Source: Morchella semilibera | Taxonomy: Eukaryota; Ascomycota; Pezizomycetes; Pezizales; Morchellaceae | DNA: 64,000 nucleotides | Direction of reading: 5' to 3' | Assembly: GCA_009192285.1 (NCBI GenBank) | Contig: WBVU01000003.1 | Location: 4,061,973-4,125,972, forward strand | Shown: piece after piece, positions 1-64,000 of the stretch | Numbering within the stretch: the stretch's first letter is position 1 | Layout: every line of letters starts with the position of its first letter | Translations under genes and position numbers: made by a program | The notes under the pieces: generated by a model | Told to the model about the DNA's origin: nothing | The model's input: only the letters and a program-made list of their open reading frames with translations | The model's database searches: none

Positions 1-1229
1 GCATGAACAGCGCAGAAAAGAAAAAGCCAAAGGCAAAAACAAAAAAAACAAATGCCAGAAAGAGCTGTTGCCTGGTAGTCACGAACATGCTAAAAAAGGG
101 CGGAAACATCGGGAATCTCGTGGTTTTGGGGATATTACAATGTATTAATATCGATTCCCCGGCCCGGCTATGCAGAATACACATGCGCAACACCAAACAC
201 GGTGCCGAAGCTGTCGTAATTTCAACTTTACTGAGACAGATAACCCTCCCGCTCAGAACGCCGGGAAATGCGGACCTTTGTCTGACTGAGTAAGCAACCA
301 CATGGCCTATTTCCGCTCCAGTCCGGCCTACATAGCGCAGCTCCAGCTCTAAGCTTGTTATTGTTATATACATTGGCTACCTATAACAAACTAACCGCGA
401 CTGAACTGCCGCAAGATTTGGTGAGAGGCGGTAGTTAGATCTGTTCCACGCGACGGAGGGGTTCGATCTCAACGTCGTCCTTAACTCCGCAAAACAGTGG
501 TAAACCAGCGGTTGGGTGAAGACATGAAAGAGGACCAAAAAAAAAAAAAAAAAAAAACCGGGGTAACCCCACAAACAAGCACTCGGTCTGAATCTTAGGG
601 GGGCCAGCCGATCTGATCGTCTTTCCCACCGTACCCAGCATATGCAGTAGGCCCGGGGCTTGGATAAGTAAAGGAGCATGTGTACCGCCGAGGTAGGTAC
701 TCTGGATACTAGCTCTCTTGCCTACATACATGTACCTTATTCCTACGGATGAGAACCGAAGATTGCCGGGGGAGGAAGAGGGGCGGGGGCGGGGCGGGGG
801 GCAGGGCAGAAAACCACAAGCTAGGGGATGATCAACGTCTTTCTTAATGAGATATGGACATGGTGGTTTATTTCCCCCTAGGGTTAGGGCTTCATAAATA
901 CTCACTCGCCCCGAAATTTTTGAGACAGATCATTGTGTTGTCTCCGCCGTGAGACCTTTGACCTGGTCCTGGCCCTCCCAACATATCTTGGTACCTATGT
1001 ATGTACTCTATCTCAACGACCATCTTACTGGCACATTCAAAGGTCTCATTCATCTCACGTACGTACATGGTAATGTATCTCCTCTCCACACACCGCATTC
1101 CTGAGTACACGAGCGCCGTGACTAATTATAAGTGGTCTAGCTGAGTACATGTACCTACTCAACACCAAAGTACCCCGCGTGACCCCACGTCCCAGAACCT
1201 AAACCTAAAATAATTACATGTACCTAGGG
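1..1229. other. Gene-poor stretch with TACATGTA-type palindromes
   Basis: No convincing gene is seen; the open frames are short, low in complexity and lack recognisable motifs. There is a run of 21 A at 537-557. Palindromic words built on TACATGTA or GTACGTAC recur near 727, 996, 1060, 1147 and 1216. A single N at 1230 marks an assembly ambiguity exactly at the left edge of the telomere-like array, so the junction may not be contiguous in the genome. Confidence 0.5.
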
Positions 1230-1230
1230 N

Positions 1231-1410
1231 ACCCTAACTAACCCTAACTAACCCTAACTAACCCTAACTAACCCTAACTAACCCTAACTAACCCTAACTA
1301 ACCCTAACTAACCCTAACTAACCCTAACTAACCCTAACTAACCCTAACTAACCCTAACTAACCCCTAGCTAACCCTAACTAACCCTAACTAACCCTAACT
1401 TGATCACTAA
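1231..1410. repeat. Telomere-like decamer tandem array
   Basis: About 17 head-to-tail copies of a 10-bp unit, ACCCTAACTA on the plus strand (TTAGTTAGGG on the other). Thirteen are perfect to 1360, followed by one 11-bp variant and four more units. Degenerate CCCTAACAAA units trail to about 1432. Each unit contains the common fungal telomere hexamer TTAGGG plus TTAG. The array is either interstitial or a scaffold-end telomere joined across the N at 1230. Confidence 0.9.
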
Positions 1411-2145
1411 CCCTAACAAACCCTAACAAACTCCTGTGACCAACAAACCTGAGACAATGCCTTAAGGAGACCATGCAACAGCTCTCGCAGAGGACGGAGT
1501 AGCGATTTCCTGCTGGATGAAGATGATAAAACCGGTGTAGGCCAGGCCGGAGTATACCTGGTAGCGGGCGAGATCTCACCAGGCGAATTCCACCCCAGGA
1601 GGGGCTGGGATAGGGAGAGCGACCATTGATTCCGTTGAAAGTGAGATATCATTTGATGTAGATGATGCAGCAGCCCTAGTAGAAGATCTTTTTCAAGTTT
1701 GGCTACCCCTCCTGCCTCCACCTTTAATGAAGGTGTGACGAGGTTAGTGGATATCGATATGTTCGCAGGTGTAAGGGATAGCTTAACGCATTGGTTATCT
1801 TGTTCCTGTGTCGAGGAGATTGATTTTTGAGATCAATTGATGAATAAGGTTGATTCACCTCTCTGAAGGGGTGCATGGCGGGCCCAGAACCATCCTTGCC
1901 GTTCTCATTCCCGTTCCGCCCATCCAGTGAATCCGGAAAGTCAAAAGGCTCAGGGCGCTCCTCGCTCAGAGCTTGCGTTACTGGCTCCGACGGAAGTGGA
2001 TAGCACGCCATTGATATCACAGGTATTTGATGATAGTTGATCGTAGGAGGTGAGCAGGAAGAGAAGGGATATGAGCGATGATTCACACTCAAGCAAATTA
2101 TTAGGGTGATACCCCCCCGCCCTGTGGCTCTGCTCCCGCCCTATG

Positions 2146-2201
2146 TACATGTATGCAGGTACACATTAAACTTACAGGAGTATTGTACCTGCATACATGT
2201 A
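2146..2201. repeat. Perfect inverted repeat (hairpin)
   Basis: An 18-bp arm, TACATGTATGCAGGTACA at 2146-2163, is repeated in reverse complement at 2184-2201 with a 20-base loop. It belongs to the same TACATGTA-rich sequence type seen in the first 1.2 kb. No element boundary or target duplication was found, so its origin is unknown. Confidence 0.75.
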
Positions 2202-2229
2202 AATGTATTTCTTTCGCTGGTGATTAAAT

Positions 2230-2362
2230 GCTACAAACTTTTCAGGGGCCACCCCCACCACCGTAACAACCATAAACCAGGTCTTAGAAGTATAGATGTT
2301 GTATTTGCGAGGTAATTCCTGAGTGGACGGTGCACTATGCGACCTCCTAAGATGTTGGCAGC
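2230..2362. repeat. Small dispersed inverted-repeat element, copy 1
   Basis: About 133 bp that is clearly homologous to 50288-50422 and partly to the stretch from 51231. The ends are imperfect inverted repeats (GCTGCCAAC-type left, GTTGGCAGC right). Similarity to the other copies extends about 20 bp further left (TTTCGCTGGTGA), so the true left end may lie there. No coding capacity; a MITE-like repeat. Confidence 0.65.
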
Positions 2363-2686
2363 TATACCAGCAAATGAGATATCTATATACCTATCTACCA
2401 CAAGAACCATAAAATGCAGTTGCCCAGGGCAAGGATAATTTGTATGGAGTGGCGATGATTTCTTCCCTGTTTCCGTCACTTGCATTTATGGTTCTTATGG
2501 TGGTAGACAACTACATGTACGATATAAATACTTGTATACACCACATCAGAACCCGAAACCGCTACTAAGCCAGGATCCTTTACCTACATATATATAAATT
2601 ATATACGTAAATGTACGGTATAAATAAACATAGCGAAATTTCTATCTATATATAGAGAAGAATTAAACCAGCGATAAGTAGGAAGA

Positions 2687-3207
2687 TATCACGGCCCAGC
2701 CCCGCGCGTCCCGCCTGCCGCCAAGGCAGCTTCGGAACAGGGTCCTTAGATAGGCCTTAGATAGGATCAGTCAATGGCAGAAGTATGGTACTCAGTTAGC
2801 AATGAGGTCCTGAAGTAGATTGTAAGCACTAAGGGCAGTTTTCGGGTTGGTATCGGGATTTGTATCGATATTAGGGATGGTGTTATAGGTGGGTTTCTGT
2901 GAGGATCTTTAGGATTCTTCGGGTTTAGTAATATGGGTTGCAAGCAGTGGAGCTGCCGGGGAGCACGGTTATCTATATAAAGTCCTCTGTTTCTTTATTT
3001 TTCTAGCTTCTCTATGCAATGTCTTCTTTCCGTTAAGTAACTACATACTTGGTCCTCTGGCCTGTCCATGAACCACCCCGTTCGGAGCCCCGTCTCCGAT
3101 CCCGTTCCTGAGCTTGAACTTGAACCTGAACCCGAATCTCTCCTGACCCCGGCATATCCTGAGTCCCCTCCGTCATCATTCTCGAATCCCAAACCCGCCC
3201 TATTAGA
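2687..3207 (+). mobile_element. Solo LTR, family A, degenerate
   Basis: It begins TATCACGG and ends CCCTATTAGA, matching the ends of LTR family A. Inside are the family's GCCAAGGC box, the TCTTCTTTCCGTTA box and the hexamer run of the CCTGAA type (3115-3135). It is more diverged than the other copies, and no 5-bp duplication is left (GAAGA on the left, TTCGC on the right). The 65-codon minus-strand frame here is a by-product of the hexamer run, not a gene. Confidence 0.75.
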
Positions 3208-4062
3208 TTCGCCTTAGTTGTGTACCTTGTCCCTCTTCGTTGCTTAGCCCTGTGATATTAACTCTAAGGATATCCCACTAGAAAGACTTATAATGCGCCA
3301 AAAAAGCATGATTTCGAAGAGTCTAAAAGCCACAATTTCATGCGCCAAAAAGGCATATGGATGCGAAGGGGTTGAAAAGCATGTTTCCAGGCGCAGGTGA
3401 AGCAATGCATATGCAGAATCATGGGTTATCACTCGCTCCAGGATAGTGCCATGGTGCATGCCTCCACTTGTAAGGTCGCGATTCACTGCGCCCGCCCGTG
3501 GTTGGCAGGGAAACATCTAGGCTCTGAAATGTCACCCAGGGCACCGAAGCAGGTGTAGAGGTAGTAAGCCATTTGGGTGTGCTGCCAATGGCTTCCAGAC
3601 TCTGGGGCGGAGTCAGGGCGAGTGTAGAGGCAGCGGGTAGTACGTGCGGCTAGGGTCTGTTTCGGATACTAACTAAATCACGAATAGATCAGAATGGAGA
3701 GATCTCATGTATCTATCAATATTCTTGCAATCACAAAATATCACTCGGTATCATTGCAAAATTAGACATTTAATTTTTGTTTAATTGCATGCTAAGTTAG
3801 GCATTTATCCCTTTGTCTGTGGATGTTTGTATGGGAGACCTATTATTTCATGAGAGATAACAAGTTAAAGCCACACCAAGTTTCCTTTTTCTGGGGGGCC
3901 AGCATTTTACTGATATACACTAAGGAATAACACATTGGGGCTACACAGGGTCCGGCCCCGGCGGGGGTCGTCACGTCTTAAGTCTGTTTTTTTACGCTCA
4001 ATGAATCCTCTGAGGATAGTAAATAAGTTCCGTATCAATAAATCCGCAAAAAGTAAGTTAAC
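3208..4062. other. Intergenic, nothing recognised
   Basis: AT-richer spacer between an LTR remnant and the 3' end of the MYND gene. Open frames here are short and without motifs. No RNA gene or terminal inverted repeats were seen. Confidence 0.4.
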
Positions 4063-4085
4063 ATGGAACTAAATAAAACATCATA

Positions 4086-4748
4086 TTATGATGATCCGCC
4101 TACCAAAAAGTCAAAAATATTGAAATTACCCATCATCTTCTTGTATCTCGCGGTCAAAATCATCTCGTATTTAAGAAACTGCACGGCATCCCTCAAATCA
4201 TCCAGTTCCATGTCCATATGCTCGTCCTCAGCATCACTACCTCCGTTTGCCTTTTTCTTGCTGATTATAACAGGTCCATTCAGATCGTTCTCCACTCCCA
4301 GACCCATAAACTTCCGTAGCGATAGGTTTGGTGGTGTACCGTCATTGGACAAGCTCAAATGTGAGGTAAGATGTAAAGCCAGCTGCCCGTGTACTAACTC
4401 TCTCTCTTTGTTTTCGATCCCAGCTCGAGTTAAAGTCGTGGTATTTCCATTGCCCAGTAACGCATCTACAGTTGGTACCGTAACTTCCGATTCTTGCTGA
4501 TCCCAACGACGACGCTCAAATGATACCTCAAGGAACCGGGCCCCCTCTTCGTCGACCGGGAAAAAAAGCGCACGGTACGATTTCACCGTCGGGTTTTTCG
4601 CCGGAAATGCATCCGCACCGCAAAATACCTTATGTGTCTTCCAATCATCCCTCTGACAACCCGGACCGCAATACCTCACCTGTTTGCAGCGCCCGCACAG
4701 ATCCGTTGCAGGTCTCCAGCAAACGGTACACGTATAATCAGACCCCAT
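4086..4748 (-). CDS. MYND-type zinc-finger protein
   Basis: A 220-aa single-exon protein. The N-terminus carries a complete MYND zinc finger: Cys7, Cys10, Cys18, Cys21, Cys27, Cys31, His39 and Cys43, the C6HC pattern that binds two zinc ions. MYND domains generally mediate protein-protein contacts, often with proline-rich partners in transcription or chromatin factors. The remaining 175 residues have no domain I recognise; there is an acidic stretch rich in Asp, Glu and Met near residues 170-185 and a short hydrophobic C-terminus. The methionine at 4748 is chosen because it lies six residues before the first zinc ligand. No SET domain is present, so it is not a SMYD methyltransferase. The partner and cellular role are unknown. 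Confidence 0.85.
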   Translation of the reverse strand: MGSDYTCTVCWRPATDLCGRCKQVRYCGPGCQRDDWKTHKVFCGADAFPAKNPTVKSYRALFFPVDEEGARFLEVSFERRRWDQQESEVTVPTVDALLGNGNTTTLTRAGIENKERELVHGQLALHLTSHLSLSNDGTPPNLSLRKFMGLGVENDLNGPVIISKKKANGGSDAEDEHMDMELDDLRDAVQFLKYEMILTARYKKMMGNFNIFDFLVGGSS

Positions 4749-5385
4749 GCCTTGAAACTACGGACAAAGTGTGCACCATCCACGTCAGTACATACTTCAC
4801 ATACGCCAACGCACATCTCCAACCATCCAGAATCAAAACTTACCAAGCTATATAATCGCTCTCGCTCCGTATCAAAATCTCCGTACCTAATCAGTTCACT
4901 GTATCGTTTCAGTTCTATGCTCCTAACCGCTTTGCTGAGTCGACTGGTTGAACGGCCTGGCTTTGTCCAAGTGCGGGTGGGCATCCCCCCCCTTATAATC
5001 AATTTCTTGTATAGCTTGCGTCACACTCTATTACCCCGCCAGCTTGCAGCTTTCCGGCCTGATCCTTGCATATGTCTCACATCTACTTTATGGTGGACAT
5101 GTCGCTATTTCACTTTTAGCCATCCAGATGAGCGTGTCCCTTAGAGTGCTGACGCCCCAGAAGAGGCAAATTTTGTGTGGTTTTACTAACAGGACCAGTT
5201 ATCTCCCTTACCAAATAATAGATCTTCCATATAAATTTAGTTCCTTTATTATGGGGGTCAGCATTGACCTAAATTGCAACGAGACAGTTAAATTCTTTCT
5301 AGTAATCTTGATCGATATAAACAGCGCATAGGACCTAAATACATATACTGTCACGCATGCCATTTATCACATTTCTATAAAAGGT
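4749..5385. other. Upstream region of the MYND gene, no gene seen
   Basis: Several overlapping short frames occur on both strands but none shows a domain or a plausible exon structure. This probably includes the promoter and 5' leader of the minus-strand MYND gene. No clear TATA box was identified. Confidence 0.35.
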
Positions 5386-5388
5386 TTA

Positions 5389-5496
5389 GGGCCCGTTTGG
5401 CAACCAGACAAAATGGAGTTTCCAAGGATCCAGGCCTAACAAAAGGGTCGTTGAAACGGGTGAAAACTCCGTTTTAGCCTGTTTCCAAACAGGCCC
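5389..5496. mobile_element. PIF/Harbinger (Tourist-like) MITE
   Basis: A 108-bp element with terminal inverted repeats GGGCCCGTTTGG on the left and CCAAACAGGCCC on the right (one mismatch). It is flanked by a TTA trinucleotide on both sides (5386-5388 and 5497-5499). A TWA 3-bp duplication plus a GGGCCTGTTTGG-like terminus is the classic mark of Tourist-type MITEs mobilised by PIF/Harbinger transposases. No coding sequence. Confidence 0.8.
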
Positions 5497-6028
5497 TTAA
5501 GTGTCTTGAGTTGGAATTCTATCGGATGCCACTGGCATCAATTGCATCTGACGCTGTAGAGCACTCATCAGGCAGCCAACGATTTGTAAGCGAGACGCGG
5601 CTATAGGCTGGCGCGCCTTGGGATCTTGGCGGCTGGGCAATCACGTGGTGCTCTTGGCGGGGCTACATATAGACGAGCTTAGTTCCTCTCTTTTGTTCAC
5701 CATCAATGTCACGCTCATCGCTACAGTAGTTCAAGAACTGGTGGGTAGTGAAATAGTTAGTGAAAGCCTTTATCTACACATAAACCCCTCCTTTTACGAA
5801 CCAAAGCCTACAACGTCTACCAAATGAATTATTAATATTCCGAGCAGCCCTAATTTAATAGAGACTTTTAGCCACGGGTGTAACAAAAAATTGTTAATTC
5901 CCGAGACTATGCTGCATGTGTTTGCCTGTTGGCGTGCATAAGGGTCCACAAGTACTACGGTAGGGGTAAGTCTGTAGACAGTGGTCGTAGTACTCTGAGA
6001 AGGAAATCATAGGCATAAGGATTGAATA

Positions 6029-6187
6029 GAGAGTTTTAGCTACACGGGTTGGACAGAAAGTCGAGCACTTGGACAGAAAGTCCTGCATCTCTTATTGGCT
6101 AAATCCTTGTAAGTCTTTGCCTAAAACAGCTAGAATTTCTGTCCAACCTGTCCGACTTTATGTTCAATTGGCGTAGCTAAAACTCTC
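6029..6187. mobile_element. Tc1/mariner-type MITE with TA duplication
   Basis: A 159-bp element with perfect 15-bp terminal inverted repeats, GAGAGTTTTAGCTAC and GTAGCTAAAACTCTC, flanked by TA on both sides. Inside, GGTTGGACAGAAAGTC on the left is mirrored on the right. A fragment resembling one end lies at about 5861-5890 (AGAGACTTTTAGCCAC). The TA duplication points to mobilisation by a Tc1/mariner transposase. Confidence 0.8.
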
Positions 6188-6218
6188 TAATCTCCATGCG
6201 TACCTTCAAGTCTTGTAG

Positions 6219-6686
6219 TTGAAAATATTATATCACATCTTACCTGCATTCAACTTGGGAATGGCTAAAAGACTCTATTGTACTGATAAGATCGGCTTAT
6301 CAGATCTGCGCTACCAGTGTATGAGTCAGGGTCTTGGCGGAGAAGCACTCGATGATCCCCGGGTCCCCCGTCATCGCTTGTTTACGTTACGATACTTGCA
6401 ACCACATCGCTGCCCACCCCACTCCCCTCCTCTTCTCCACCTAATGGCCCAACATGTTGACCGCTATTTCAACGTCACAAATCGAAGTCGATGGAGTGTG
6501 GAAGGATTCTTTCGATACCCCGACAACGCGAAACTCCTTGAGGAGCACAATAGGGATTATCTGATGAATAAGTGGGTACAGGGTTTAAGGTCGGTCGCGA
6601 ATGACGATGGGAGGTGTTTACAGGATCGGGAAACGGCAAAGAAGCAGTTAAACAAGTTTAAGGTCTGTTCCAACATGCCCCACTGA
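6219..6686 (+). CDS. Possible coding region, unrecognised
   Basis: A 155-codon frame with no domain I can name. The C-terminal 65 residues have the balanced composition of a real protein, while the first half is proline- and histidine-rich and less convincing. It could be an upstream exon of the gene at 7182-8768, since AAG followed by GTCTGT near 6662 could serve as a weak donor, but an intron of about 500 bases would be long for this genome. Treat it as a low-confidence exon candidate. Confidence 0.25.
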   Translation: MKILYHILPAFNLGMAKRLYCTDKIGLSDLRYQCMSQGLGGEALDDPRVPRHRLFTLRYLQPHRCPPHSPPLLHLMAQHVDRYFNVTNRSRWSVEGFFRYPDNAKLLEEHNRDYLMNKWVQGLRSVANDDGRCLQDRETAKKQLNKFKVCSNMPH

Positions 6687-6896
6687 TTTGAACTAGGCCA
6701 CCGACTTGGGTGATCTATTGTTGAAAGGCGGCTTGCACCTCTCGTCATGTCGAGGCACCTTTGCCGATCCAGGAGATACCCCACTGGATCATTAGGCAAA
6801 CAGTTAATTGCGCTCAGGACATTTGTACAGACGCAGCGCGACCTAGTAGCTAGATCACCCACGCTCGGCGTATTTTCTGGCCTCTCACCACCCCGC

Positions 6897-7034
6897 GGCA
6901 CTGGTGGCCTGCGTGGTCTGTCAGTTGTTCAAGGTTTATGAATCCACACACATTGGAACCCTCCAGCGGATCCGGTGGGGGTATCACCGGGGCACTGATG
7001 GCCTGAGTGGTCGGTCTGTTGTTCAAGGCTGGTT
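6897..7034. repeat. Imperfect direct duplication
   Basis: Two copies of a block about 42 bp long, near 6897-6938 and 6991-7032. They share GGCACTG, TGGCCTG, GTGGTC and GTTGTTCAAGG in the same order, about 94 bp apart. No coding function is apparent. Confidence 0.5.
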
Positions 7035-7181
7035 GTCCTTCCATGTGTGTGCTCATATAACCTTCCCGGGGTGGTGTCTGGGCCTAGGTGATCACATAAC
7101 CTCTCCCCCACCGGGGCGCAGTTGGCTATCGCGCCCCTTGTGCCCGCGGTGGGCCGTGCAACTACGCTGACATTTTTTTAG

Positions 7182-8768
7182 GGTGAAGACGGTCTTGTCG
7201 CTAGAACAATAGCCCCTCAAAATTCCTCGTCCTCCTCCTCCGGAACCTCCATTGTCATTCAGGGCAACCACAACGTCAGCTTCAATAATAATTCTATCGG
7301 CGCGCCACCGGAACCACTTTCCCGTCCTCCCAAACGTCGCCACCCCAAGAAGACAGAAGACACTCCTCCACCAGCTGGCTATCTTCTCGATTTCAAGCGC
7401 GCTTGGAAGAACATGGATAATTCCCAGAAATGGCGTCTCCCAGCTGACGACCTCGCGGAGGCTGATTTTGTGGAGGATATACTATACCGAAGGTTTTGTG
7501 ATCACACGGTCGAATGCGCGGCTCATTCATGGGTGATTGATACATCTGACCGACTAGTCAAGGAGTGTTTCAATTCTTCACAATGGGGGATCATTTCCGC
7601 GCTGATCCCAGCGCTACCAGTGGCGGACGCCTGGTTTCTGGACTCTATCACAACATACCGGGATGAAAGACTCAACCGCCCGGATCGACTTGTTGCCCAT
7701 ATACACGATACTCCGCTCTTTGCGCCTGGAGAGCGTGACCGTCTCACCGCCGACGAGCGCGAGGGAAAGATATGGCTTAGGGATTCGATGCGTGCCTGGT
7801 GCGAACTGCTATCCCGTTCAAGTTTCAACAGGAACCACCACGAGTCCTGGTACATCTCCAAGTTATGGGAGCCTATTTATAACCAATGCATGGAAACAAT
7901 CCCTGGTTCCTATATGAGTCGGTACGCCCCCCCCCCCCCTTCCCCGGTTTGAAACTGAATATATAATCCAACGAATAACCAGGGGTGAGTCAAAGTCTCA
8001 GGGTACCTGTGATAGAAGGAACTCGTATGATCTACACCGCAAGAAACGCAAGCTTGTCGGACACCTTTACGATGGAGTGCTTTCTATCAATGATCGCGAA
8101 TTTGGCGCATCCGAGCATGGAAAGAAGTTCTCATCTACTAGTGACCGCAAATGGGTTCATGATACACTAAAAGTTGTGAAAGTACTCCATGACATGTTGT
8201 ATAGGTTGCAGTCCTCTAGCGGAGTAGTCGGGTCAAAGGGTGCGGGTGTGCTACAGGTTCTCGGGGTAGTCACAGCAGGTAAGTATCGCTACTATCCAGA
8301 TCCACGCCCCGTGGTTATTTCCCTAACGATCATCAACACAGCTCGGCACTGCCAAAATTGGCGCATGTCACACGCAAAGGGGTCCATTTGCCTCTTGGTT
8401 GGCGACCAAGTGCGCGAGATCCCTAATAACTTTGAAAATACCACCCAATATTTCAAACTCCTGACTTTCTTGTGGCGCCTCAGGGTTAATATTCATGCCC
8501 TTTATCATCTCACACGTATGCTGACGAAAACGCCAAGTGTGTATTGAAATCTGGGAAAGAGACGTTGGATCCCACAACTTCCCTCACTCCCAGCGACCTG
8601 CGAGACCTTCTGATGAACGATTCCTCGGACCCCGCGGACCCCCAGATACCCAGATCTGCGAGGACTGATGACGACACCAACAACAATACTTCGGAACCCG
8701 AAGAACAGGGACGAGACCAACGCACCCCAACAGATCAAATGAGTGGCAAATTCGATGAAATCAACTGA
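7182..8768 (+). CDS. Four-exon conserved fungal protein, unknown function
   Basis: Exons 7182-7921, 7983-8278, 8342-8484 and 8538-8768 join in frame across GT-AG introns of 61, 63 and 53 bases, giving about 469 residues. The N-terminus is incomplete: the first exon opens after a T-rich acceptor ending at 7181, and no in-frame ATG lies upstream before a stop. Near its start is a Ser run followed by an Asn-rich segment, then a charged Lys/Arg-rich stretch. The central part (LWEPIYNQC, then after intron 1 KLVGHLYDGVL, REFGASEHGKKF and VKVLHDMLYRL) and the later QVVG-like block resemble, from memory and unverified, uncharacterised protein families expanded in Mortierella- and Rhizophagus-type fungi. 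The C-terminal exon is acidic and low in complexity. Conservation of the frame across three introns argues for a real, once-functional gene. The function is unknown. Confidence 0.7.
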
Positions 8769-8894
8769 TCCTGAATTGAGGGGAAGCTGGGGGGGTATTG
8801 GGCGGGTTTTTTCGGGGCGTGAAAAGTCTTTCTGGGATGTACTTGACGAAATCATTCTTGATTCTATGTACAAGATGCGCACCCATAGTCTAGT

Positions 8895-8970
8895 ACGAAA
8901 TTAAAGGTCTTTGAATTCCACGTAAATCTTCCATGCACGAAATTAAAGGTCTTCGGGTTCTACGTAGAGG
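8895..8970. repeat. Two-copy direct repeat
   Basis: ACGAAATTAAAGGTCT occurs at 8895 and 8937, a 42-bp period, and each copy is followed by TTC.ACGTA. It lies about 130 bp beyond the stop codon of the four-exon gene. No known function. Confidence 0.5.
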
Positions 8971-9931
8971 GTAGCAAGCTGATTGGCCGAGATAATAGAA
9001 CCCTATAAAGCAATCAGTCACCCGCCAAATTTGACTCTGGTGGTGGACAGAGCCTCCTGGTACCGCCCGTTTCGAGCTCACCCTGCCCTTTCCTACCTGA
9101 TGGAACACTAGCTCAGTTGTACCATACGTAGGTCGACGAAATCTATCAGGTTGCCGGCTAGAGAAGGTTGGCTTCTGAACTATAGCCACGCTTGCCCTAT
9201 ATGCCAAGCTTCCGACACCTGGGGCCGCTACCTAAATATAGGTTATGGTGCACCCCGGAACGACAGATTGGTGGCTTCGGGTATTTTTGGCTGAGATGGC
9301 GCCTGGAGAGACGTGCTTGCATGAACCAAGCTGCCGGAATTTCTCTCGTATGTTGTTTTCGCTCCCGGCGGCGTCGTGTTTCGCCCCAGGTGTCACCCGA
9401 CATACGTATAGTAGGGGGCGGTTGCAGTCGAGATCGCAAATAATGGGGGATACACGTGGAGGACTTGCACAGTCGGAGTCGCGGCGGTGTGAATACGTCG
9501 GTTTAAGTGCTAAATGTCTTTAACACTAGAGCTTATGAATATGTTAACGTCATCTCCTTAGTTCTGGATTTAATAACAGTGATATAATAACTCCATCGGT
9601 TCCCACTCCTCGCTCCTCCCTACCCCTCCTTGGCCCCACCAGTAGAATAGTTAGCACACGAGATAAATCAAAATATCTCAAGTCTCATTCCAGCAGATGG
9701 AATATCCCCCTGGGACGCAACGCGTCGATTCATGGATCAATCACTCGGAGCATCACCCTTTCTTCACATCGATATGACTGTGACAACTAGTAGGATACAA
9801 TTTAATACTCTTGCCAGTATCGGGTTCCGGAATAATAATTTATGTAGGGTCTATTTAGTATGGAATCATGGGGGGTGGAAATAGAATCCCATTGACCGCA
9901 CATAGTATCTAAGGGCTCAAACTCACACTGG
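8971..9931. other. Intergenic, nothing recognised
   Basis: Frames on both strands around 9190-9520 overlap each other and have arginine-rich, low-information composition. No splice pattern or domain supports a gene. Confidence 0.4.
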
Positions 9932-12516
9932 TCATGTAATGACCCATTTCTGCCATGGCGACAGCTCCGTTACCAGGACGTCTGATGGATGCGGATCGCG
10001 TTTTAAGTCCATAGGACTCACATCCGCATATCCCACCACCGATCCATAGAGAACACTCCATGGCCCGCCACTCCCCTCTGTTCCCGCCCCCCAATGTGAC
10101 TGAAAAGACGAAATCGTCAACTCCGGTGCATCCCACACCTCGACTACATCCTCCCTCTCAACATCCACAAAAACTGCGCCGACCCAATTTCCATAGATAA
10201 TCGCCGTTTTCCCCGATACACGCAACGTGTTTCCCCCCGACACTGCATCAGCAATGCCGAAAACCTTTGAAAACCTGCCCGTCTTGTCGCCTCGGAGGAC
10301 AGCCGAGCCCGTCACCACGCCGTCCCTTTGGAACAGGATACCGGGATAGATTATGTTGAGCCCGTTGGGGGTGCAGATGCCCCACTGGCTTGGGTCGATT
10401 GAGAGTGAGACTGAGTTGACAAGCAGTGAGGCGGGAGCCCAGCGGAAGGGCGCGTGGGAAAGTTTCTTAATGGATCGGTCAAATATGACGTCGGGAGCAA
10501 GCTTCCCCATCATCATGTAGAGTTGCTGCCATCTCAGGGGCGTAGTCGGTTGGCGCATGATGGTTGGGATGTCGAGCTCCATGATGATTGCGAGGATCAA
10601 GGGTTCGTCTTCCATCTTAGAGGTGGTGCGACTGGCCACTGCGCCGCAGATGATGGTGAAGCGGCAGGAGGAGGTTCGGAGTGTTTTGAGAGAGCTTATC
10701 CGGCGGCCTAGCTCTTCGACCGCTTTCTCGTAAAAGTAGGCATCTATAACGTTTTCTTCGTTGAGCTGGAAACGGCTATCCCCAAACCCACGGTGGCTAG
10801 TGAAGGTGTTGAGAGTCTCATGGCTCAGCGCTCCATCTGCCATCTGGAAAAATAGGTTCCGACGGTTGAAGGCGGAGGGGTCCTCAATGGCGCACGCTGC
10901 CTCTTGGAACGTCCAGAGCCGTTGCATCCACCCACTGCAAATTATTCGGATCGTGAGCTCTAGGATCGAAACACGTGAAGATTCCACCCTCTCTAGCTCC
11001 CGGTCAAGGACGAGGATCAATGCTGCCTCTAGGAAGGTACGGCCAAGGAGACCAATTGCCTTCTTGCGGTATTCTTTCAGGCTATTGTGGACGGGGATGC
11101 ACAAAGTGTCCATCCACAGAGAAGCGGGCTGGTGCCCGGATGCCTCTGTGATCTGTCTCTTGAGCCGACCGAGTTGGCAACGAGGGAGAGAGTTTTCATG
11201 GGGATTGCCGAGACCATGAGCCCCTGAGCTTCGTTACCAAGAAATCGATAAAGATGTCCACAGGTGCACTTACAGACGTGGGAGATGCAGACGTAGGGGC
11301 CTTCATCGACAACGTTTAATTGGAGATCATGCGAGATCTGGATCCTTGGGATTCCCCCACGGCGCAGCACAGCGGCGAGCTGTTTACCGTCCACCGAAAC
11401 CGCATCGCCGCAATCACCGTGACACCCCAAATAGTGCGCAGTCTGGTAGCTTGTCTCATCGCTGATGTGGTCGGCTTTACAAATCAAATCATCGCACTGG
11501 CTATGGTCCGCCTTTCCAATGAGCGGTCGTTCCAGGTGATTCGCAAACACGAGGTAGCTTGCATCCAGCTCCCCCAGCCGCCTGCTTTGGCTTCTACACC
11601 ACCCTTTCCTCATGAGCGAGTCTGTCTCCACCTCCTCCACCGGCACCCGCGACTTGAAATGGGTATCATGCAAAAACCGCTTATCCTCTGGCATCCCATC
11701 AGGGGAAGGAGCAGAAAGACCGTTCGTAATCTGGGGAGGATGGTAGCTAATCAATAATCCCACTACCCTCCCCAAAGTATCAATCGATAGGAGAACCCGA
11801 TAATCCCTCGGCTCAGCAAAATTTTTATTCAATAGCGACATCTCTGGATCCTTCAAAAACCCCGAGCGCAATAGCATGAGCTGCCGCAGGACAGCCAGTA
11901 TCCGCTCCAGCCCCATCTCCAATCCCCGAGGGTCCTGCCTACTACGAAGCGCATCAAACCACCTGGAGGCAAGGCCATTCAATGCCGCCGTTGACACACT
12001 ATCCCCGTCATCCACGAGGAAGTCCTTCGCAACATCGAGAGGGAACCCACACACAACCGAGACCTCCGAAAGTGTGCCGAAGAAAAGCCAGGCTTGCAAG
12101 AAACATGCCATCTCAGTGTTAGATACACGCCGCCCGTCCGCTCGGGAGAAAGTTTGGGTCCGGAAGCCGTTGTGTGCTGTACAAAATGTACCCGGTGAGT
12201 CCATGCAGGCGGGCTCACAGGGATATAATGGCTTCAGGAGCCACCCCTGGCGGGACGCAAAGCCTGCGAAGTCGAGATCATCGTAGGATATTCCATACTC
12301 TTTGCAGAGGTTTGGTGCGATGAATGGTATGAACTCGGGATGGGTAGAAGCCATGTACATACAGTGTGTGGTGAAGCGACCGGCGATGTCACTGTCAATG
12401 CTGAGGTACCTTAGTTGCGGGGCTACCCGGAGGGCTATTTCTATTGCGCATCTAGAGAGATTGGCAACCAAACATATCTCTCCACCAGTACTCTCTACCT
12501 CTAATTCATGAAACAA
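9932..12516 (-). CDS. HET-domain (heterokaryon incompatibility-like) protein
   Basis: Two exons, 12516-11274 and 11223-9932, are joined by a 50-base intron (GTAAGT donor, CTCAG acceptor) in phase 1, giving 844 residues. Splicing rebuilds a tryptophan so that the conserved HET core reads YVCISHVW, then HGLGNPHENSLPRC, then LWMDTLCIP, the three blocks expected in order in this family. Without the intron the gene looks like two unrelated frames. The N-terminal 400 residues lack a nucleotide-binding or WD40 motif I can see. HET proteins typically trigger cell death when incompatible hyphae fuse; whether this copy does so is inference. It ends just left of a relatively repeat-free region and is transcribed away from the transposon block. 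There are no internal stops, in contrast with the neighbouring transposon genes, so it looks maintained. Confidence 0.88.
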
Positions 12517-13118
12517 TTTCGACCAAATTGTTATCTTCTACTATCCACTTTACTAGAATCTACTATGTACTAGATTAACAGTTTTCTAAACGCTTGCGCA
12601 TTGCATATATTGGCTGTTTGGTACAGGGTTCAGGATGAGTAGTTACCCTACCCTACCTGAATGGTAGAGGCTTCACTTTAGTGGCCTCACTTTGGTGGGT
12701 GGCCTCGCTTAGGTGGAGGGTTGCGGAGTTGTGGAAACTCACCCTAAAATAACCCCCGGTGCGTCAAAGTGTGGGAAGTGCATAGGTTGGGGTATGGTGA
12801 CTGGGATTTTTGAAGATAGGGTAACCTTCATTGGTTTTGCGTCCTTGAGAGCAGAAATTTCATGTGGGCTTGGTTGCGGAGTTGCGGAATCACTAACAAA
12901 AAAGTACCGCATTAATTCGCCTCAGCGGACGGTCAAAATGAGGTTGGATTTGGGTGTGGCGCCAATTATGTCATTTGAGACAGTGGGTAAGACATAAGTC
13001 CAAATGAATAATATCCCTGAAATTTCCGTTTGCATCTAGATCTATAATATACCTCTTTCCCAATCATACTACACAATCAACCATACAACTTGTTGGGACT
13101 ATTGAATATTCTTTAATT
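12517..13118. other. Intergenic spacer 5' of the HET gene
   Basis: It contains the divergent upstream region of the HET gene and of the Fot1-like pseudogene. GTTGCGGAGTTG occurs twice (about 12720 and 12878). No terminal inverted repeats of the neighbouring transposase could be placed. Confidence 0.35.
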
Positions 13119-14708
13119 ATGGCCCCACAATCAACTATACGACTTATTCGGGCTGTCGAACCTGCTATATTTTATGCTGGAGTAAAGAAACGACCAGGAC
13201 CTAAAAGGAAAACAATTGCCAAAAGACAACTTGCCCCTCCTCGTTCAATAAAAAATCTAAATCAATCTTATACTGTCAAATTTAAACTAAGGATATTATC
13301 CTATTGGCATCATACCAAAATTTCATTAGGACCAACAACTTCACGACAGCCTACTAGGGCAGAAGTTTCCGATAGGTTTAAAATTCCAGCAACCAATCTA
13401 AGCAGGTGCAAAAAAGACGAAGCTCAACTACTTGTTAGTAAAAGCTCTCACTGAAGTCTACGAAACAATCAACCACGTCGATGGAGAGATATGGAGAAAA
13501 TATTGTATGAACAATTTCTTGAAAGACGGAAACTAGGAAAGGTTGTCAGGAGGGGATGATTTAGGAAAACTAGTAAACAATTATTGATTATGACCCATCC
13601 GGATAATCATAATTTGTTTTATTTTTCTAATAGTTGGTTTCGTGGGTTTTTTTCATGGCACAATATCTCTCTCCGATTCGCTACAAATAAAGCTAGTCAA
13701 CTTCCAATCGACTATTTCGATACGATTGCTACTTGGGCTCGTTATAACCGACGGAATTCACAAATTCAACCAAATAATGAGAAAGGATTAGGCGATACGG
13801 TTGAAGCAGTTGGACGCTATCGACTAAGGAATATCTGCAATATGGATCAAACACCAATAGCTTTCGAGTTTCTAAATGGCCAAACCTATACAACCAAAGG
13901 TGACGAGACAGTTTGGCTAAAATTATCAAAACAAAATGGACTAGACAAACGACAAGCTACCCTTCAACTCACTGTATTTGCGGATGGAGAACCTCATGTA
14001 CAACCTCTTATTTATTTCCGTGGCCTTGGAGTTGGATCTACTGTTATTGCCGAAAAAAAACATTACGATCCTAGAGTTGTTGTAAAATTCAACCCTACTG
14101 CTTACGCTAATTCAGAAAATATTTTACAATGGATTGATGAGCAATTGGTACCCGTACTTGATTCACAACCAACTTTATTAGCGTTAGATTTATTTCGTTG
14201 ACATCGAACTGAAGATGTGCTAGATACATTTTTAGCTCATGATATTACCGTTTCAGTTATTCCCAGTGGATGTACCAGTTTGATTCAGCCTCTTGATGTA
14301 TCCATTAACCGTCCTTTTAAAGATATCTTTCGAGAAATTTTAGATGAAAAGTTGGATGAGATTGAGATAGAAGAGTGGGGAAAAAGCTTTAGTAGTAGTT
14401 CGATTGGTAGAAAACGTATTGCTACTACTTGGGCTGTAGGTGAAGCGTGGGAAAAATTTTGTCGAGAAAAGAAACATGTAATTATTAGATCATTTCTTGC
14501 TGTAGGGCTAGCACTACCTATTGATGGAAGCGCTGATACTGAAATTTCTATTAAAGGAATCAGTACACCGACTTTAGTTGAAAGACTAAAGGACTGGAAG
14601 AATCAGGGGATATCACGGGAGATAACTGAAAAAGAAATCACAGAAGTAGGAGTTGATGATACAGCAGTAGATTTTGAAGCAGAACTTCCTAGGCACGAAT
14701 TTGTATAA
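13119..14708 (+). pseudogene. pogo/Fot1-like transposase, three stop codons
   Basis: One continuous frame encodes a Tc1-pogo superfamily transposase (DDE_1 type) of about 530 codons, broken only by TGA at 13452, 13557 and 14199. The N-terminal third has a basic, helix-turn-helix-like DNA-binding region (VSDRFKIPATNLSRC). The catalytic core shows NMDQTP (first Asp), LLALDLFR (second Asp) and GCTSLIQPLDVSIN (third acidic position, Asp), the D-D-D arrangement of Fot1/pogo elements. There is no frameshift over 1.6 kb, so decay has been by point mutation only. The terminal inverted repeats were not identified. It lies between the gene-bearing left part and the repeat-filled middle of the window. 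Confidence 0.88.
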
Positions 14709-14949
14709 TTAGATCTAGGATTACTTACTGGATATTTTATTTATTGAAAAATAACACTGAAGATAAGCGAAGCATTATAAAAAACCTCGTAGCTTGTTGT
14801 CAAAAGTTCAAAAAATACTAGGAACAAGTGAACTATTACCAAAAACCTCCCGGCTTATGGCTAAAAGTTCAAAGTTGAAGACCTGTCAGTCTAAAACTTC
14901 TGTCGCTGAAGGGTAGACTGCTGGTTTGAAGTGTTGTTTATTAAATCTA
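14709..14949. other. AT-rich flank of the pogo/Fot1-like element
   Basis: It contains two related direct blocks (AAAAACCTC and AAAAGTTCAAA at about 14780 and 14840). It probably includes the 3' end of the transposon. No gene. Confidence 0.35.
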
Positions 14950-15113
14950 TTGTAGTCCGTAGTACGCCGTAATATTACGTCGTGGGATGTCGTGGAATCC
15001 AATGACGACATCCTCCCTTTGTTGCATTCCCTCCTTGCTTAACATTCTTTTATTAATAACAACAGCGCTTTGATTACCGCACACTCTGGAGCGATACTAG
15101 GACGCCAGAACAG
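14950..15113 (-). mobile_element. Fused LTR end fragments (families C and B)
   Basis: The first 20-odd bases (GTCCGTAGTACGCCGTAATA) match the TATCACGG-type end of family C. They run directly into about 140 bp matching the GGGACA-type end of family B, from AATGACGACA to GGACGCCAGAACA. Both are truncated, so this is a junction of broken solo LTRs. Confidence 0.6.
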
Positions 15114-16075
15114 ATTTTACATTCATGATCTTGAAACCAATTCTTTTCTAAATAGATGTGATGGTAATCTGACATATCCACAATTTGACAATATAGTGCC
15201 TGTACCGTGATGTTCTACTATATACTCGGTCGGGAAGGTTGTTGCACAACTTAAGCATACTATTAGTTTTCTTCCTTTAGGTTGGAGATCTTTTAATTTC
15301 CGATCCTCCCACTATGATTTGGAGGCTACCTCCAAATGTGGTTCTCAAAGATGTTTTGTAATCAAATAGTATATATCAGCAGGCAAGAGATGGGATATGA
15401 TGGAGTAATCCGACGCAAAGTAGATGATGACAATGATGAAAGAGAAGAACTTAAGAAGCACAGCCTACTCGACAAGGAAACTGACGAAGACAGGAACAAC
15501 GCCAGGCAGGCATGAGCACATGCACTGGCAAAGGCAAAGGCAAGAGCAAAAACACTAGAGCACAGGGCAGAGAAAGTGAGGGCTGGATGGACCTCAACGA
15601 GAACAATGAAGGGTACGATGGCTTTCCTCTTTAGAGGACAAAATATTCAGGTACGAGGGGCTATGGCTTGAGAATAGGAGTAGATTGCTATCTACCGAGA
15701 TAGCAGGAAGACGAAACAGAGAGAAAAGAAAGAAAGGACCAAGGAAAACATCTACACCCGCTATTTAACATCTCCCCTCCACTAGTCCGCTATAACTCAC
15801 ACATGCATTCACAGAAACCTATAGAAATTCGTCGCAACCACACCTCGTATTCCTCCCCACCAACTTGCCAGTTCCTATTACCAATCTATCACGCCATCGA
15901 ACATCATAGAACCTAATGATGACATCCCCACCTCATCTCACCCCATCCTTGCTTAATCTAACTCCATCTATCGCAACAGCGCTACGACTACCGAAACATC
16001 GGGGCTGATGCTAAGACGCTGGGATATGAGAGAGCAGTGAATTACTACAGATCGATGATTACTGGAAGCTTAATT
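15114..16075 (+). pseudogene. Degenerate copy of an unknown element-borne coding repeat
   Basis: Bases 15114-15395 and 16032-16075 are homologous to 53561-53830, with an intact-family LTR inserted between the two parts. Translated in the shared frame, both copies carry the block IYSVGKVV and GWRSF, so similarity is at the protein level, but this copy contains stops. The protein family is not recognised. Confidence 0.55.
15396..16026 (-). mobile_element. Solo LTR, family B
   Basis: 631 bp, from TATGATGGAGTAAT to GCTGGGATA, corresponding to the family's TGTGACGG and GGGACA ends. It is flanked by TGGGA on the left and TGAGA on the right, a 5-bp duplication with one transition. It splits the unknown coding repeat at 15114-16075. 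Inside are the family's GGCAAAGGCAAAGGC run and the TATA-like TATTTAACA (about 15760). Confidence 0.85.
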
Positions 16076-17846
16076 GGTAGGGTTGTCATCACTAATTCAT
16101 TATCACATTCTTCTCATGATTGGGGGGAGTTTGAGAAACTTCGGGGGGTTTTCAAAAGGTAGTCTTGAGGAATTATTGAAGGAAAAAACATTAGAACAAG
16201 ATTGCAAAAGCTGAATGTATAAAAATAGTTTAGTCCAAAAATGTAACCAATTTGGTTTTAGTATGTGTGAGTTGTGTCTGGTTTTTGGCTAGTCAGGACA
16301 ATGAAATCAGGCACAAAAGCCATCGGGAAAAGTCAATTTGTGATTGAAGTCTCCGACCAGTCTCCTAGGTCTCCTGGTATTCTCCTGAAACTCCTAGATA
16401 TCTTTTGGATCTCCTAAGTCTCACGAGATATCAGGATACAAATGAAGTTTTATTGATAGTAATAAGTCATCTTGCTGATTTATCCAAATCATACTTTGTA
16501 ATGCTTATTTATCACTATAAGTAATTATCTCTGTCTCCATCTCCACCTTCATATCCACCTGCATCTCCACCTGCATCTACTATTCTGACAGCTATGCTAA
16601 TATTTATTTAAACTCCTATGACATGTCTATACCGATGACATGGATATGACACCTAGTTCCCGCACGCTACCTGGGATGACACCAAGAAAGCACCAAACTG
16701 ACCTCTCAGGACCAAATCAACTTCCTATCAAATCAAGTGTTTCGGACAGCATTGGGTCAAGCGCATCGGGCGGTAGGGAATCGAGCATGTAGAAGAGCTT
16801 TTATTTGACGGAGTGGGCACCAACTCAGGCCGGGAACATATATATATGTATATGTATATAGACTAAATAAATAATCATGGTTCCTTTTTACAACCTTTCC
16901 TACTAATCGATCTACCCTCATAACCTCACCCTTCTTTACTACCCAAGTGTGATACCGTTACCCTTCCTTAGCAACCCTACCCACTTGCTTTACGACACCA
17001 AATCTTCCAAACCCAATCTGACCTATCAGTACTACAGACGTGTCTTGTTCTTTATTAATACCACGATCAATTCACATCAACCCACAATTACGTTGCACAA
17101 TCACTACGTTCTCCCTTAAGCAAGTCGCCAGGAAGCCTTTAATTCATCTACTTTTGTGGTGGAAAGAGTTAGACTTCGTTACATCTGTTGTCTCAAGTTC
17201 ATGAATAGAGGTCACTTCGTTCAAAATGTCAACAAACTTATAAAAACAAATTCACCAAAACTATACTATTGTTTGTGCCAAACTTATCATCAATATGATC
17301 TTCTTTGTCTTTTCAAATATGCCTACAAATCAGATAACAACAAACAACTACTCCAGCAGTTAGGAGAATTATTTTCTAACTCTGCAAAAGTACCTAATCT
17401 TTCGTCAACGCTCTTCTAATTGAGATCTACTGATCTACCATTCCCTCAGGAACTATGAAATCCCCTCGAAGAAGCCTTTGATTTCTTTCCTGAAAAGAAA
17501 TAAAGCGAGGAATAAGATTTATAAAGGGTTTATTTACAACCTGGAATTTAATTTGTCTCCTACTAAAAGAGATAAATATCGTTCAGTCTGTGAGGTTGTC
17601 TACCTTTCTCCTTTGATTGTATCATATCCTCCTATAAATCAAATTGATTTCGGAAATCAAAAAATCCATAATTTATAGTACAATCAACCGCAAGTTCAAC
17701 CTCAGCCAGATCCTTGTCTGTCTCGTTATCCTATGCATTTCCTCAATATTTTCAAGTTACAATACGATGTCTTATAACCGACCTAAAGATTTTCAAAGAC
17801 AGAGAAGCTGGAGAGATTATTGGTATAGTTATGAGAAATTGGCGTC
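16076..17846. other. Repeat-derived region with weak coding remnants
   Basis: Bases 16321-16457 look like a decayed copy of the 137-bp palindromic MITE (CTCCTGAAACTCCTAG and ACAAATGAAG are preserved in order). A CCACCT/GCATCT-rich simple repeat lies at about 16540-16575. Frames at 17156-17419 and 17478-17678 have natural-looking composition but no recognisable domain. They may be parts of a decayed transposon gene. Confidence 0.35.
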
Positions 17847-18124
17847 TGTGACGGAGTAACCAGACGCAATATAACATATGACAATGATGACGCAGAAGGA
17901 CCCGAGGAGCACAATCAGCACAATGAGAATACTGACGAGGAACAGAAGAACACCATGCGGACACAACCACAGGTAGTAACAAGGGCAAAGGCAAGGTCAG
18001 AGGAAAAAGAGGCACAAAGTAGGGAGAGTGAGTACCAAATAGACTTCAACATAAACGATGAGAAATACTATAAGCATCCTTATTTACCGAAGGAAGGTTT
18101 CGAGAGAGTATCAACTATGGTATG

Positions 18125-18755
18125 TGTCCCGGTGTCTTGGCATTGGTCCCGGTGGTACGGTAGTTGCAGCGCTGTTGCGACGGATGGAGTTAGGTCAAGC
18201 GAGGATGGGGGTGTGCGAAGGAGAGGTTGTCGTCATTAGGTTCCATGAGATTCTATGGTGTAATGGATTGGTAATAGAAATTAATGAAATGGTAGGGAGG
18301 AATACGAGATGTGGTTGCGATGGATTTCTATGGGTTTCTGTACGCGAACGTGTGAGCCATATTGGACTGATGGAAGAGAAGTGTTAAAAAACGGAGATAG
18401 ATATTTCCCTTAGTCCTTTCTTTCTTTTCTCTCTGTCTCATCCTCCAATTATCTCAGTACATAGCAATCTACTCCTATTCTTAAGCCATAGCTCCTCGTA
18501 CATAAGATTCTGTCCTCTACAGAGGAAAGCCATAGCACCTCTCATCGTTCCCGTTGAAGTCTATCCAGTCTTCACTCTCTCTGCCCTGCACTCTTGTGCC
18601 TTTGCCCTTGCCTTTGCCTTTGCCGGTGCCTATGCCTGTGCCTGCCCGGTGTTGTTTCTGTCTTCGTCGGTCTCCTCGTCGCGTAAGCTATGCTCCTCGA
18701 GTCCATCTGCGTCATTGTTGTAATCTTTTACTTTGCGTCGGATTACTCCGTCACA
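18125..18755 (+). mobile_element. Solo LTR, family B, nested
   Basis: 631 bp, TGTCCCGG to CCGTCACA, inserted in reverse orientation into another family B LTR. The flanks GTATG and GTTTA are only a poor match, so the duplication is decayed or the insertion was imprecise. Confidence 0.8.
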
Positions 18756-19011
18756 GTTTAGTAATAGGAGTATATTTCTATCTGTTGAGAAAATAGGAAG
18801 ACGAGACAGAGAGAAAAGAAAGAAAGAACAGAAGGAAAAATCTTCCCACACTATTTAACACCCTCCCCGTCAATTCAATATAACACATACCTCAATCCAT
18901 AGAATCCCACAAAAAACCTATTACTACCAAACCTCATATTCCTCTCCAATATCTTTCCCATTTACATTACAAGTCTATCATGCCATCGAATCCATAGAAT
19001 TTAATAACCAT

Positions 19012-19147
19012 TATCAGCAAACTCAACATGTGACTGGAGTCTCCAACACTCTCCCGGGTCTCCTGAGAGTCTCCTGAAACTCCTGAATAATTTTTAAGTC
19101 TCCTGAGGCTCAGGAGACAACAGGAGACAACTGAAGTCTTGCTGATA
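19012..19147. mobile_element. 137-bp palindromic MITE, decayed copy
   Basis: Starts TATCAGCAAACTC and ends GTCTTGCTGATA; one base shorter than the standard 137 bp and clearly more diverged. It is inserted into the LTR at 17847-19254. Confidence 0.75.
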
Positions 19148-19687
19148 TGACAGCCTCACCTCATCTCATTCCTCCCTCATTTAATATAACTATATTAGTT
19201 ACTACAGCGCTGCGACTACTGAACTGTCAAAACCAATACCAAGATGCTGGGACACAAAGATGTTGTCAGTTAATATTTTTCTGTTTGTTCAGGTGAGGCC
19301 CGTAGTAGTCAAGTGAGTGAAACGGCCAAAACCTGTTGAGCGCGACTCTACAGCCACGTTCAAAATGTTTTAGCATCCCTACTATATCGGGTCCTTTTGT
19401 AGTTGTAGGTTACCATTTTCAATCATACCTCAACTCATGAACGGGTGCAACCATAACAAAGATATTGCAGCTCTCTCTGACTATGGTCTTCGATATAAAA
19501 ATTTGCAAAATATAAAGGATTGAGTCTGTCAGCAGTTAGAAGTGTTGTTAAGAGATATAAAGAGTGGGATTATATTCTTGATGTACCTATATCCAGCAGA
19601 ACAACAAAAATCACCGGAGGTGTTGAGAAGAAAATAAATTCAGTCACTCAAAATAACCTTAGAGTATTTTATAAAGAACTTACTGAA

Positions 19688-20319
19688 TGTCCCAGCGTCT
19701 TGGCATCAGTCCCAAGGGTTTGGTAGTCGAAGCACTGTTGTAATTGTTGCTGTAATGCTAAGTGAGGTGGAGGTATGCTGAGGAGGGGGTGTCGTCATTG
19801 GGTTCCATGAGGTTCAATAGCATGATGGATTTGTAATGTAAATAGCGAAGATGGTGGGGAGGATTACGAGGTGTGGCAGCACTGGGTTTCTATGAGATTC
19901 TATGAGCGAAAGTGTGAGTCATAGCGGACTGGTAAGGAAGATGTGTTAAATAGCGTAGTTGGAGGTTTTCCTTAGTTCTTTCTTTCTTTTCTCTCTGTCT
20001 CGTTTTCCTGTTATCTCGGTAAATAGGAATTAACTCCTATTTCTAAGCTATAGCCTCTCGTACCAAATAATTGATCTTCTGACAAGAGGAAACCTATAGT
20101 ACCTCTTATTGTTCTTGTTGAGGTCCATTCGGTCCTCACTCTCCCTGCTTCGTGCCCTTGTGCCCTTGTCCTTGCCTTTGCCTTCGCCGGTGCTTGTGCT
20201 TGTGCCTGCCCGGTGTTACATTTGTCTTCGTCGGTCTCCTTGTCACTTAGGCTGTGCTCTTCGGGTCCTTTTGCGTCACCATTGTCATCTTCTTCTTTGC
20301 GTCGGGTTACTCCGTCACA
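19688..20319 (+). mobile_element. Solo LTR, family B, perfect target duplication
   Basis: 632 bp, TGTCCCAG to CCGTCACA, flanked on both sides by CTGAA (19683-19687 and 20320-20324). It splits the Tc1-like pseudogene; the coding frame resumes after the duplicated CTGAA. TGAGTCA at 19915-19921 lies 24 bp upstream of TTAAATA at 19946. Confidence 0.92.
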
Positions 20320-20346
20320 CTGAATTAGTCCCTGATTTGGGTATTG

Positions 20347-20622
20347 CATCAGCAAGACTTGATTTGTCTCCTGATGTCTCCTGAGCCTCAGGAGACTCAA
20401 AAAATATCCAGGAGTCTCAGGAGCATCAGCAAGCTCAATTTGTGACTGGAGTCTCCCAACAGTCTCCCGGGTCTCCTGATACTCTCCTGAGATTCCTGGA
20501 CATTTTTTGAGTCTCCTGAGGCTCAGGAGACATCAGGAGACAAATGAGGTCTTGCTGATGAGATTCTCAGGAGACTTGGGAGACTGTTGGGAGACTTCAG
20601 TCACAAGTTGAGTTTGCTGATG
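20347..20622. mobile_element. 137-bp palindromic MITE, outer copy
   Basis: The two halves, 20347-20423 and 20563-20622, make one element of exactly 137 bp once the inner copy and its 2-bp duplication are removed. It is flanked by TG on both sides (20345-20346 and 20623-20624). It lies inside the Tc1-like pseudogene. Confidence 0.92.
20424..20560. mobile_element. 137-bp palindromic MITE, inner copy
   Basis: A complete 137-bp copy inserted in opposite orientation into another copy of itself, flanked by AG on both sides. It carries the GTCTCCTGAG / CTCAGGAGAC palindrome and the CATCAGCAA-type ends. The self-nesting shows two separate transposition events of one family. Confidence 0.93.
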
Positions 20623-20993
20623 TGGGGGTTCAATAGAAAATAAAGTTACGAAAAAGTTGGGTTTCAAACTGATTGTTTCACAAAAAAATCATTGTTCCAC
20701 AAAGATCAAAAAGGAAACTGAATAGAATAGTGTCAGTCACGGAAATTATGGAGAGAGAATTGATAGAGAAAAATAAGATGGTTGTATGAGGCAAAATTTG
20801 ATTATGTTGCTAATTAGCTAGGTCAAAAGAGTGAGGGTAAAACTTACTGAAAAGTTATTAGACGGCAACTTAGCTTCTAGCTTTAAGTCAGGTCAGATTT
20901 CAATTGGTTGCTAACGAATATATATCGACGGAGGTGGATAACCACTGGTACAAGTCCGTCAGCGCGGTTTGGATGAAAAAGTTACTAAAAGGG

Positions 20994-21988
20994 TCTAATG
21001 GGGTGGGGTCACGTCAGGGGCAAGGCAAGATAAAGTCGGGCAAGGACAGGGACGGGTCGGCTTAGGAGATACCCGAGGCGAGGCAGGTTCAGGTTCAGGT
21101 TCAGGTTCAGGTTCAGAGACGAAGCGAGGACAGGAGGGTCGAAGCCAAAGTAATGTACCGCTAACAGAAAGAAGACGTTGCCTAGAGAGGCAGAAACATA
21201 GGAAAGAATGAGCACTATATATACAGCTATCCCCCCGCACCGATGACTCATACCATAGAATGCCATAGACACTCCTACACTCCCATACCACTCATACCAT
21301 TCCTGATAACCCCACTTCTATCCCGTTACTTCCCAATCCTTCCTAGCGCTTTCACTCTATTACCCAAACTCCTTCCTAATTATCACGGCTCCGCTTCCTG
21401 CACCTCGCCTGCCGCCAAGGCGTTTTCGGAACAGGGTTGTTGGATAGTATCGGTCGATGTCGGAAGTAGGATGATGGATTAGGAAGGAGCTCGGGTGATA
21501 GAATGTAAGCGCTAGGAAGGATGGGGCAGTATCGGGTTAGAAGTATGGGTATTGGGAATAGTATGGGTGGTACGAAAGTGGGGGAGGTTCTATGGGATTC
21601 TATGGGTATGAGTCAGCGGTGTACTGGGAAAGTTGTATATATAGAGTTCGTTCGTTCCTATGTTTCCGCCTCTCTAGGCAACGTCTTCTTTCTGTTAGCA
21701 ATACATTACTTTGGCTTCGGCCCTTCTGTCCTTGCTTTATCTTTGAACCCGAACCCGGCCCTGAACCTGAACCTGAACCTGAACCTGAACCTGTCTCGCC
21801 TCGGGTATCTCCTGAGCCGACCCTGTCCTCGCCCTTGTCCCTGGATATACCCCGCTTGGCTTCTAACCCGACCCCGCCCCGTTAGACTAATCCATCATCC
21901 TGCTTCTGACATTGACCGATACTATCCAACAACCTTGTTCCGGAGACACTTTAGCAAAAGGCGGGATACAGGAGGCGGAGCTGTAATA
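20994..21988 (-). mobile_element. Solo LTR, family A, interrupted by another LTR-A
   Basis: It begins TCTAATGGGG and ends GAGCTGTAATA, flanked by AAGGG on both sides (20989-20993 and 21989-21993). A second family A LTR in opposite orientation occupies 21381-21886. The hexamer run TTCAGG (about five units) is at 21090-21117. TGACTCA at 21244-21250 is 20 bp from TATATATA at 21216-21223. Confidence 0.92.
21381..21886 (+). mobile_element. Solo LTR, family A, nested, perfect duplication
   Basis: 506 bp from TATCACGGCTCC to CCGTTAGA, flanked by CTAAT on both sides (21376-21380 and 21887-21891). Its CCTGAA hexamer run has about five units. TGAGTCA at 21609 is 20 bp upstream of TATATATA at 21636, the same spacing as in the LTR it landed in. 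Confidence 0.94.
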
Positions 21989-22546
21989 AAGGGATAAACT
22001 TGGTTTGAACGGGATCCAATGTGCTAAAGAAATATACCAACCCTATCTAGTACCCTTTCTACAGGCACTATATCTAAGTTAATAGATCAATCAAATCAAA
22101 GTATTTGAGGATGAAGCAAGATATCATCACAGTCCAGCAAATTCCTTAATCAATAATACCTACCATATCCAAAACATCCCAACTCCAACAAACTCACCTG
22201 ATTTCAATCCTATTAAAAATGATTGGCATATATTTGAAGTCAGGCTTAACAAACAATTTACTGATAAAGAAAAAAAACCTTATAGTGCAGATGAGCTTTG
22301 AGAGACGATGAGGCAGGAGTGAGAAGGAATGCATCAAGTCATAATAAATCAATTAGTAGGTAGTATGCCTGAACACATTAAAACTGTAATCTCTGTACAA
22401 GGTGGCGATACAAAATGGTAAAACCTTTTCTCAGTCACTATTCTATTACTCAATTGCTATTTCATTACCATTTCTTGGATTTAGCATAGGGGTGCTAGGA
22501 CTTTTCGAATGCGGCTATACTGGATGTTGAAGGTATATATGAAGAA

Positions 22547-23080
22547 TGTTACAGGGCTTGACGTTGACAAGGATCAAGAGAGCCCAAGTACACAACCGAG
22601 AAGTGGCGAGGACCGGAGCGGGATCGGAGCGGGGTAACGGTAATAGACAACACCGACTATGGTCGTGGACGATATGCAACAGATACGAAGGCGAGCAGGA
22701 ACTCTGCCGGAGCGGAGACTATGATTAGGCGAGACGAGGACATGAGACAAGATGCAGCACAGTTCTATTCGTATTCAACCAAGGTACACGTAGACTAAAG
22801 AATCTAGAAGCGAAGCAAATAACAGAGACGCACGAGTTAAGAGAACCCCAAGGGTAGGGTTGAGAACAGGAAGAACATGTAAGGAAAGAAAGAAAGAGAA
22901 AGCAACAAAGGAAAGACTCATAGCCAAATATATATACTAGCCCACACCCCTGTCCAGGAATGACTCATAACTCGTGTAACGGAAAAGCATAGAAACCTAA
23001 AGTCCAAAACAGGAACTCGTAGTGCCAAAAGCATTCCACAATATCCTTTCTTCCTTCGCAGTCTGTGGTACACCATGATA
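22547..23080 (-). mobile_element. Solo LTR, family C, diverged
   Basis: 534 bp from TGTTACAGGG to ACCATGATA, flanked by AAGAA on both sides (22542-22546 and 23081-23085). It shares CACAACCGAG, the TATATATA box and ATGACTCATAAC-type sequence with the other C copies. Confidence 0.88.
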
Positions 23081-23147
23081 AAGAACCCTGGTGTTATTGA
23101 GCAATATATGTAAGGATTCAGATTGGATCTAGCCATGGGTTGGCCAC

Positions 23148-23512
23148 TATCACGGCCTGGAGCATACTTAACGATGTTGCGGGAAGAAGGATTTCCTTAG
23201 GGTTCTATGAGTTTCTATAAGATAAGTCAGCGAAGGGATTTTGGGGCTATATATAGGGAACTTTCTCCCTCGCTTATAGAATTTCTCTTTCTTCCTTTTC
23301 TTCTTTATGCAACCTTCCTGTTAAATTACGTAATTTAAACTTCGGGACTCCTAGCTCCCTACTCTAGCTTGTGCTTCATTACTCGATACTAGAGACCCAC
23401 TGTACTCTGCCTCGCTCCCCCTTTCTGCTTCGCCCTGTCTTGCCTCGCCTCGCTCTGATTTGGTGTTATACTTTGGCAAGTTTCGACCCCGTTCTCGCTT
23501 TGCTCCGTGATA
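23148..23512 (+). mobile_element. Solo LTR, family D, short form
   Basis: 365 bp from TATCACGG to CTCCGTGATA, flanked by GCCAC and GTCAC (one transition). It shares GTTGCGGGAAGAAGGAT, GCTATATATAGGG and the AGTCAGCGA box with the LTRs of the Gypsy element at 56531-62834, but is about 120 bp shorter. Confidence 0.82.
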
Positions 23513-24975
23513 GTCACGTTGAGAAGTGGAGTAATTCATATCAATATACTCAAGCTGTGAAGCTTGAAGCCAGCATCAATGCAAGCTAGCATCAACACTG
23601 TGCAGTCGGGATTGTTGCCGTGAATCCTGGATCAACGTCATGAAGCTAACATCAACGCCGTAAAACTCAACTCTGTGTAAGCTCAACGTTATAAGACAGA
23701 AAGAAAGAAGGGCTGATCACAATGAAAATACCTGATATAGGGAAACAACAAAGGATGAGAGAGTTAGGATTATTGTCCTAAAAGATGTAGGACAAAGCTG
23801 GAAAGAGATCTCTAGACAAGTTAATATAGACTATCGTACCCGTCAGCGAATCTATAGAAGGGTTAGAGAAAATGCTACTACATCAAATAAGAGTTGACAG
23901 GCCCGGGGATGGTCAACTCTCTTTACCTCAGAAGAAAGAGGGAGACTACAAGTATTTATTATCAGGAATAAGAAAACACGGTGAATTCCTTTTGAATGTA
24001 TCGTACAAGAGATAAGATATGCTTGTAGTCCACAAACTTTAAGTAATGTATTAGCTTCTATGGGCTATCATAAACATCTTTCCCATAAAAAGTAAAATCA
24101 CTAGTCCCTTTACTAGCTACAATACTAATAATGAGTGGGTAAAGAATATGTCCTCAGAATGTAAGTAAGAGGATAAACTGATGTCAAGCTAGACTACATT
24201 GGACCTATGATGACTGGCTTAGCAGAGTATGGACAGATAGATCTGTCTTCAATACTGCTGGTTTTGATGATTGACCCTGAGTCCTTTGCCGACTAGAAGA
24301 AGAATACAATCCTGATTGGTTCAATAAAACCTGTAGGTCAGGAGGACAGGGAATAATGATTTGAGGTGCTTTGTGTAGAGAGATGAAGTCTGAGCTAGTC
24401 TTCTCTACCCCTAAAGTAACCATCAAATCTGCAGTCTATCGAGATCATATCCGAGATCCTTATCTCATTTCTTTTTAGCTTCGTACATGTGAAGAATATG
24501 GATGGAAACAGGTTGTTGAAGATAGCGCTTGTGGTTATAAAGGCTTATCTATTCCATTTTGGGAAAGAAATAAAGTAGAAAGTCTTGAGTAGCCAGCACA
24601 GTCGCCAGATATCAAGCTGATAGAAGCATTCTGGCTGTTACGGAGCAACATGGAGACAACAGACAAGAGAGCCGAGTTATACAACCAAGGCGGAAACAAG
24701 GACGAGGAAGAGGGGCAACGACAAAAGAACCTAACCGAAGAGCAGGGTCGTTAGGCAGAGGGTCCAAATAGTCTCCTTTACGAAAACGTAGAGACGAAGG
24801 TACTAGTAGACAATACGGAATATGGTCATGGACTATGGGCGGGACGAAGACGAGGTGTTGGTCAAAAACGAGACGAGATTCTATGGAAGACCCAAGGGGG
24901 TCTTGGCAGGACTATAGTGATGATGTCGTTTATTCAGAACTAGAGACAAGACACAAACAGAGCTAAACTGTTAGG

Positions 24976-25474
24976 TCCAACGGGGCGGGGTTGGATTCAG
25001 GAATGAGGCGGGGTAGGTTTCAGGAACAGAGGCAGGATGGGGTCGGCTCAGGATACACCCGAGGCTAAGCAGGTTCAGGTTCGGGTGCAGGTTCAGGTTC
25101 GAAGTTAGGTTCAGAGACGAGGCGTAGACAGAAGGTCGGAGCCAAAGTAATGTATTGCTAACAGAAAGAAGACGTTGCCTGAAGAGGCAGAAACATAGGA
25201 AAGAACGAACACTATATATACAACTTTCCCCTCATACCGATGACTCATACCATAGAATTCCATAGAACTTCCTACACTTCCGTATCACCCATACTATTCC
25301 CGATAACCCCAATTCTATCCCGTTACTACCCAATTCTTCCTAGCGCTTACATTTCATTACTCGAGCTCCTTCCTAACCCATCATTCTACTTCTGACATCG
25401 ACCGATACTATCCACCAACCCTGTTCCGAAAATGCCTTAGCGGAGGGCGAGGTGCAGGAGGCGGAGCCGTGATA
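24976..25474 (-). repeat. 3' LTR of Gypsy-2 (family A)
   Basis: 499 bp, TCCAACGGGG to GCCGTGATA. It shares long private stretches with 31629-32302 (GATTCAGGAATGAGGCGGGG and GGCTAAGCAGGTT), which pairs these two as LTRs of one element rather than the family C LTR that lies closer to pol. Confidence 0.88.
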
Positions 25475-25517
25475 GTTGCCCTCTCTTTAGGTTCGAGCTC
25501 CGCGAGAACTCCGTCAG

Positions 25518-26108
25518 TGTTACGGAGCAACACGGAGACGATAGACAAGAGGGCCGAGGTACACAACCGAGGCAGGAACGAGGACGAAGATAAGAGACAA
25601 GGGCGAGGGAGCTTAACCGAGGAGCAGAGTTGTGGGGCAGAGGGTCCAGATGGCCTCTCTGACAAGGACGTGGAGATGAAGGTACCAGTAGACGACGCGG
25701 ACTACGGTCATGGACTATGGGCGAAGCGAGGCGAGGCGAAGCGAGGGAACGAGACGAGACAAGACGAGGCAAGGCAAGACGAGATACTATGACAGACCCA
25801 AGGGGGTCTGGGCGACAACTATGGTTATGACGTAATGTATTCCGAGACTAAAGATATGAAGCAAGATGAAACTAAACCGTAGGGTTGATAACAGGAAGAA
25901 CACGTAAGGAAAGAAAGAGAAAGAAAAGAACAAAGGGAAGATCCGTAGCAACGTATATATACCCCTCCTAATCCCTGTACAGTCATGACTCATCACATCG
26001 TGTAACGGAAACCCATAGAAACTCCAAGAACCCAAAAGAAAACCTTATACCCGAAAACCTATTCCCCAATATCCCCCTCCTCTGCGAAGTCCGTGGTACG
26101 CCGTGATA
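25518..26108 (-). mobile_element. Solo LTR, family C, inside Gypsy-2
   Basis: 591 bp from TGTTACGGAGCAAC to CGCCGTGATA, flanked by GTCAG on both sides (25513-25517 and 26109-26113). It sits between the pol end and the 3' LTR of Gypsy-2 and could be mistaken for its LTR. TGACTCA at 25986 lies 24 bp from TATATATA at 25954. Confidence 0.93.
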
Positions 26109-26113
26109 GTCAG

Positions 26114-29100
26114 ATCTCGGCTTGGTAGGGTACGCTGTATGAAAGCGGAACAAGAGGTGGGGAACATTGGTAAGATTCTCAGCATATTCTCAACTTGGTG
26201 CGTCATAGCCCTTCCACTTAACCAAGTACTGCAAACACGAATAACGAAGGCGGCAATCTAGGAGCTCATCAACTTCCCATTCCTCATCACCGTCAACAAT
26301 TACCGGCGGTGTGGGAGGGGGAATATGTCCTGGTGAGGGATCAATAGCGCAGGGTTCCAGCTTCAAAATATGGAAGACAGGATGTATCTTCATTGTCGAG
26401 GGGAGATCAAGTTCGTAGGCGTAAGGACTAATAATCGACTTAATTTTAAATCGACCGAGACGTTTCCAATCGAGCTTCCGGGATGGCCTAGCAGTCTGTA
26501 TATTCCTGGCATTCAACCATACCTCATCACCTACCTGGTAAACTGGAGTGGGGATTCGGTGAACATTGGCATTGGTCTCCTGTCGATCTTGGGCATAACG
26601 AATGTCAGTTTGCAACTGATCGTGGATTTCAGCCATCTTCTGAACAAGGGTATTAACATTCTGAGAGCGATCGGTAAGCGGAGGTAGTGCTAGGTTCTCC
26701 GTAAAACGTGGGTCGAAACTATAATTAGCCATAAAGGGAGAAACTTGGGTCGTTTCCGAGGAATGATTATTAGAGGCAAATTCGGCGAGCGGTAACCAGT
26801 CCACCCAGTCGTCTTGCTGATATGATACATAGCTCCGCAGATACTGTTCCACCACTGTATTAATTCGTTCCGTTTGGCCATCAGTTTCGGGGTGAAAAGC
26901 AGAGGACATAGCGACATCAATCTTCAATAGCTTGCAAAGAGATTTCCAGAACCCAGACGTAAACTGAGTACCGCGATCAGAGACAATGCTGATTGGAAGA
27001 CCATGAAGTTTCCAAACATGGTTAATAAACAAACGTGCAAGGTCTTCAGATCCCGTGGTAATATTGCAGGCAATGTAGTGTCTCATCTTGGATAGACGAT
27101 CGACTACTACGAGAATCACATCTTTTCCCCTACTCTCCGGCAGTCCTGTAACAAGGTCCATGGAAATGTATGTCCAGGGTCTCTGGGGAATCGATAGAGG
27201 GCGAAGGACTCCATAAGGGGCATGGCAGGAGGTCTTGCTTCGACTACAGGTATGGCAGTTTCTCACATAACGATCTACTGTACTGCGCATTCCGGGCCAA
27301 TAATACGAGCGGGCGAGAAGTTGGAAAGTCTTTGCCTTCCCCAAGTGTCCTGCGGACGGAACATCATAGTGTTGCTGAAGCAAATGCAGGTGCAGAGTAA
27401 TATCATTTGGGACAAAGAGCTTTCCGTAGTAGGTTAGAAGACCTTTCCTGGTTGAACATTCTGCTAAAGTAATCTCTCCGGAGTGCCTAACGCCATCTCA
27501 AAGGAGTCCTAGAATCTTATTTGGAAATGGCTCAGTGACATAAGCCTGTTCAAAAAGTTTTTCTAGGGGTGACTGTCCTCGGACAGCCGGAATCGCTCCC
27601 AACAAACCCAAATTATGGGATTTCAACACTGTCTGACTTTGCTGCGTCAGGCGTTAATCCCCCTCTTTAGGCAGATCTCCTGGTCTCCTAGTCAATGCAT
27701 CCGGTTTTCCCCCTTGCTTTCCTGGCCGATAATTAATCACATAATTAAATCGCAAAAGGAACTCTGACCAGCGTGCCTGTCGGCGATTCAAATCTCTCTT
27801 GGTAATAAAATATTGCAAATTCCGATGATCGCTCAGGACTTCAATAGGTTCGGCGACACCCATCAGTTCAGCTCTGCACTCCTCGAAGCACTTGATAATA
27901 GCTAGCAATTCTTTATCGTAGATCTCATAATTGCATTCGGCGGGGGAGTGAGTTCCGGAGAAATAAGCAACAGGATGAAGAATATTCTCATCACTGTACT
28001 GAGAGAGAGTACCACCTGAAATATAGTCTGACGCATCTGTTTCCACAATGGCTCGGCAATCGAAATCAAAATGTCGGAGAATCGGGGCAGTGGTAAACGC
28101 AATTTTCAATCCTTCAAACGCCCCTTCGCAAGCCGGGGACCATATAAATGGTACATTTCCTTTGGTAAGCGTAGTAAGAGGAAGAACAATTCCCGAATAA
28201 TTCTTAATAAAACGCCGATAGAAATTTCCCCAACCACTGAACACCTGTATATTCCTAACGTTTAGGGGACGAGCCCACTTAACGATGGTTTCAATCTTCT
28301 TGGGGTCGAGCTTTAGGCCTTCGGTGGTGACAATTATTCCCAAATACTTTACTTCCTTAACCTGGAATTCGCACTTCTCGGGGGAGCAATAGAGATCGGC
28401 ATCGGTGAGGGCTTGCAGAACCTGGTTAACATGGTCGCGGTGTGACTCCAAATCCTCACTATAAATAGGGATATCATCGAGGTAAGCCGTGCAGAAACGG
28501 TCCAAAAAGGGACGAAGAGTATCATTGATAAAATGCTGAAAGACAGCAGGAGCATTGGTCAATCCAAAGGGCATCACTTTATACTGTAAGTGGCCAACTC
28601 TGGTACGGAATGCGGTTTTCCATTCATCTCCAGCTGCAACTCGGACCAGGTTATAGGTATTTTTCAAATCCAACTTGGTATACCATTTGGCCTTGCAAAG
28701 TTGATTAAACGTCTCCTTGGACAGCGGCGTTGGATAGCGATTCTTAATGGTAATAGCATTCAGGCCTCGGTAATCCACACAGAATCGAAGTCCACCACCA
28801 GGCATTTTTACAAACAGAACAGGGGATCCGGCGGAGGAAGAGCTAGACTCGATGAACTCTTTTTTCAATATATCGTCAATGTATTCAATCAATGCGGCCA
28901 GCTATCCCGAGACATACTATATAAAGGACCGAAGAGGGGTTCTTTTCCCTCATGAAGATTAATCCGAATATCATAGAGACGGTGCAGGGGCAGCTTCTGG
29001 AGACGTTCCTTTCCAAACCGTTGCCAGAAGTGATGATGTTCGGGAGGGACTAAAGTGGCAATTTCCGGGGGTATCGACTCCGTAGAACCACTAAGGAACA

Positions 29101-29685
29101 GGGCATAAACGGTTAGTCCCTGGGTGGTTTCGGCAAAGGTGGCAGCACTGACAATCTCAAAGTCGTGATTAGCGGGTAGCGGTGAAGTAATTCCCTTAAC
29201 ATAAGCGGGAACTTGATCATCATTGCAACGTTGGAGAAAGCGAGGGGACCCGAAGGTCAACGGGTTACCGGCGAAGTTAATAGCAACATTGTGTCAGCGC
29301 AGCCAGGAGATTCCTAGCACCAACGGATAATGTCCTAGGCGGGTAACATAGGCGGAAATCTTTTCGGTATGACCTCGGATGTGAAGAGAAAAGTGGGCAA
29401 TATGGGTAATGCGACCAGAGGAGATTTCTCTTCCATTGATAACATGAAGAGCGCGGGGATTAGGAAGAAGAGTAATGGAAATTTCCTTGTGGCGTACAAA
29501 TGATTCATCAATGAATGCGAATCCGGAAGCCCTGGTGTCGACAAGTGAGTAGGTTTTAACAGTTTTATTCTCATCAGATACGATACATGAAACAACAGGA
29601 TGATCGTTATCCGAAACCTTCTCATCAGAGACACCAGAAGCAGCAGAAGCAGACAAAGAAAGAGGAGGGACCTGGCCTAAGCCAC
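26114..29685 (-). pseudogene. pol: Gypsy-2 pol pseudogene (PR-RT-RNase H-IN-chromodomain)
   Basis: In translation order the domains are as follows. The aspartic protease (29656-29294) has its catalytic DTG altered to DTR, followed by TGA at 29294. The reverse transcriptase contains TAYLDD and the RNase H contains VETDASDY (28892-27654). A one-base frame change lies near 28890. The integrase (27383-26190) has a Cys pair in NCHTCSRSK, then MDLVTGLP, IVSDRGTQF and HPETDGQTERIN carrying the D-D-E residues. The GPY/F region is followed by a C-terminal chromodomain (EWEVDELLDCR, YLVKWKGYD). The chromodomain is cut by TGA at 26190 where a tryptophan is expected; in-frame homology continues beyond it to about 26115. 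Further stops lie between 27384 and 27654. The protein is non-functional. Confidence 0.9.
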
Positions 29686-31595
29686 CTAAGACAGGTCCTC
29701 GTGAAAACCCGACTGATTTGGGGCAATAGCAGAACTCGAGCCCGGAGAACCCAAACCCAAGGAACCAGAACCAGAGGAAGAAGAAGCACCAAAAGGAAAC
29801 CCAAAAACATAACCCGAAGAAGAAGAAGAACGAGAAGCATGGTTAACAAGAGGAGGCGCGCCGGCCCCAGACATAACGGGAGGTACACCGACCTCAGAAG
29901 TAGCAGCAACACGAGCGGGACGAGCAACAGAACGAGCAGGACATTCAGCGGCAAAATGCCCAGGACCTCCGCAATACATGCAGAGCCCTTAGGCGGCGCG
30001 GCGGGCGCGTTCGGTGGGAGTAATAGGCCCACGGCGTTGAGGGCGACGGGCACCAGAGAGATCCATTGGCACTGCACCACCTGGAGAATAAGAGGGATGA
30101 GGAGCAGGAGCAGGAGTACGGGCAGGAGCGGAGGAAGCAAAGGGTTGATGAGCGACGAAGTGGGAAGAGCGATCTCTAGCACGAGCATCCCGGAGCCTGT
30201 TGTCCAATTCCTGAAGGAAAAGAACATATTCCGAGGTGGCGGCAGGGACGTTAGGGTGGAACATGGCAGAGCGGAGCTCACGAGAGAGCCCTTGGGTAAG
30301 TGCATGTCCCTTGGCTTCGTCACTCCACCTAACCTCAGCAGCCAAGCGTTGAAACCCAGCGAAATAGGTGGAGAAGTCTCGGCCTCCTTGTGTCAGGCGC
30401 TCGAGTTCCCGTTCGGCGGTGGCAATACGATCAGGATCCCCGAAGGCGGTCCCCAAGATGGTAATCAGAGTATCACGGCTCCGCCCTCTGCACCTCGCCA
30501 CTCGCCAAGGCGTCTTCGGAACAGGGTTGTTGGATAGTATCGGTGGATGTCGGAAGTAGAATGGAGGATTAGGAAGGAGCTCGGGAATGGAATGTAAGCG
30601 CTAGGAGGGATTGGGAAGTGACGGGATAGAATTGGGGTTATTGGGAATAGTACGGGTGATACGAGAATGTAGGAGTTTCTATGAGGTTCTATAGTATGAG
30701 TCATCGGTGCGGGGGGGGATAGTTGTATATATAGTGTTCGTTCTTTCCTATGTTTTCGCCTCTCTAGGCAACGTCTTCTTTCTGTTAGCAATATACTACT
30801 TTGGCTTCGGCCCTCCTGTCTCCGCCTCGCCTCTGAACCTGAACCTGAACCTGTCTCGCCTGGGGTATATCCTGAGCCGACCCTGTCCTGTCCCTGTCCC
30901 TGAAGTTTACCCCGTCTCGTTCCTGAACCCGACCCCTCCCCGTTAGACAGAGTTTCAATATCTTCAAAGTCAATACGTCCTCCAACAACAAGAGGCATCA
31001 TCTGGGCAAGGGCACGACCGGAGAGGAGATTAAAAGTATAGGCGAGGCGGGCTTGGGCGGCGGGGAACCAATTGTGATTAGCGAGCATTTTCAGGCGAAG
31101 TTGGGTTACAAAGGGACGAAGCTCCTCCCTCTTGCCCTCAAACTTAGGCGGGTCGGGGACCTTCTCGGACCGGGGAGTAACAGCGGCCGGAGGAACTACC
31201 GGAGAGACAACAGGAGGAGCGGGAGGAGGGCCCGACGGAGGTGGAAGAGGTTCAAAGTGTACTTGTCGAAGAGGGGGAGCAGGAGGGACAGCAGGAGGAG
31301 CGGCAGCCTGGGCACGAAGACTCTCATTAATTTGACAGACTTCCGCCAACTAAGTTTGTAGATCAGCCACTTGGGCAACAAGATCTTGGGCGCCGTCCGC
31401 TGCGTTCAGAGCATGGTCTCGTTCGGCCGTCATATGGGCCATATCAGCACGGGCTTGATTCCTCTCGGTGAGGACCCGATCGCGGATTTGTGAAATCGGG
31501 GTCAGGTTTCAGTGTAAAAGGACGGAATCAACGCTAAATTGTCGTTGGAATTCGGCGAGAGCAGCGGGGAATACTCATTCTGTTTGAGCGGACAT
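29686..31595 (-). pseudogene. gag: Gypsy-2 gag pseudogene, split by an LTR
   Basis: The start is probably at 31595. The first part has TGA and TAG stops, including one at about 31350 where LQTQ is expected, and then a proline-rich segment and a capsid-like region (LRPFVTQLRLKML). An LTR-A at 30471-30947 interrupts it. The second part (30465-29686) contains the capsid C-terminal region (LTQGGRDFSTYFAGFQ), a TAA at 29989 and then a CCHC zinc knuckle (CMYCGGPGHFAAEC) in the same frame. Confidence 0.85.
30471..30947 (+). mobile_element. Solo LTR, family A, inside Gypsy-2 gag
   Basis: 477 bp from TATCACGGCTCC to CCGTTAGA, flanked by CAGAG on both sides (30466-30470 and 30948-30952). It is in the opposite orientation to the host element. 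The CCTGAA run here has only three units. Confidence 0.94.
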
Positions 31596-31628
31596 AGTGT
31601 ATCGGGAGCCAAAGGGGAGGCAACGTAG

Positions 31629-32302
31629 TCTAACAGGGCGGGGTTGGATTCAGGAATGAGGCGGGGTAGGTTTCAGGAACAGAGGCAGGACGGCATCAGC
31701 AAGACTTCATTTACCTCCTGATGTCTCCTGAGCCTCAGGAGACTCAAAAAATCTCCAGGAGTCTCAGGAGACTCTCAGGAGACTGGGGAGACTGTTGGGA
31801 GACTGCAGTCATAAGTTGAGTTTGCTGATGGGGGTCAGCTCAAGATACACCTGAGGCTAAGCAGGTTTAGGTTCGGGTGCAGGTTCAGGTTCGGATTCAG
31901 GTTCAGGTTCAGGTTCGGGTTCGGGTTCGAAGTCAGGTTCAGAGACGAGGCGTAGACAGAAGGTCGGAGCCAAAGTAATGTATTGCTAACAGAAAGAAGA
32001 CATTGCCTGAAGAGGCAGAAACATAGGAAAGAACGAACACTATATATACAACTTTCCCCTCATACTGATGACTCATACCATAGAATCCCATAGAACTTCC
32101 TACACTCCCGTACCACCCATACTATTCCCAATAACCCCAATTCTATTCTGTTACTACCCAATCCTTCCTAGTGCTTACATTTCATTATCCGAGCTCCTTC
32201 CTAACCCATCATTCTACTTCCGACATCGACCGATACTATCCAACAACCCTGTTCCGAAGACGCCTTGGCAGAGGGCGAGGTGCAGGAGGCGGAGCCGTAA
32301 TA
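31629..32302 (-). repeat. 5' LTR of Gypsy-2 (family A) with MITE inserted
   Basis: TCTAACAGGG to GCCGTAATA. After removing the MITE and its duplicated GG it is about 535 bp, longer than its partner LTR mainly through extra TTCAGG/TTCGGG hexamers (31880-31935). Confidence 0.88.
31694..31830. mobile_element. 137-bp palindromic MITE in the Gypsy-2 5' LTR
   Basis: Exactly 137 bp, CATCAGCAAGAC to TTTGCTGATG, flanked by GG on both sides. The uninterrupted target is visible in the partner LTR (GGATGGGGTCGGCTC near 25048), which confirms the insertion point. Confidence 0.94.
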
Positions 32303-32721
32303 TTGGGTTGGTAACAGGAAAAACACGTAAGAAAAGAAACAGAAAGAAAAAAACAAAGGGAAGATCCGTAGCCACATATATATACCCCTCCTAATCCCTG
32401 TACAATCATGACTCATCACATCGTATAACGGAAACCCATAGAAACTCTAATAACCCGAAAGAAACCTTATAACTAAAAACCTGTGCTCCAAGATCCTCCT
32501 ACTCTGTGAAGTCCGTAGTACGCCGTGATACTGGGCAGATATGGAGACAGAATTAGGTGAAGTAATTGGACTTATCCGAGATGTCCAGGCTTTAAGAATG
32601 ATGCTGCAGAATGCTTGTAATAATATTGATGTAGTAGCTAGAATGGATTCCTTGATTAGAAGTATTAGAAGCAGTAATTGCTGCTGAAGGTCAAGCTACT
32701 AGATATTAGGTTCATGTATAT

Positions 32722-32840
32722 AGGTGTTCGTGGACTGGAACGGGGGTGTTCGTGAACGGGTGTTCATGAATGGGGTGAACGGATATTCCTGAACGGGGTG
32801 AACAGGTGTTCGTGAACGGGATGAATGGGTGTTTGTGGGC
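32722..32840. repeat. GTGTTCGTGAACGGG minisatellite
   Basis: Irregular tandem units built on GTGTTCGTGAACGGG and GTGAACGG, about six units. It lies immediately after the C-terminal end of the second Tc1-like pseudogene and may be part of that element's 3' end. Confidence 0.65.
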
Positions 32841-33411
32841 ATCGTGGCTAGGCAATATACAAGGGGTTCTCGGTATTTTTTTCCTCACACAAAATACTCA
32901 ACTATCATTGGCCGCCTTTCACCGGCCACTCGTGGCTTATATGTCGAACCGGGGGGGTTCTCGGTATTTATGGTGCACACCCGGTACGTGACCCGGCATC
33001 AGTCCAGGCTTAAGTTGGTTCCTACATCACCTCCGCCGAGAGCTTCAACTCCACCCCCACCTTCATGTTCACTACATTTATATATCTCCTAATACTATTT
33101 TCACACCTTTACTAACTCCATATATACTCTTAATACACACCCAAATTGATGTCCAAGCACTATGCGTCGCATTGGTGTCGCTCGTGGTCGCATGTGTAGG
33201 GGCCTCATAAGTAATTTCCGGGCTGATATCGCGTGCCAGGCCTGGCATACTGACGTCAGCTTTGTGAGGGGAGGCATCGCGGTGGAATCCTATTTCTACC
33301 CATTGGAGTGGTGAGAGTAAATGCTGTGGTGGGAGACAGCTTGGTTGTGGCCGCTCGTTGGATAATAATTCAAACACAAGCGGAGTCGGTCACCTACGTT
33401 GTAGTTTGGGG
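32841..33411. other. Intergenic, nothing firm
   Basis: GGGTTCTCGGTATTT occurs twice (about 32863 and 32957). A 99-codon minus-strand frame at 33078-33377 has no recognisable motif and is not called as a gene. Confidence 0.35.
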
Positions 33412-33651
33412 CAGTGTTTCCGATGGTTCTTCGGTTTTGTAGTTTGAACTGGTTCTCTAGAATCGTTTAAACTTCCGATTTGTCGTCCCAATATCTGGTT
33501 CAGTTGGGTCTTGCAACTGGAACTGCCGATACCAAGTATGGACATTCAGTTAGAGGTGACCCTAACCCTGAACACGTTTGGTGAGGGTCCCGCGAGACCA
33601 GCCCCAAGACCCCAGAACGGTCAGTTCAGTTCACACCCATTGGAAACACTG
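33412..33651. mobile_element. hAT-like MITE candidate
   Basis: 240 bp with terminal inverted repeats CAGTGTTTCCGATGG and CCATTGGAAACACTG (one mismatch), the CAGTG start being common in hAT elements. The expected 8-bp duplication was not found at the flanks, so the family assignment rests on the termini only. Confidence 0.5.
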
Positions 33652-33939
33652 GAACTTTACGGATATCTAAAGTAAGGTCCTCTCCGTATTATATTCCACG
33701 TCGACTATATAACACAATTTACGACAACGGACCACTTCCCACAACGTGCATAGTAATGGCAGTCCCCTAAACGACCTTATTCAAGTAAAAGAAGGGATAG
33801 TCTAGGGAATCCATAGATGCTACTGAAATACCTTCGCGGAACCTAAACTTTGGGGACAAGAGGGCACAGTGATAATGGGTTACTAATCATTCATGGTCAA
33901 TCAAGTTAGCGCAGAGAGCGATATGAATTTAACTCTTGT

Positions 33940-35826
33940 CTATAAACCTTTTCCCCATATTATCTCCGCCCGGAACCCACTCAATTTACTCCACTCCTTC
34001 TCTGGTACCTCTCTCCCCGTTTCAATCTCTATAACTACCTGTTTTAATCCTCTTTCACGATCCTTCCTCAGAACCGTCTCCCACCTTCCCGCATTAAGCG
34101 TCCTCGTCACCGGCCTCTTCACACATCTGTCTGTATTTTGAAGCCCTGTCTCTTCATTACCCCTCCCCATACCTATTCTTGTATCTCTCCCGATATAACA
34201 CGGATTTCTCACTGGATCCGGCACTAGAGATGTCGCATCTGGTGTAAATACATCGATATAATAGCTCCCTGTATTGCATCCAACGCCCCGGAATACAATC
34301 GATGGCGCAACCGTCTCAGTCTTTTGCGCCGTACTCACGAGAGACACCTGGTCAGGCGAAGCAGGGGGTGCGAAAAGGTAGCCAAGACTCTTAGTATCTT
34401 TCACCATGTCACCAATCGTTGTGTACATCCATTGCCTCGACTCGTCGTAGCTCAATGTCCTTGCGTTGTTTGTGAATGGACGCAGCGGATATGTAGCGGT
34501 AAAGGTGAGTCCAGGTCGTGTCCTAATGTAGGATTCGACAATACGATCGATATTTGAGTGGAAGCTAAGGAAAATGGGATCGAATGCCGTATGCGAGCCA
34601 TCTGCCTTTCAATCCCAGTATTGTTAGCTTAAGCCCCTTCCGTTCGTGATTTCATGCTTATATCGGCGTATAAAGTACACACCATATCTGGTCCAGTCCA
34701 ACCATGAATGTTATCATGAGGCTGCTCGAGCAGTCCATCAAAGTCCGTTCGATTGGGAAATAACCTGTCATTATGATCCTCTACAAGTAACATTAGATTC
34801 GCCCATGGCTTTCCGAACGGCCTTAGTGCATCCATCGGCTGACTGTAAACATCCTGGCGTAGTGCCATCTCAATCTGGGATTGATACAAGCCGAAAAGTC
34901 GTATCTTCCTGTCCCACTCTGGTCCCGGGGTTCGGGAAACGAGCACCGAGTCTCGCAACACGTACCGCGGAGGTGAGACAACCGCTGATAGCATTGCGTA
35001 CTTTAGTGGGTTCTTACGCAGGCCAAGGCTGCTATGCGTGTATGTCTCTTCAAGGAATTCTGCTGGGATGCCAGAAAACGGGGATTGTGGATCGGTAGCT
35101 TCGCGACAGAGAGCGTTCCAGAAGGGTATGGGATAGTCTATAAGTTCTTCCACGTAGCAGAGGAAGGCTCGGTGCCAGAGAAAGGTGGCTTCCTGGTAAT
35201 GTAGACACCAGTTGGCATCTATGGATCTATTAGCTAGTCACCCACCCCGATGACGGTTGCAGCCTACGCAAGAGTCCTAGTTCTTGCCATTTGCCCTTGG
35301 CATCACCGACGTTGAGTACCGTGTCCAATCTTTCTCGATACGTTTGCAGCTCCTCCGGCGTGAGACTTCTAATATCCTTCCGCAATCTATATTTTTTATC
35401 ATCCTCCTTCGGCTTTGATATCACCTCCTGAGCTATTATCGCATCGTGATCATTCTTCCTAAATCCTTGATTCGCCCAGTCCCGTATGATCTCGAGAGCC
35501 TCGACTGGGAAGTAGTGAGAAGGATCATCTGTTAACGGCATAGATCTGGATCGTAGATGTTGGTAGATACTCAGGGCCCCCTCCTTAACAGTTGTGTAAG
35601 AAGAGAGATCCCAAGGACCATACTTCTTCATAGCATTAATCCACCCAGACCCAACGTTATAGCGAGATGACTCCGGAAGCCAATACGGAGCAGTGAAGAG
35701 CTCTGATACATCAGAATCCCAGGTCGGAGTAGAGTTGAGAGGATCAGACGCTGATGCTCTGGCCGTTACGGACGGAATTTCCGATTCATGACTGGCAGAG
35801 GCGCACTTGCCGAGTGAGCAATGCAT
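33940..35826 (-). CDS. Tyrosinase-family copper oxidase, three exons
   Basis: Exons 35826-35268, 35218-34683 and 34605-33940 join in frame through introns of 49 and 77 bases (donors GTAGGC and GTGTGT), giving 586 residues. Splicing restores both copper sites. CuA reads LLHANWCLHYQEATFLWHRAF, with eight residues between the second and third His as in tyrosinases. CuB reads HDNIHGWTG followed across intron 2 by FDPIFLSFHSNIDR. The domain is the common central domain of tyrosinase (PF00264), which oxidises monophenols or o-diphenols to quinones on the way to melanin-type pigments. No signal peptide is evident at the chosen start, so a cytosolic enzyme is inferred; an upstream exon cannot be excluded. 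The first 100 residues are Ser/Thr-rich and low in motifs. All six histidine positions appear to be present and there are no internal stops, so it is probably functional. Confidence 0.88.
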
Positions 35827-36109
35827 CGCAGAGAGGTTTGAGAGACAGGTCCCCCTCCAGGTGGGGGTAGGGGTATATGTAGGCGCTCATAGAAAGATAG
35901 GTATCGCCCATGTCCGAGATCAGTAATCTCAAGACCCTGCGATTTACGTTGAATTACGGGTTCAGGCTGTGCGAGGGAGAGGTTCTGGTTAGACAAGGAA
36001 GCGGTTAATGCAGAGAAGGATAAATACAGTAATTGTATCCCAAAAGATCTCAGATCTCAGGTACGTAGTGATTGAATCCCGGAGTTGTCCGACGACCCTC
36101 GGCAGCGCG
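35827..36109. other. Upstream region of the tyrosinase gene
   Basis: It contains a 76-codon minus-strand frame (35766-35996) overlapping the gene's start; this might be leader or an extra 5' exon. AGATCTCAGATCTCAGG is a short direct repeat at about 36044. No clear TATA box. Confidence 0.35.
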
Positions 36110-36271
36110 GGATGACTTCCCGTAGAAAATTTAGAGCCTAGATTTTCTGCAAAGGCTCACGAACAACCAATCATATTAATACTGGTTTCCAGGTTTCTGA
36201 AGTCTAGAGATCCGAACCGACCCCTCCCCCTCCGTTCAGATTAGAATCTAAATTTCCACGGGAAGTCATCC
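36110..36271. mobile_element. Inverted-repeat element, GGATGACTTCCCG family
   Basis: About 162 bp with long imperfect inverted ends: GGATGACTTCCCGTAGAAAA on the left and TTTCCACGGGAAGTCATCC on the right. It shares the GACTTCCCGTA core with the element at 37558-37887. It lies about 280 bp upstream of the tyrosinase start codon. No clear duplication at the flanks. Confidence 0.7.
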
Positions 36272-36312
36272 ATTGTACTTTCATTAGACCTCAATTGCAA
36301 TGTACTGCAGAG

Positions 36313-36412
36313 GTCCGTTGGATAAGACCGGCCTGTTCTTACAGGTTCACGGCATAAGCCACAGAACAATGGTGTGGCTTACGCTGCGAGCCTCTGGTCT
36401 TATCCAACGGAC
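36313..36412. mobile_element. Palindromic element with perfect 17-bp ends
   Basis: 100 bp with perfect terminal inverted repeats GTCCGTTGGATAAGACC and GGTCTTATCCAACGGAC. A second inner pair, GCATAAGCCACA and TGTGGCTTACGC, makes almost the whole unit foldable into one long hairpin. No flanking duplication was identified. MITE-like. Confidence 0.7.
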
Positions 36413-37557
36413 TTTTGCGGTAATTAACAGTCCAGGTCTGGCCCAGTCCGGCTGTGAGGCTCAATGGACAACTAACCAATCCAAAGATGTATGAAGTTTA
36501 GTAATAATAATCAACCCAAAGCTGAATATCCCACCCAGTTAGTTACCCCCGAGTGCTTATCGGATTATTTGGCCGTACCAGTGTGTAACATAGGTCCACG
36601 CTTTTATGCCCCAAGTAAGCACATGTATTCATGTCATGCCAAAACAACAAGATCGTTAAATGTAAATACATGTGGAGATTTGGGTTGTATGGGGTCTTTG
36701 CGGTTTCACCTCGAGAGGTAGACTACACAGGTTCTTAAGAGAGAGATTCTCAAGAAAGCCAGTTAGAGGCTTCAGGCATAAGTAGAAACCACCCACAGAC
36801 CCTTGATTCTTGAATATACATACACTTGATTCTGTTATTAACCAGTTACGTCTATCACTCCAGGTTTTTTTTATTCCTTCCTAAACTTAACCCAGAAATA
36901 TTCAATGCTCGTTCCCTCTGGAAGCATTAGCAAACCTTTTATAAATCACATATACACCGCAAGAAGGCAGGGAATTGTCCCCCATCTCACTTTCTTCACT
37001 CCTTATGACTCTCAAAATCTCACTTTATAGATCCAAAGCTCAGCATAGCTCTACGTGCTGCTCTTCTTAGCACTACTGCCAAGAAACACCAGGCTCGGGG
37101 GTAATACCGGCAACCCTGATATAGAATTTTCCCGAGAATCTATAGACTTGCTGCAAAGAATGGGCCGCGCAGAAACCCCGTTCGGTGCCTCTCGCAGGGG
37201 GGTGGGGGGGGCGCAGAAGATGAGCCCAACAACTAGAACACCTAGATAGACGTTTATACGCTAGGTCAGCACACATTACTTGTCGCGCTAATCGAGTACA
37301 TTAGAAACGCAGGGGCATTTGTGGTAGAAACTGAAAACACCCAAGGTTCCACCTCCGAGAATCGAAGTCAGTTAATGAGAAGCACTACCGGGAGTGCTAA
37401 CCCCAAGGGATTCTATCTTTGTAGAGAGGGTACCACCGCTAGTTTAGACACTAGCACAAACCTGTAGTCGTTTGGTAACGGGACAAGGATGAAAACACAT
37501 CCAAAACAGCTCTTTAGAACCTAGGAAATAAAGCCAGAAAAAAATAAAGATTATAAT
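36413..37557. other. Intergenic, nothing recognised
   Basis: Only short frames without motifs. The G-run GGGGGGTGGGGGGGGCG lies near 37198. No RNA gene found. Confidence 0.35.
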
Positions 37558-37887
37558 GGAGGACTTCCCGTAAGCTATAGAAGCTGTTCTATCCCTATTT
37601 TCTTTCTATTCAATAGGATAGAAGCAACCAAGAACAAATGTGGTTTCCCATAGGTAAAGAAAGATCTCTCTGTTCTATTCGATTACTAGTCCAGTAGCGG
37701 AAGGTGCAGGGATTGTACTCATTGCAACAAGCAATAGAAATCATATAGAAGGAGCAAAATGGATAGGACCCCCCCTTTGAGAGGGGGTCCTAACGATAGA
37801 AAACTTCCTATCATAGATACCCCGTGTTCTATCCTCGAATAGAACAATAGCGATAGAATAACTTCTATAACTTACGGGAAGTCCTCC
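37558..37887. mobile_element. Large palindromic MITE, GGAGGACTTCCCG ends
   Basis: 330 bp with inverted ends GGAGGACTTCCCGTAAG and CTTACGGGAAGTCCTCC, both followed inward by CTATAGAAG-type sequence, and flanked by AAT on both sides (3 bp). A strong internal hairpin (GGACCCCCCC, loop, GAGGGGGTCC) is at about 37766-37790. Related at its ends to the element at 36110-36271. Non-coding. Confidence 0.75.
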
Positions 37888-38168
37888 AATGGCTTCGAAT
37901 GTTTATGCCTTTGCCAGTGCAGTGAAATTTATGAACCCAACAAATCTATCAGCTTTTTTGTGGTAAAACACAGATATGGGTGATAGCCGGCTAGTGCCCC
38001 GTCGCTAAGCGACCGCAGGTTTAGTATGTGTCCCAGCACCTGTCGGTTGATTAGCTAGTTCATTAAAACGAAAACGTTGAACTCTACTTACGTACCTACT
38101 TCCCATAGCTTCTTGAGCTCTTGAGCCATAGCCTGAGCCATGTACTCAACGCATGCTCTTTTTGCAAT

Positions 38169-38305
38169 CATCAGCAAGACTTCATTTGTCTCCTGATGTC
38201 TCCTGAGCCTCAGGAGACTCAAAAAATATCCAGGAGTCTCAGGAGACTCTCAGGAGACTTGGGAGACTGTTGGGAGACTCCAGTCACAAGTTGAGTTTGC
38301 TGATG
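38169..38305. mobile_element. 137-bp palindromic MITE
   Basis: Exactly 137 bp, CATCAGCAAGAC to TTTGCTGATG, flanked by AT on both sides, inserted in apparently unique intergenic sequence. Serves as a clean reference copy of the family. Confidence 0.94.
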
Positions 38306-39086
38306 ATACTGTAGTATCTTAGGGAGATTTTTAACATCATGGCATCGCTGCTTATCATATGAATTTCCCCGAGCGGAGGGACGCAACTTCAGAGCACTAC
38401 CAATAGAGAATATGCGGGTAGCTTGTACTAATTACCGTAGTCATCACCGCATAACACTTTCAAATGTGGTATGAATGGCACTCAAGAAGATATGAAAGGG
38501 GCTCAGCAAACCTTTGTATAGCCAGAAGTGTGAATGATGTGGTAATTTTGTAGATCTCACTTAAACCGCCATTACCTCGAAGCCATTGCTATTTGGCGGT
38601 TTCTACATCTCTGTTTGGAACCAGGACATAAAATAAAATATAAGGCAGCCGGGCCGAGAGTATTTGCCTTTAGATTAGTCAATTGCATCTTATGCTTCTA
38701 AATCATCTAGGCAGACTTAATGGCAAAATTAGACAGGCAAGGCGGAGGTTCTCAGCCCGCTGAAATAACCTATTACTGTGAACTAAATGCTGGAGGATTG
38801 AGGAGGCGTGTTGTTCAAACACTTAGCGTTAGGGGCAAAGGGTCAAAGAGGCGAAATTGAAGGGTCGTTTATTGCACTCGTGGCCATGATCGCCACATGC
38901 ATACTGATAATTGTATATAGTGAAATCATGGCTTATGTATGTAGAACCTACCTAACTGGTCAGGTTCGGCACCATACTCGGGTGCAGCAGAAAGAATCAG
39001 AGCATGGAGTCTCGGTGTGCTGTGATCAACACTGATCAACGCCCCAGGGCTAGGCGCCGAGACCTTATTTCATTGGTATTTGCTGC
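38306..39086. other. Intergenic, nothing recognised
   Basis: No supported gene; the 75-codon frame at 38808-39035 has no motif or homologous copy in the window. Confidence 0.35.
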
Positions 39087-39987
39087 GAGTTGTGGTTACG
39101 AGGGATTTCTATGAGTTATATCGGACTGGCGGAGGAGGATATTAAATAGTAAGCGTAGATGTTTTCCTTAGTTCCTTCTCCCTCCCCCCACTGTTCCGTC
39201 TTCCTGTTATCTCGGTACATGGGAATATAGTCCTGTCTCTAGCCATAGTTCTCCTGACCTTGTGATTCGCGCCCAGCAACGAGAAAGTCCATAGTATCTC
39301 TTATTGCTCTTGTTGAGGTCAATCTAACGGGGCGGGGTCGGGTCAGGGGCAAAGCGGGGCAGGTTCAGGAACAAGGGCAAGGACGGAACTGGCGCAGGAG
39401 ATACTCGAGGCGAGGCAGGTCCAGGTCCAGGTCTGGGGCCAGGTCCAGGGACGAGGCGCAGACAGGAGGGCCGAAGCCAAAGTAATGTACCACTAACAGA
39501 AAGAAGATATTACCTGGAGAGGCAGAAACATAGGAAAAACGAGCACTATATATACAGCTATCCCCTCGCACCGATGACTAATACCATAGAATCCCATAGA
39601 AACTCCCACACTTCTGTACCACCCATACTATTCCTGATAACCCCACTTCTATCCCGTTACTTCCCAATCCTTCCTAGCACTTACAATCCATTACCCGAAC
39701 TCCTTCCTAATACATCATTCTACTTCCGACATCGACCGATACTATCCAACAACCCTGTTCTGAAGACGCCTTGACGGAAGGCGGGATGCAGGAGGGGGAG
39801 CCGTGATAGTCAATCTGGTTCTCACTATCTCTGCCTCGCCCCCATTTTGCCTCTGCTCTTGACTTTGCCCTCGCCAGTACCTATGCTTGTGTGCGCTTGA
39901 TGTCTTCATTTCTCCTAACTGTTCCACTTGAGTCCTTCTGCATCACAATTCTCATCTGTCAAGTTCCATCTTTGTTACTCCATCACA
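39087..39987 (+). mobile_element. Solo LTR, family B, truncated and interrupted
   Basis: The left end is missing (similarity starts inside the family at TGCGAGTTGTGGTTACGA); the right end is the family's CATCACA. An LTR-A at 39323-39808 splits it at TTGAGGTCAA. Confidence 0.75.
39323..39808 (-). mobile_element. Solo LTR, family A, perfect duplication
   Basis: 486 bp from TCTAACGGGG to GCCGTGATA, flanked by GTCAA on both sides (39318-39322 and 39809-39813). Its hexamer run reads TCCAGG rather than TTCAGG. This copy defines the exact ends of family A. Confidence 0.94.
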
Positions 39988-40809
39988 CCTGGTACCTTGG
40001 CATCAGTGCCGATAGTTTAATAATCATGGCGCTGTTGTAACTAATAGGGTTATACTTAGCAAGATTAGAATGAGATGTGTGATAGAGTAACCAAGAGGCA
40101 AGGTAACAGATGATAATAATGACACACAAGGACTCAAAGGGCACAGCTAGCATAACAAAAACACTGATAAGGAAGAGAGGAATACTGGGCAGGCACAAGC
40201 ACAGGCACGGTCGAGGGCAAGGGCAAGGGCAGAGACAATCGAGGCACAAGACAGGGAGAGTGAGACCAGATGGACCTCAACGACTCATCAGCAAGACTTC
40301 ATTTTTCTCCTGGGATTCTATGGCGTGAAGTGTTTGTAATATAATTAGAGAAGATAGTGGAGAGGAATACAAAGTGTGGTTGCGATGGATTTCTATCAGT
40401 TTTTATGGGAGAAGGTATGAGTCATAGCGGACTGATGGAGGAGGGTTTTAAATAGTGCGGAAAGACTTTTCCTTTAGTTCTTTCTTTCTTTTCTCTTCGT
40501 ATCGTCTTTCTGTTATCTCGGTACATAGGAATATACTCCTATCTCTAGCCTATAGTTTCTCACACCCAAGACCTCGCACTCTTTGAAGAAAATCCATATT
40601 ACCTCTCATCGTTCTTGTTGAGGTCCATCTGATCCTCGTTTCCCCTGCCCTGCACACTTTTGCCTCTGTCCTTATCTTTGTGTTCACTGATGCCTGTGCT
40701 TGTGCAGGCTTGGTGTTTCCATCTACGTCAGTGTCCTCGTTATGCTGGTTGTGCTCTCTGAGTCCTTCTGCGTCATCATTGTCATCTTCTATATTGCGTC
40801 GGGTTACTC
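39988..40809. mobile_element. Mosaic of three family B fragments and a MITE stub
   Basis: 39989-40030 resembles the start of family B in + orientation. 40077-40284 is the start of a copy in - orientation (TGTGATAGAGTAACC). 40286-40311 is the first 26 bp of the 137-bp MITE. 40312-40809 is the rest of a family B copy in + orientation, ending at GGGTTACTCC without its last six bases. The MITE stub marks a deletion junction. Confidence 0.7.
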
Positions 40810-40966
40810 CGGATGCGGACTTCTTGAATTCAAGAAAGCCATACTCAGTTGTGAGCTGTGTTATCAAACATACGTCCATGTCACGAAGTGGAGTGAGGAT
40901 GAGAACTGAACAAGACAAGGTATACAACTGAAGCCAGATACGATAAAGACCGAAGAATAAGATGAG

Positions 40967-41859
40967 TCTCAAGGGGGCGCCAGGGGTGTAGCTTTGTTCC
41001 GCAGGGTACGTAGTAGGGACAGCAATACCTCCAAGAGGGGGTAGTATATAAGAGAGAATAGAGAGGCAGCGATAGCTACCAGTGTATAATAGAGACTATA
41101 ATAGGTTGATATATAAATACAGAAGATATTACATAAAGAGAAAAGGAAAAAAAACGAAAGTACAGGAATAGGCACCATTGCCTTCTTATATACCTATCAT
41201 GCCATTGCCAAGCCTGACTCATATTATCGCATAACCCTACTATGACTCATTCCTTCGTGTAACAGAAACCCATAGAACCTATTCTGACTCATTCCCGCCT
41301 CCTAACGCACTGTAATCCCAGCGTTGTCTAATGGGACGGGGTCGGGATAACAGTAAAATGAGAGCAAAGTCGAGAGCCGGGACAGGGACGGAGTCAGCTC
41401 AGAATATACCAGAGGCGAGGCAGGTTCAGGTTCAGGTTCAGGTTCAGGTTCCGGGACGAGGCGAGGACGGAGGGGCCAAAGCCAAAGTAATATATTACTA
41501 ACAGAAAGAAGACGTTGCTTGGAGATGCAGAAACATAGGAAAGAACGAGCCCTATATATACAACTAATCCCTCACACCGATAACTCATACTGTGGAATCC
41601 TATAGAAACTCCTATATCCCCGTACTACCCATACTATTGCTAATAACCCCAATCCTATCCCGTTACCACCCAATCCTTCCTAGCGCTTACATTCTATTAC
41701 CCCAGCTCCTTCCTGACCTGTCATCCTACTTCCGACATGGACCGATACTATCCAACAACCCTGTTCCGAAGATGCCTTGGCGGAAGGCGAGGTGCAAGAG
41801 GTGGAGCCGTGATACCTTGCCAATCCTTCCAACTCCCCAATCCTAGTGTATTCATGAAA
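40967..41859 (-). mobile_element. LTR family E, interrupted by LTR-A, perfect duplication
   Basis: From TCTCAAGGGGG to TTCATGAAA, flanked by ATGAG on both sides (40962-40966 and 41860-41864). Without the LTR-A at 41327-41814 it is about 400 bp, matching the copy at 43282-43682. TGACTCA at 41215 is 22 bp from TATATA at 41187. Confidence 0.88.
41327..41814 (-). mobile_element. Solo LTR, family A, nested in LTR-E
   Basis: 488 bp from TCTAATGGGA to GCCGTGATA, flanked by CGTTG and CCTTG (one mismatch). Hexamer run TTCAGG of about five units. Confidence 0.9.
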
Positions 41860-42359
41860 ATGAGATAGAGTTGTGGCTAGAGACGACATGAAGCGGAACG
41901 GGATCATGGGATAAAAGCAGAAGGGGCTTACCAGGACATTAATGACTAGTTGGACTATTTTGGCGATAATTCAGCTTTCCTAAAGTATAGATTAACTTAA
42001 CGGATAAGAAGATTGAGTGAAGAAGAAAGAAAAAAAAGCAGAGAAGTCCTACAAGTTAGGGAAAGAGCTCCCTATATATAGTTGCAGGATCCCTTCACTG
42101 ACTTATCCTATAGAACCTGAAGAAAGTCCTTCTATTAGAAATACATGCATGCTGTTGACTCATAGAAACCTTGGAACTGAAACCCATAGAATACTATAGA
42201 AAAGCATGACTAATCTTTCTTCCCGCAAAGTTGCTAAACCCGTGTGATGGAGTAGTAAAGCACAACGTGACAGATGACAATGATGACGCAGGAGATCTCA
42301 AGAAGTACAGTCTATACAATGAGAACACTAATGAGGAGAGGAAGAGAGTCGAGCGGGCA

Positions 42360-42995
42360 TGTGACAGAGTAAACCGACGCAAAGAAGGAGATGACAATGA
42401 TGACGCAGATAGGCTCGAGGAGCACAGTCTACGCGACGAGGAGACCGACGAAGACAGGAGCAACACCGAGTAGGCACAAGCACAGGCACCGGCGAAGGCA
42501 AAGGCAAGGGCAAGGGTACAAGGGCGCAGGGCAGAGAAAGTGAGGACCGAATGGACCTCAACGAGAACGATGATAGGTGCTATGGGTTTCCTCTGCTTAG
42601 GAGGACAGAATTTTTTGGTACGAGAAGCTATGGCTTGGAAATAGGAGTAAATTCCTATGTACTGAGATAACAGGCAGACGAGACAGAGAGGAAAGAAAGA
42701 AAGAACTAAGGAAAACATCTATCCCCACTTATTTAACACACCTCCGCCTCTAGTCTGCTATGACTCACACATTCGCTCATAGAACCCCATAGAAACCCGT
42801 CGCTGCCACACCTCATAATCCTCACCACCATCTCCGCTATTCTACATTACCAATCCCTCACGCCATCGAACCTCCCAGAACCCAATGACGACAACCTCCA
42901 CCTCGCGCTCCCCACTCTCGCTTAACATTACCCTAACAACCACAACCATGCATCGCCTACCGAATCATCGGGACAAATGCCAAGGCACCAGGACA
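42360..42995 (-). mobile_element. Solo LTR, family B, nested in LTR-B
   Basis: 636 bp from TGTGACAGAG to CACCAGGACA, same orientation as its host, flanked by GGGCA and GGGCG (one transition). Confidence 0.9.
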
Positions 42996-43281
42996 GGGCG
43001 CAAGCGCAGGCACCGGCAAGGGCAAAGGCGAGGGCAGAGGCAGAGGGCGCAGAGCAGAGCAGGAAAAGCGAGGACCAGGTAAGGCTCGAAACGAGGATCA
43101 AAGAGGACTATGAGGTTACCTTCTTTGTAAGCGAGTTTAGGGGCAAGGAACTATGATTCTTGAAATAGGAGTATATTCCCATATACCGAAATAACAGGAA
43201 GACGAGACAGAGAGAAAGGAAGAAAAAAACTAAAGAAAAAGTCTTCCCATGCCTTTTAACACTCTCCCATGCCAGTCCGCT

Positions 43282-43682
43282 TCTTAAGGGGGCTCAAGGG
43301 TGTAGCTTCGTTCTGCAGGGTGCGGGGTAGTGACAACGATAGTTCCCAACAGGGGGGAAGTATGAACGAGAAGTATATGAGACAGCGATAGTCACTAGTA
43401 GAAAATAGAGACTATGATGTATTGTAGATAGATACAGAAGACGTTGCGTAAAGAAAAGAGAAAAAGAAAGAAAGTACATGAGTAGGCGCCGTTGCCTCCC
43501 TTATATACCCGTTATTCCAGAGCCAAGCCTGACTCATACCCTCATGTAACCCCAACCATGACTCATATTCTCGCGTAACAGAAACCTATATAACCTATCC
43601 TGACTCACCCCCGCCTCCTAGCTTACAGTAATCCCAATCCCGCCAATCGTTCCAACCCCCCGAACCTAACGTATCCATGAAA
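43282..43682 (-). mobile_element. Solo LTR, family E, nested in LTR-B
   Basis: 401 bp from TCTTAAGGGGG to CCATGAAA, flanked by CCGCT and CTGCT (one transition). The interrupted host word is CCGCTATGACTC, as seen intact in other B copies. TATATA and TGACTCA have the same order as in the other E copy. Confidence 0.88.
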
Positions 43683-44132
43683 CTGCTATGACTCATACAT
43701 TCACCCATAGAAATCCATAGAAATCCATCGCAACCACACCTCGGATTCCTCCCCACTATTTTCTCTAACTATATTACACATCCATCATGCCATAGAATCC
43801 CATTGAACCTCATAACGTCAATTCCACTTTACCACATACCCCCCTCGCTTAACATTCCTTCATTAGTTAAATCAGTGCTTCAACAACCGAACCTTTGGGA
43901 TCTATGCCAAGATGCTGGGACAGCCCGTTCCATGCCGTGATATTCTAGAAAATATAGACACCCAACAGGGAACACAATGCAGTTTTCCCAAGGTTTAATG
44001 ATCCTATGTTTCACATAGAGAATTCTGCACTTCTAATCAGATATACATGCGAGCACCATAATATTGTAATTACAAATAGGCCTTAAGTGATCTATTCTCA
44101 TATTTACCGATTCTATGCCAGTGGGCCTGCTA

Positions 44133-44356
44133 TGTCCTGGACGTATGAGACATTCACTCATGTATGAAAGTCATGTGATATCCAATTTTTGCTGTAACAT
44201 GTCCGGGTAAGCTGTTTGTTGCATTACCAGTCTTGAAATTACTTGTGAAATACGATAGACTTCGCTGGATGCTGCTTTATTCTAGTCAATCATTTCCTAC
44301 AAAGGCAACGCTAATCCATGAGAGAGATTTCGCGAGTGTCTCATACGCCCAGGACA
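44133..44356. mobile_element. TA-flanked MITE, TGTCCTGG family, copy 1
   Basis: 224 bp with terminal inverted repeats TGTCCTGGACGTATGAGACA and TGTCTCATACGCCCAGGACA (two mismatches in 20), flanked by TA on both sides. The TA duplication and 20-bp ends suit a Tc1/mariner-mobilised element. Non-coding. Confidence 0.88.
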
Positions 44357-44841
44357 TAGCCATGAACCTTTACTAGGCCCAAGAATGGTATAAAGTATAG
44401 CGGTAAGTTGGCGAACACCATCAATATTCCGGCCTTATACTCTATTTTTCCCCATAGAATGACAACAAATATATGAAATGCACTCATATACAAGAGTACG
44501 TTCCTGTTTCCTACTAACCCCGTTTCAGGTCAAGTATCAGACAATGATAAGTGTTTGTGTAGCATAGTGCGGAGACTATTTACGCTTCACACCCAGTACC
44601 TTCAGTTCTTGATCTATGAAGTGTAAGACACTTGGTTCATTGGCTGGAGTACAATAAAATATAACTAGCCGCCCTATACCCACATACATGTAGCTGTCAC
44701 ACGCCTACCACATTTAATAGTCCTGGAAACATTTCACTTGCCTCCGGTACGAAAAGATTGCGACTACACCTTACCACCCCCTTGGGGTCTTAAATCACCC
44801 ACTTAAATACAATGCGCAGTGATATTGGGTTTTGCGGGGTA

Positions 44842-45394
44842 TGTCCCGGGCGTATGAGACATTCACGAAATCTTGCTCATGCATGAATTAAAGTCATGTG
44901 GTATCCAATTTTTGCTGTGAGATATGTCCGGGTAAGCTGTCTGCTGCATTATCAGTCTTGGAATTACTTGTGAAATAGAGACTAGGCCCTTTGCGCAAAA
45001 GACTCTAAAGTCTTTTTCTACTCGTGTGATTGGTTAATGGGGGATAAGAACCAATCAGGCTACCGGGAAAAGACTCTAAAGTCTCTCTCCGCTCGCGCGA
45101 CTGGTTAATGGGGGGATAAGAACCAATCAGGTTACCGGGGAAAATACTCTGGAGTCTTTTACGCAAAGGCCAACTTTGCGCAGATGGAACCAGCTCTATA
45201 TTTCGATTATCTGATCGGCAGGCCTTGGGATCGACACCAATCAAGTTGCCGAAAAATGGAGCTGGCTCCATTTGCGGAAAGTCTCGAATACCATAGACTT
45301 CGCTGAATGTTGCTTTATTCTAGTCAATCACTTCCTACAAAGGCAACGCTAATGCATGAGAGAGGTTTCGCGAATGTCTCATACGCCCAGGACA
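44842..45394. mobile_element. TA-type MITE, TGTCCTGG family, copy 2 with insertion
   Basis: Homologous to 44133-44356 along its length, but split at GTGAAATA by a 308-bp insertion (44978-45285). TA precedes the left end (44840-44841); GA follows the right end, so the duplication is decayed there. The 88-codon minus-strand frame across it is fortuitous. Confidence 0.82.
44978..45285. mobile_element. Repeat-structured insertion inside the TA-type MITE
   Basis: Begins GAGACT and ends AGTCTC. It contains a tandem pair of about 72-bp units (45001 and 45073). Each unit has GACTCTAAAGTC (a palindrome), ATTGGTTAATGG or CTGGTTAATGG, and AACCAATCAGG, i.e. hairpin-forming CCAAT-like arms. Unknown family; the insertion point is proved by comparison with copy 1 of the host. 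Confidence 0.65.
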
Positions 45395-46050
45395 GACACC
45401 TAGAATTGATTGGAAGGTATGGGTCGCAGTTGTGTAGAACCACTTATTTCTCAGCGAGAGCCGACGCATACGCCCAGACTAGAGAAAGCCTGGCGTGCTG
45501 CACAACTGCAGATAGGGAGGGATCCAGGCAGCTGCGCGTCAGAATTCTTATACTCATCAAAGAGGAATCTATATCATTCTAACACCCAGAACATCTCTGG
45601 TTTGGAGGGCATGTAATAGCAGTCAGCCTTAAGAATACCATGCGGTTGGGCCAGAGATACCCCCTACCTGCACTGCGGGGGAAGTCCTGTAGAGAGCTTT
45701 TATCTGCGGGTGCGCATATATCACAATGCATGTTGAGTGAAAGTCTTTATAGACACCCACTCCCAATCTTATTGTATTTAAGTACCAGCAGGGACGTCAA
45801 AGGGTTACATATATATCATAACGACTACCTTCATCTAGCCACACTATTAACTAAGATTCACTGATTGGTCCCTACCCCCCAGGTAATCTCTTCACATTTG
45901 TATGTAAACCCTCCTAGTCCCATATGTGCAGACGCTAACACCAGACCCGAACACAGTCCTTAGATCTCTTAACAAACAAAAAGGAGGGTTCATTTACCGA
46001 CAGTTCTCATCACCCCCAACTAGCAGCCTGTTGTTTCTCCTTTCGATACC

Positions 46051-47829
46051 ATGGCAAGCGCTACAGTTCACACTATCAGACGGAGATTCTTGAGAGGAGC
46101 AGTCTGTGGGGTGTTACTCATCGTCTCGTCGCACACAGTTGTGAAGGCCTCACCCACAGGGCGCAGGGAGCCCGCATTCGTTAGTGAACCTCAGGGGAGA
46201 GGCACTATAGGGTTAATTGTCAGCTCGCTCTTAACCTTACTTCTGTGCGTTTGGACTGCCATGCACGTTGATGTCTTGGACCGTCCGTTACCTCTTCGTC
46301 GTCTTTTAAACAAGGTTGTGTGGGTAATGGTAGGTCTTCTATCACCGGAAGTCTTGATAGCAATAGCACATGGGGAATGGGTCAAGGCTCGGGGTCTCCT
46401 ACAACTATTACGACTTCCGACTTCTTCCGAAATCGCTAGACCTATAGTCAATACTACCAATACCATTGCAGCACCTATTGGTATCGATATCCCAAGTGAT
46501 GCATCAAAAACCTCGGCGAACTCTCAATCATCTTCAGTCTGGAACAGTTTGACTCGAACCCTGTGTAGGCTTTACAGAGCGGTTGTCCTCGGCGAGGCAG
46601 AAGAGAGCGGACTTGGTATGGAGGGCTCACTTTTTGCTATTATGGGTGGTTTTATGTTATGTCCTCTATATCCTTCGAAGGTGCATGGAGTTCCGCTTCT
46701 GGGCCACCACGTGGAATATCTATTAAGGCAGAAGCTCCTCCTACCGACCGATTTCAGTGTGCTCAAAGAAGACGTTGCCGATAAAGGGAAAGCAAATATG
46801 GTTGGGAAGCTACTAGTCTGTTGCCAAGCACTGTGGATCACAGTGGCCTGCCTTTGCCGGAAAATATCTGGGCTCCCTGTGCCTTTGCTAGAGGTGCATG
46901 TGGTTGTTCATGTTATATGCACAGTGGTTGTGTATTGTTTCTGGTGGAGAAAGCCACAAGATGTGGGGCTTCACCTTACTCTCGGGAGCGTTGATAAAGG
47001 GAGAGCAGCTTTCATATTCACCGCTGGTTTTGATGACTTGGAGTTCACTGTCACCAAAACATTACCTGGTCCAACGCAGACCACAGAGCTATCAGAAAAG
47101 ACTACCGCGCACACTTGGTCACCTCCAACATGCTACGTTCCTAGTGATGGTAGCCCAATCAGGCAGCTGCCCCCAACCGCCCCCTTTGAGATTCACGACG
47201 AGTGTCATGGTTTCAAATTGAAGGCTGGTGGCGACTGGGAATATAGCCCGTCGCTTATAGGAATATTTAAGGAAGCCGCTGAAGAGATGCGTCGGGGACG
47301 TTTCTCCAAGTTTATCGAGGAGTGCCCCGAGGATGGCAGCATGCTACGCTTTCGCGAGATTGATGTCAGGAACATTCCAGTTCATCAACCCAATGTGAAG
47401 ATTTTGAACAGTACATTTGAGGAATGTGAGGAAGGAGTTTGGGCTTTGTATTGGCTGGGTATCGGATACAGCATGTTCCATTCAACCGCGTGGAACTACG
47501 AGTTCCCGACCGATATCGAAAAGTGGCTTTGGCGGGCGTCATGTCTAATTGTGGCCAGCCTAGGACTCGTGGTTTATTCATACAGATTCTTGATGGATAC
47601 TCTGAAGTTGAGAGCGCTGTTATGCTGGCTTGGAAACCTAAATTTCCCAGGGTCGCGTTTGTTTGGCTTTTTTTTCTCGTCTCTTTGGCTTCTGATCAGA
47701 AGTTTCCTTGTTGTAGTTTATGTTTCGGCCCGTGTGTATCTCGTTAGCGAGTCTTTTCTTAGTATCCGAAGCCTACCTGAAGGCTCCTATAGGAGTGTCC
47801 CCTGGACAGACCTCTGGCCGCACTTCTGA
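46051..47829 (+). CDS. Multi-pass fungal membrane protein, unknown function
   Basis: A 592-aa single-exon protein. Residues 1-33 look like a signal peptide or signal anchor (RRFLRG then a hydrophobic GAVCGVLLIVSS). It is followed by the hallmark GRGTIGLIVSSLLTLLLCVW (residues about 49-68) and further hydrophobic segments at about 88-106, 248-265, 275-297, 490-513 and 535-565. The pattern GRGTxG, then LLSPE(V/F), then FWWRKPQDV, then a C-terminal cluster of hydrophobic segments matches, from memory, a large uncharacterised fungal family with many paralogues in asco- and basidiomycetes. The function is unknown; an integral membrane location is inferred. There are no internal stops and no introns. 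The methionine at 46051 directly precedes the basic N-region of the signal, supporting that start. It is flanked by MITEs on the left and an empty spacer on the right. Confidence 0.85.
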   Translation: MASATVHTIRRRFLRGAVCGVLLIVSSHTVVKASPTGRREPAFVSEPQGRGTIGLIVSSLLTLLLCVWTAMHVDVLDRPLPLRRLLNKVVWVMVGLLSPEVLIAIAHGEWVKARGLLQLLRLPTSSEIARPIVNTTNTIAAPIGIDIPSDASKTSANSQSSSVWNSLTRTLCRLYRAVVLGEAEESGLGMEGSLFAIMGGFMLCPLYPSKVHGVPLLGHHVEYLLRQKLLLPTDFSVLKEDVADKGKANMVGKLLVCCQALWITVACLCRKISGLPVPLLEVHVVVHVICTVVVYCFWWRKPQDVGLHLTLGSVDKGRAAFIFTAGFDDLEFTVTKTLPGPTQTTELSEKTTAHTWSPPTCYVPSDGSPIRQLPPTAPFEIHDECHGFKLKAGGDWEYSPSLIGIFKEAAEEMRRGRFSKFIEECPEDGSMLRFREIDVRNIPVHQPNVKILNSTFEECEEGVWALYWLGIGYSMFHSTAWNYEFPTDIEKWLWRASCLIVASLGLVVYSYRFLMDTLKLRALLCWLGNLNFPGSRLFGFFFSSLWLLIRSFLVVVYVSARVYLVSESFLSIRSLPEGSYRSVPWTDLWPHF

Positions 47830-50287
47830 GCTAGAGTATCCGGATATGATACTTGGATTCCTTGGAGACGGAACATGTCGCGGTTTTCTTGTTTCTTGAC
47901 CCGGGTGGCGGTTATTATTTATGTGAATATACACCTATTTAGTATTAAATCGATGAGATGAACGGAATTATATTTCGCGCGTGTGCTTACATTGGCTTTT
48001 GACGAAGCATTCTGGGTAACTACCCCATCCATAGATAGGCGTTTCAAGAGGTATACTATATATTGACAGTTACTCGCGTAGAATGGTGCCAAAAGGTGTG
48101 GGTGTCAGGGTTAGGTCATGAAAAATCACTCAGCTGTGTCGATCGCAATTGTATGGAGCCTAGTCAATCAAGTGACTCTGATCTTCACCTAACCCTCGAC
48201 GCACTAGATAGTGAACTCTCAGGGTATGGAGTAGAGTGGACGATGAGAGAATTATCTCTGAGTAGGATACGCTGTCTAATCCCACACCTCCCTAAAGTAT
48301 ACATGTTCCCACACGTCCCATCTTCCCGCCTTAAGAATGAAGCAAACGGATCAGTGCGTAAGACATCAAAAGTAACACAGCCGCGGTAAAAATTCTGACC
48401 CTCAAAAACAGCAAAACTCGGTGGCTTTTGCTGACAGACCTTGTCCTCTCCCGTATTGATGTCTTATACAAGTTAATACCCTTTAGTATAGAGGGGTTAG
48501 CATTGACAGCTTGAGGGATAACTATTTTCTTTGGCATACTAGGGGTGAGCCCTGACTCACGCCTATGATGTGGGTCGCGCCAGATTCGGGGGCCCGTATG
48601 TTGGAATCGACAACTGGAGAACCTCTACCTACTTGATCATATTCAGGCCCCTTGAGGTAAGGTTACATGTCCGCTCCTTCTGCTAGGAAGCCACGGGCCT
48701 CAGCATTCCAGTTAAAGATGCTGAGACCTTGATCATGTCTTGACCTGGATCGGTGTTCCTACGTTCCTTATGAAGTATAAATAAATAAATAAATATGTGT
48801 TCCTACGTTCCGATTAGTTTATTCCCCGAGTGATGCCCCATGATACACTAAACATCCATGAGCTACGGAACGGCAAGCCCGGCGGAGAGACGCTGCAACC
48901 AGATGCATGCAGGAAATAATGGGACCACCCTGGCGGAGTTTGGGACTGTATGGGATCCGTCGGAGGAGAAGTTGTTGGTTGGTGTGAGCTGAAGTTCTGT
49001 GATAAGATATTGTAGGGTGACAAAAGTTCTCGTGATTTCTGCATAGCAACCAGTAGAAACTTCCTAAAAGTCTAACCCGAAAAGCCAGTAATAGGGACTT
49101 CAGCCTAGATACTATGTTCTATCAACCTTGAGCTCTCTAACAATACTAATATCTTCTTTACATCTCTTGTGGTCGCCAGGTTATAGTTGGTTCATGGCCC
49201 ACCCTTTTACAAAATCACGGGAACTTTTGTCACCTTACGATAAGATAAGATTCTGGTGATGGGAAAGGATCAGATGAAGGATAAAGGATAAGCTAGATCC
49301 GATGGCTGAGGGCACCTGACGGCAGGCCACTAGAGGTGTCATCGTACACATTTCATTTGATTGGGCTACAGGAACAGAAAGGGAGATCCCTCTGCACTTC
49401 TCTCCTCTCCTGGTTGTCAAGTAATACCACCCACATCCACCCCCTACTGCAATTGCGGCAACTGTACACCCAAGGTTACCAAGCCCCCCAAGGCCGTTAG
49501 AATTACCATCTCTGCCCATCCAATCTTTCATCATCTTACACTAAGCTGGCTTGGGTACATTTGCGCCCGACCCCGAAAGAAGTGCACGGCGACCTGAAGA
49601 GTGATGATTGAGGTACGAACCGATTCAGTGTGAGATGTTTCGTTAAATAATCCCGAGAATCTTCCAAGTCTACTCAAGACTCAAAGTTCGCTGTTGTGGT
49701 CGCACTTTAGTCACGGGTGTATAGTACCGACCCCTAATGTCGATGGAAACCTGGCCGATTATTTTGCGTAGACCCCCGGGTACTCTGCTTTCGTCGAATT
49801 CATCTCGAATCCGAGTAAACCCTCACTGGTTTTCTATCCACAGTCCATGAATCATGCCATCAAATCTGCAGTATGCGAGGAAAGTCCATGGATTGATCCT
49901 GACCCCTCACTACACTACCTTATTCATTCGTAGAATTATCTGACCTTATCTGAACGCACACATAGTTATAGACTCAGTTGCGATAGATGGCATGATCACT
50001 CAAACCCTGAGCAACCTTGAGATAATGACCCGTGGCTCTAAATTCCTAACCAACTAGTGTGGGTACGAATAGTCTCATCTCTAGTGTCAGAGTCATAGGA
50101 CGATCGATCCTGATCCGCCAATTGATCACCAACGCTCACTCGATCACAAACTATCACTCGGTCAGATCCTCTCTCTCTAGGTTTTGTAATTATTTATTTA
50201 TTTATAATTCATACATGCATTTAGCCCATAGGCTATGGCAACTAGGTTTTGTAGTTTCAATAGTTTCTCTTTCACTGGTGATTAAAT
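47830..50287. other. Long gene-poor spacer
   Basis: No supported gene. GTGTTCCTACGTTCC occurs twice (about 48752 and 48797) on either side of an ATAA tetranucleotide repeat (48775-48795). Frames on both strands are below 110 codons with no motifs. No terminal inverted repeats were found. Confidence 0.4.
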
Positions 50288-50422
50288 GCTGCCAATCTTT
50301 GAGGGGCCACCTCCACCACCGTGACAACCATGAACCAGTTCTCAGAAGTACAGACGGCGTATTTCTGGGGGGGAACCCCCAGGGTGCACGGTGCACTATG
50401 CGCTCTCCTTAAATGTTGGCAG
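50288..50422. repeat. Small dispersed inverted-repeat element, copy 2
   Basis: 135 bp homologous to 2230-2362, from GCTGCCAAT to ATGTTGGCAG. It shares GGGGCCACC, CCACCACCGT and GTGCACTATGCG in order. The 20 bp to the left (CTTTCACTGGTGATTAAAT) are also shared with copy 1. Confidence 0.7.
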
Positions 50423-51230
50423 GGTCTCAAAGAATATCACCTAAACGGAGAGATTGCTGGGAATCCTTTCGTGGTCTCAGATACCCTCTAGCTCGTCTCT
50501 CAGTTGACAGTATATGCTATATAAAGCCCTTTGAAGCAGCCTTCTGAGCAGTTACTCCGTGCGCTTCACCTCCAGAGGTCTGTACTTTGTACAGAGGTTT
50601 TAACCCTGAATAATCCAATGAACTACCATCATGTGGATAACATTACAAGATCCCTCTGTTTAATAAGCAGAACTTTGGCTATACATATAGTGACATAGAA
50701 CACACAGGCCCATGCCATTGGGAAGATATCCAGGCTGATACTTAAGTGAATATGTAGGTGCACGAGCGTTCCTCCCGAGTCACGACCAGAAAGTGGAAAC
50801 TAAGGCTACGGGTTCCTTACTTTGGCTACAGATACCTTTAAAGTATAATCTCATAAAAACTTCATATTGCACTGATTACTGGCTACACCTCCTTTTCTGG
50901 ATTGGTGTTGGGGCAGGTTTGACAGCAAAGAGTTCGTCTGGCGGGTAAGGAGTCATATTTGTTACCGCACGGGCAATTTGAACCATCCATTGCCCAGCTA
51001 GAACGTTTTGGCAGCAACACATCCAAACGTTATTGAAATAGCCTGGTATCGCGATTTAGTGATCTCCGAGATATGTGAGATGATGGAAACGCCGAGCCTG
51101 CTAGCTATATGTGTACCAGCAAGAAGAGACATGGCCATAATAGTAAGATGAGGTAGTGGCGGAGAGGTGATGCAAGTATGTTGCCATGGAGTTGGTACCT
51201 ACATACACGAGGTATCTCTTTCGCTGGTGA
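50423..51230. other. Intergenic, nothing recognised
   Basis: No gene or repeat structure is supported. A short inverted pair around CAGAGGTCTGTACTTTGTAC (about 50574) is the only local symmetry seen. Confidence 0.35.
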
Positions 51231-51290
51231 AGCTGCCAACTTTTGGAGGGCCGTAGAGTGACCTGTGCGCATTATGCGAGGATACTCTCA
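51231..51290. repeat. Truncated third copy of the GCTGCCAAC element
   Basis: GCTGCCAACTTTTGGAGGGCC with the preceding CTCTTTCGCTGGTGA matches the left part of the elements at 2230 and 50288. The right half is lost or rearranged after CATTATGCGAGGA. Confidence 0.55.
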
Positions 51291-51679
51291 ATTGTGATGT
51301 GATTTTTACAGCTTTTTGCAAGCGAGGACTCATGTCAACGATCTTTTTATTTACTATGGTACGGATCAAAGCAAGAATCAATACTGAGGGGGGCTTTGTA
51401 GCTCAACCAATATCCCTATGTCTTTACAGGCCTCTTTCCTAAACCTCCAGGTATTGAATTACAGTAGTATGATCGTCCTTTAGTACTTCCATTTTCCAAG
51501 ACCGTTCCAAATTTTGTAACCATTACCTTTCCTTCCTTCTTTTCCTGTGCCCGTAATCAACAACAATGAATACAGTAACATTTTTTATTTCCGGGTTCAA
51601 GACATGGTTTGTGATCTCCTGTTTGGAAACGTTGAAAATTACTGATCATATAAATTTTATTGATACTTCTAGGTTGCTG

Positions 51680-51919
51680 TTATTGTCGGGAAGTTATAAC
51701 AGTTGCTGTATTGGTAGGGCGCAGTAAAGTGCTTCCTTTTTGTATCAGTTGTTCATACAATTTCTCCCTAAACTGACGATGATCCAATAAACCCTTCAAA
51801 AGAACACCTTCAGATAGGTTTACAACCCGGCACAGAATAAAGGCATTAATAATAGCTGTATTCAGATACCAAAAAAAAGTGATAACTAATTCCTTTGAAC
51901 TCGTAGCTGGGTAGGCCAA
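51680..51919 (-). pseudogene. piggyBac-like transposase C-terminal remnant
   Basis: A 79-codon frame whose core (FFWYLNTAIINAFIL, then DHRQFREKLYEQLI) resembles the C-terminal part of piggyBac-type transposases, where a hydrophobic helix ending in NAYIL is followed by a short segment before the end. No catalytic region was found upstream, and the rest of the element is not visible. It could instead be another transposase type; the assignment is by pattern memory only. Confidence 0.4.
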
Positions 51920-52059
51920 TAACTACGCTATTGGTCTGCAATATCTACTTCTAACATAAAATGATTATACATATCTTATAAGTATATAGATATACCAATA
52001 TGCAATGTGTATTTTAAAGGTTTTGATTGGCCAAGTATTAGTATTGAGTTGGGTATATT

Positions 52060-52200
52060 GCTTTTTGCCTATACTAAAGCTTTGCTTTTTGCTTATATTG
52101 ATATTGGTGTCGATTAGAGATCCATGCTCTATATATATTGGTAATCAGGGCTTTGCATTTTGCTTATATTGATATTGGTGGCAATTAAGGGTTAATACTT
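52060..52200. repeat. AT-rich imperfect tandem repeat
   Basis: Units containing TTGCTTATATTGATATTGGT recur at about 52090 and 52163. A related fragment lies after the LTR at about 52870. The LTR at 52223-52855 therefore landed within this repeat array. Confidence 0.6.
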
Positions 52201-52222
52201 CATGTGTATTGGTATTCAGGAC

Positions 52223-52855
52223 TGTGACGGAGTAACCCGACGCAAAGAAGAAGATGACAATGATGACGCAGATAGGCTCCAAGAGCATAGTCTACCCGAC
52301 GAGGAGACCGATGAAGACAGAGTCAACACCGGGCAGGCACAAGCACAGGCACCGGCGAAGGCAAGGGCAAGGGCAAAGGCACAAGGGCACAGGGCAGGGA
52401 GAGTGAGGACCGAATGGACTTCAATGAGAACGATGATAGATACTATGGATTTCCTCTTTATAGGAGGACTGAGTCTTTGGTACGAGAGGCTATGGCTGAG
52501 AAATAGGAGTAGATTCCTATGTACCGAAATAACAGAAAGACAAGACAGAGAGAAAAGAAAGAAAGACTAAAGAAAGCATCTAACCCCGCTATTTAACACT
52601 ACTGCTCCACCAGTCCGCTATGGCTCATACATCAGTTCATAGAAGCCCACAGAAACCCATCGCATCCACACCTCATATTCCTCTCCACCATCTCTGCTAT
52701 TCACATTTCAAATCCATCACGCCATCGAACCTCCTAGGACTCAATGACGACACCCCCCTTCCTAGCGCACCCCTCCCTCGCTTAACAATACTCTAATAAT
52801 CCTAACCACGCTTCGACTACCGAACTCTCGGGATTAATGCCAAGACGCCGGGACA
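52223..52855 (-). mobile_element. Solo LTR, family B, perfect duplication (reference copy)
   Basis: 633 bp from TGTGACGGAGTAACCC to GCCGGGACA, flanked by AGGAC on both sides (52218-52222 and 52856-52860). This copy defines the TG...CA ends of family B. Confidence 0.95.
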
Positions 52856-53071
52856 AGGACTTTGATTTTTACTTATATTAATATTAACAATTGGTGGTAT
52901 TCGAAAGCTTTGTTTTTCTATATTGATATAATTGATGATTTGACACATAAGTAAATATTGATATTGTTATTATAATAATTAAGATTGTAGTTTAAAATAA
53001 CTCTTGATCGCACATTTTTTACCTTGACCACGCAATTCTAAAGACTCCTTGCCTACTATACCTAATACCAC

Positions 53072-53511
53072 AATGCCTCAAACTTTCAACGAGGATTCTT
53101 CTACTGAAATTCATTGCATGGTCAAACTCACCAATAAGACAGACAAGACTGGTTATCTTAAAATCTACGATTCAACTCTATCTCGCTGGAGTGAAGGTTT
53201 ACCCTCTTCAGTGATCGATGAACATCAGCAAACTCAACTTTTGACTGGAGTCTCCCAACAGTCTCTCAAGTCTCCTGAGAGTCTCCTGAGACTCCTGGAT
53301 ATTTTTTGAGTCTCTTAAGGCTCAGGAGACATCAGGAGACAAATGAAGTCTTGCTGATGAAGAAGATATACCATGTCATATTGTTTGTTTTATCAACGAT
53401 TCCCTTTCAGAACCTACCGAAAGCTCTGTTAATATATGTTCAAGCAGGTTTTGCGATATGGGTAAAAACAAACCAGTTGTTGTAACCTTACTAAATAAGA
53501 ACGAGTAAGTG
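53072..53511 (+). pseudogene. Unknown element-borne coding region split by a MITE
   Basis: A frame starting at the methionine of MPQTFNEDSS (53073) runs to SSVID and is then interrupted by the 137-bp MITE. Coding-like sequence (EEDIPCHIVCFIND to VVVTLLNKNE) continues after it to a GTAAGT-like donor at about 53506. No domain is recognised. It may be the first exon of the protein continued at 53561. Confidence 0.45.
53223..53359. mobile_element. 137-bp palindromic MITE in a coding region
   Basis: Exactly 137 bp, CATCAGCAAACTC to GTCTTGCTGATG, flanked by AA on both sides. Interrupts the unknown frame at 53072-53511. Confidence 0.93.
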
Positions 53512-53560
53512 AATTAATTTCTATATATTATATTATAACTAATGTTTTTCTATTTAGGTT

Positions 53561-53900
53561 TGCTGGTGATCCTACACATCCAAAATTTGACGACATAGCA
53601 CCTGCACCCTCATGTGCCACTATATACTCAGTTGGGAAAGTTGTTGGACAGCCTAAAGGTACTATTAGTTCTCTTCCTACTGGCTGGAGATCTTTTGATT
53701 TACGATCATCCTACTACGACTTGGAAGCTGCCTCTAAATCAACCTCCCGAAAGTACTTTGTTATTAGGTAGTATATACCACCAGGTAAGAGATGGGAGAG
53801 TACAAAGCTATCGCAAATTGATATTATTATTCAAATCACTGGAAGTTTTAATTGGCAGAGTACTCGTCGATAATAGACCTTTTAAGCCACCCTAGAAAAA
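53561..53900 (+). pseudogene. Unknown repeated protein, better-preserved copy
   Basis: After an AT-rich intron-like stretch ending TTCTATTTAG, the frame reads a protein with IYSVGKVV, PTGWRSFDL and YFVIR, interrupted by a TAG at about 53769 and degraded after 53830. The homologous copy at 15114-15395 preserves the same words, which supports past protein-level constraint. It is not recognised as any named domain; its position 5' of the PIF1-type helicase suggests it may belong to the same element. Confidence 0.5.
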
Positions 53901-54191
53901 AGGGCGGCCAAAAAAAAATCAATGGATCCATTCAATTCTACCACAGAAGTAGCCAGTCATGCTGATTTTACTATTATAGGTAAGGTCTCCAGGGCTGAAG
54001 GCAATGGCTTTTCAATACTCATCATCAACACCACCCCGTGTATGAGAGTATCAGTGAAGGTATCAACCCCATCAATATAAGCTAGACATGAGACTAATTA
54101 ACTCTTAGAAAGATTACTACAATCAACACAGAATGAAGCTAGCCACAATCCTACCTCCCTCCGGGGTACTAGTCACTATGACCCTAATTCT

Positions 54192-54845
54192 ATGACCTCA
54201 ATTCAGGATTCAGTGACCTCGATTGAGTCAGATGCGAATTCTGCAACTTTTACCCAATGGCTTGTGACTCCAAGATATCGCGACCTCGATTCCGCGACCT
54301 CGACGCGACGCGACCCCAATCCCGACCCGCATACTGTGATCCAGTATAGAGATTCAGGGAAAAATGCTAATGGTCATATTGAAGGAATTATAGGGGAGGG
54401 TGAGGGTATATTGGAGCCCGCAAGTGGAGTGGAATTTAGGCAATGCGGAACCCTTTGCAGTATTTTGTTGGAGGTTAAGCCTTGGTCAGCTATGTGAGGG
54501 GAGGTTGCTAGGAAGTGGAGCGAGGTGTTCAACAATATGAAGGAAAGAAGATTTTGGAAATTGCGGAAGAATGCTTATCCTTTTACAAAAGACTATATCG
54601 AAGATCTGATAGCATATAAGAATGAATCATCAGATGCGAGTAATAAACAAAAATCAAGAAAGATCCGAAGCTTTCCATTTACTTCAGGACAGGTACGGTT
54701 ACCTAAAAATAAAGAGGTTATCAAGCTAATATTATTTTTCTAGATGGCAAATGGACTCGTATCTGCTTTGGAAAGGATAGAGCATGAAATGAGTAATGCG
54801 TTGGGGGTACAAATTACAAGTGTAGCTGAAAAACGGCAAGCTGGA
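54192..54845 (+). pseudogene. Unknown coding remnant with a probable intron
   Basis: The frame from 54192 (MTSIQDSVTS) has a stop at 54495 but continues in-frame as WSEVFNNMKERRFWKLRKNA to about 54690. There a GTACGG donor and TTTTTCTAG acceptor could remove a 50-base intron before MANGLVSALERIEHEM. A family A LTR remnant follows directly. No domain recognised. Confidence 0.4.
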
Positions 54846-55107
54846 GATTCTATTGTATGAATCATCGGTGCGGGGGGATAGCTGTATATATAGTGCTCGT
54901 TCTTTCCTATGTTTCTGCTTCTCTAGGCAACGTCTTCTTTCTGTTAGCAATATATTACTTGGCTTCGGCCCTCCTGTCCTCGCTTCATCCCTGAACCTGA
55001 ACCTGAACCTGAAACTGCCTCGCCTCAGGTGTCTCCTGAGCCGACCCGTCCCTGTCCTTGCCCGACTTTATCTGGCATTGCCCCTGACGTGACCCCGCCC
55101 CGTTAGA
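54846..55107 (+). mobile_element. Solo LTR, family A, 5'-truncated
   Basis: Only the right half is present, from about the TATGAATCATCGGTG box to CCCCGTTAGA; about 230 bp of the left end are missing. It contains TATATATAG, GCAACGTCTTCTTTCTG and three CCTGAA units. Confidence 0.8.
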
Positions 55108-56530
55108 GGATATCTCTGATGAAATATCTATGGAGACACTTGCCTTTGACTATCGTAGAATAGAGCTTACTGAAACGGCAACAACATTTCGGGAACAGTT
55201 ACTACCTCAACAGTTGAAGGCCTTTGATACTATAATTAATACTATTGATAATATATTTATCGGGAAAGTTCCTGACCATACATGTTTCTTTTTGGATGGG
55301 GAGGCTGGTCAGGGGAAAACATATATTGTTAATACGATTGTAAATTACTTACGAAGATAAGGGGATATTGTTGTTATTACTGGTTCAACTGCCTTAAGTG
55401 TTACCCTATATGAGAGGGGTCGTACTGCACACTCTGCATTTAGAATTCCTATCGTTGAGGTAAAGTTAATTTATTTAATAGTTTTAGTTAATACCATAGC
55501 TAACACAATAGTATTAGAATCATATGGAACTACAATCTACCTTAAGAATCAGGTCAGATCGAGCCAGATTACTATCGCAGTCAAGCTTAATTACATGGGA
55601 GGAGCTGCCTATGGCCAACAAAGCAGCGATTGAATGTGCAGATGAGTTCTTGCAACTTGTGCTTGCCAACGACAAGCCATTTGGTGGCAAAGTATTCTTT
55701 GGTTTAGGAGACTTTCAATAGGTAGCACCAGTGGTAAAGTCAGCAGGACCAACAGCTACACTCAAAGCCTCCATACGATCGTCCTACCTTTGGCAACAAT
55801 TTAAAATCCTACAACTGGATACACCTATAAGAAATGCTTCTGATTTAGAATATGCCGAGTGGGTGGATCAAATCGGAGATAGCTGTCAAGAATCGAATGA
55901 ATCATTTGTCAGTCTAGATTTAATTGAGCCTTTAGATACTATCGAGGAAGCCATAGATTCTCTATTCCCTCCAGAAGTATTACAAGATCCAGCGACAGTC
56001 TCTCATCATGCTTTTCTCAGCCCTCTTAGTATCAATATAGACTAATTCGGACTGGCAATTCTTGAAAGATTTCCGACGATGGAGGGTATGTATATTTTTT
56101 CTCTGCTAGTTATGAACGATGATAAACTAATATATCCATATCTAATAGAAAGAACCTACTACAGTCACGATTGTATCAAAGAGGATCCTAACTTCATATC
56201 ATCTACAAACAATGTTCTACCCTCTAGAGAAATTCTTGATTTCCTGTCTATATTAAAGGAGCCTGGTGTGCCACCATATAATTTGGTTTTGAAAGTTGGA
56301 TGTGTTTGCTCGATAATGCGAAATCTATCCCTAGAAGATAGCTTGGTCAAAAATTCCCGAGTAGTTATTAAAGAGCTTCATGAGAGGTTTATTGAGGTTG
56401 AATTGATATCTACTGCAGAAAATATAAGATGAGAGACAACTATCTTCTCTCCCCCTAGAATCCCATTTAAATCTCAGCCTAAATATTGCTCTTTGATAGT
56501 ACAGAGAAGGCAATTTCCTTTACGACTAGC

Positions 56531-57017
56531 TATCACGGAGCGATGCGTAGAGATAGTCGAAAGGGCCAAGGTACACAACCGAGGCAAGGGGGGGATAGAG
56601 CGAAGCGGGGCGAGGTAGGCGAGGTAGGAGATATCGGAATCACTAAGAGCGAAGACACAAGGTAGAAGAGTTCACAGAGACTATGGAGGTGAAGCAAGAT
56701 CCCCGAAGGGAGTTCCGAAAACTAGAAACCCGAAAATACAGTACTGACTAAAGAGACAGGAAGGTTGCGTGAAGAAGAAAGGAGAGAAAGAGAAACTCTA
56801 CAAGCGAGGGAGAACACTCCCTATATATAGCCCTAACATCCCCTCGCTGACTCATTCCCTAGAACCCCCTAGAACCTTAGAGAAACCCTATCTATTATCA
56901 ATCCATATCCCGCATTAACTTATAACATCCCTGCCACAGAAACCCTTAGAACCTAATAGAAAACCCTGACTAATCCTTCTTCCCGCAACATCACTCCATA
57001 CCTTCCATGCCGTGATA
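56531..57017 (-). repeat. 3' LTR of Gypsy-1 (family D)
   Basis: 487 bp from TATCACGGAGCG to CATGCCGTGATA; the ends are inverted TATCACGG/CCGTGATA rather than TG...CA. TGACTCA at 56848 is 18 bp from TATATATA at 56822, read on the minus strand as TGAGTCA upstream of TATA. Confidence 0.95.
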
Positions 57018-57041
57018 GATATTAGGTCCCCTCTCTGAGGC

Positions 57042-59936
57042 CTAAGTCCTCTTAGGCTTGCGTGGGTATCGTTCGTGAAAACCTTTAACTAGCTCGGGAG
57101 AGTTATCTAAGTCACCATGGGGTTGCCATGAGGGGTCGTCGTAACCGGTATATCGAACGAGATACTCCAATCTTCCGCGTCGCTTGCGAGAGTCCAGAAT
57201 AGCATCAACTTCCCACTCTTGCTCGCCTTCGATCTCAACGGGGGGCGGAGGCAATTGTATTTGACCCGGAATAGAATTTTCGGCAGCGGGCGAGAGCAGC
57301 GAGACGTGGAACACTGGGTGAACTTTCATCGAGGCAGGTAGCATAAATTCGTAGGCATAGGGACTGACGACACGAGATACAGAGTAGGGTCCTATTTGCT
57401 TCCAGTCCAATTTCTTCGATGGTCGCTTGGTTAGCAAATTACGAGTGGACAGCCATACTTTATCCCCAATACTATAACGTGGTGCCGGAGTGCGACCTGC
57501 ATTGGCCGACTCCTCCTGCATCCGTTGAGCTCTAAACATTTCTGCTCGCAGAAAGTCAAACACTTCTGACATATCTCTTGCCATAGTATTGGCCTGATCC
57601 TCATTTGTGGTAGTACCATGTCGTAGAGGGCCAAAATTCATTCGTGGGTGGCGACCATACATCAGCAAACTCAACTTGTGATTGGAGTCTCCCAATAGTC
57701 TCCCAAGTCTCATGAGAATCTCCTGAGACTCCTGAATATTTTTTGAGTCTCATGAGGCTCAGGAGACATCAGGAGACAAATGAAGTCTTGCTGATGTAGT
57801 TCACCTCGAAGGGAGAAAGCTTGGTTGATTCGGAAACGTGATTATTGGTAGCGAACTCGGCCATGGGTAAATAAGTGGCTCAATTATCCTGTTGATAATT
57901 CACGTAACTTCGGAGATATTGTTCCATAATAGCATTGATTCTCTCGGTTTGGCCGTCAGTCTGAGGGTGAAAGGCAGTGGAATATCTTGGTGAAATTTCG
58001 AGACGTTCGCATAGTGATTTCCAAAAGTCCGAGGTGAATTGGGTACCGCGGTCTGAGACTATCCTTTCCGGAAGGGCATGTAGTTTCCAAACGTTTTCCA
58101 AATACATTTGGGCGACATCCCTTGCTCCTGACTCTTCAGTGCATGGGATAAAGTGTCTCATTTTTGTGAGACGGTCTACGACGACAAGAATGGCATTGTA
58201 GTTATCACTAAGGGGTAACCCGGTAACAAAGTCCATTGAGACATCTGTCCATGGTGCTTTAGGAACCGAAAGAGGGCGAAGAACTCCTTGTGGAGCGTTG
58301 CGATTTGCTTTGCTTCGGCGACAAATATGGCAGTTCAAAACATAATGGTCCGTGTATCTCCGCATATTCGGCCAGTAATATTCGCGGCTGAGGAGCTCAA
58401 GAGTTTTTGCTCTACCGGGGTGTTCTGCTGATGGTTTATCGTGATACTCTCGAAGAAGTCTAAGCTGTAACTCCTCATGTTCCGGTACAAAGAGTTTGCG
58501 TCGATAAAGAAGAAGTCCATCATCATTCTCCGCACATTCGGCAAGGGAGATTTGTTTTGATTGCTTCGTGCCATCTTTCAGCATCGTGAGTACCTTATTG
58601 GGAAAACTATCTTCTTGGTAAGCTTTTGCAAATAACTCTTGAACAGTGGGCGTTCCTTCAGCGGGTTCATTTGCCAAAGAACCCGCCAACAAACTTAGCT
58701 TATTATCCACATTTTTCCTCTTTAGCACCGTCTGATACTGATACGCAAGGCGTTTGTCCCCCTCCTTAGGAAGATCCCCTGATCGCCTGGTGAGTGCATC
58801 CGGTTTCCCTCCTTGTTTGCCTGGGCGAAATTGAATAACAAAGTCAAAACGCGATAGAAATTCTGACCAACGAGTTTGCCGGCGATTCAAAAGCTTGGTT
58901 GACATAAAGTATTCAAGGTTCCTGTGATCTGTCAGGACCTTGATGGGATACGAGGCTGTCTCCAAAAAATAGCGCCATTCTTCAAATCCCCTAATAATTG
59001 CCAGAAGTTCTTTGTCATATATTTCATAATTGCATTCCGCCGGGGTGTGTTTCTTGGAGAAAAAGGCAACTGGGTGTAGAATTCCTTCGTCGTCCCTTTG
59101 TGACATAATAGCAGCGGAGACATAATCGGAGGCATCTGTTTCCACAATAATTTCCCGGTTCGGATCGAAGTGTCTAAGAATGGGAGCGGTAGTAAATGCG
59201 AGCTTGAGTTCCTGAAAAGCGTTTTCCGTCTTATCCGTCCACTTGAATACCACTCCTGTCTTTGTTAGAGCGGTCAAAGGAGATACTACCCTTGAATACG
59301 CATAGATAAATCGTCGGTAGAAGTTCGCAAATCCTAGAAATTCCTGCACATCTTTCAGGCAAGTTGTAGTTTCCCAGTTCCTTATGGTAGCGACTTTGGA
59401 TTCGTCCATCTTAATCCCTTCAGGTGTAAGAACAAAGCCGAGATACATTGTTTCCTTGACATGCCATTCACATTTTTCGGGCTTGAGGTGGACTTGATTC
59501 TCGTCGAGAATTCTGAGGACCTTGTCAATATGTTCTTTGTGTTCTTCAAGAGTAGTCGAATATATAAGGATATCATCGAGATATGCGGTGGCGAAATGGT
59601 CGAGATGCGGGCGGAGCATGTCGTTGACCCAGTGTTGGAACGCAGCGGGAGCATTGGTCAATCCAAAGGGCATAACAGTATATTTAAAGTGGCCGTATCG
59701 CGTCCTGAATGCCGTTTTCCACTCGTCTCCTTCCCTGATTCTTAACTGATGGTAGCCATTGCGAAGACCCAATTTGGCAAAATACTTGGCTGAGGAAATA
59801 CCCATAAAAGTTTCCGGTGTTAAGGGTAGGGGGTGTCGATTCTTCACTGTTCCTGCGTTTAACTTTCTATAATCTACGCACAGTCGGAGAGAGCCATCCG
59901 CCTTCTTGACAAACAATACCGGGGAGCCTGCGGGGA
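57042..59936 (-). pseudogene. pol: Gypsy-1 pol: RT, RNase H, integrase, chromodomain
   Basis: The reverse transcriptase keeps LRLCVDYRKLN and TAYLDDILIYS (the YLDD active site). RNase H keeps VETDASDY and [11 protein letters not shown]. The integrase keeps a zinc-binding Cys pair (NCHICRRSK) and all three acidic residues in MDFVTGLP, IVSDRGTQF and HPQTDGQTERIN. A TGA at 57880 replaces an expected tryptophan (QQDN-stop). The MITE at 57660-57796 then splits VNY from GRHPR; removing it and one TA leaves the frame exactly intact. The C-terminal part has a GPY/F-like region (LDWKQIGPYSV) and a chromodomain (EWEVDAILDSR, YLVRYTGYDDPSW), which in this element class guides integration to particular chromatin. 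Apart from two or three lesions the protein is complete. Confidence 0.92.
57660..57796. mobile_element. 137-bp palindromic MITE inside Gypsy-1 integrase
   Basis: Exactly 137 bp, CATCAGCAAACTC to GTCTTGCTGATG, flanked by TA on both sides (57658-57659 and 57797-57798). Because the host LTRs differ by only about 2%, this MITE moved recently. Confidence 0.95.
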
Positions 59937-60855
59937 GGTGCTATGTCGAATTCGTCCATTGGATAAGTACTCGGCCAGGTAATCTCGAAGTGCCTGTAGT
60001 TCTAGCTGGGTCATCCCGTACATTGGTCCAAAGGGTACGGTTTTCCATTCTTGTATATCGATGGATAAATCATACTCTGTGCGATGAGGAGGAAGCTTAG
60101 ACGCATTGGGTTCACTGAGGAGGTGTAAATATTGATGGTGTTCTTGGGGTACCAGCGCTCGGGGGTCCTTGGGCATTTGAGCCAGTAGATCATCGAGAGC
60201 CTTAAGAGTGGTAGAATATAATTTTATTCCTCTCCTTCTCTTATTAATAAGTCGGTGGAAGGCGTAGGAGGTAATAACTGAAATATTGGTTGTTGTTTTG
60301 GTGGGAGATTCCATAGAAATGCCCTTAGCGATAACTTTGGTTTGATTAAGGAAGCAGTGTTGGACACAGTCAGGGGAATCAAAATGAATCTCGTTGGCTG
60401 CGGGGAGAATGGTTGTTGCATGGCGGCGCATCCAAGGAAGGCCCATTACTATCGGATAGTGCCCTAATTGTGTGACGAAGAAGGGGGCCTCTTCCCTGTG
60501 GCCATTAATATCGAGACTGAGGATAACTTTATGGGTGACCTTTCCAGATTCGATAGGTCTACCGTCTATTACGTCTATGTGGCGAGGAACTTGTAGAGGA
60601 ATAGTGATAAGGTTGTGGTGGCATACAAAGTCTTGGTCTATGAAAGCGTATCCTGAGGCGCCAGTATCAATGAGGGCATATGATGGGATAGAAGAATCTA
60701 AATTTTGAGAAATTGAACACGTTACAACTAATTGATTCCCATCCATATCCTTTTCCGAAACTGAAAACCCAGAAAGTGAAAGCTTAAACCAATCCTTAAA
60801 TCGCCCCTGGAGTGAGCCACTCAGTCCAGGGTAAAATCTTTTAACGCCTCATCAC
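59874..60855 (-). CDS. pol: Gypsy-1 pol N-terminus: aspartic protease and linker
   Basis: The frame is open from a TGA at about 60853 and overlaps the gag end in the -1 frame, so it would be made as a gag-pol fusion by a -1 ribosomal shift within about 30 bases. The 290-residue part after the first methionine (60746) has the aspartic protease site LIDTGASGYAFID and the later GHYPIVMGLPWM, then a linker ending at the reverse transcriptase start (YGMTQLELQALRDYL). A one-base change in the C-run near 59930 moves the reading into a different frame just before the reverse transcriptase, where [10 protein letters not shown] is expected. This is either an inactivating deletion or a sequencing error in a homopolymer. 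Confidence 0.85.
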
Positions 60856-62212
60856 CGGAGGTTTTCTCTTCCTCTTCTTCTCTAACCTCTACCCTAGCTC
60901 CTCTCATCCGGGGGGCTGGGTTCCTAGGGGCCGGCGCCTGCGGACAATCCTTTACCAAATGTCCTCCCTGACCACAATAAAAACATCTATTTTCCACGCG
61001 ACGGGCCTCTCTCTCCTGAGGGTCCGGGCGGCCACGACCAAAAGACAAATCCATAGGAGCCACTCCTCCGGGCGTATGGGACGGGTGGATTACAGCAGGA
61101 GGGCTAGGGCGAACTGGGGCTTGGTAGCGGGGGGCCGGAAGATTTGGGGCTGAGTACCGGGGTGCAGGGGCGGCTGGAGCCTGGTAGCGGGGCGCTGGCG
61201 GAGTAGGGGCAACATAGCGAGGTGCGGAGCGAACTTGGGATGCGGGGCCCTGGTAGCAAGGGCGGTAGCGAGCAGTAAGTATCTGCTGCTTGTTATCCAA
61301 TCGTTGAAGAATAGTGGCCAGTTCTGTAACAGTGGCGGGGGTCTCCTCATGAACCATGAGTTTGGTGAGTTCCTCGCTCAGGCCTTCCATAAGAGCTTCC
61401 ACATTGGCAGTTTCGCCCATACCAGCCTCCGCGGCATAGTGTTGGAAGTCGGCGAAATATTCCGAGAAGGGACGATTGAGTTGCCTAATTCTTCTGAGAG
61501 CGCGACGGGCCGTACATACCTGGTCTGGGTCCCCAAATGCTGTGTTTAAGATCTCGAAGAATCTTTCCATAGAGGGGAGGTTGATCCCAGTAGTAGCAAT
61601 GTATGGCATAAATTGGTCAGCGGCGGGGCCTTCCAAGCGAGAGATGGCATAGGTCAACTGATTCTGAAGAGTGGGGTACCGGTCGGCATTGCCCAGGAGC
61701 TTAAGTTTTAGCATGTTTTGGAACTGTGGGAGTCCCTTCCTGTTTCCACGGTATTTCTCCGGGTCGAGAAGTTTCTCTGATTTTTCCATACGGGGTTCGG
61801 GGACGGGGGCGAAGCCTTGCAAGAAACGATTAGGTCGTCTTGGAGGTGGTGGTGGTGGTACAATAGGTTCAACTGAAGGAGGAGGAGGAGGAGGCAGAGC
61901 AATTTGGGCTGCCAGGGCGGCTTCTGCTTCTTGGGTTGCTTGGTTTGCTTGGGTGATCCCGGTTTGAAGACGAGTGACTTCCCTTTTCAGGACCGTCACT
62001 TGTTTGTCCAGATCTTGATTCTCCCTTCCTTGTTCCGACACTCTTGTTTGCCATTCCTTAGTTGCTTCTTTGGCTTCCTCGGTAACGTCATCGAGTTCGG
62101 ATAGGAGAGTGTGGACGGCGTGAGTTGCATCGTGCATTAGTTTATGCATCTTTTTTGCTTCGTCGGTGGCTCCTGGGGGGACATTGGGATAACTGGTAAC
62201 AAAACTATCCAT
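60821..62212 (-). CDS. gag: Gypsy-1 gag polyprotein, intact
   Basis: 463 residues without interruption. The N-terminal 110 residues are predicted coiled coil (heptad-like DDVTEEAKEATKEWQTRVSEQ). A proline-rich linker follows, then the capsid-like retrotransposon gag domain (about 155-330, with YRGNRKGLPQFQNML and RPFSEYFADFQHYAAEAG). Next is a repetitive region with RYxAP repeats (about 335-385), and a single CCHC zinc knuckle CFYCGQGGHLVKDC at about 410-423 that would bind genomic RNA. An acidic tail (VREEEEEKTS) precedes the stop. Gag forms the cytoplasmic virus-like particle in which reverse transcription occurs. An intact gag in an element with a broken pol could still package RNA if expressed. 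Confidence 0.93.
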   Translation of the reverse strand: MDSFVTSYPNVPPGATDEAKKMHKLMHDATHAVHTLLSELDDVTEEAKEATKEWQTRVSEQGRENQDLDKQVTVLKREVTRLQTGITQANQATQEAEAALAAQIALPPPPPPSVEPIVPPPPPPRRPNRFLQGFAPVPEPRMEKSEKLLDPEKYRGNRKGLPQFQNMLKLKLLGNADRYPTLQNQLTYAISRLEGPAADQFMPYIATTGINLPSMERFFEILNTAFGDPDQVCTARRALRRIRQLNRPFSEYFADFQHYAAEAGMGETANVEALMEGLSEELTKLMVHEETPATVTELATILQRLDNKQQILTARYRPCYQGPASQVRSAPRYVAPTPPAPRYQAPAAPAPRYSAPNLPAPRYQAPVRPSPPAVIHPSHTPGGVAPMDLSFGRGRPDPQEREARRVENRCFYCGQGGHLVKDCPQAPAPRNPAPRMRGARVEVREEEEEKTSGDEALKDFTLD

Positions 62213-62347
62213 ATCTGTTACTAGTTGCTCATAGTTATCCCTTCCGGGTCCGTCATCTGGGCTTCTTGCGACATGGTAACCGAAGTTCTATGGTAGGGTC
62301 CTAAGCGAGGTTTGTTGTGTAGGTTGGCGTAGGAGACGCAACCTTAG

Positions 62348-62834
62348 TATCACGGAGCGATGCGTAGAGATAGTCGAAAGTGCCAAGGTACACAACCGAG
62401 GCAAGGGGGGGGTAGAGCGAAGCGGGGCGAGGTAGGCGAGGTAGGAGGTATCGGAATCACTAAGAGCGAAGACACAAGGTAGAAGAGTTCACAGAGACTA
62501 TGGAGGTAAAGCAAGATCCCCGAAGGGAGTTCCGAAAACTAGAAACCCGAAAATACAGTACTGACTAAAGAGACAGGAAGGTTGCGTGAAGAAGAAAGGA
62601 GAAAAAGAGAAACTCTACAAGCGAGGGAGAACACTCCATATATATAGCCCTAACATCCCCTCGCTGACTCATTCCCTAGAACCCCCTAGAACCTTAGAGA
62701 AACCCTATCTATTATCAATCCATATCCCGCATTAACTTATAACATCCCTGCCACAGAAACCCTTAGAACCTAATAGAAAACCCTGACTAATCCTTTATCC
62801 CGCAACATCACTCCATACCTTCCACGCCGTGATA
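62348..62834 (-). repeat. 5' LTR of Gypsy-1 (family D)
   Basis: 487 bp from TATCACGGAGCG to CACGCCGTGATA, directly followed by the duplicated CTAGC. The first internal bases on the minus strand (CTAAGGTTGCGTCTCC) do not begin with TGG, so no standard tRNA primer-binding site was assigned. Confidence 0.95.
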
Positions 62835-63114
62835 CTAGCATATTCAACAACTTTTAATAGTTGTCAAGGTTAACACTGGATAGAGCTGTTATTGACCTTA
62901 GAACTCCTGTATTTATACATGGTCAATTATATACAAGTATTTCCTGAGTTAGAAATAGAGATAATATTAAATGTCTATTGGGTGAGGCTTCATTGAGTAC
63001 TGATATCGGGAAAATAAAGAAGGTCAAAAATAGTGTATACAAAGATCTATTATTATAAAAAAATTATAATTTATTTCTAAATATATTGTAACTATTAGCA
63101 AAAAATATAAAGTT

Positions 63115-63290
63115 TATTTGTATCGGTAGGTAATATACAGAAGATAATCATCGGCAAGCAATATAATAATAATGATTCTCGGTAAGCAAAATAATAATAA
63201 TAACAATCGGTCAACAGTTTAAAATAATATTAATCGGCAAGCAATACAATAATAATCACAATCGGCAAGCAATACAGAAGTAGAGATTAT
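63115..63290. repeat. AATCGGCAAGCAATA minisatellite, AT-rich
   Basis: About six irregular units containing ATCGGCAAGCAATA or TCGGTAAGCAA, separated by AATAATAAT runs. It lies between the helicase C-terminus and the minus-strand coding remnant. TCGG also recurs as an isolated word through the next 400 bases. Confidence 0.6.
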
Positions 63291-63419
63291 AATTGTAAAG
63301 AAATATAAGTAATAAAGAAAATAATTTATCCCATCATTTCAGAATCCTACTCCTCTTCTTCATCGGACCAAATCAATCTTTTTAGCAGTATTTTTATCCT
63401 GTTGATATTTTTCTCACAA

Positions 63420-63980
63420 TTTGACCAATCGGACAGGAGTGACAATACTCATACCAATTTGATGTGAATCAGATTCATTATATGCAACCTTAACTGATAA
63501 AGTAGTAACATGGTAGTCTGTCGGTTTCCAAACTACAACCGAACTCGCTGATTGTCGGATTCGGATTCCATAATCGGCAATAAAGAAGTGTCCTCCCTCA
63601 TCGGTACCATATGTTGTAGCAGTAGTCCAGAATAAAGCATATTTATGGGGACACTTTTCATTGTGGGTACGCCTATAATTTAGTTAGTAATCGGACGGTA
63701 TAACTCCCAAGTAATTGAGAAGTAGGTTTGTTTTTATCTGTATGGTTCATACTCAAAGTTATAGTAGGAATGCAAAATCCTCTAATGTCTTCAATGATTT
63801 CCTTCGTCAACCTTCCCTAACACATATTCCACAGTAGGGCAAAGATATAGCTGCCCATGTACTCAAACTCTTCCTTTCAGTTTTGCTTTGAAGTGATATT
63901 TCTAACCTAATCAAAGCTGGACCTGCTTCTGGAACCAGCTGAGTATCCCATTTGACAGAGCTTGCCAGTATCTTCAAGCT
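63420..63980 (-). pseudogene. Unknown coding remnant, possibly dioxygenase-like
   Basis: The minus-strand frame from about 63669 to 63418 reads CPHKYALFWTTATTYGTD, then EGGHFFIADYGIRIRQS, then VVWKPTDYHVTTL, ending VTPVRLVKL. A second coding-like segment (KWDTQLVPEAGPALIRLEIS) lies at about 63840-63955. The spacing HFxxxDYG ... DYHVTTL is reminiscent of the double-stranded beta-helix of Fe(II)/2-oxoglutarate dioxygenases of the TET/JBP type found in fungal transposons. That is a pattern-based guess; other repeat-encoded proteins are possible. It runs off the window edge. Confidence 0.35.
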
Positions 63981-64000
63981 AATAATTTGTTAGTATAAGA

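Follow-up and report, generated by a model that had tools for sequence, protein, structure and literature searches.

The 64 kb window (the whole stretch of Morchella semilibera DNA analysed here) carries copies of a 137 bp MITE that is very probably a non-autonomous element of the PlavakaB type, moved in trans by a Plavaka transposase resident in the same genome. The family is new, and judged by its end signature it belongs to this known transposon group. It is short and non-coding, has terminal inverted repeats, a uniform length and a high copy number, and is flanked by a target-site duplication, the features by which MITEs are recognised.

Copies in the window and in the genome

Six copies of 137 bp lie in the window, at the coordinates and with the flanking dinucleotides (TG, AG, GG, AT, AA and TA) that were originally predicted, the nested pair being counted after removal of the insert. 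The outer copy of this pair (20347–20622, + strand; duplication TG at 20345–20346 and 20623–20624) is split by a second copy (20424–20560, − strand, 137 bp; duplication AG), and its 276 bp are the sum of 137, 137 and the 2 bp of the doubled AG. With the insert and one AG deleted, the rejoined outer copy aligns without gaps to the copy at 38169 (97.8% over 137 bases), so that the nested insertion provides an internal check on both the 137 bp length and the AG duplication. The remaining four copies, also 137 bp each, are found at 31694–31830 (+ strand, duplication GG, within a repeat), 38169–38305 (+ strand, AT), 53223–53359 (− strand, AA) and 57660–57796 (− strand, TA).

Three further sequences had been overlooked. 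An older copy of 136 bp (19012–19147, − strand) has both termini mutated to TATCAGC and has lost its duplication, while a degenerate copy with approximate bounds (16322–16458, − strand) shows 6 and 10 mismatches in its 30-base ends and is about 75–82% alike to other copies. The third is a solo end of about 25–29 bp (40286–40314, + strand). It was considered as part of a possible autonomous element and rejected, being no more than a short stub that abuts an unrelated repeat of high copy number.

The ends of the MITE are asymmetric (CATCAGCAAGACTT... and CATCAGCAAACTCA...), and repeated GTCTCC and CTCCTGAG words, in both orientations, are packed between them. A 21-base palindrome is present on the + strand at 19098 and 20511, and on the − strand at 38218, 31743 and 20396, and is mutated in the copies at 53223 and 57660. 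At gathering scores, no Rfam family was detected in the window.

The pattern CATCAGCAA-N119-TTGCTGATG occurs at 560 places in the genome and the reversed-pattern control at none, so the family exceeds chance expectation; the 560 matches appear on each strand, these being the same palindromic places and not separate copies. The predicted fixed length is borne out, since 560 of the 610 pairs of these ends with a total length of 122–152 bp are exactly 137 bp apart, ends included. In locus L030, brackets at 308–444 and 308–447 mark one and the same copy. A MITE end queried against a prokaryote genome collection gave 0 matches, as expected for a eukaryotic repeat.

The proposal that the family amplified recently holds in part. 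Full-length copies (n = 43) differ from their own consensus by a mean of 4.0% (0.7–9.5%) and from each other by 6.8%, divergences that suggest spread in rounds of different age.

The 2 bp target-site duplication

Identical 2 bp flanks surround 42 of the 45 copies read with their flanks. This sample is non-random: it comes from the window, from loci recruited through similarity or situated close to Plavaka genes, and from contig C1, and it omits the interrupted outer copy of the window, any copy in which a 9-base end has two or more mismatches, and those too close to a locus edge. Agreement over 3 bp is seen in one of the 45. Among the three lacking a 2 bp match, one (L054) fits a 4 bp duplication, GACT. 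Genome-wide, the S/W form of the 2 bp rule is broken by only 8 (+) and 12 (−) of the 560 copies, in a test that follows a single mismatch direction (S left, W right) and for which about 139 of 560 would be expected by chance at 45.7% GC.

The duplication had been described as 2 bp long and unspecific in sequence. Its length and the variety of dinucleotides are confirmed, and the lack of specificity is only partial: TA/TA flanks occur in 119 of the 560 copies genome-wide (11 of 42 in the sample read), i.e., in 21% compared with a 6.7% share of this dinucleotide in the window, or about three times as often. This suggests that TA is mildly preferred as a target. Stowaway, Tourist and other MITEs are likewise short, palindromic, non-coding and of high copy number; the duplications of Stowaway and Tourist are TA or TWA, and are made by mariner or PIF transposases. 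The TA-only duplication of Tc1/mariner (Stowaway) is not seen in the 137 bp family, given the TA/TA count above. The original prediction had named such TA-only duplications, and a shifted boundary with a duplication of another length, as results that would speak against it; the register and empty-site tests both give 2 bp.

Unoccupied relatives were found for 22 of the 42 copies. A 2 bp duplication fits best in 19 of these 22 comparisons, and 1 or 3 bp fits better in the other three. For the copy at 31694, a relative of the surrounding repeat at window positions 24975–25114 is empty (92.9% over 140 bp, gap-free), and five of seven relatives align without gaps once 2 bp are removed. Empty relatives of the site at 57660 also exist, the best being about 70% alike.

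These sites bear on whether the family spread by transposition at all. Segmental duplication, or propagation of structured repeats by recombination, would be compatible with the location of 22 of the 42 copies inside other repeats and with the pronounced ability of the 38169 copy to fold (RNA z −6.3, DNA z −4.4). However, identical 2 bp flanks are found in differing contexts, one copy has inserted into another, and the unoccupied relatives in the main refute such a process, which we consider scarcely credible.

Termini and resident Plavaka elements

By comparing the MITE with Tc1/mariner, PIF, piggyBac and hAT only, the original prediction implied that no known superfamily fits. This is incorrect. 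PlavakaB, a group of the CMCT clade missing from that comparison, is described in section 3.2.2 of Kojima 2025 (PMC12730594) as having CATCA..TGATG termini and duplications of 2 or 3 bp; the same source assigns CA..TG ends in most cases, and duplications of 2–5 bp, to CMCT elements. The MITE agrees with PlavakaB in its 5′-CATCA..TGATG-3′ termini (560 places at 137 bp, control 0), in its 2 bp duplication (42/45 copies, 19/22 empty sites) and in sharing its genome with Plavaka transposases. It differs in having a fixed length of 137 bp, no transposase, hundreds of copies and no parent found with identical long ends, and the available portions of PMC12730594 describe no MITE of the PlavakaB group. 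PlavakaA, as characterised there, also combines a 2 bp duplication with a Plavaka transposase, but its termini are TGT..ACA, which the MITE does not have.

Plavaka (PF18759) matches number 128 in the genome, some of them fragments of one gene, and Pfam detects Plavaka on translated frames of two element families. C(2)C and H(3–4)H motifs in the transposase are a further PlavakaB character; the resident transposases were recognised by their Pfam match. Family 1 (L031+L041; 10,239 bp) ends in CATCAGCAAG and CATCAGCAAAC, which resemble the MITE ends. Its longer ends, CATCAGCAAGCTTGCAGTTGTCTCC and CATCAGCAAACCTG, carry a G/AC asymmetry after CATCAGCAA identical to that of the MITE, with 4 mismatches in 25 to the first MITE end. 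Family 2 (L036–L039), of which one end was read, has an 11-base terminus in common with the MITE, and overall 10–11 terminal bases are common to the MITE and the resident Plavaka elements. Family 2 and the MITE also have 13–14-base words containing CTCCTGAG in common; by direct comparison alone, shared words are CATCAGCAAGA, GTCTCCTGAGCCT and CTCAGGAGACTCTC. Words of the CTCCNGAG type occur seven times in the last 400 bp of family 2, a number reached by 0 of 2000 first-order shuffles; outside the MITEs, 12 occur in the window. A 101 bp array of such words (L037, 1118–1647) was rejected as the second end of family 2, as the sequence that L037 shares with L036 and L038 continues to the locus edge. 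Three of the four fetched copies of family 2 are 99.8–99.9% identical (L039, 95.8%), suggesting that this family was recently mobile.

The larger, transposase-coding element with CATCAGCAA ends that had been proposed as a search target is thus present, its ends being related, not identical, to those of the MITE. Searches with two narrow patterns, aimed at a parent that has MITE-identical long ends and lacks the MITE body, gave one candidate place and none; this absence carries little weight, since the first pattern barred G at base 30 and hence family 1.

That no full-length parent was found with these patterns could point to a separate, undescribed transposase lineage as the mover, with the Plavaka-like ends reflecting convergence or an old common origin. 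So could the flanks of family 1, which match over 2 bp in just one of the four copies read at both ends (L027/L043, TC..TC, read apart from a stretch of about 2 kb separating its loci). The non-matching flanks are AT and TA in both L031/L041 and L026/L042, where the left flank is a common 863 bp block and so perhaps not their own, and AA and TG in L035/L045. Two more right ends of family 1 were sought; L046 ends before any terminus and L044 gave no match. Set against this, the termini, the asymmetry after CATCAGCAA and the subterminal words all agree with the resident Plavaka elements, and an independent lineage is improbable.

CACTA/EnSpm elements carry subterminal repeat words, and are also like the MITE in their CA..TG ends and short duplication. 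Mobilisation by a transposase of this or another CMC type (e.g., Mirage) could draw on the 25 CACTA-type matches in the genome (PF02992, Transposase_21), and the ends and duplication lengths reported for CMCT elements in general (PMC12730594) would accommodate it. However, the rust-fungus EnSpm families in that source have CAC..GTG ends and 3 bp duplications, as against CATCA..TGATG and 2 bp in the MITE, and the 10–11 terminal bases are shared with resident Plavaka elements, leaving a CACTA/CMC source with only a slight chance of being correct. KDZ transposases were rejected as drivers, having just two matches, both at one locus.

Proposed mobilisation and significance

Mobilisation by Plavaka would proceed as follows. 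At 137 bp, the MITE has no room for a transposase gene and would depend on an enzyme supplied from elsewhere in the genome, most likely a Plavaka transposase (CMCT clade, related to CACTA/EnSpm), with family 2 as the candidate helper. This enzyme would bind the GTCTCC and CTCCTGAG words together with the CATCAGCAA ends, and would excise the element, presumably by cut-and-paste. Reinsertion at a staggered cut, with TA mildly preferred, would then produce the 2 bp duplication. To our knowledge, the chemistry and binding sites of Plavaka-type transposases have so far not been tested.

More tentatively, the MITE may have no full-length parent left and be cross-mobilised by the distinct and putatively recently active family 2, which would recognise chiefly the terminal CATCAGCAA and, next to the ends, the CTCCTGAG words. 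If so, the element would amount to a compact array pared down to the words that the transposase binds, revealing what Plavaka needs.

In the portions of the literature available, searches on Plavaka with MITE, and on mushroom or basidiomycete miniature elements, returned no description of such a family, and a search with the literal terminus gave nothing related by title among the matches listed. A study of Agaricus bisporus (PMC7473861) gives eight unnamed MITE families alongside 28 Plavaka families, so a relative of the 137 bp MITE may already be present, unrecognised, in a repeat library.

The PlavakaB lineage, recently defined in fungi, very probably accounts for the puzzling 2 bp, non-TA duplication of this family. 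The MITE represents hundreds of compact natural substrates of what is probably a Plavaka-type transposase, and its CTCCTGAG words are candidate binding sites for that enzyme.

Copies in the window and their target duplications

Six copies of the palindromic MITE had been predicted in the window, and all are real, each 137 bp long and flanked as claimed by TG, AG, GG, AT, AA and TA. In the nested pair, removal of the inner copy and one AG returns the outer copy to 137 bp, and the rejoined sequence aligns without gaps to the copy at 38169 (97.8%). Two older copies (19012–19147 and approximately 16322–16458) and a solo MITE end (40286) had been overlooked. The solo end is joined to an unrelated high-copy interspersed repeat with long inverted arms (40286–40600 and 43674–43802); out of 1382 first-look candidates in the genome, 40 were scored, and most of these are 80–86% alike. 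The copies at 31694 and 57660 closely adjoin Ty3/gypsy-like stretches (26190–31349 and 57880–62287, both on the minus strand), whose frames include reverse transcriptase, RNase H and integrase.

Flanks were compared for 45 distinct copies from the window and from loci of the same genome (43 of 137 bp, one of 136 and one of 135). Identical 2-bp flanks were found in 42 (6.4% expected by chance), while the match extended over 3 bp in one copy and 4 bp in two. Of the three exceptions to the 2-bp rule, two have mutated ends, and in the third, at locus L054, GACT fits on both sides. In a table of registers, the two base pairs of the rule matched in 42 and 43 of the 45 copies, and the others in 6–18. 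Unoccupied relatives of 22 of the 42 copies were present in the fetched sequence, and their junctions were best aligned gap-free with 2 bp removed in 19 cases, 1 bp in two and 3 bp in one. The registers and empty sites thus favour 2 bp over any other length. The duplicated dinucleotides were TA (11), AA (8), TT (7), TG (4), TC (3), AG, GA and CT (2 each), and GG, AT and CG (1 each). Genome-wide, TA stood on both sides of just 119 of 560 copies, so the duplication is not confined to TA. Copies with S (G or C) immediately outside the left end and W (A or T) two bases beyond the right end, the one direction of mismatch counted, numbered 8 on the plus and 12 on the minus strand, where by our own arithmetic independence would predict about 139 of 560. 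The duplication is therefore constant in length and variable in sequence, as originally predicted, with just a mild preference for A/T and TA.

Copy number and age of the family

A pattern search of the whole genome (56.76 Mb, 23 contigs) with CATCAGCAA-N119-TTGCTGATG gave 560 matches per strand, at the same palindromic places, and none with the reversed pattern. Allowing a total length of 122–152 bp gave 610 end pairs, so that 92% of these are exactly 137 bp, both counts leaving out copies with mutated ends. A similarity search gave 959 first-look candidates, 40 of which were scored. The 43 full-length copies differ from their consensus by a mean of 4.0% (range 0.7–9.5%) and from each other by 6.8%, most commonly by C>T and G>A changes. 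Several positions sort the copies into groups, the pattern expected of successive rounds. The amplification, proposed to be recent, is so in part only: some of the family is young, but as a whole it is not uniformly recent.

Resident Plavaka transposons

In the account of Kojima (2025; PMC12730594), as far as it is drawn on here, Plavaka belongs to the CMCT clade with CACTA/EnSpm; PlavakaA has TGT..ACA termini and a 2-bp duplication, PlavakaB has CATCA..TGATG termini and a duplication of 2 or 3 bp, and some PlavakaB elements carry a Tet_JBP gene. Plavaka-domain matches number 128 in the genome, some of them fragments of the same gene, along with 25 to Transposase_21 and 2 to KDZ; 20 Plavaka regions were taken for comparison. 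The abundance of Plavaka matches and the Ty3/gypsy-type frames are in keeping with a fungal genome. Tet_JBP has 11 matches (4 above the family cut-off), and no such gene turned up in the seven Plavaka-region frames scanned.

Family 1, represented by L031+L041 (10,239 bp, ends CATCAGCAAGCTTGCAGTTGTCTCC and CATCAGCAAACCTGCCGATTT), has a 762-aa frame with a Plavaka domain (E 2e-66). Family 2 (L036–L039; terminus CATCAGCAAGATTCAAACTCTCTCC) has a 700-aa frame bearing the same domain (E 5e-54), and three copies are 99.8–99.9% identical over 5.7–6.1 kb, the fourth (L039) 95.8%. One end of a third group (L021–L023) reads CATCAGGAAAAAA, and one end of the Plavaka region L040 is CATCAGCAAGCTTGGGG. Within family 2, L037 carries a 101-bp tandem array (1118–1647; 5.2 copies, 99% matches) whose units contain CATCAGTAGTCTCCGGAG and several CTCNGGAG words. 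Three family-1 elements abut, on their left, an 863-bp block that is 100% identical at its three sites (L031 1741–2603, L032 1836–2698 and L026 8272–7410), while the elements are less similar to one another (~97% in pairs with L026); an assembly artefact or a very recent joint duplication could account for the block. A repeat of ~640 bp (L033 9035–9674, L024 1419–2044, L030 1609–2241 and others) recurs in many fetched loci at ~77–96% identity, at some as an insertion within other elements.

The base following CATCAGCAA is G at one MITE end, with AC at the other, exactly as in the two ends of family 1. The last 400 bp of family 2, which was compared by one end since the second lies outside the sequence read, hold seven CTCCNGAG/CTCNGGAG words, a number reached in 0 of 2000 first-order shuffles; the whole window has 12 outside the MITEs. 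The same 400 bp share CATCAGCAAGA, GTCTCCTGAGCCT and CTCAGGAGACTCTC with the MITE, the shuffle control covering the word count alone. Family-1 ends have just 10–11-base words in common with it, and 0 and 1 CTCCNGAG-type words. The MITE is thus nearest to family 2 by its interior words, and to both families by its termini.

Identity and proposed transposition

The MITE has the CATCA..TGATG termini and 2-bp duplication described for PlavakaB in the parts of that account used here, and judged by its sequence is most likely a new PlavakaB MITE family. The original puzzle, a duplication fitting none of the superfamilies compared, would then most likely be solved by a known lineage. Two narrow patterns designed to catch MITE-like ends lacking the MITE body matched the genome at 1 and 0 places, and no parent was found. 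Both ends were read for four family-1 copies, with flanks of TC..TC (L027/L043), AT and TA (L031/L041 and L026/L042), and AA and TG (L035/L045); in L027/L043 and L035/L045 the ends were paired across ~1.5–2 kb of unread sequence, a single element being presumed. Two further right ends were sought, of which L046 stopped short and L044 had no match. The missing parent and the mixed flanks count against membership, and the case for it is accordingly built on termini, duplication and words rather than on descent from a known element.

The termini, words, 2-bp duplication, and nested and empty sites are directly observed. If the MITE behaves like related transposons, a Plavaka transposase acting in trans would bind the subterminal words, pair both CATCAGCAA ends and cut the MITE out, and the excised element would be joined to target DNA that had been cut with a stagger of 2 bases. 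Family 2 is a candidate source of this transposase, and may move the MITE although no parent survives. Folding is predicted for the copy at 38169 (RNA −64.4 kcal/mol, z −6.3; DNA −30.7, z −4.4), which may be a mere by-product of words in both orientations.

Transposase and Tet_JBP matches lie at near-equal coordinates on contig pairs C9/C10 (both at 35150–35521, for example), C12/C13 and C21/C22, as though the assembly contained both haplotypes, or duplicated chromosomes. Such paired contigs are a possible source of presence/absence pairs with which to date insertions.
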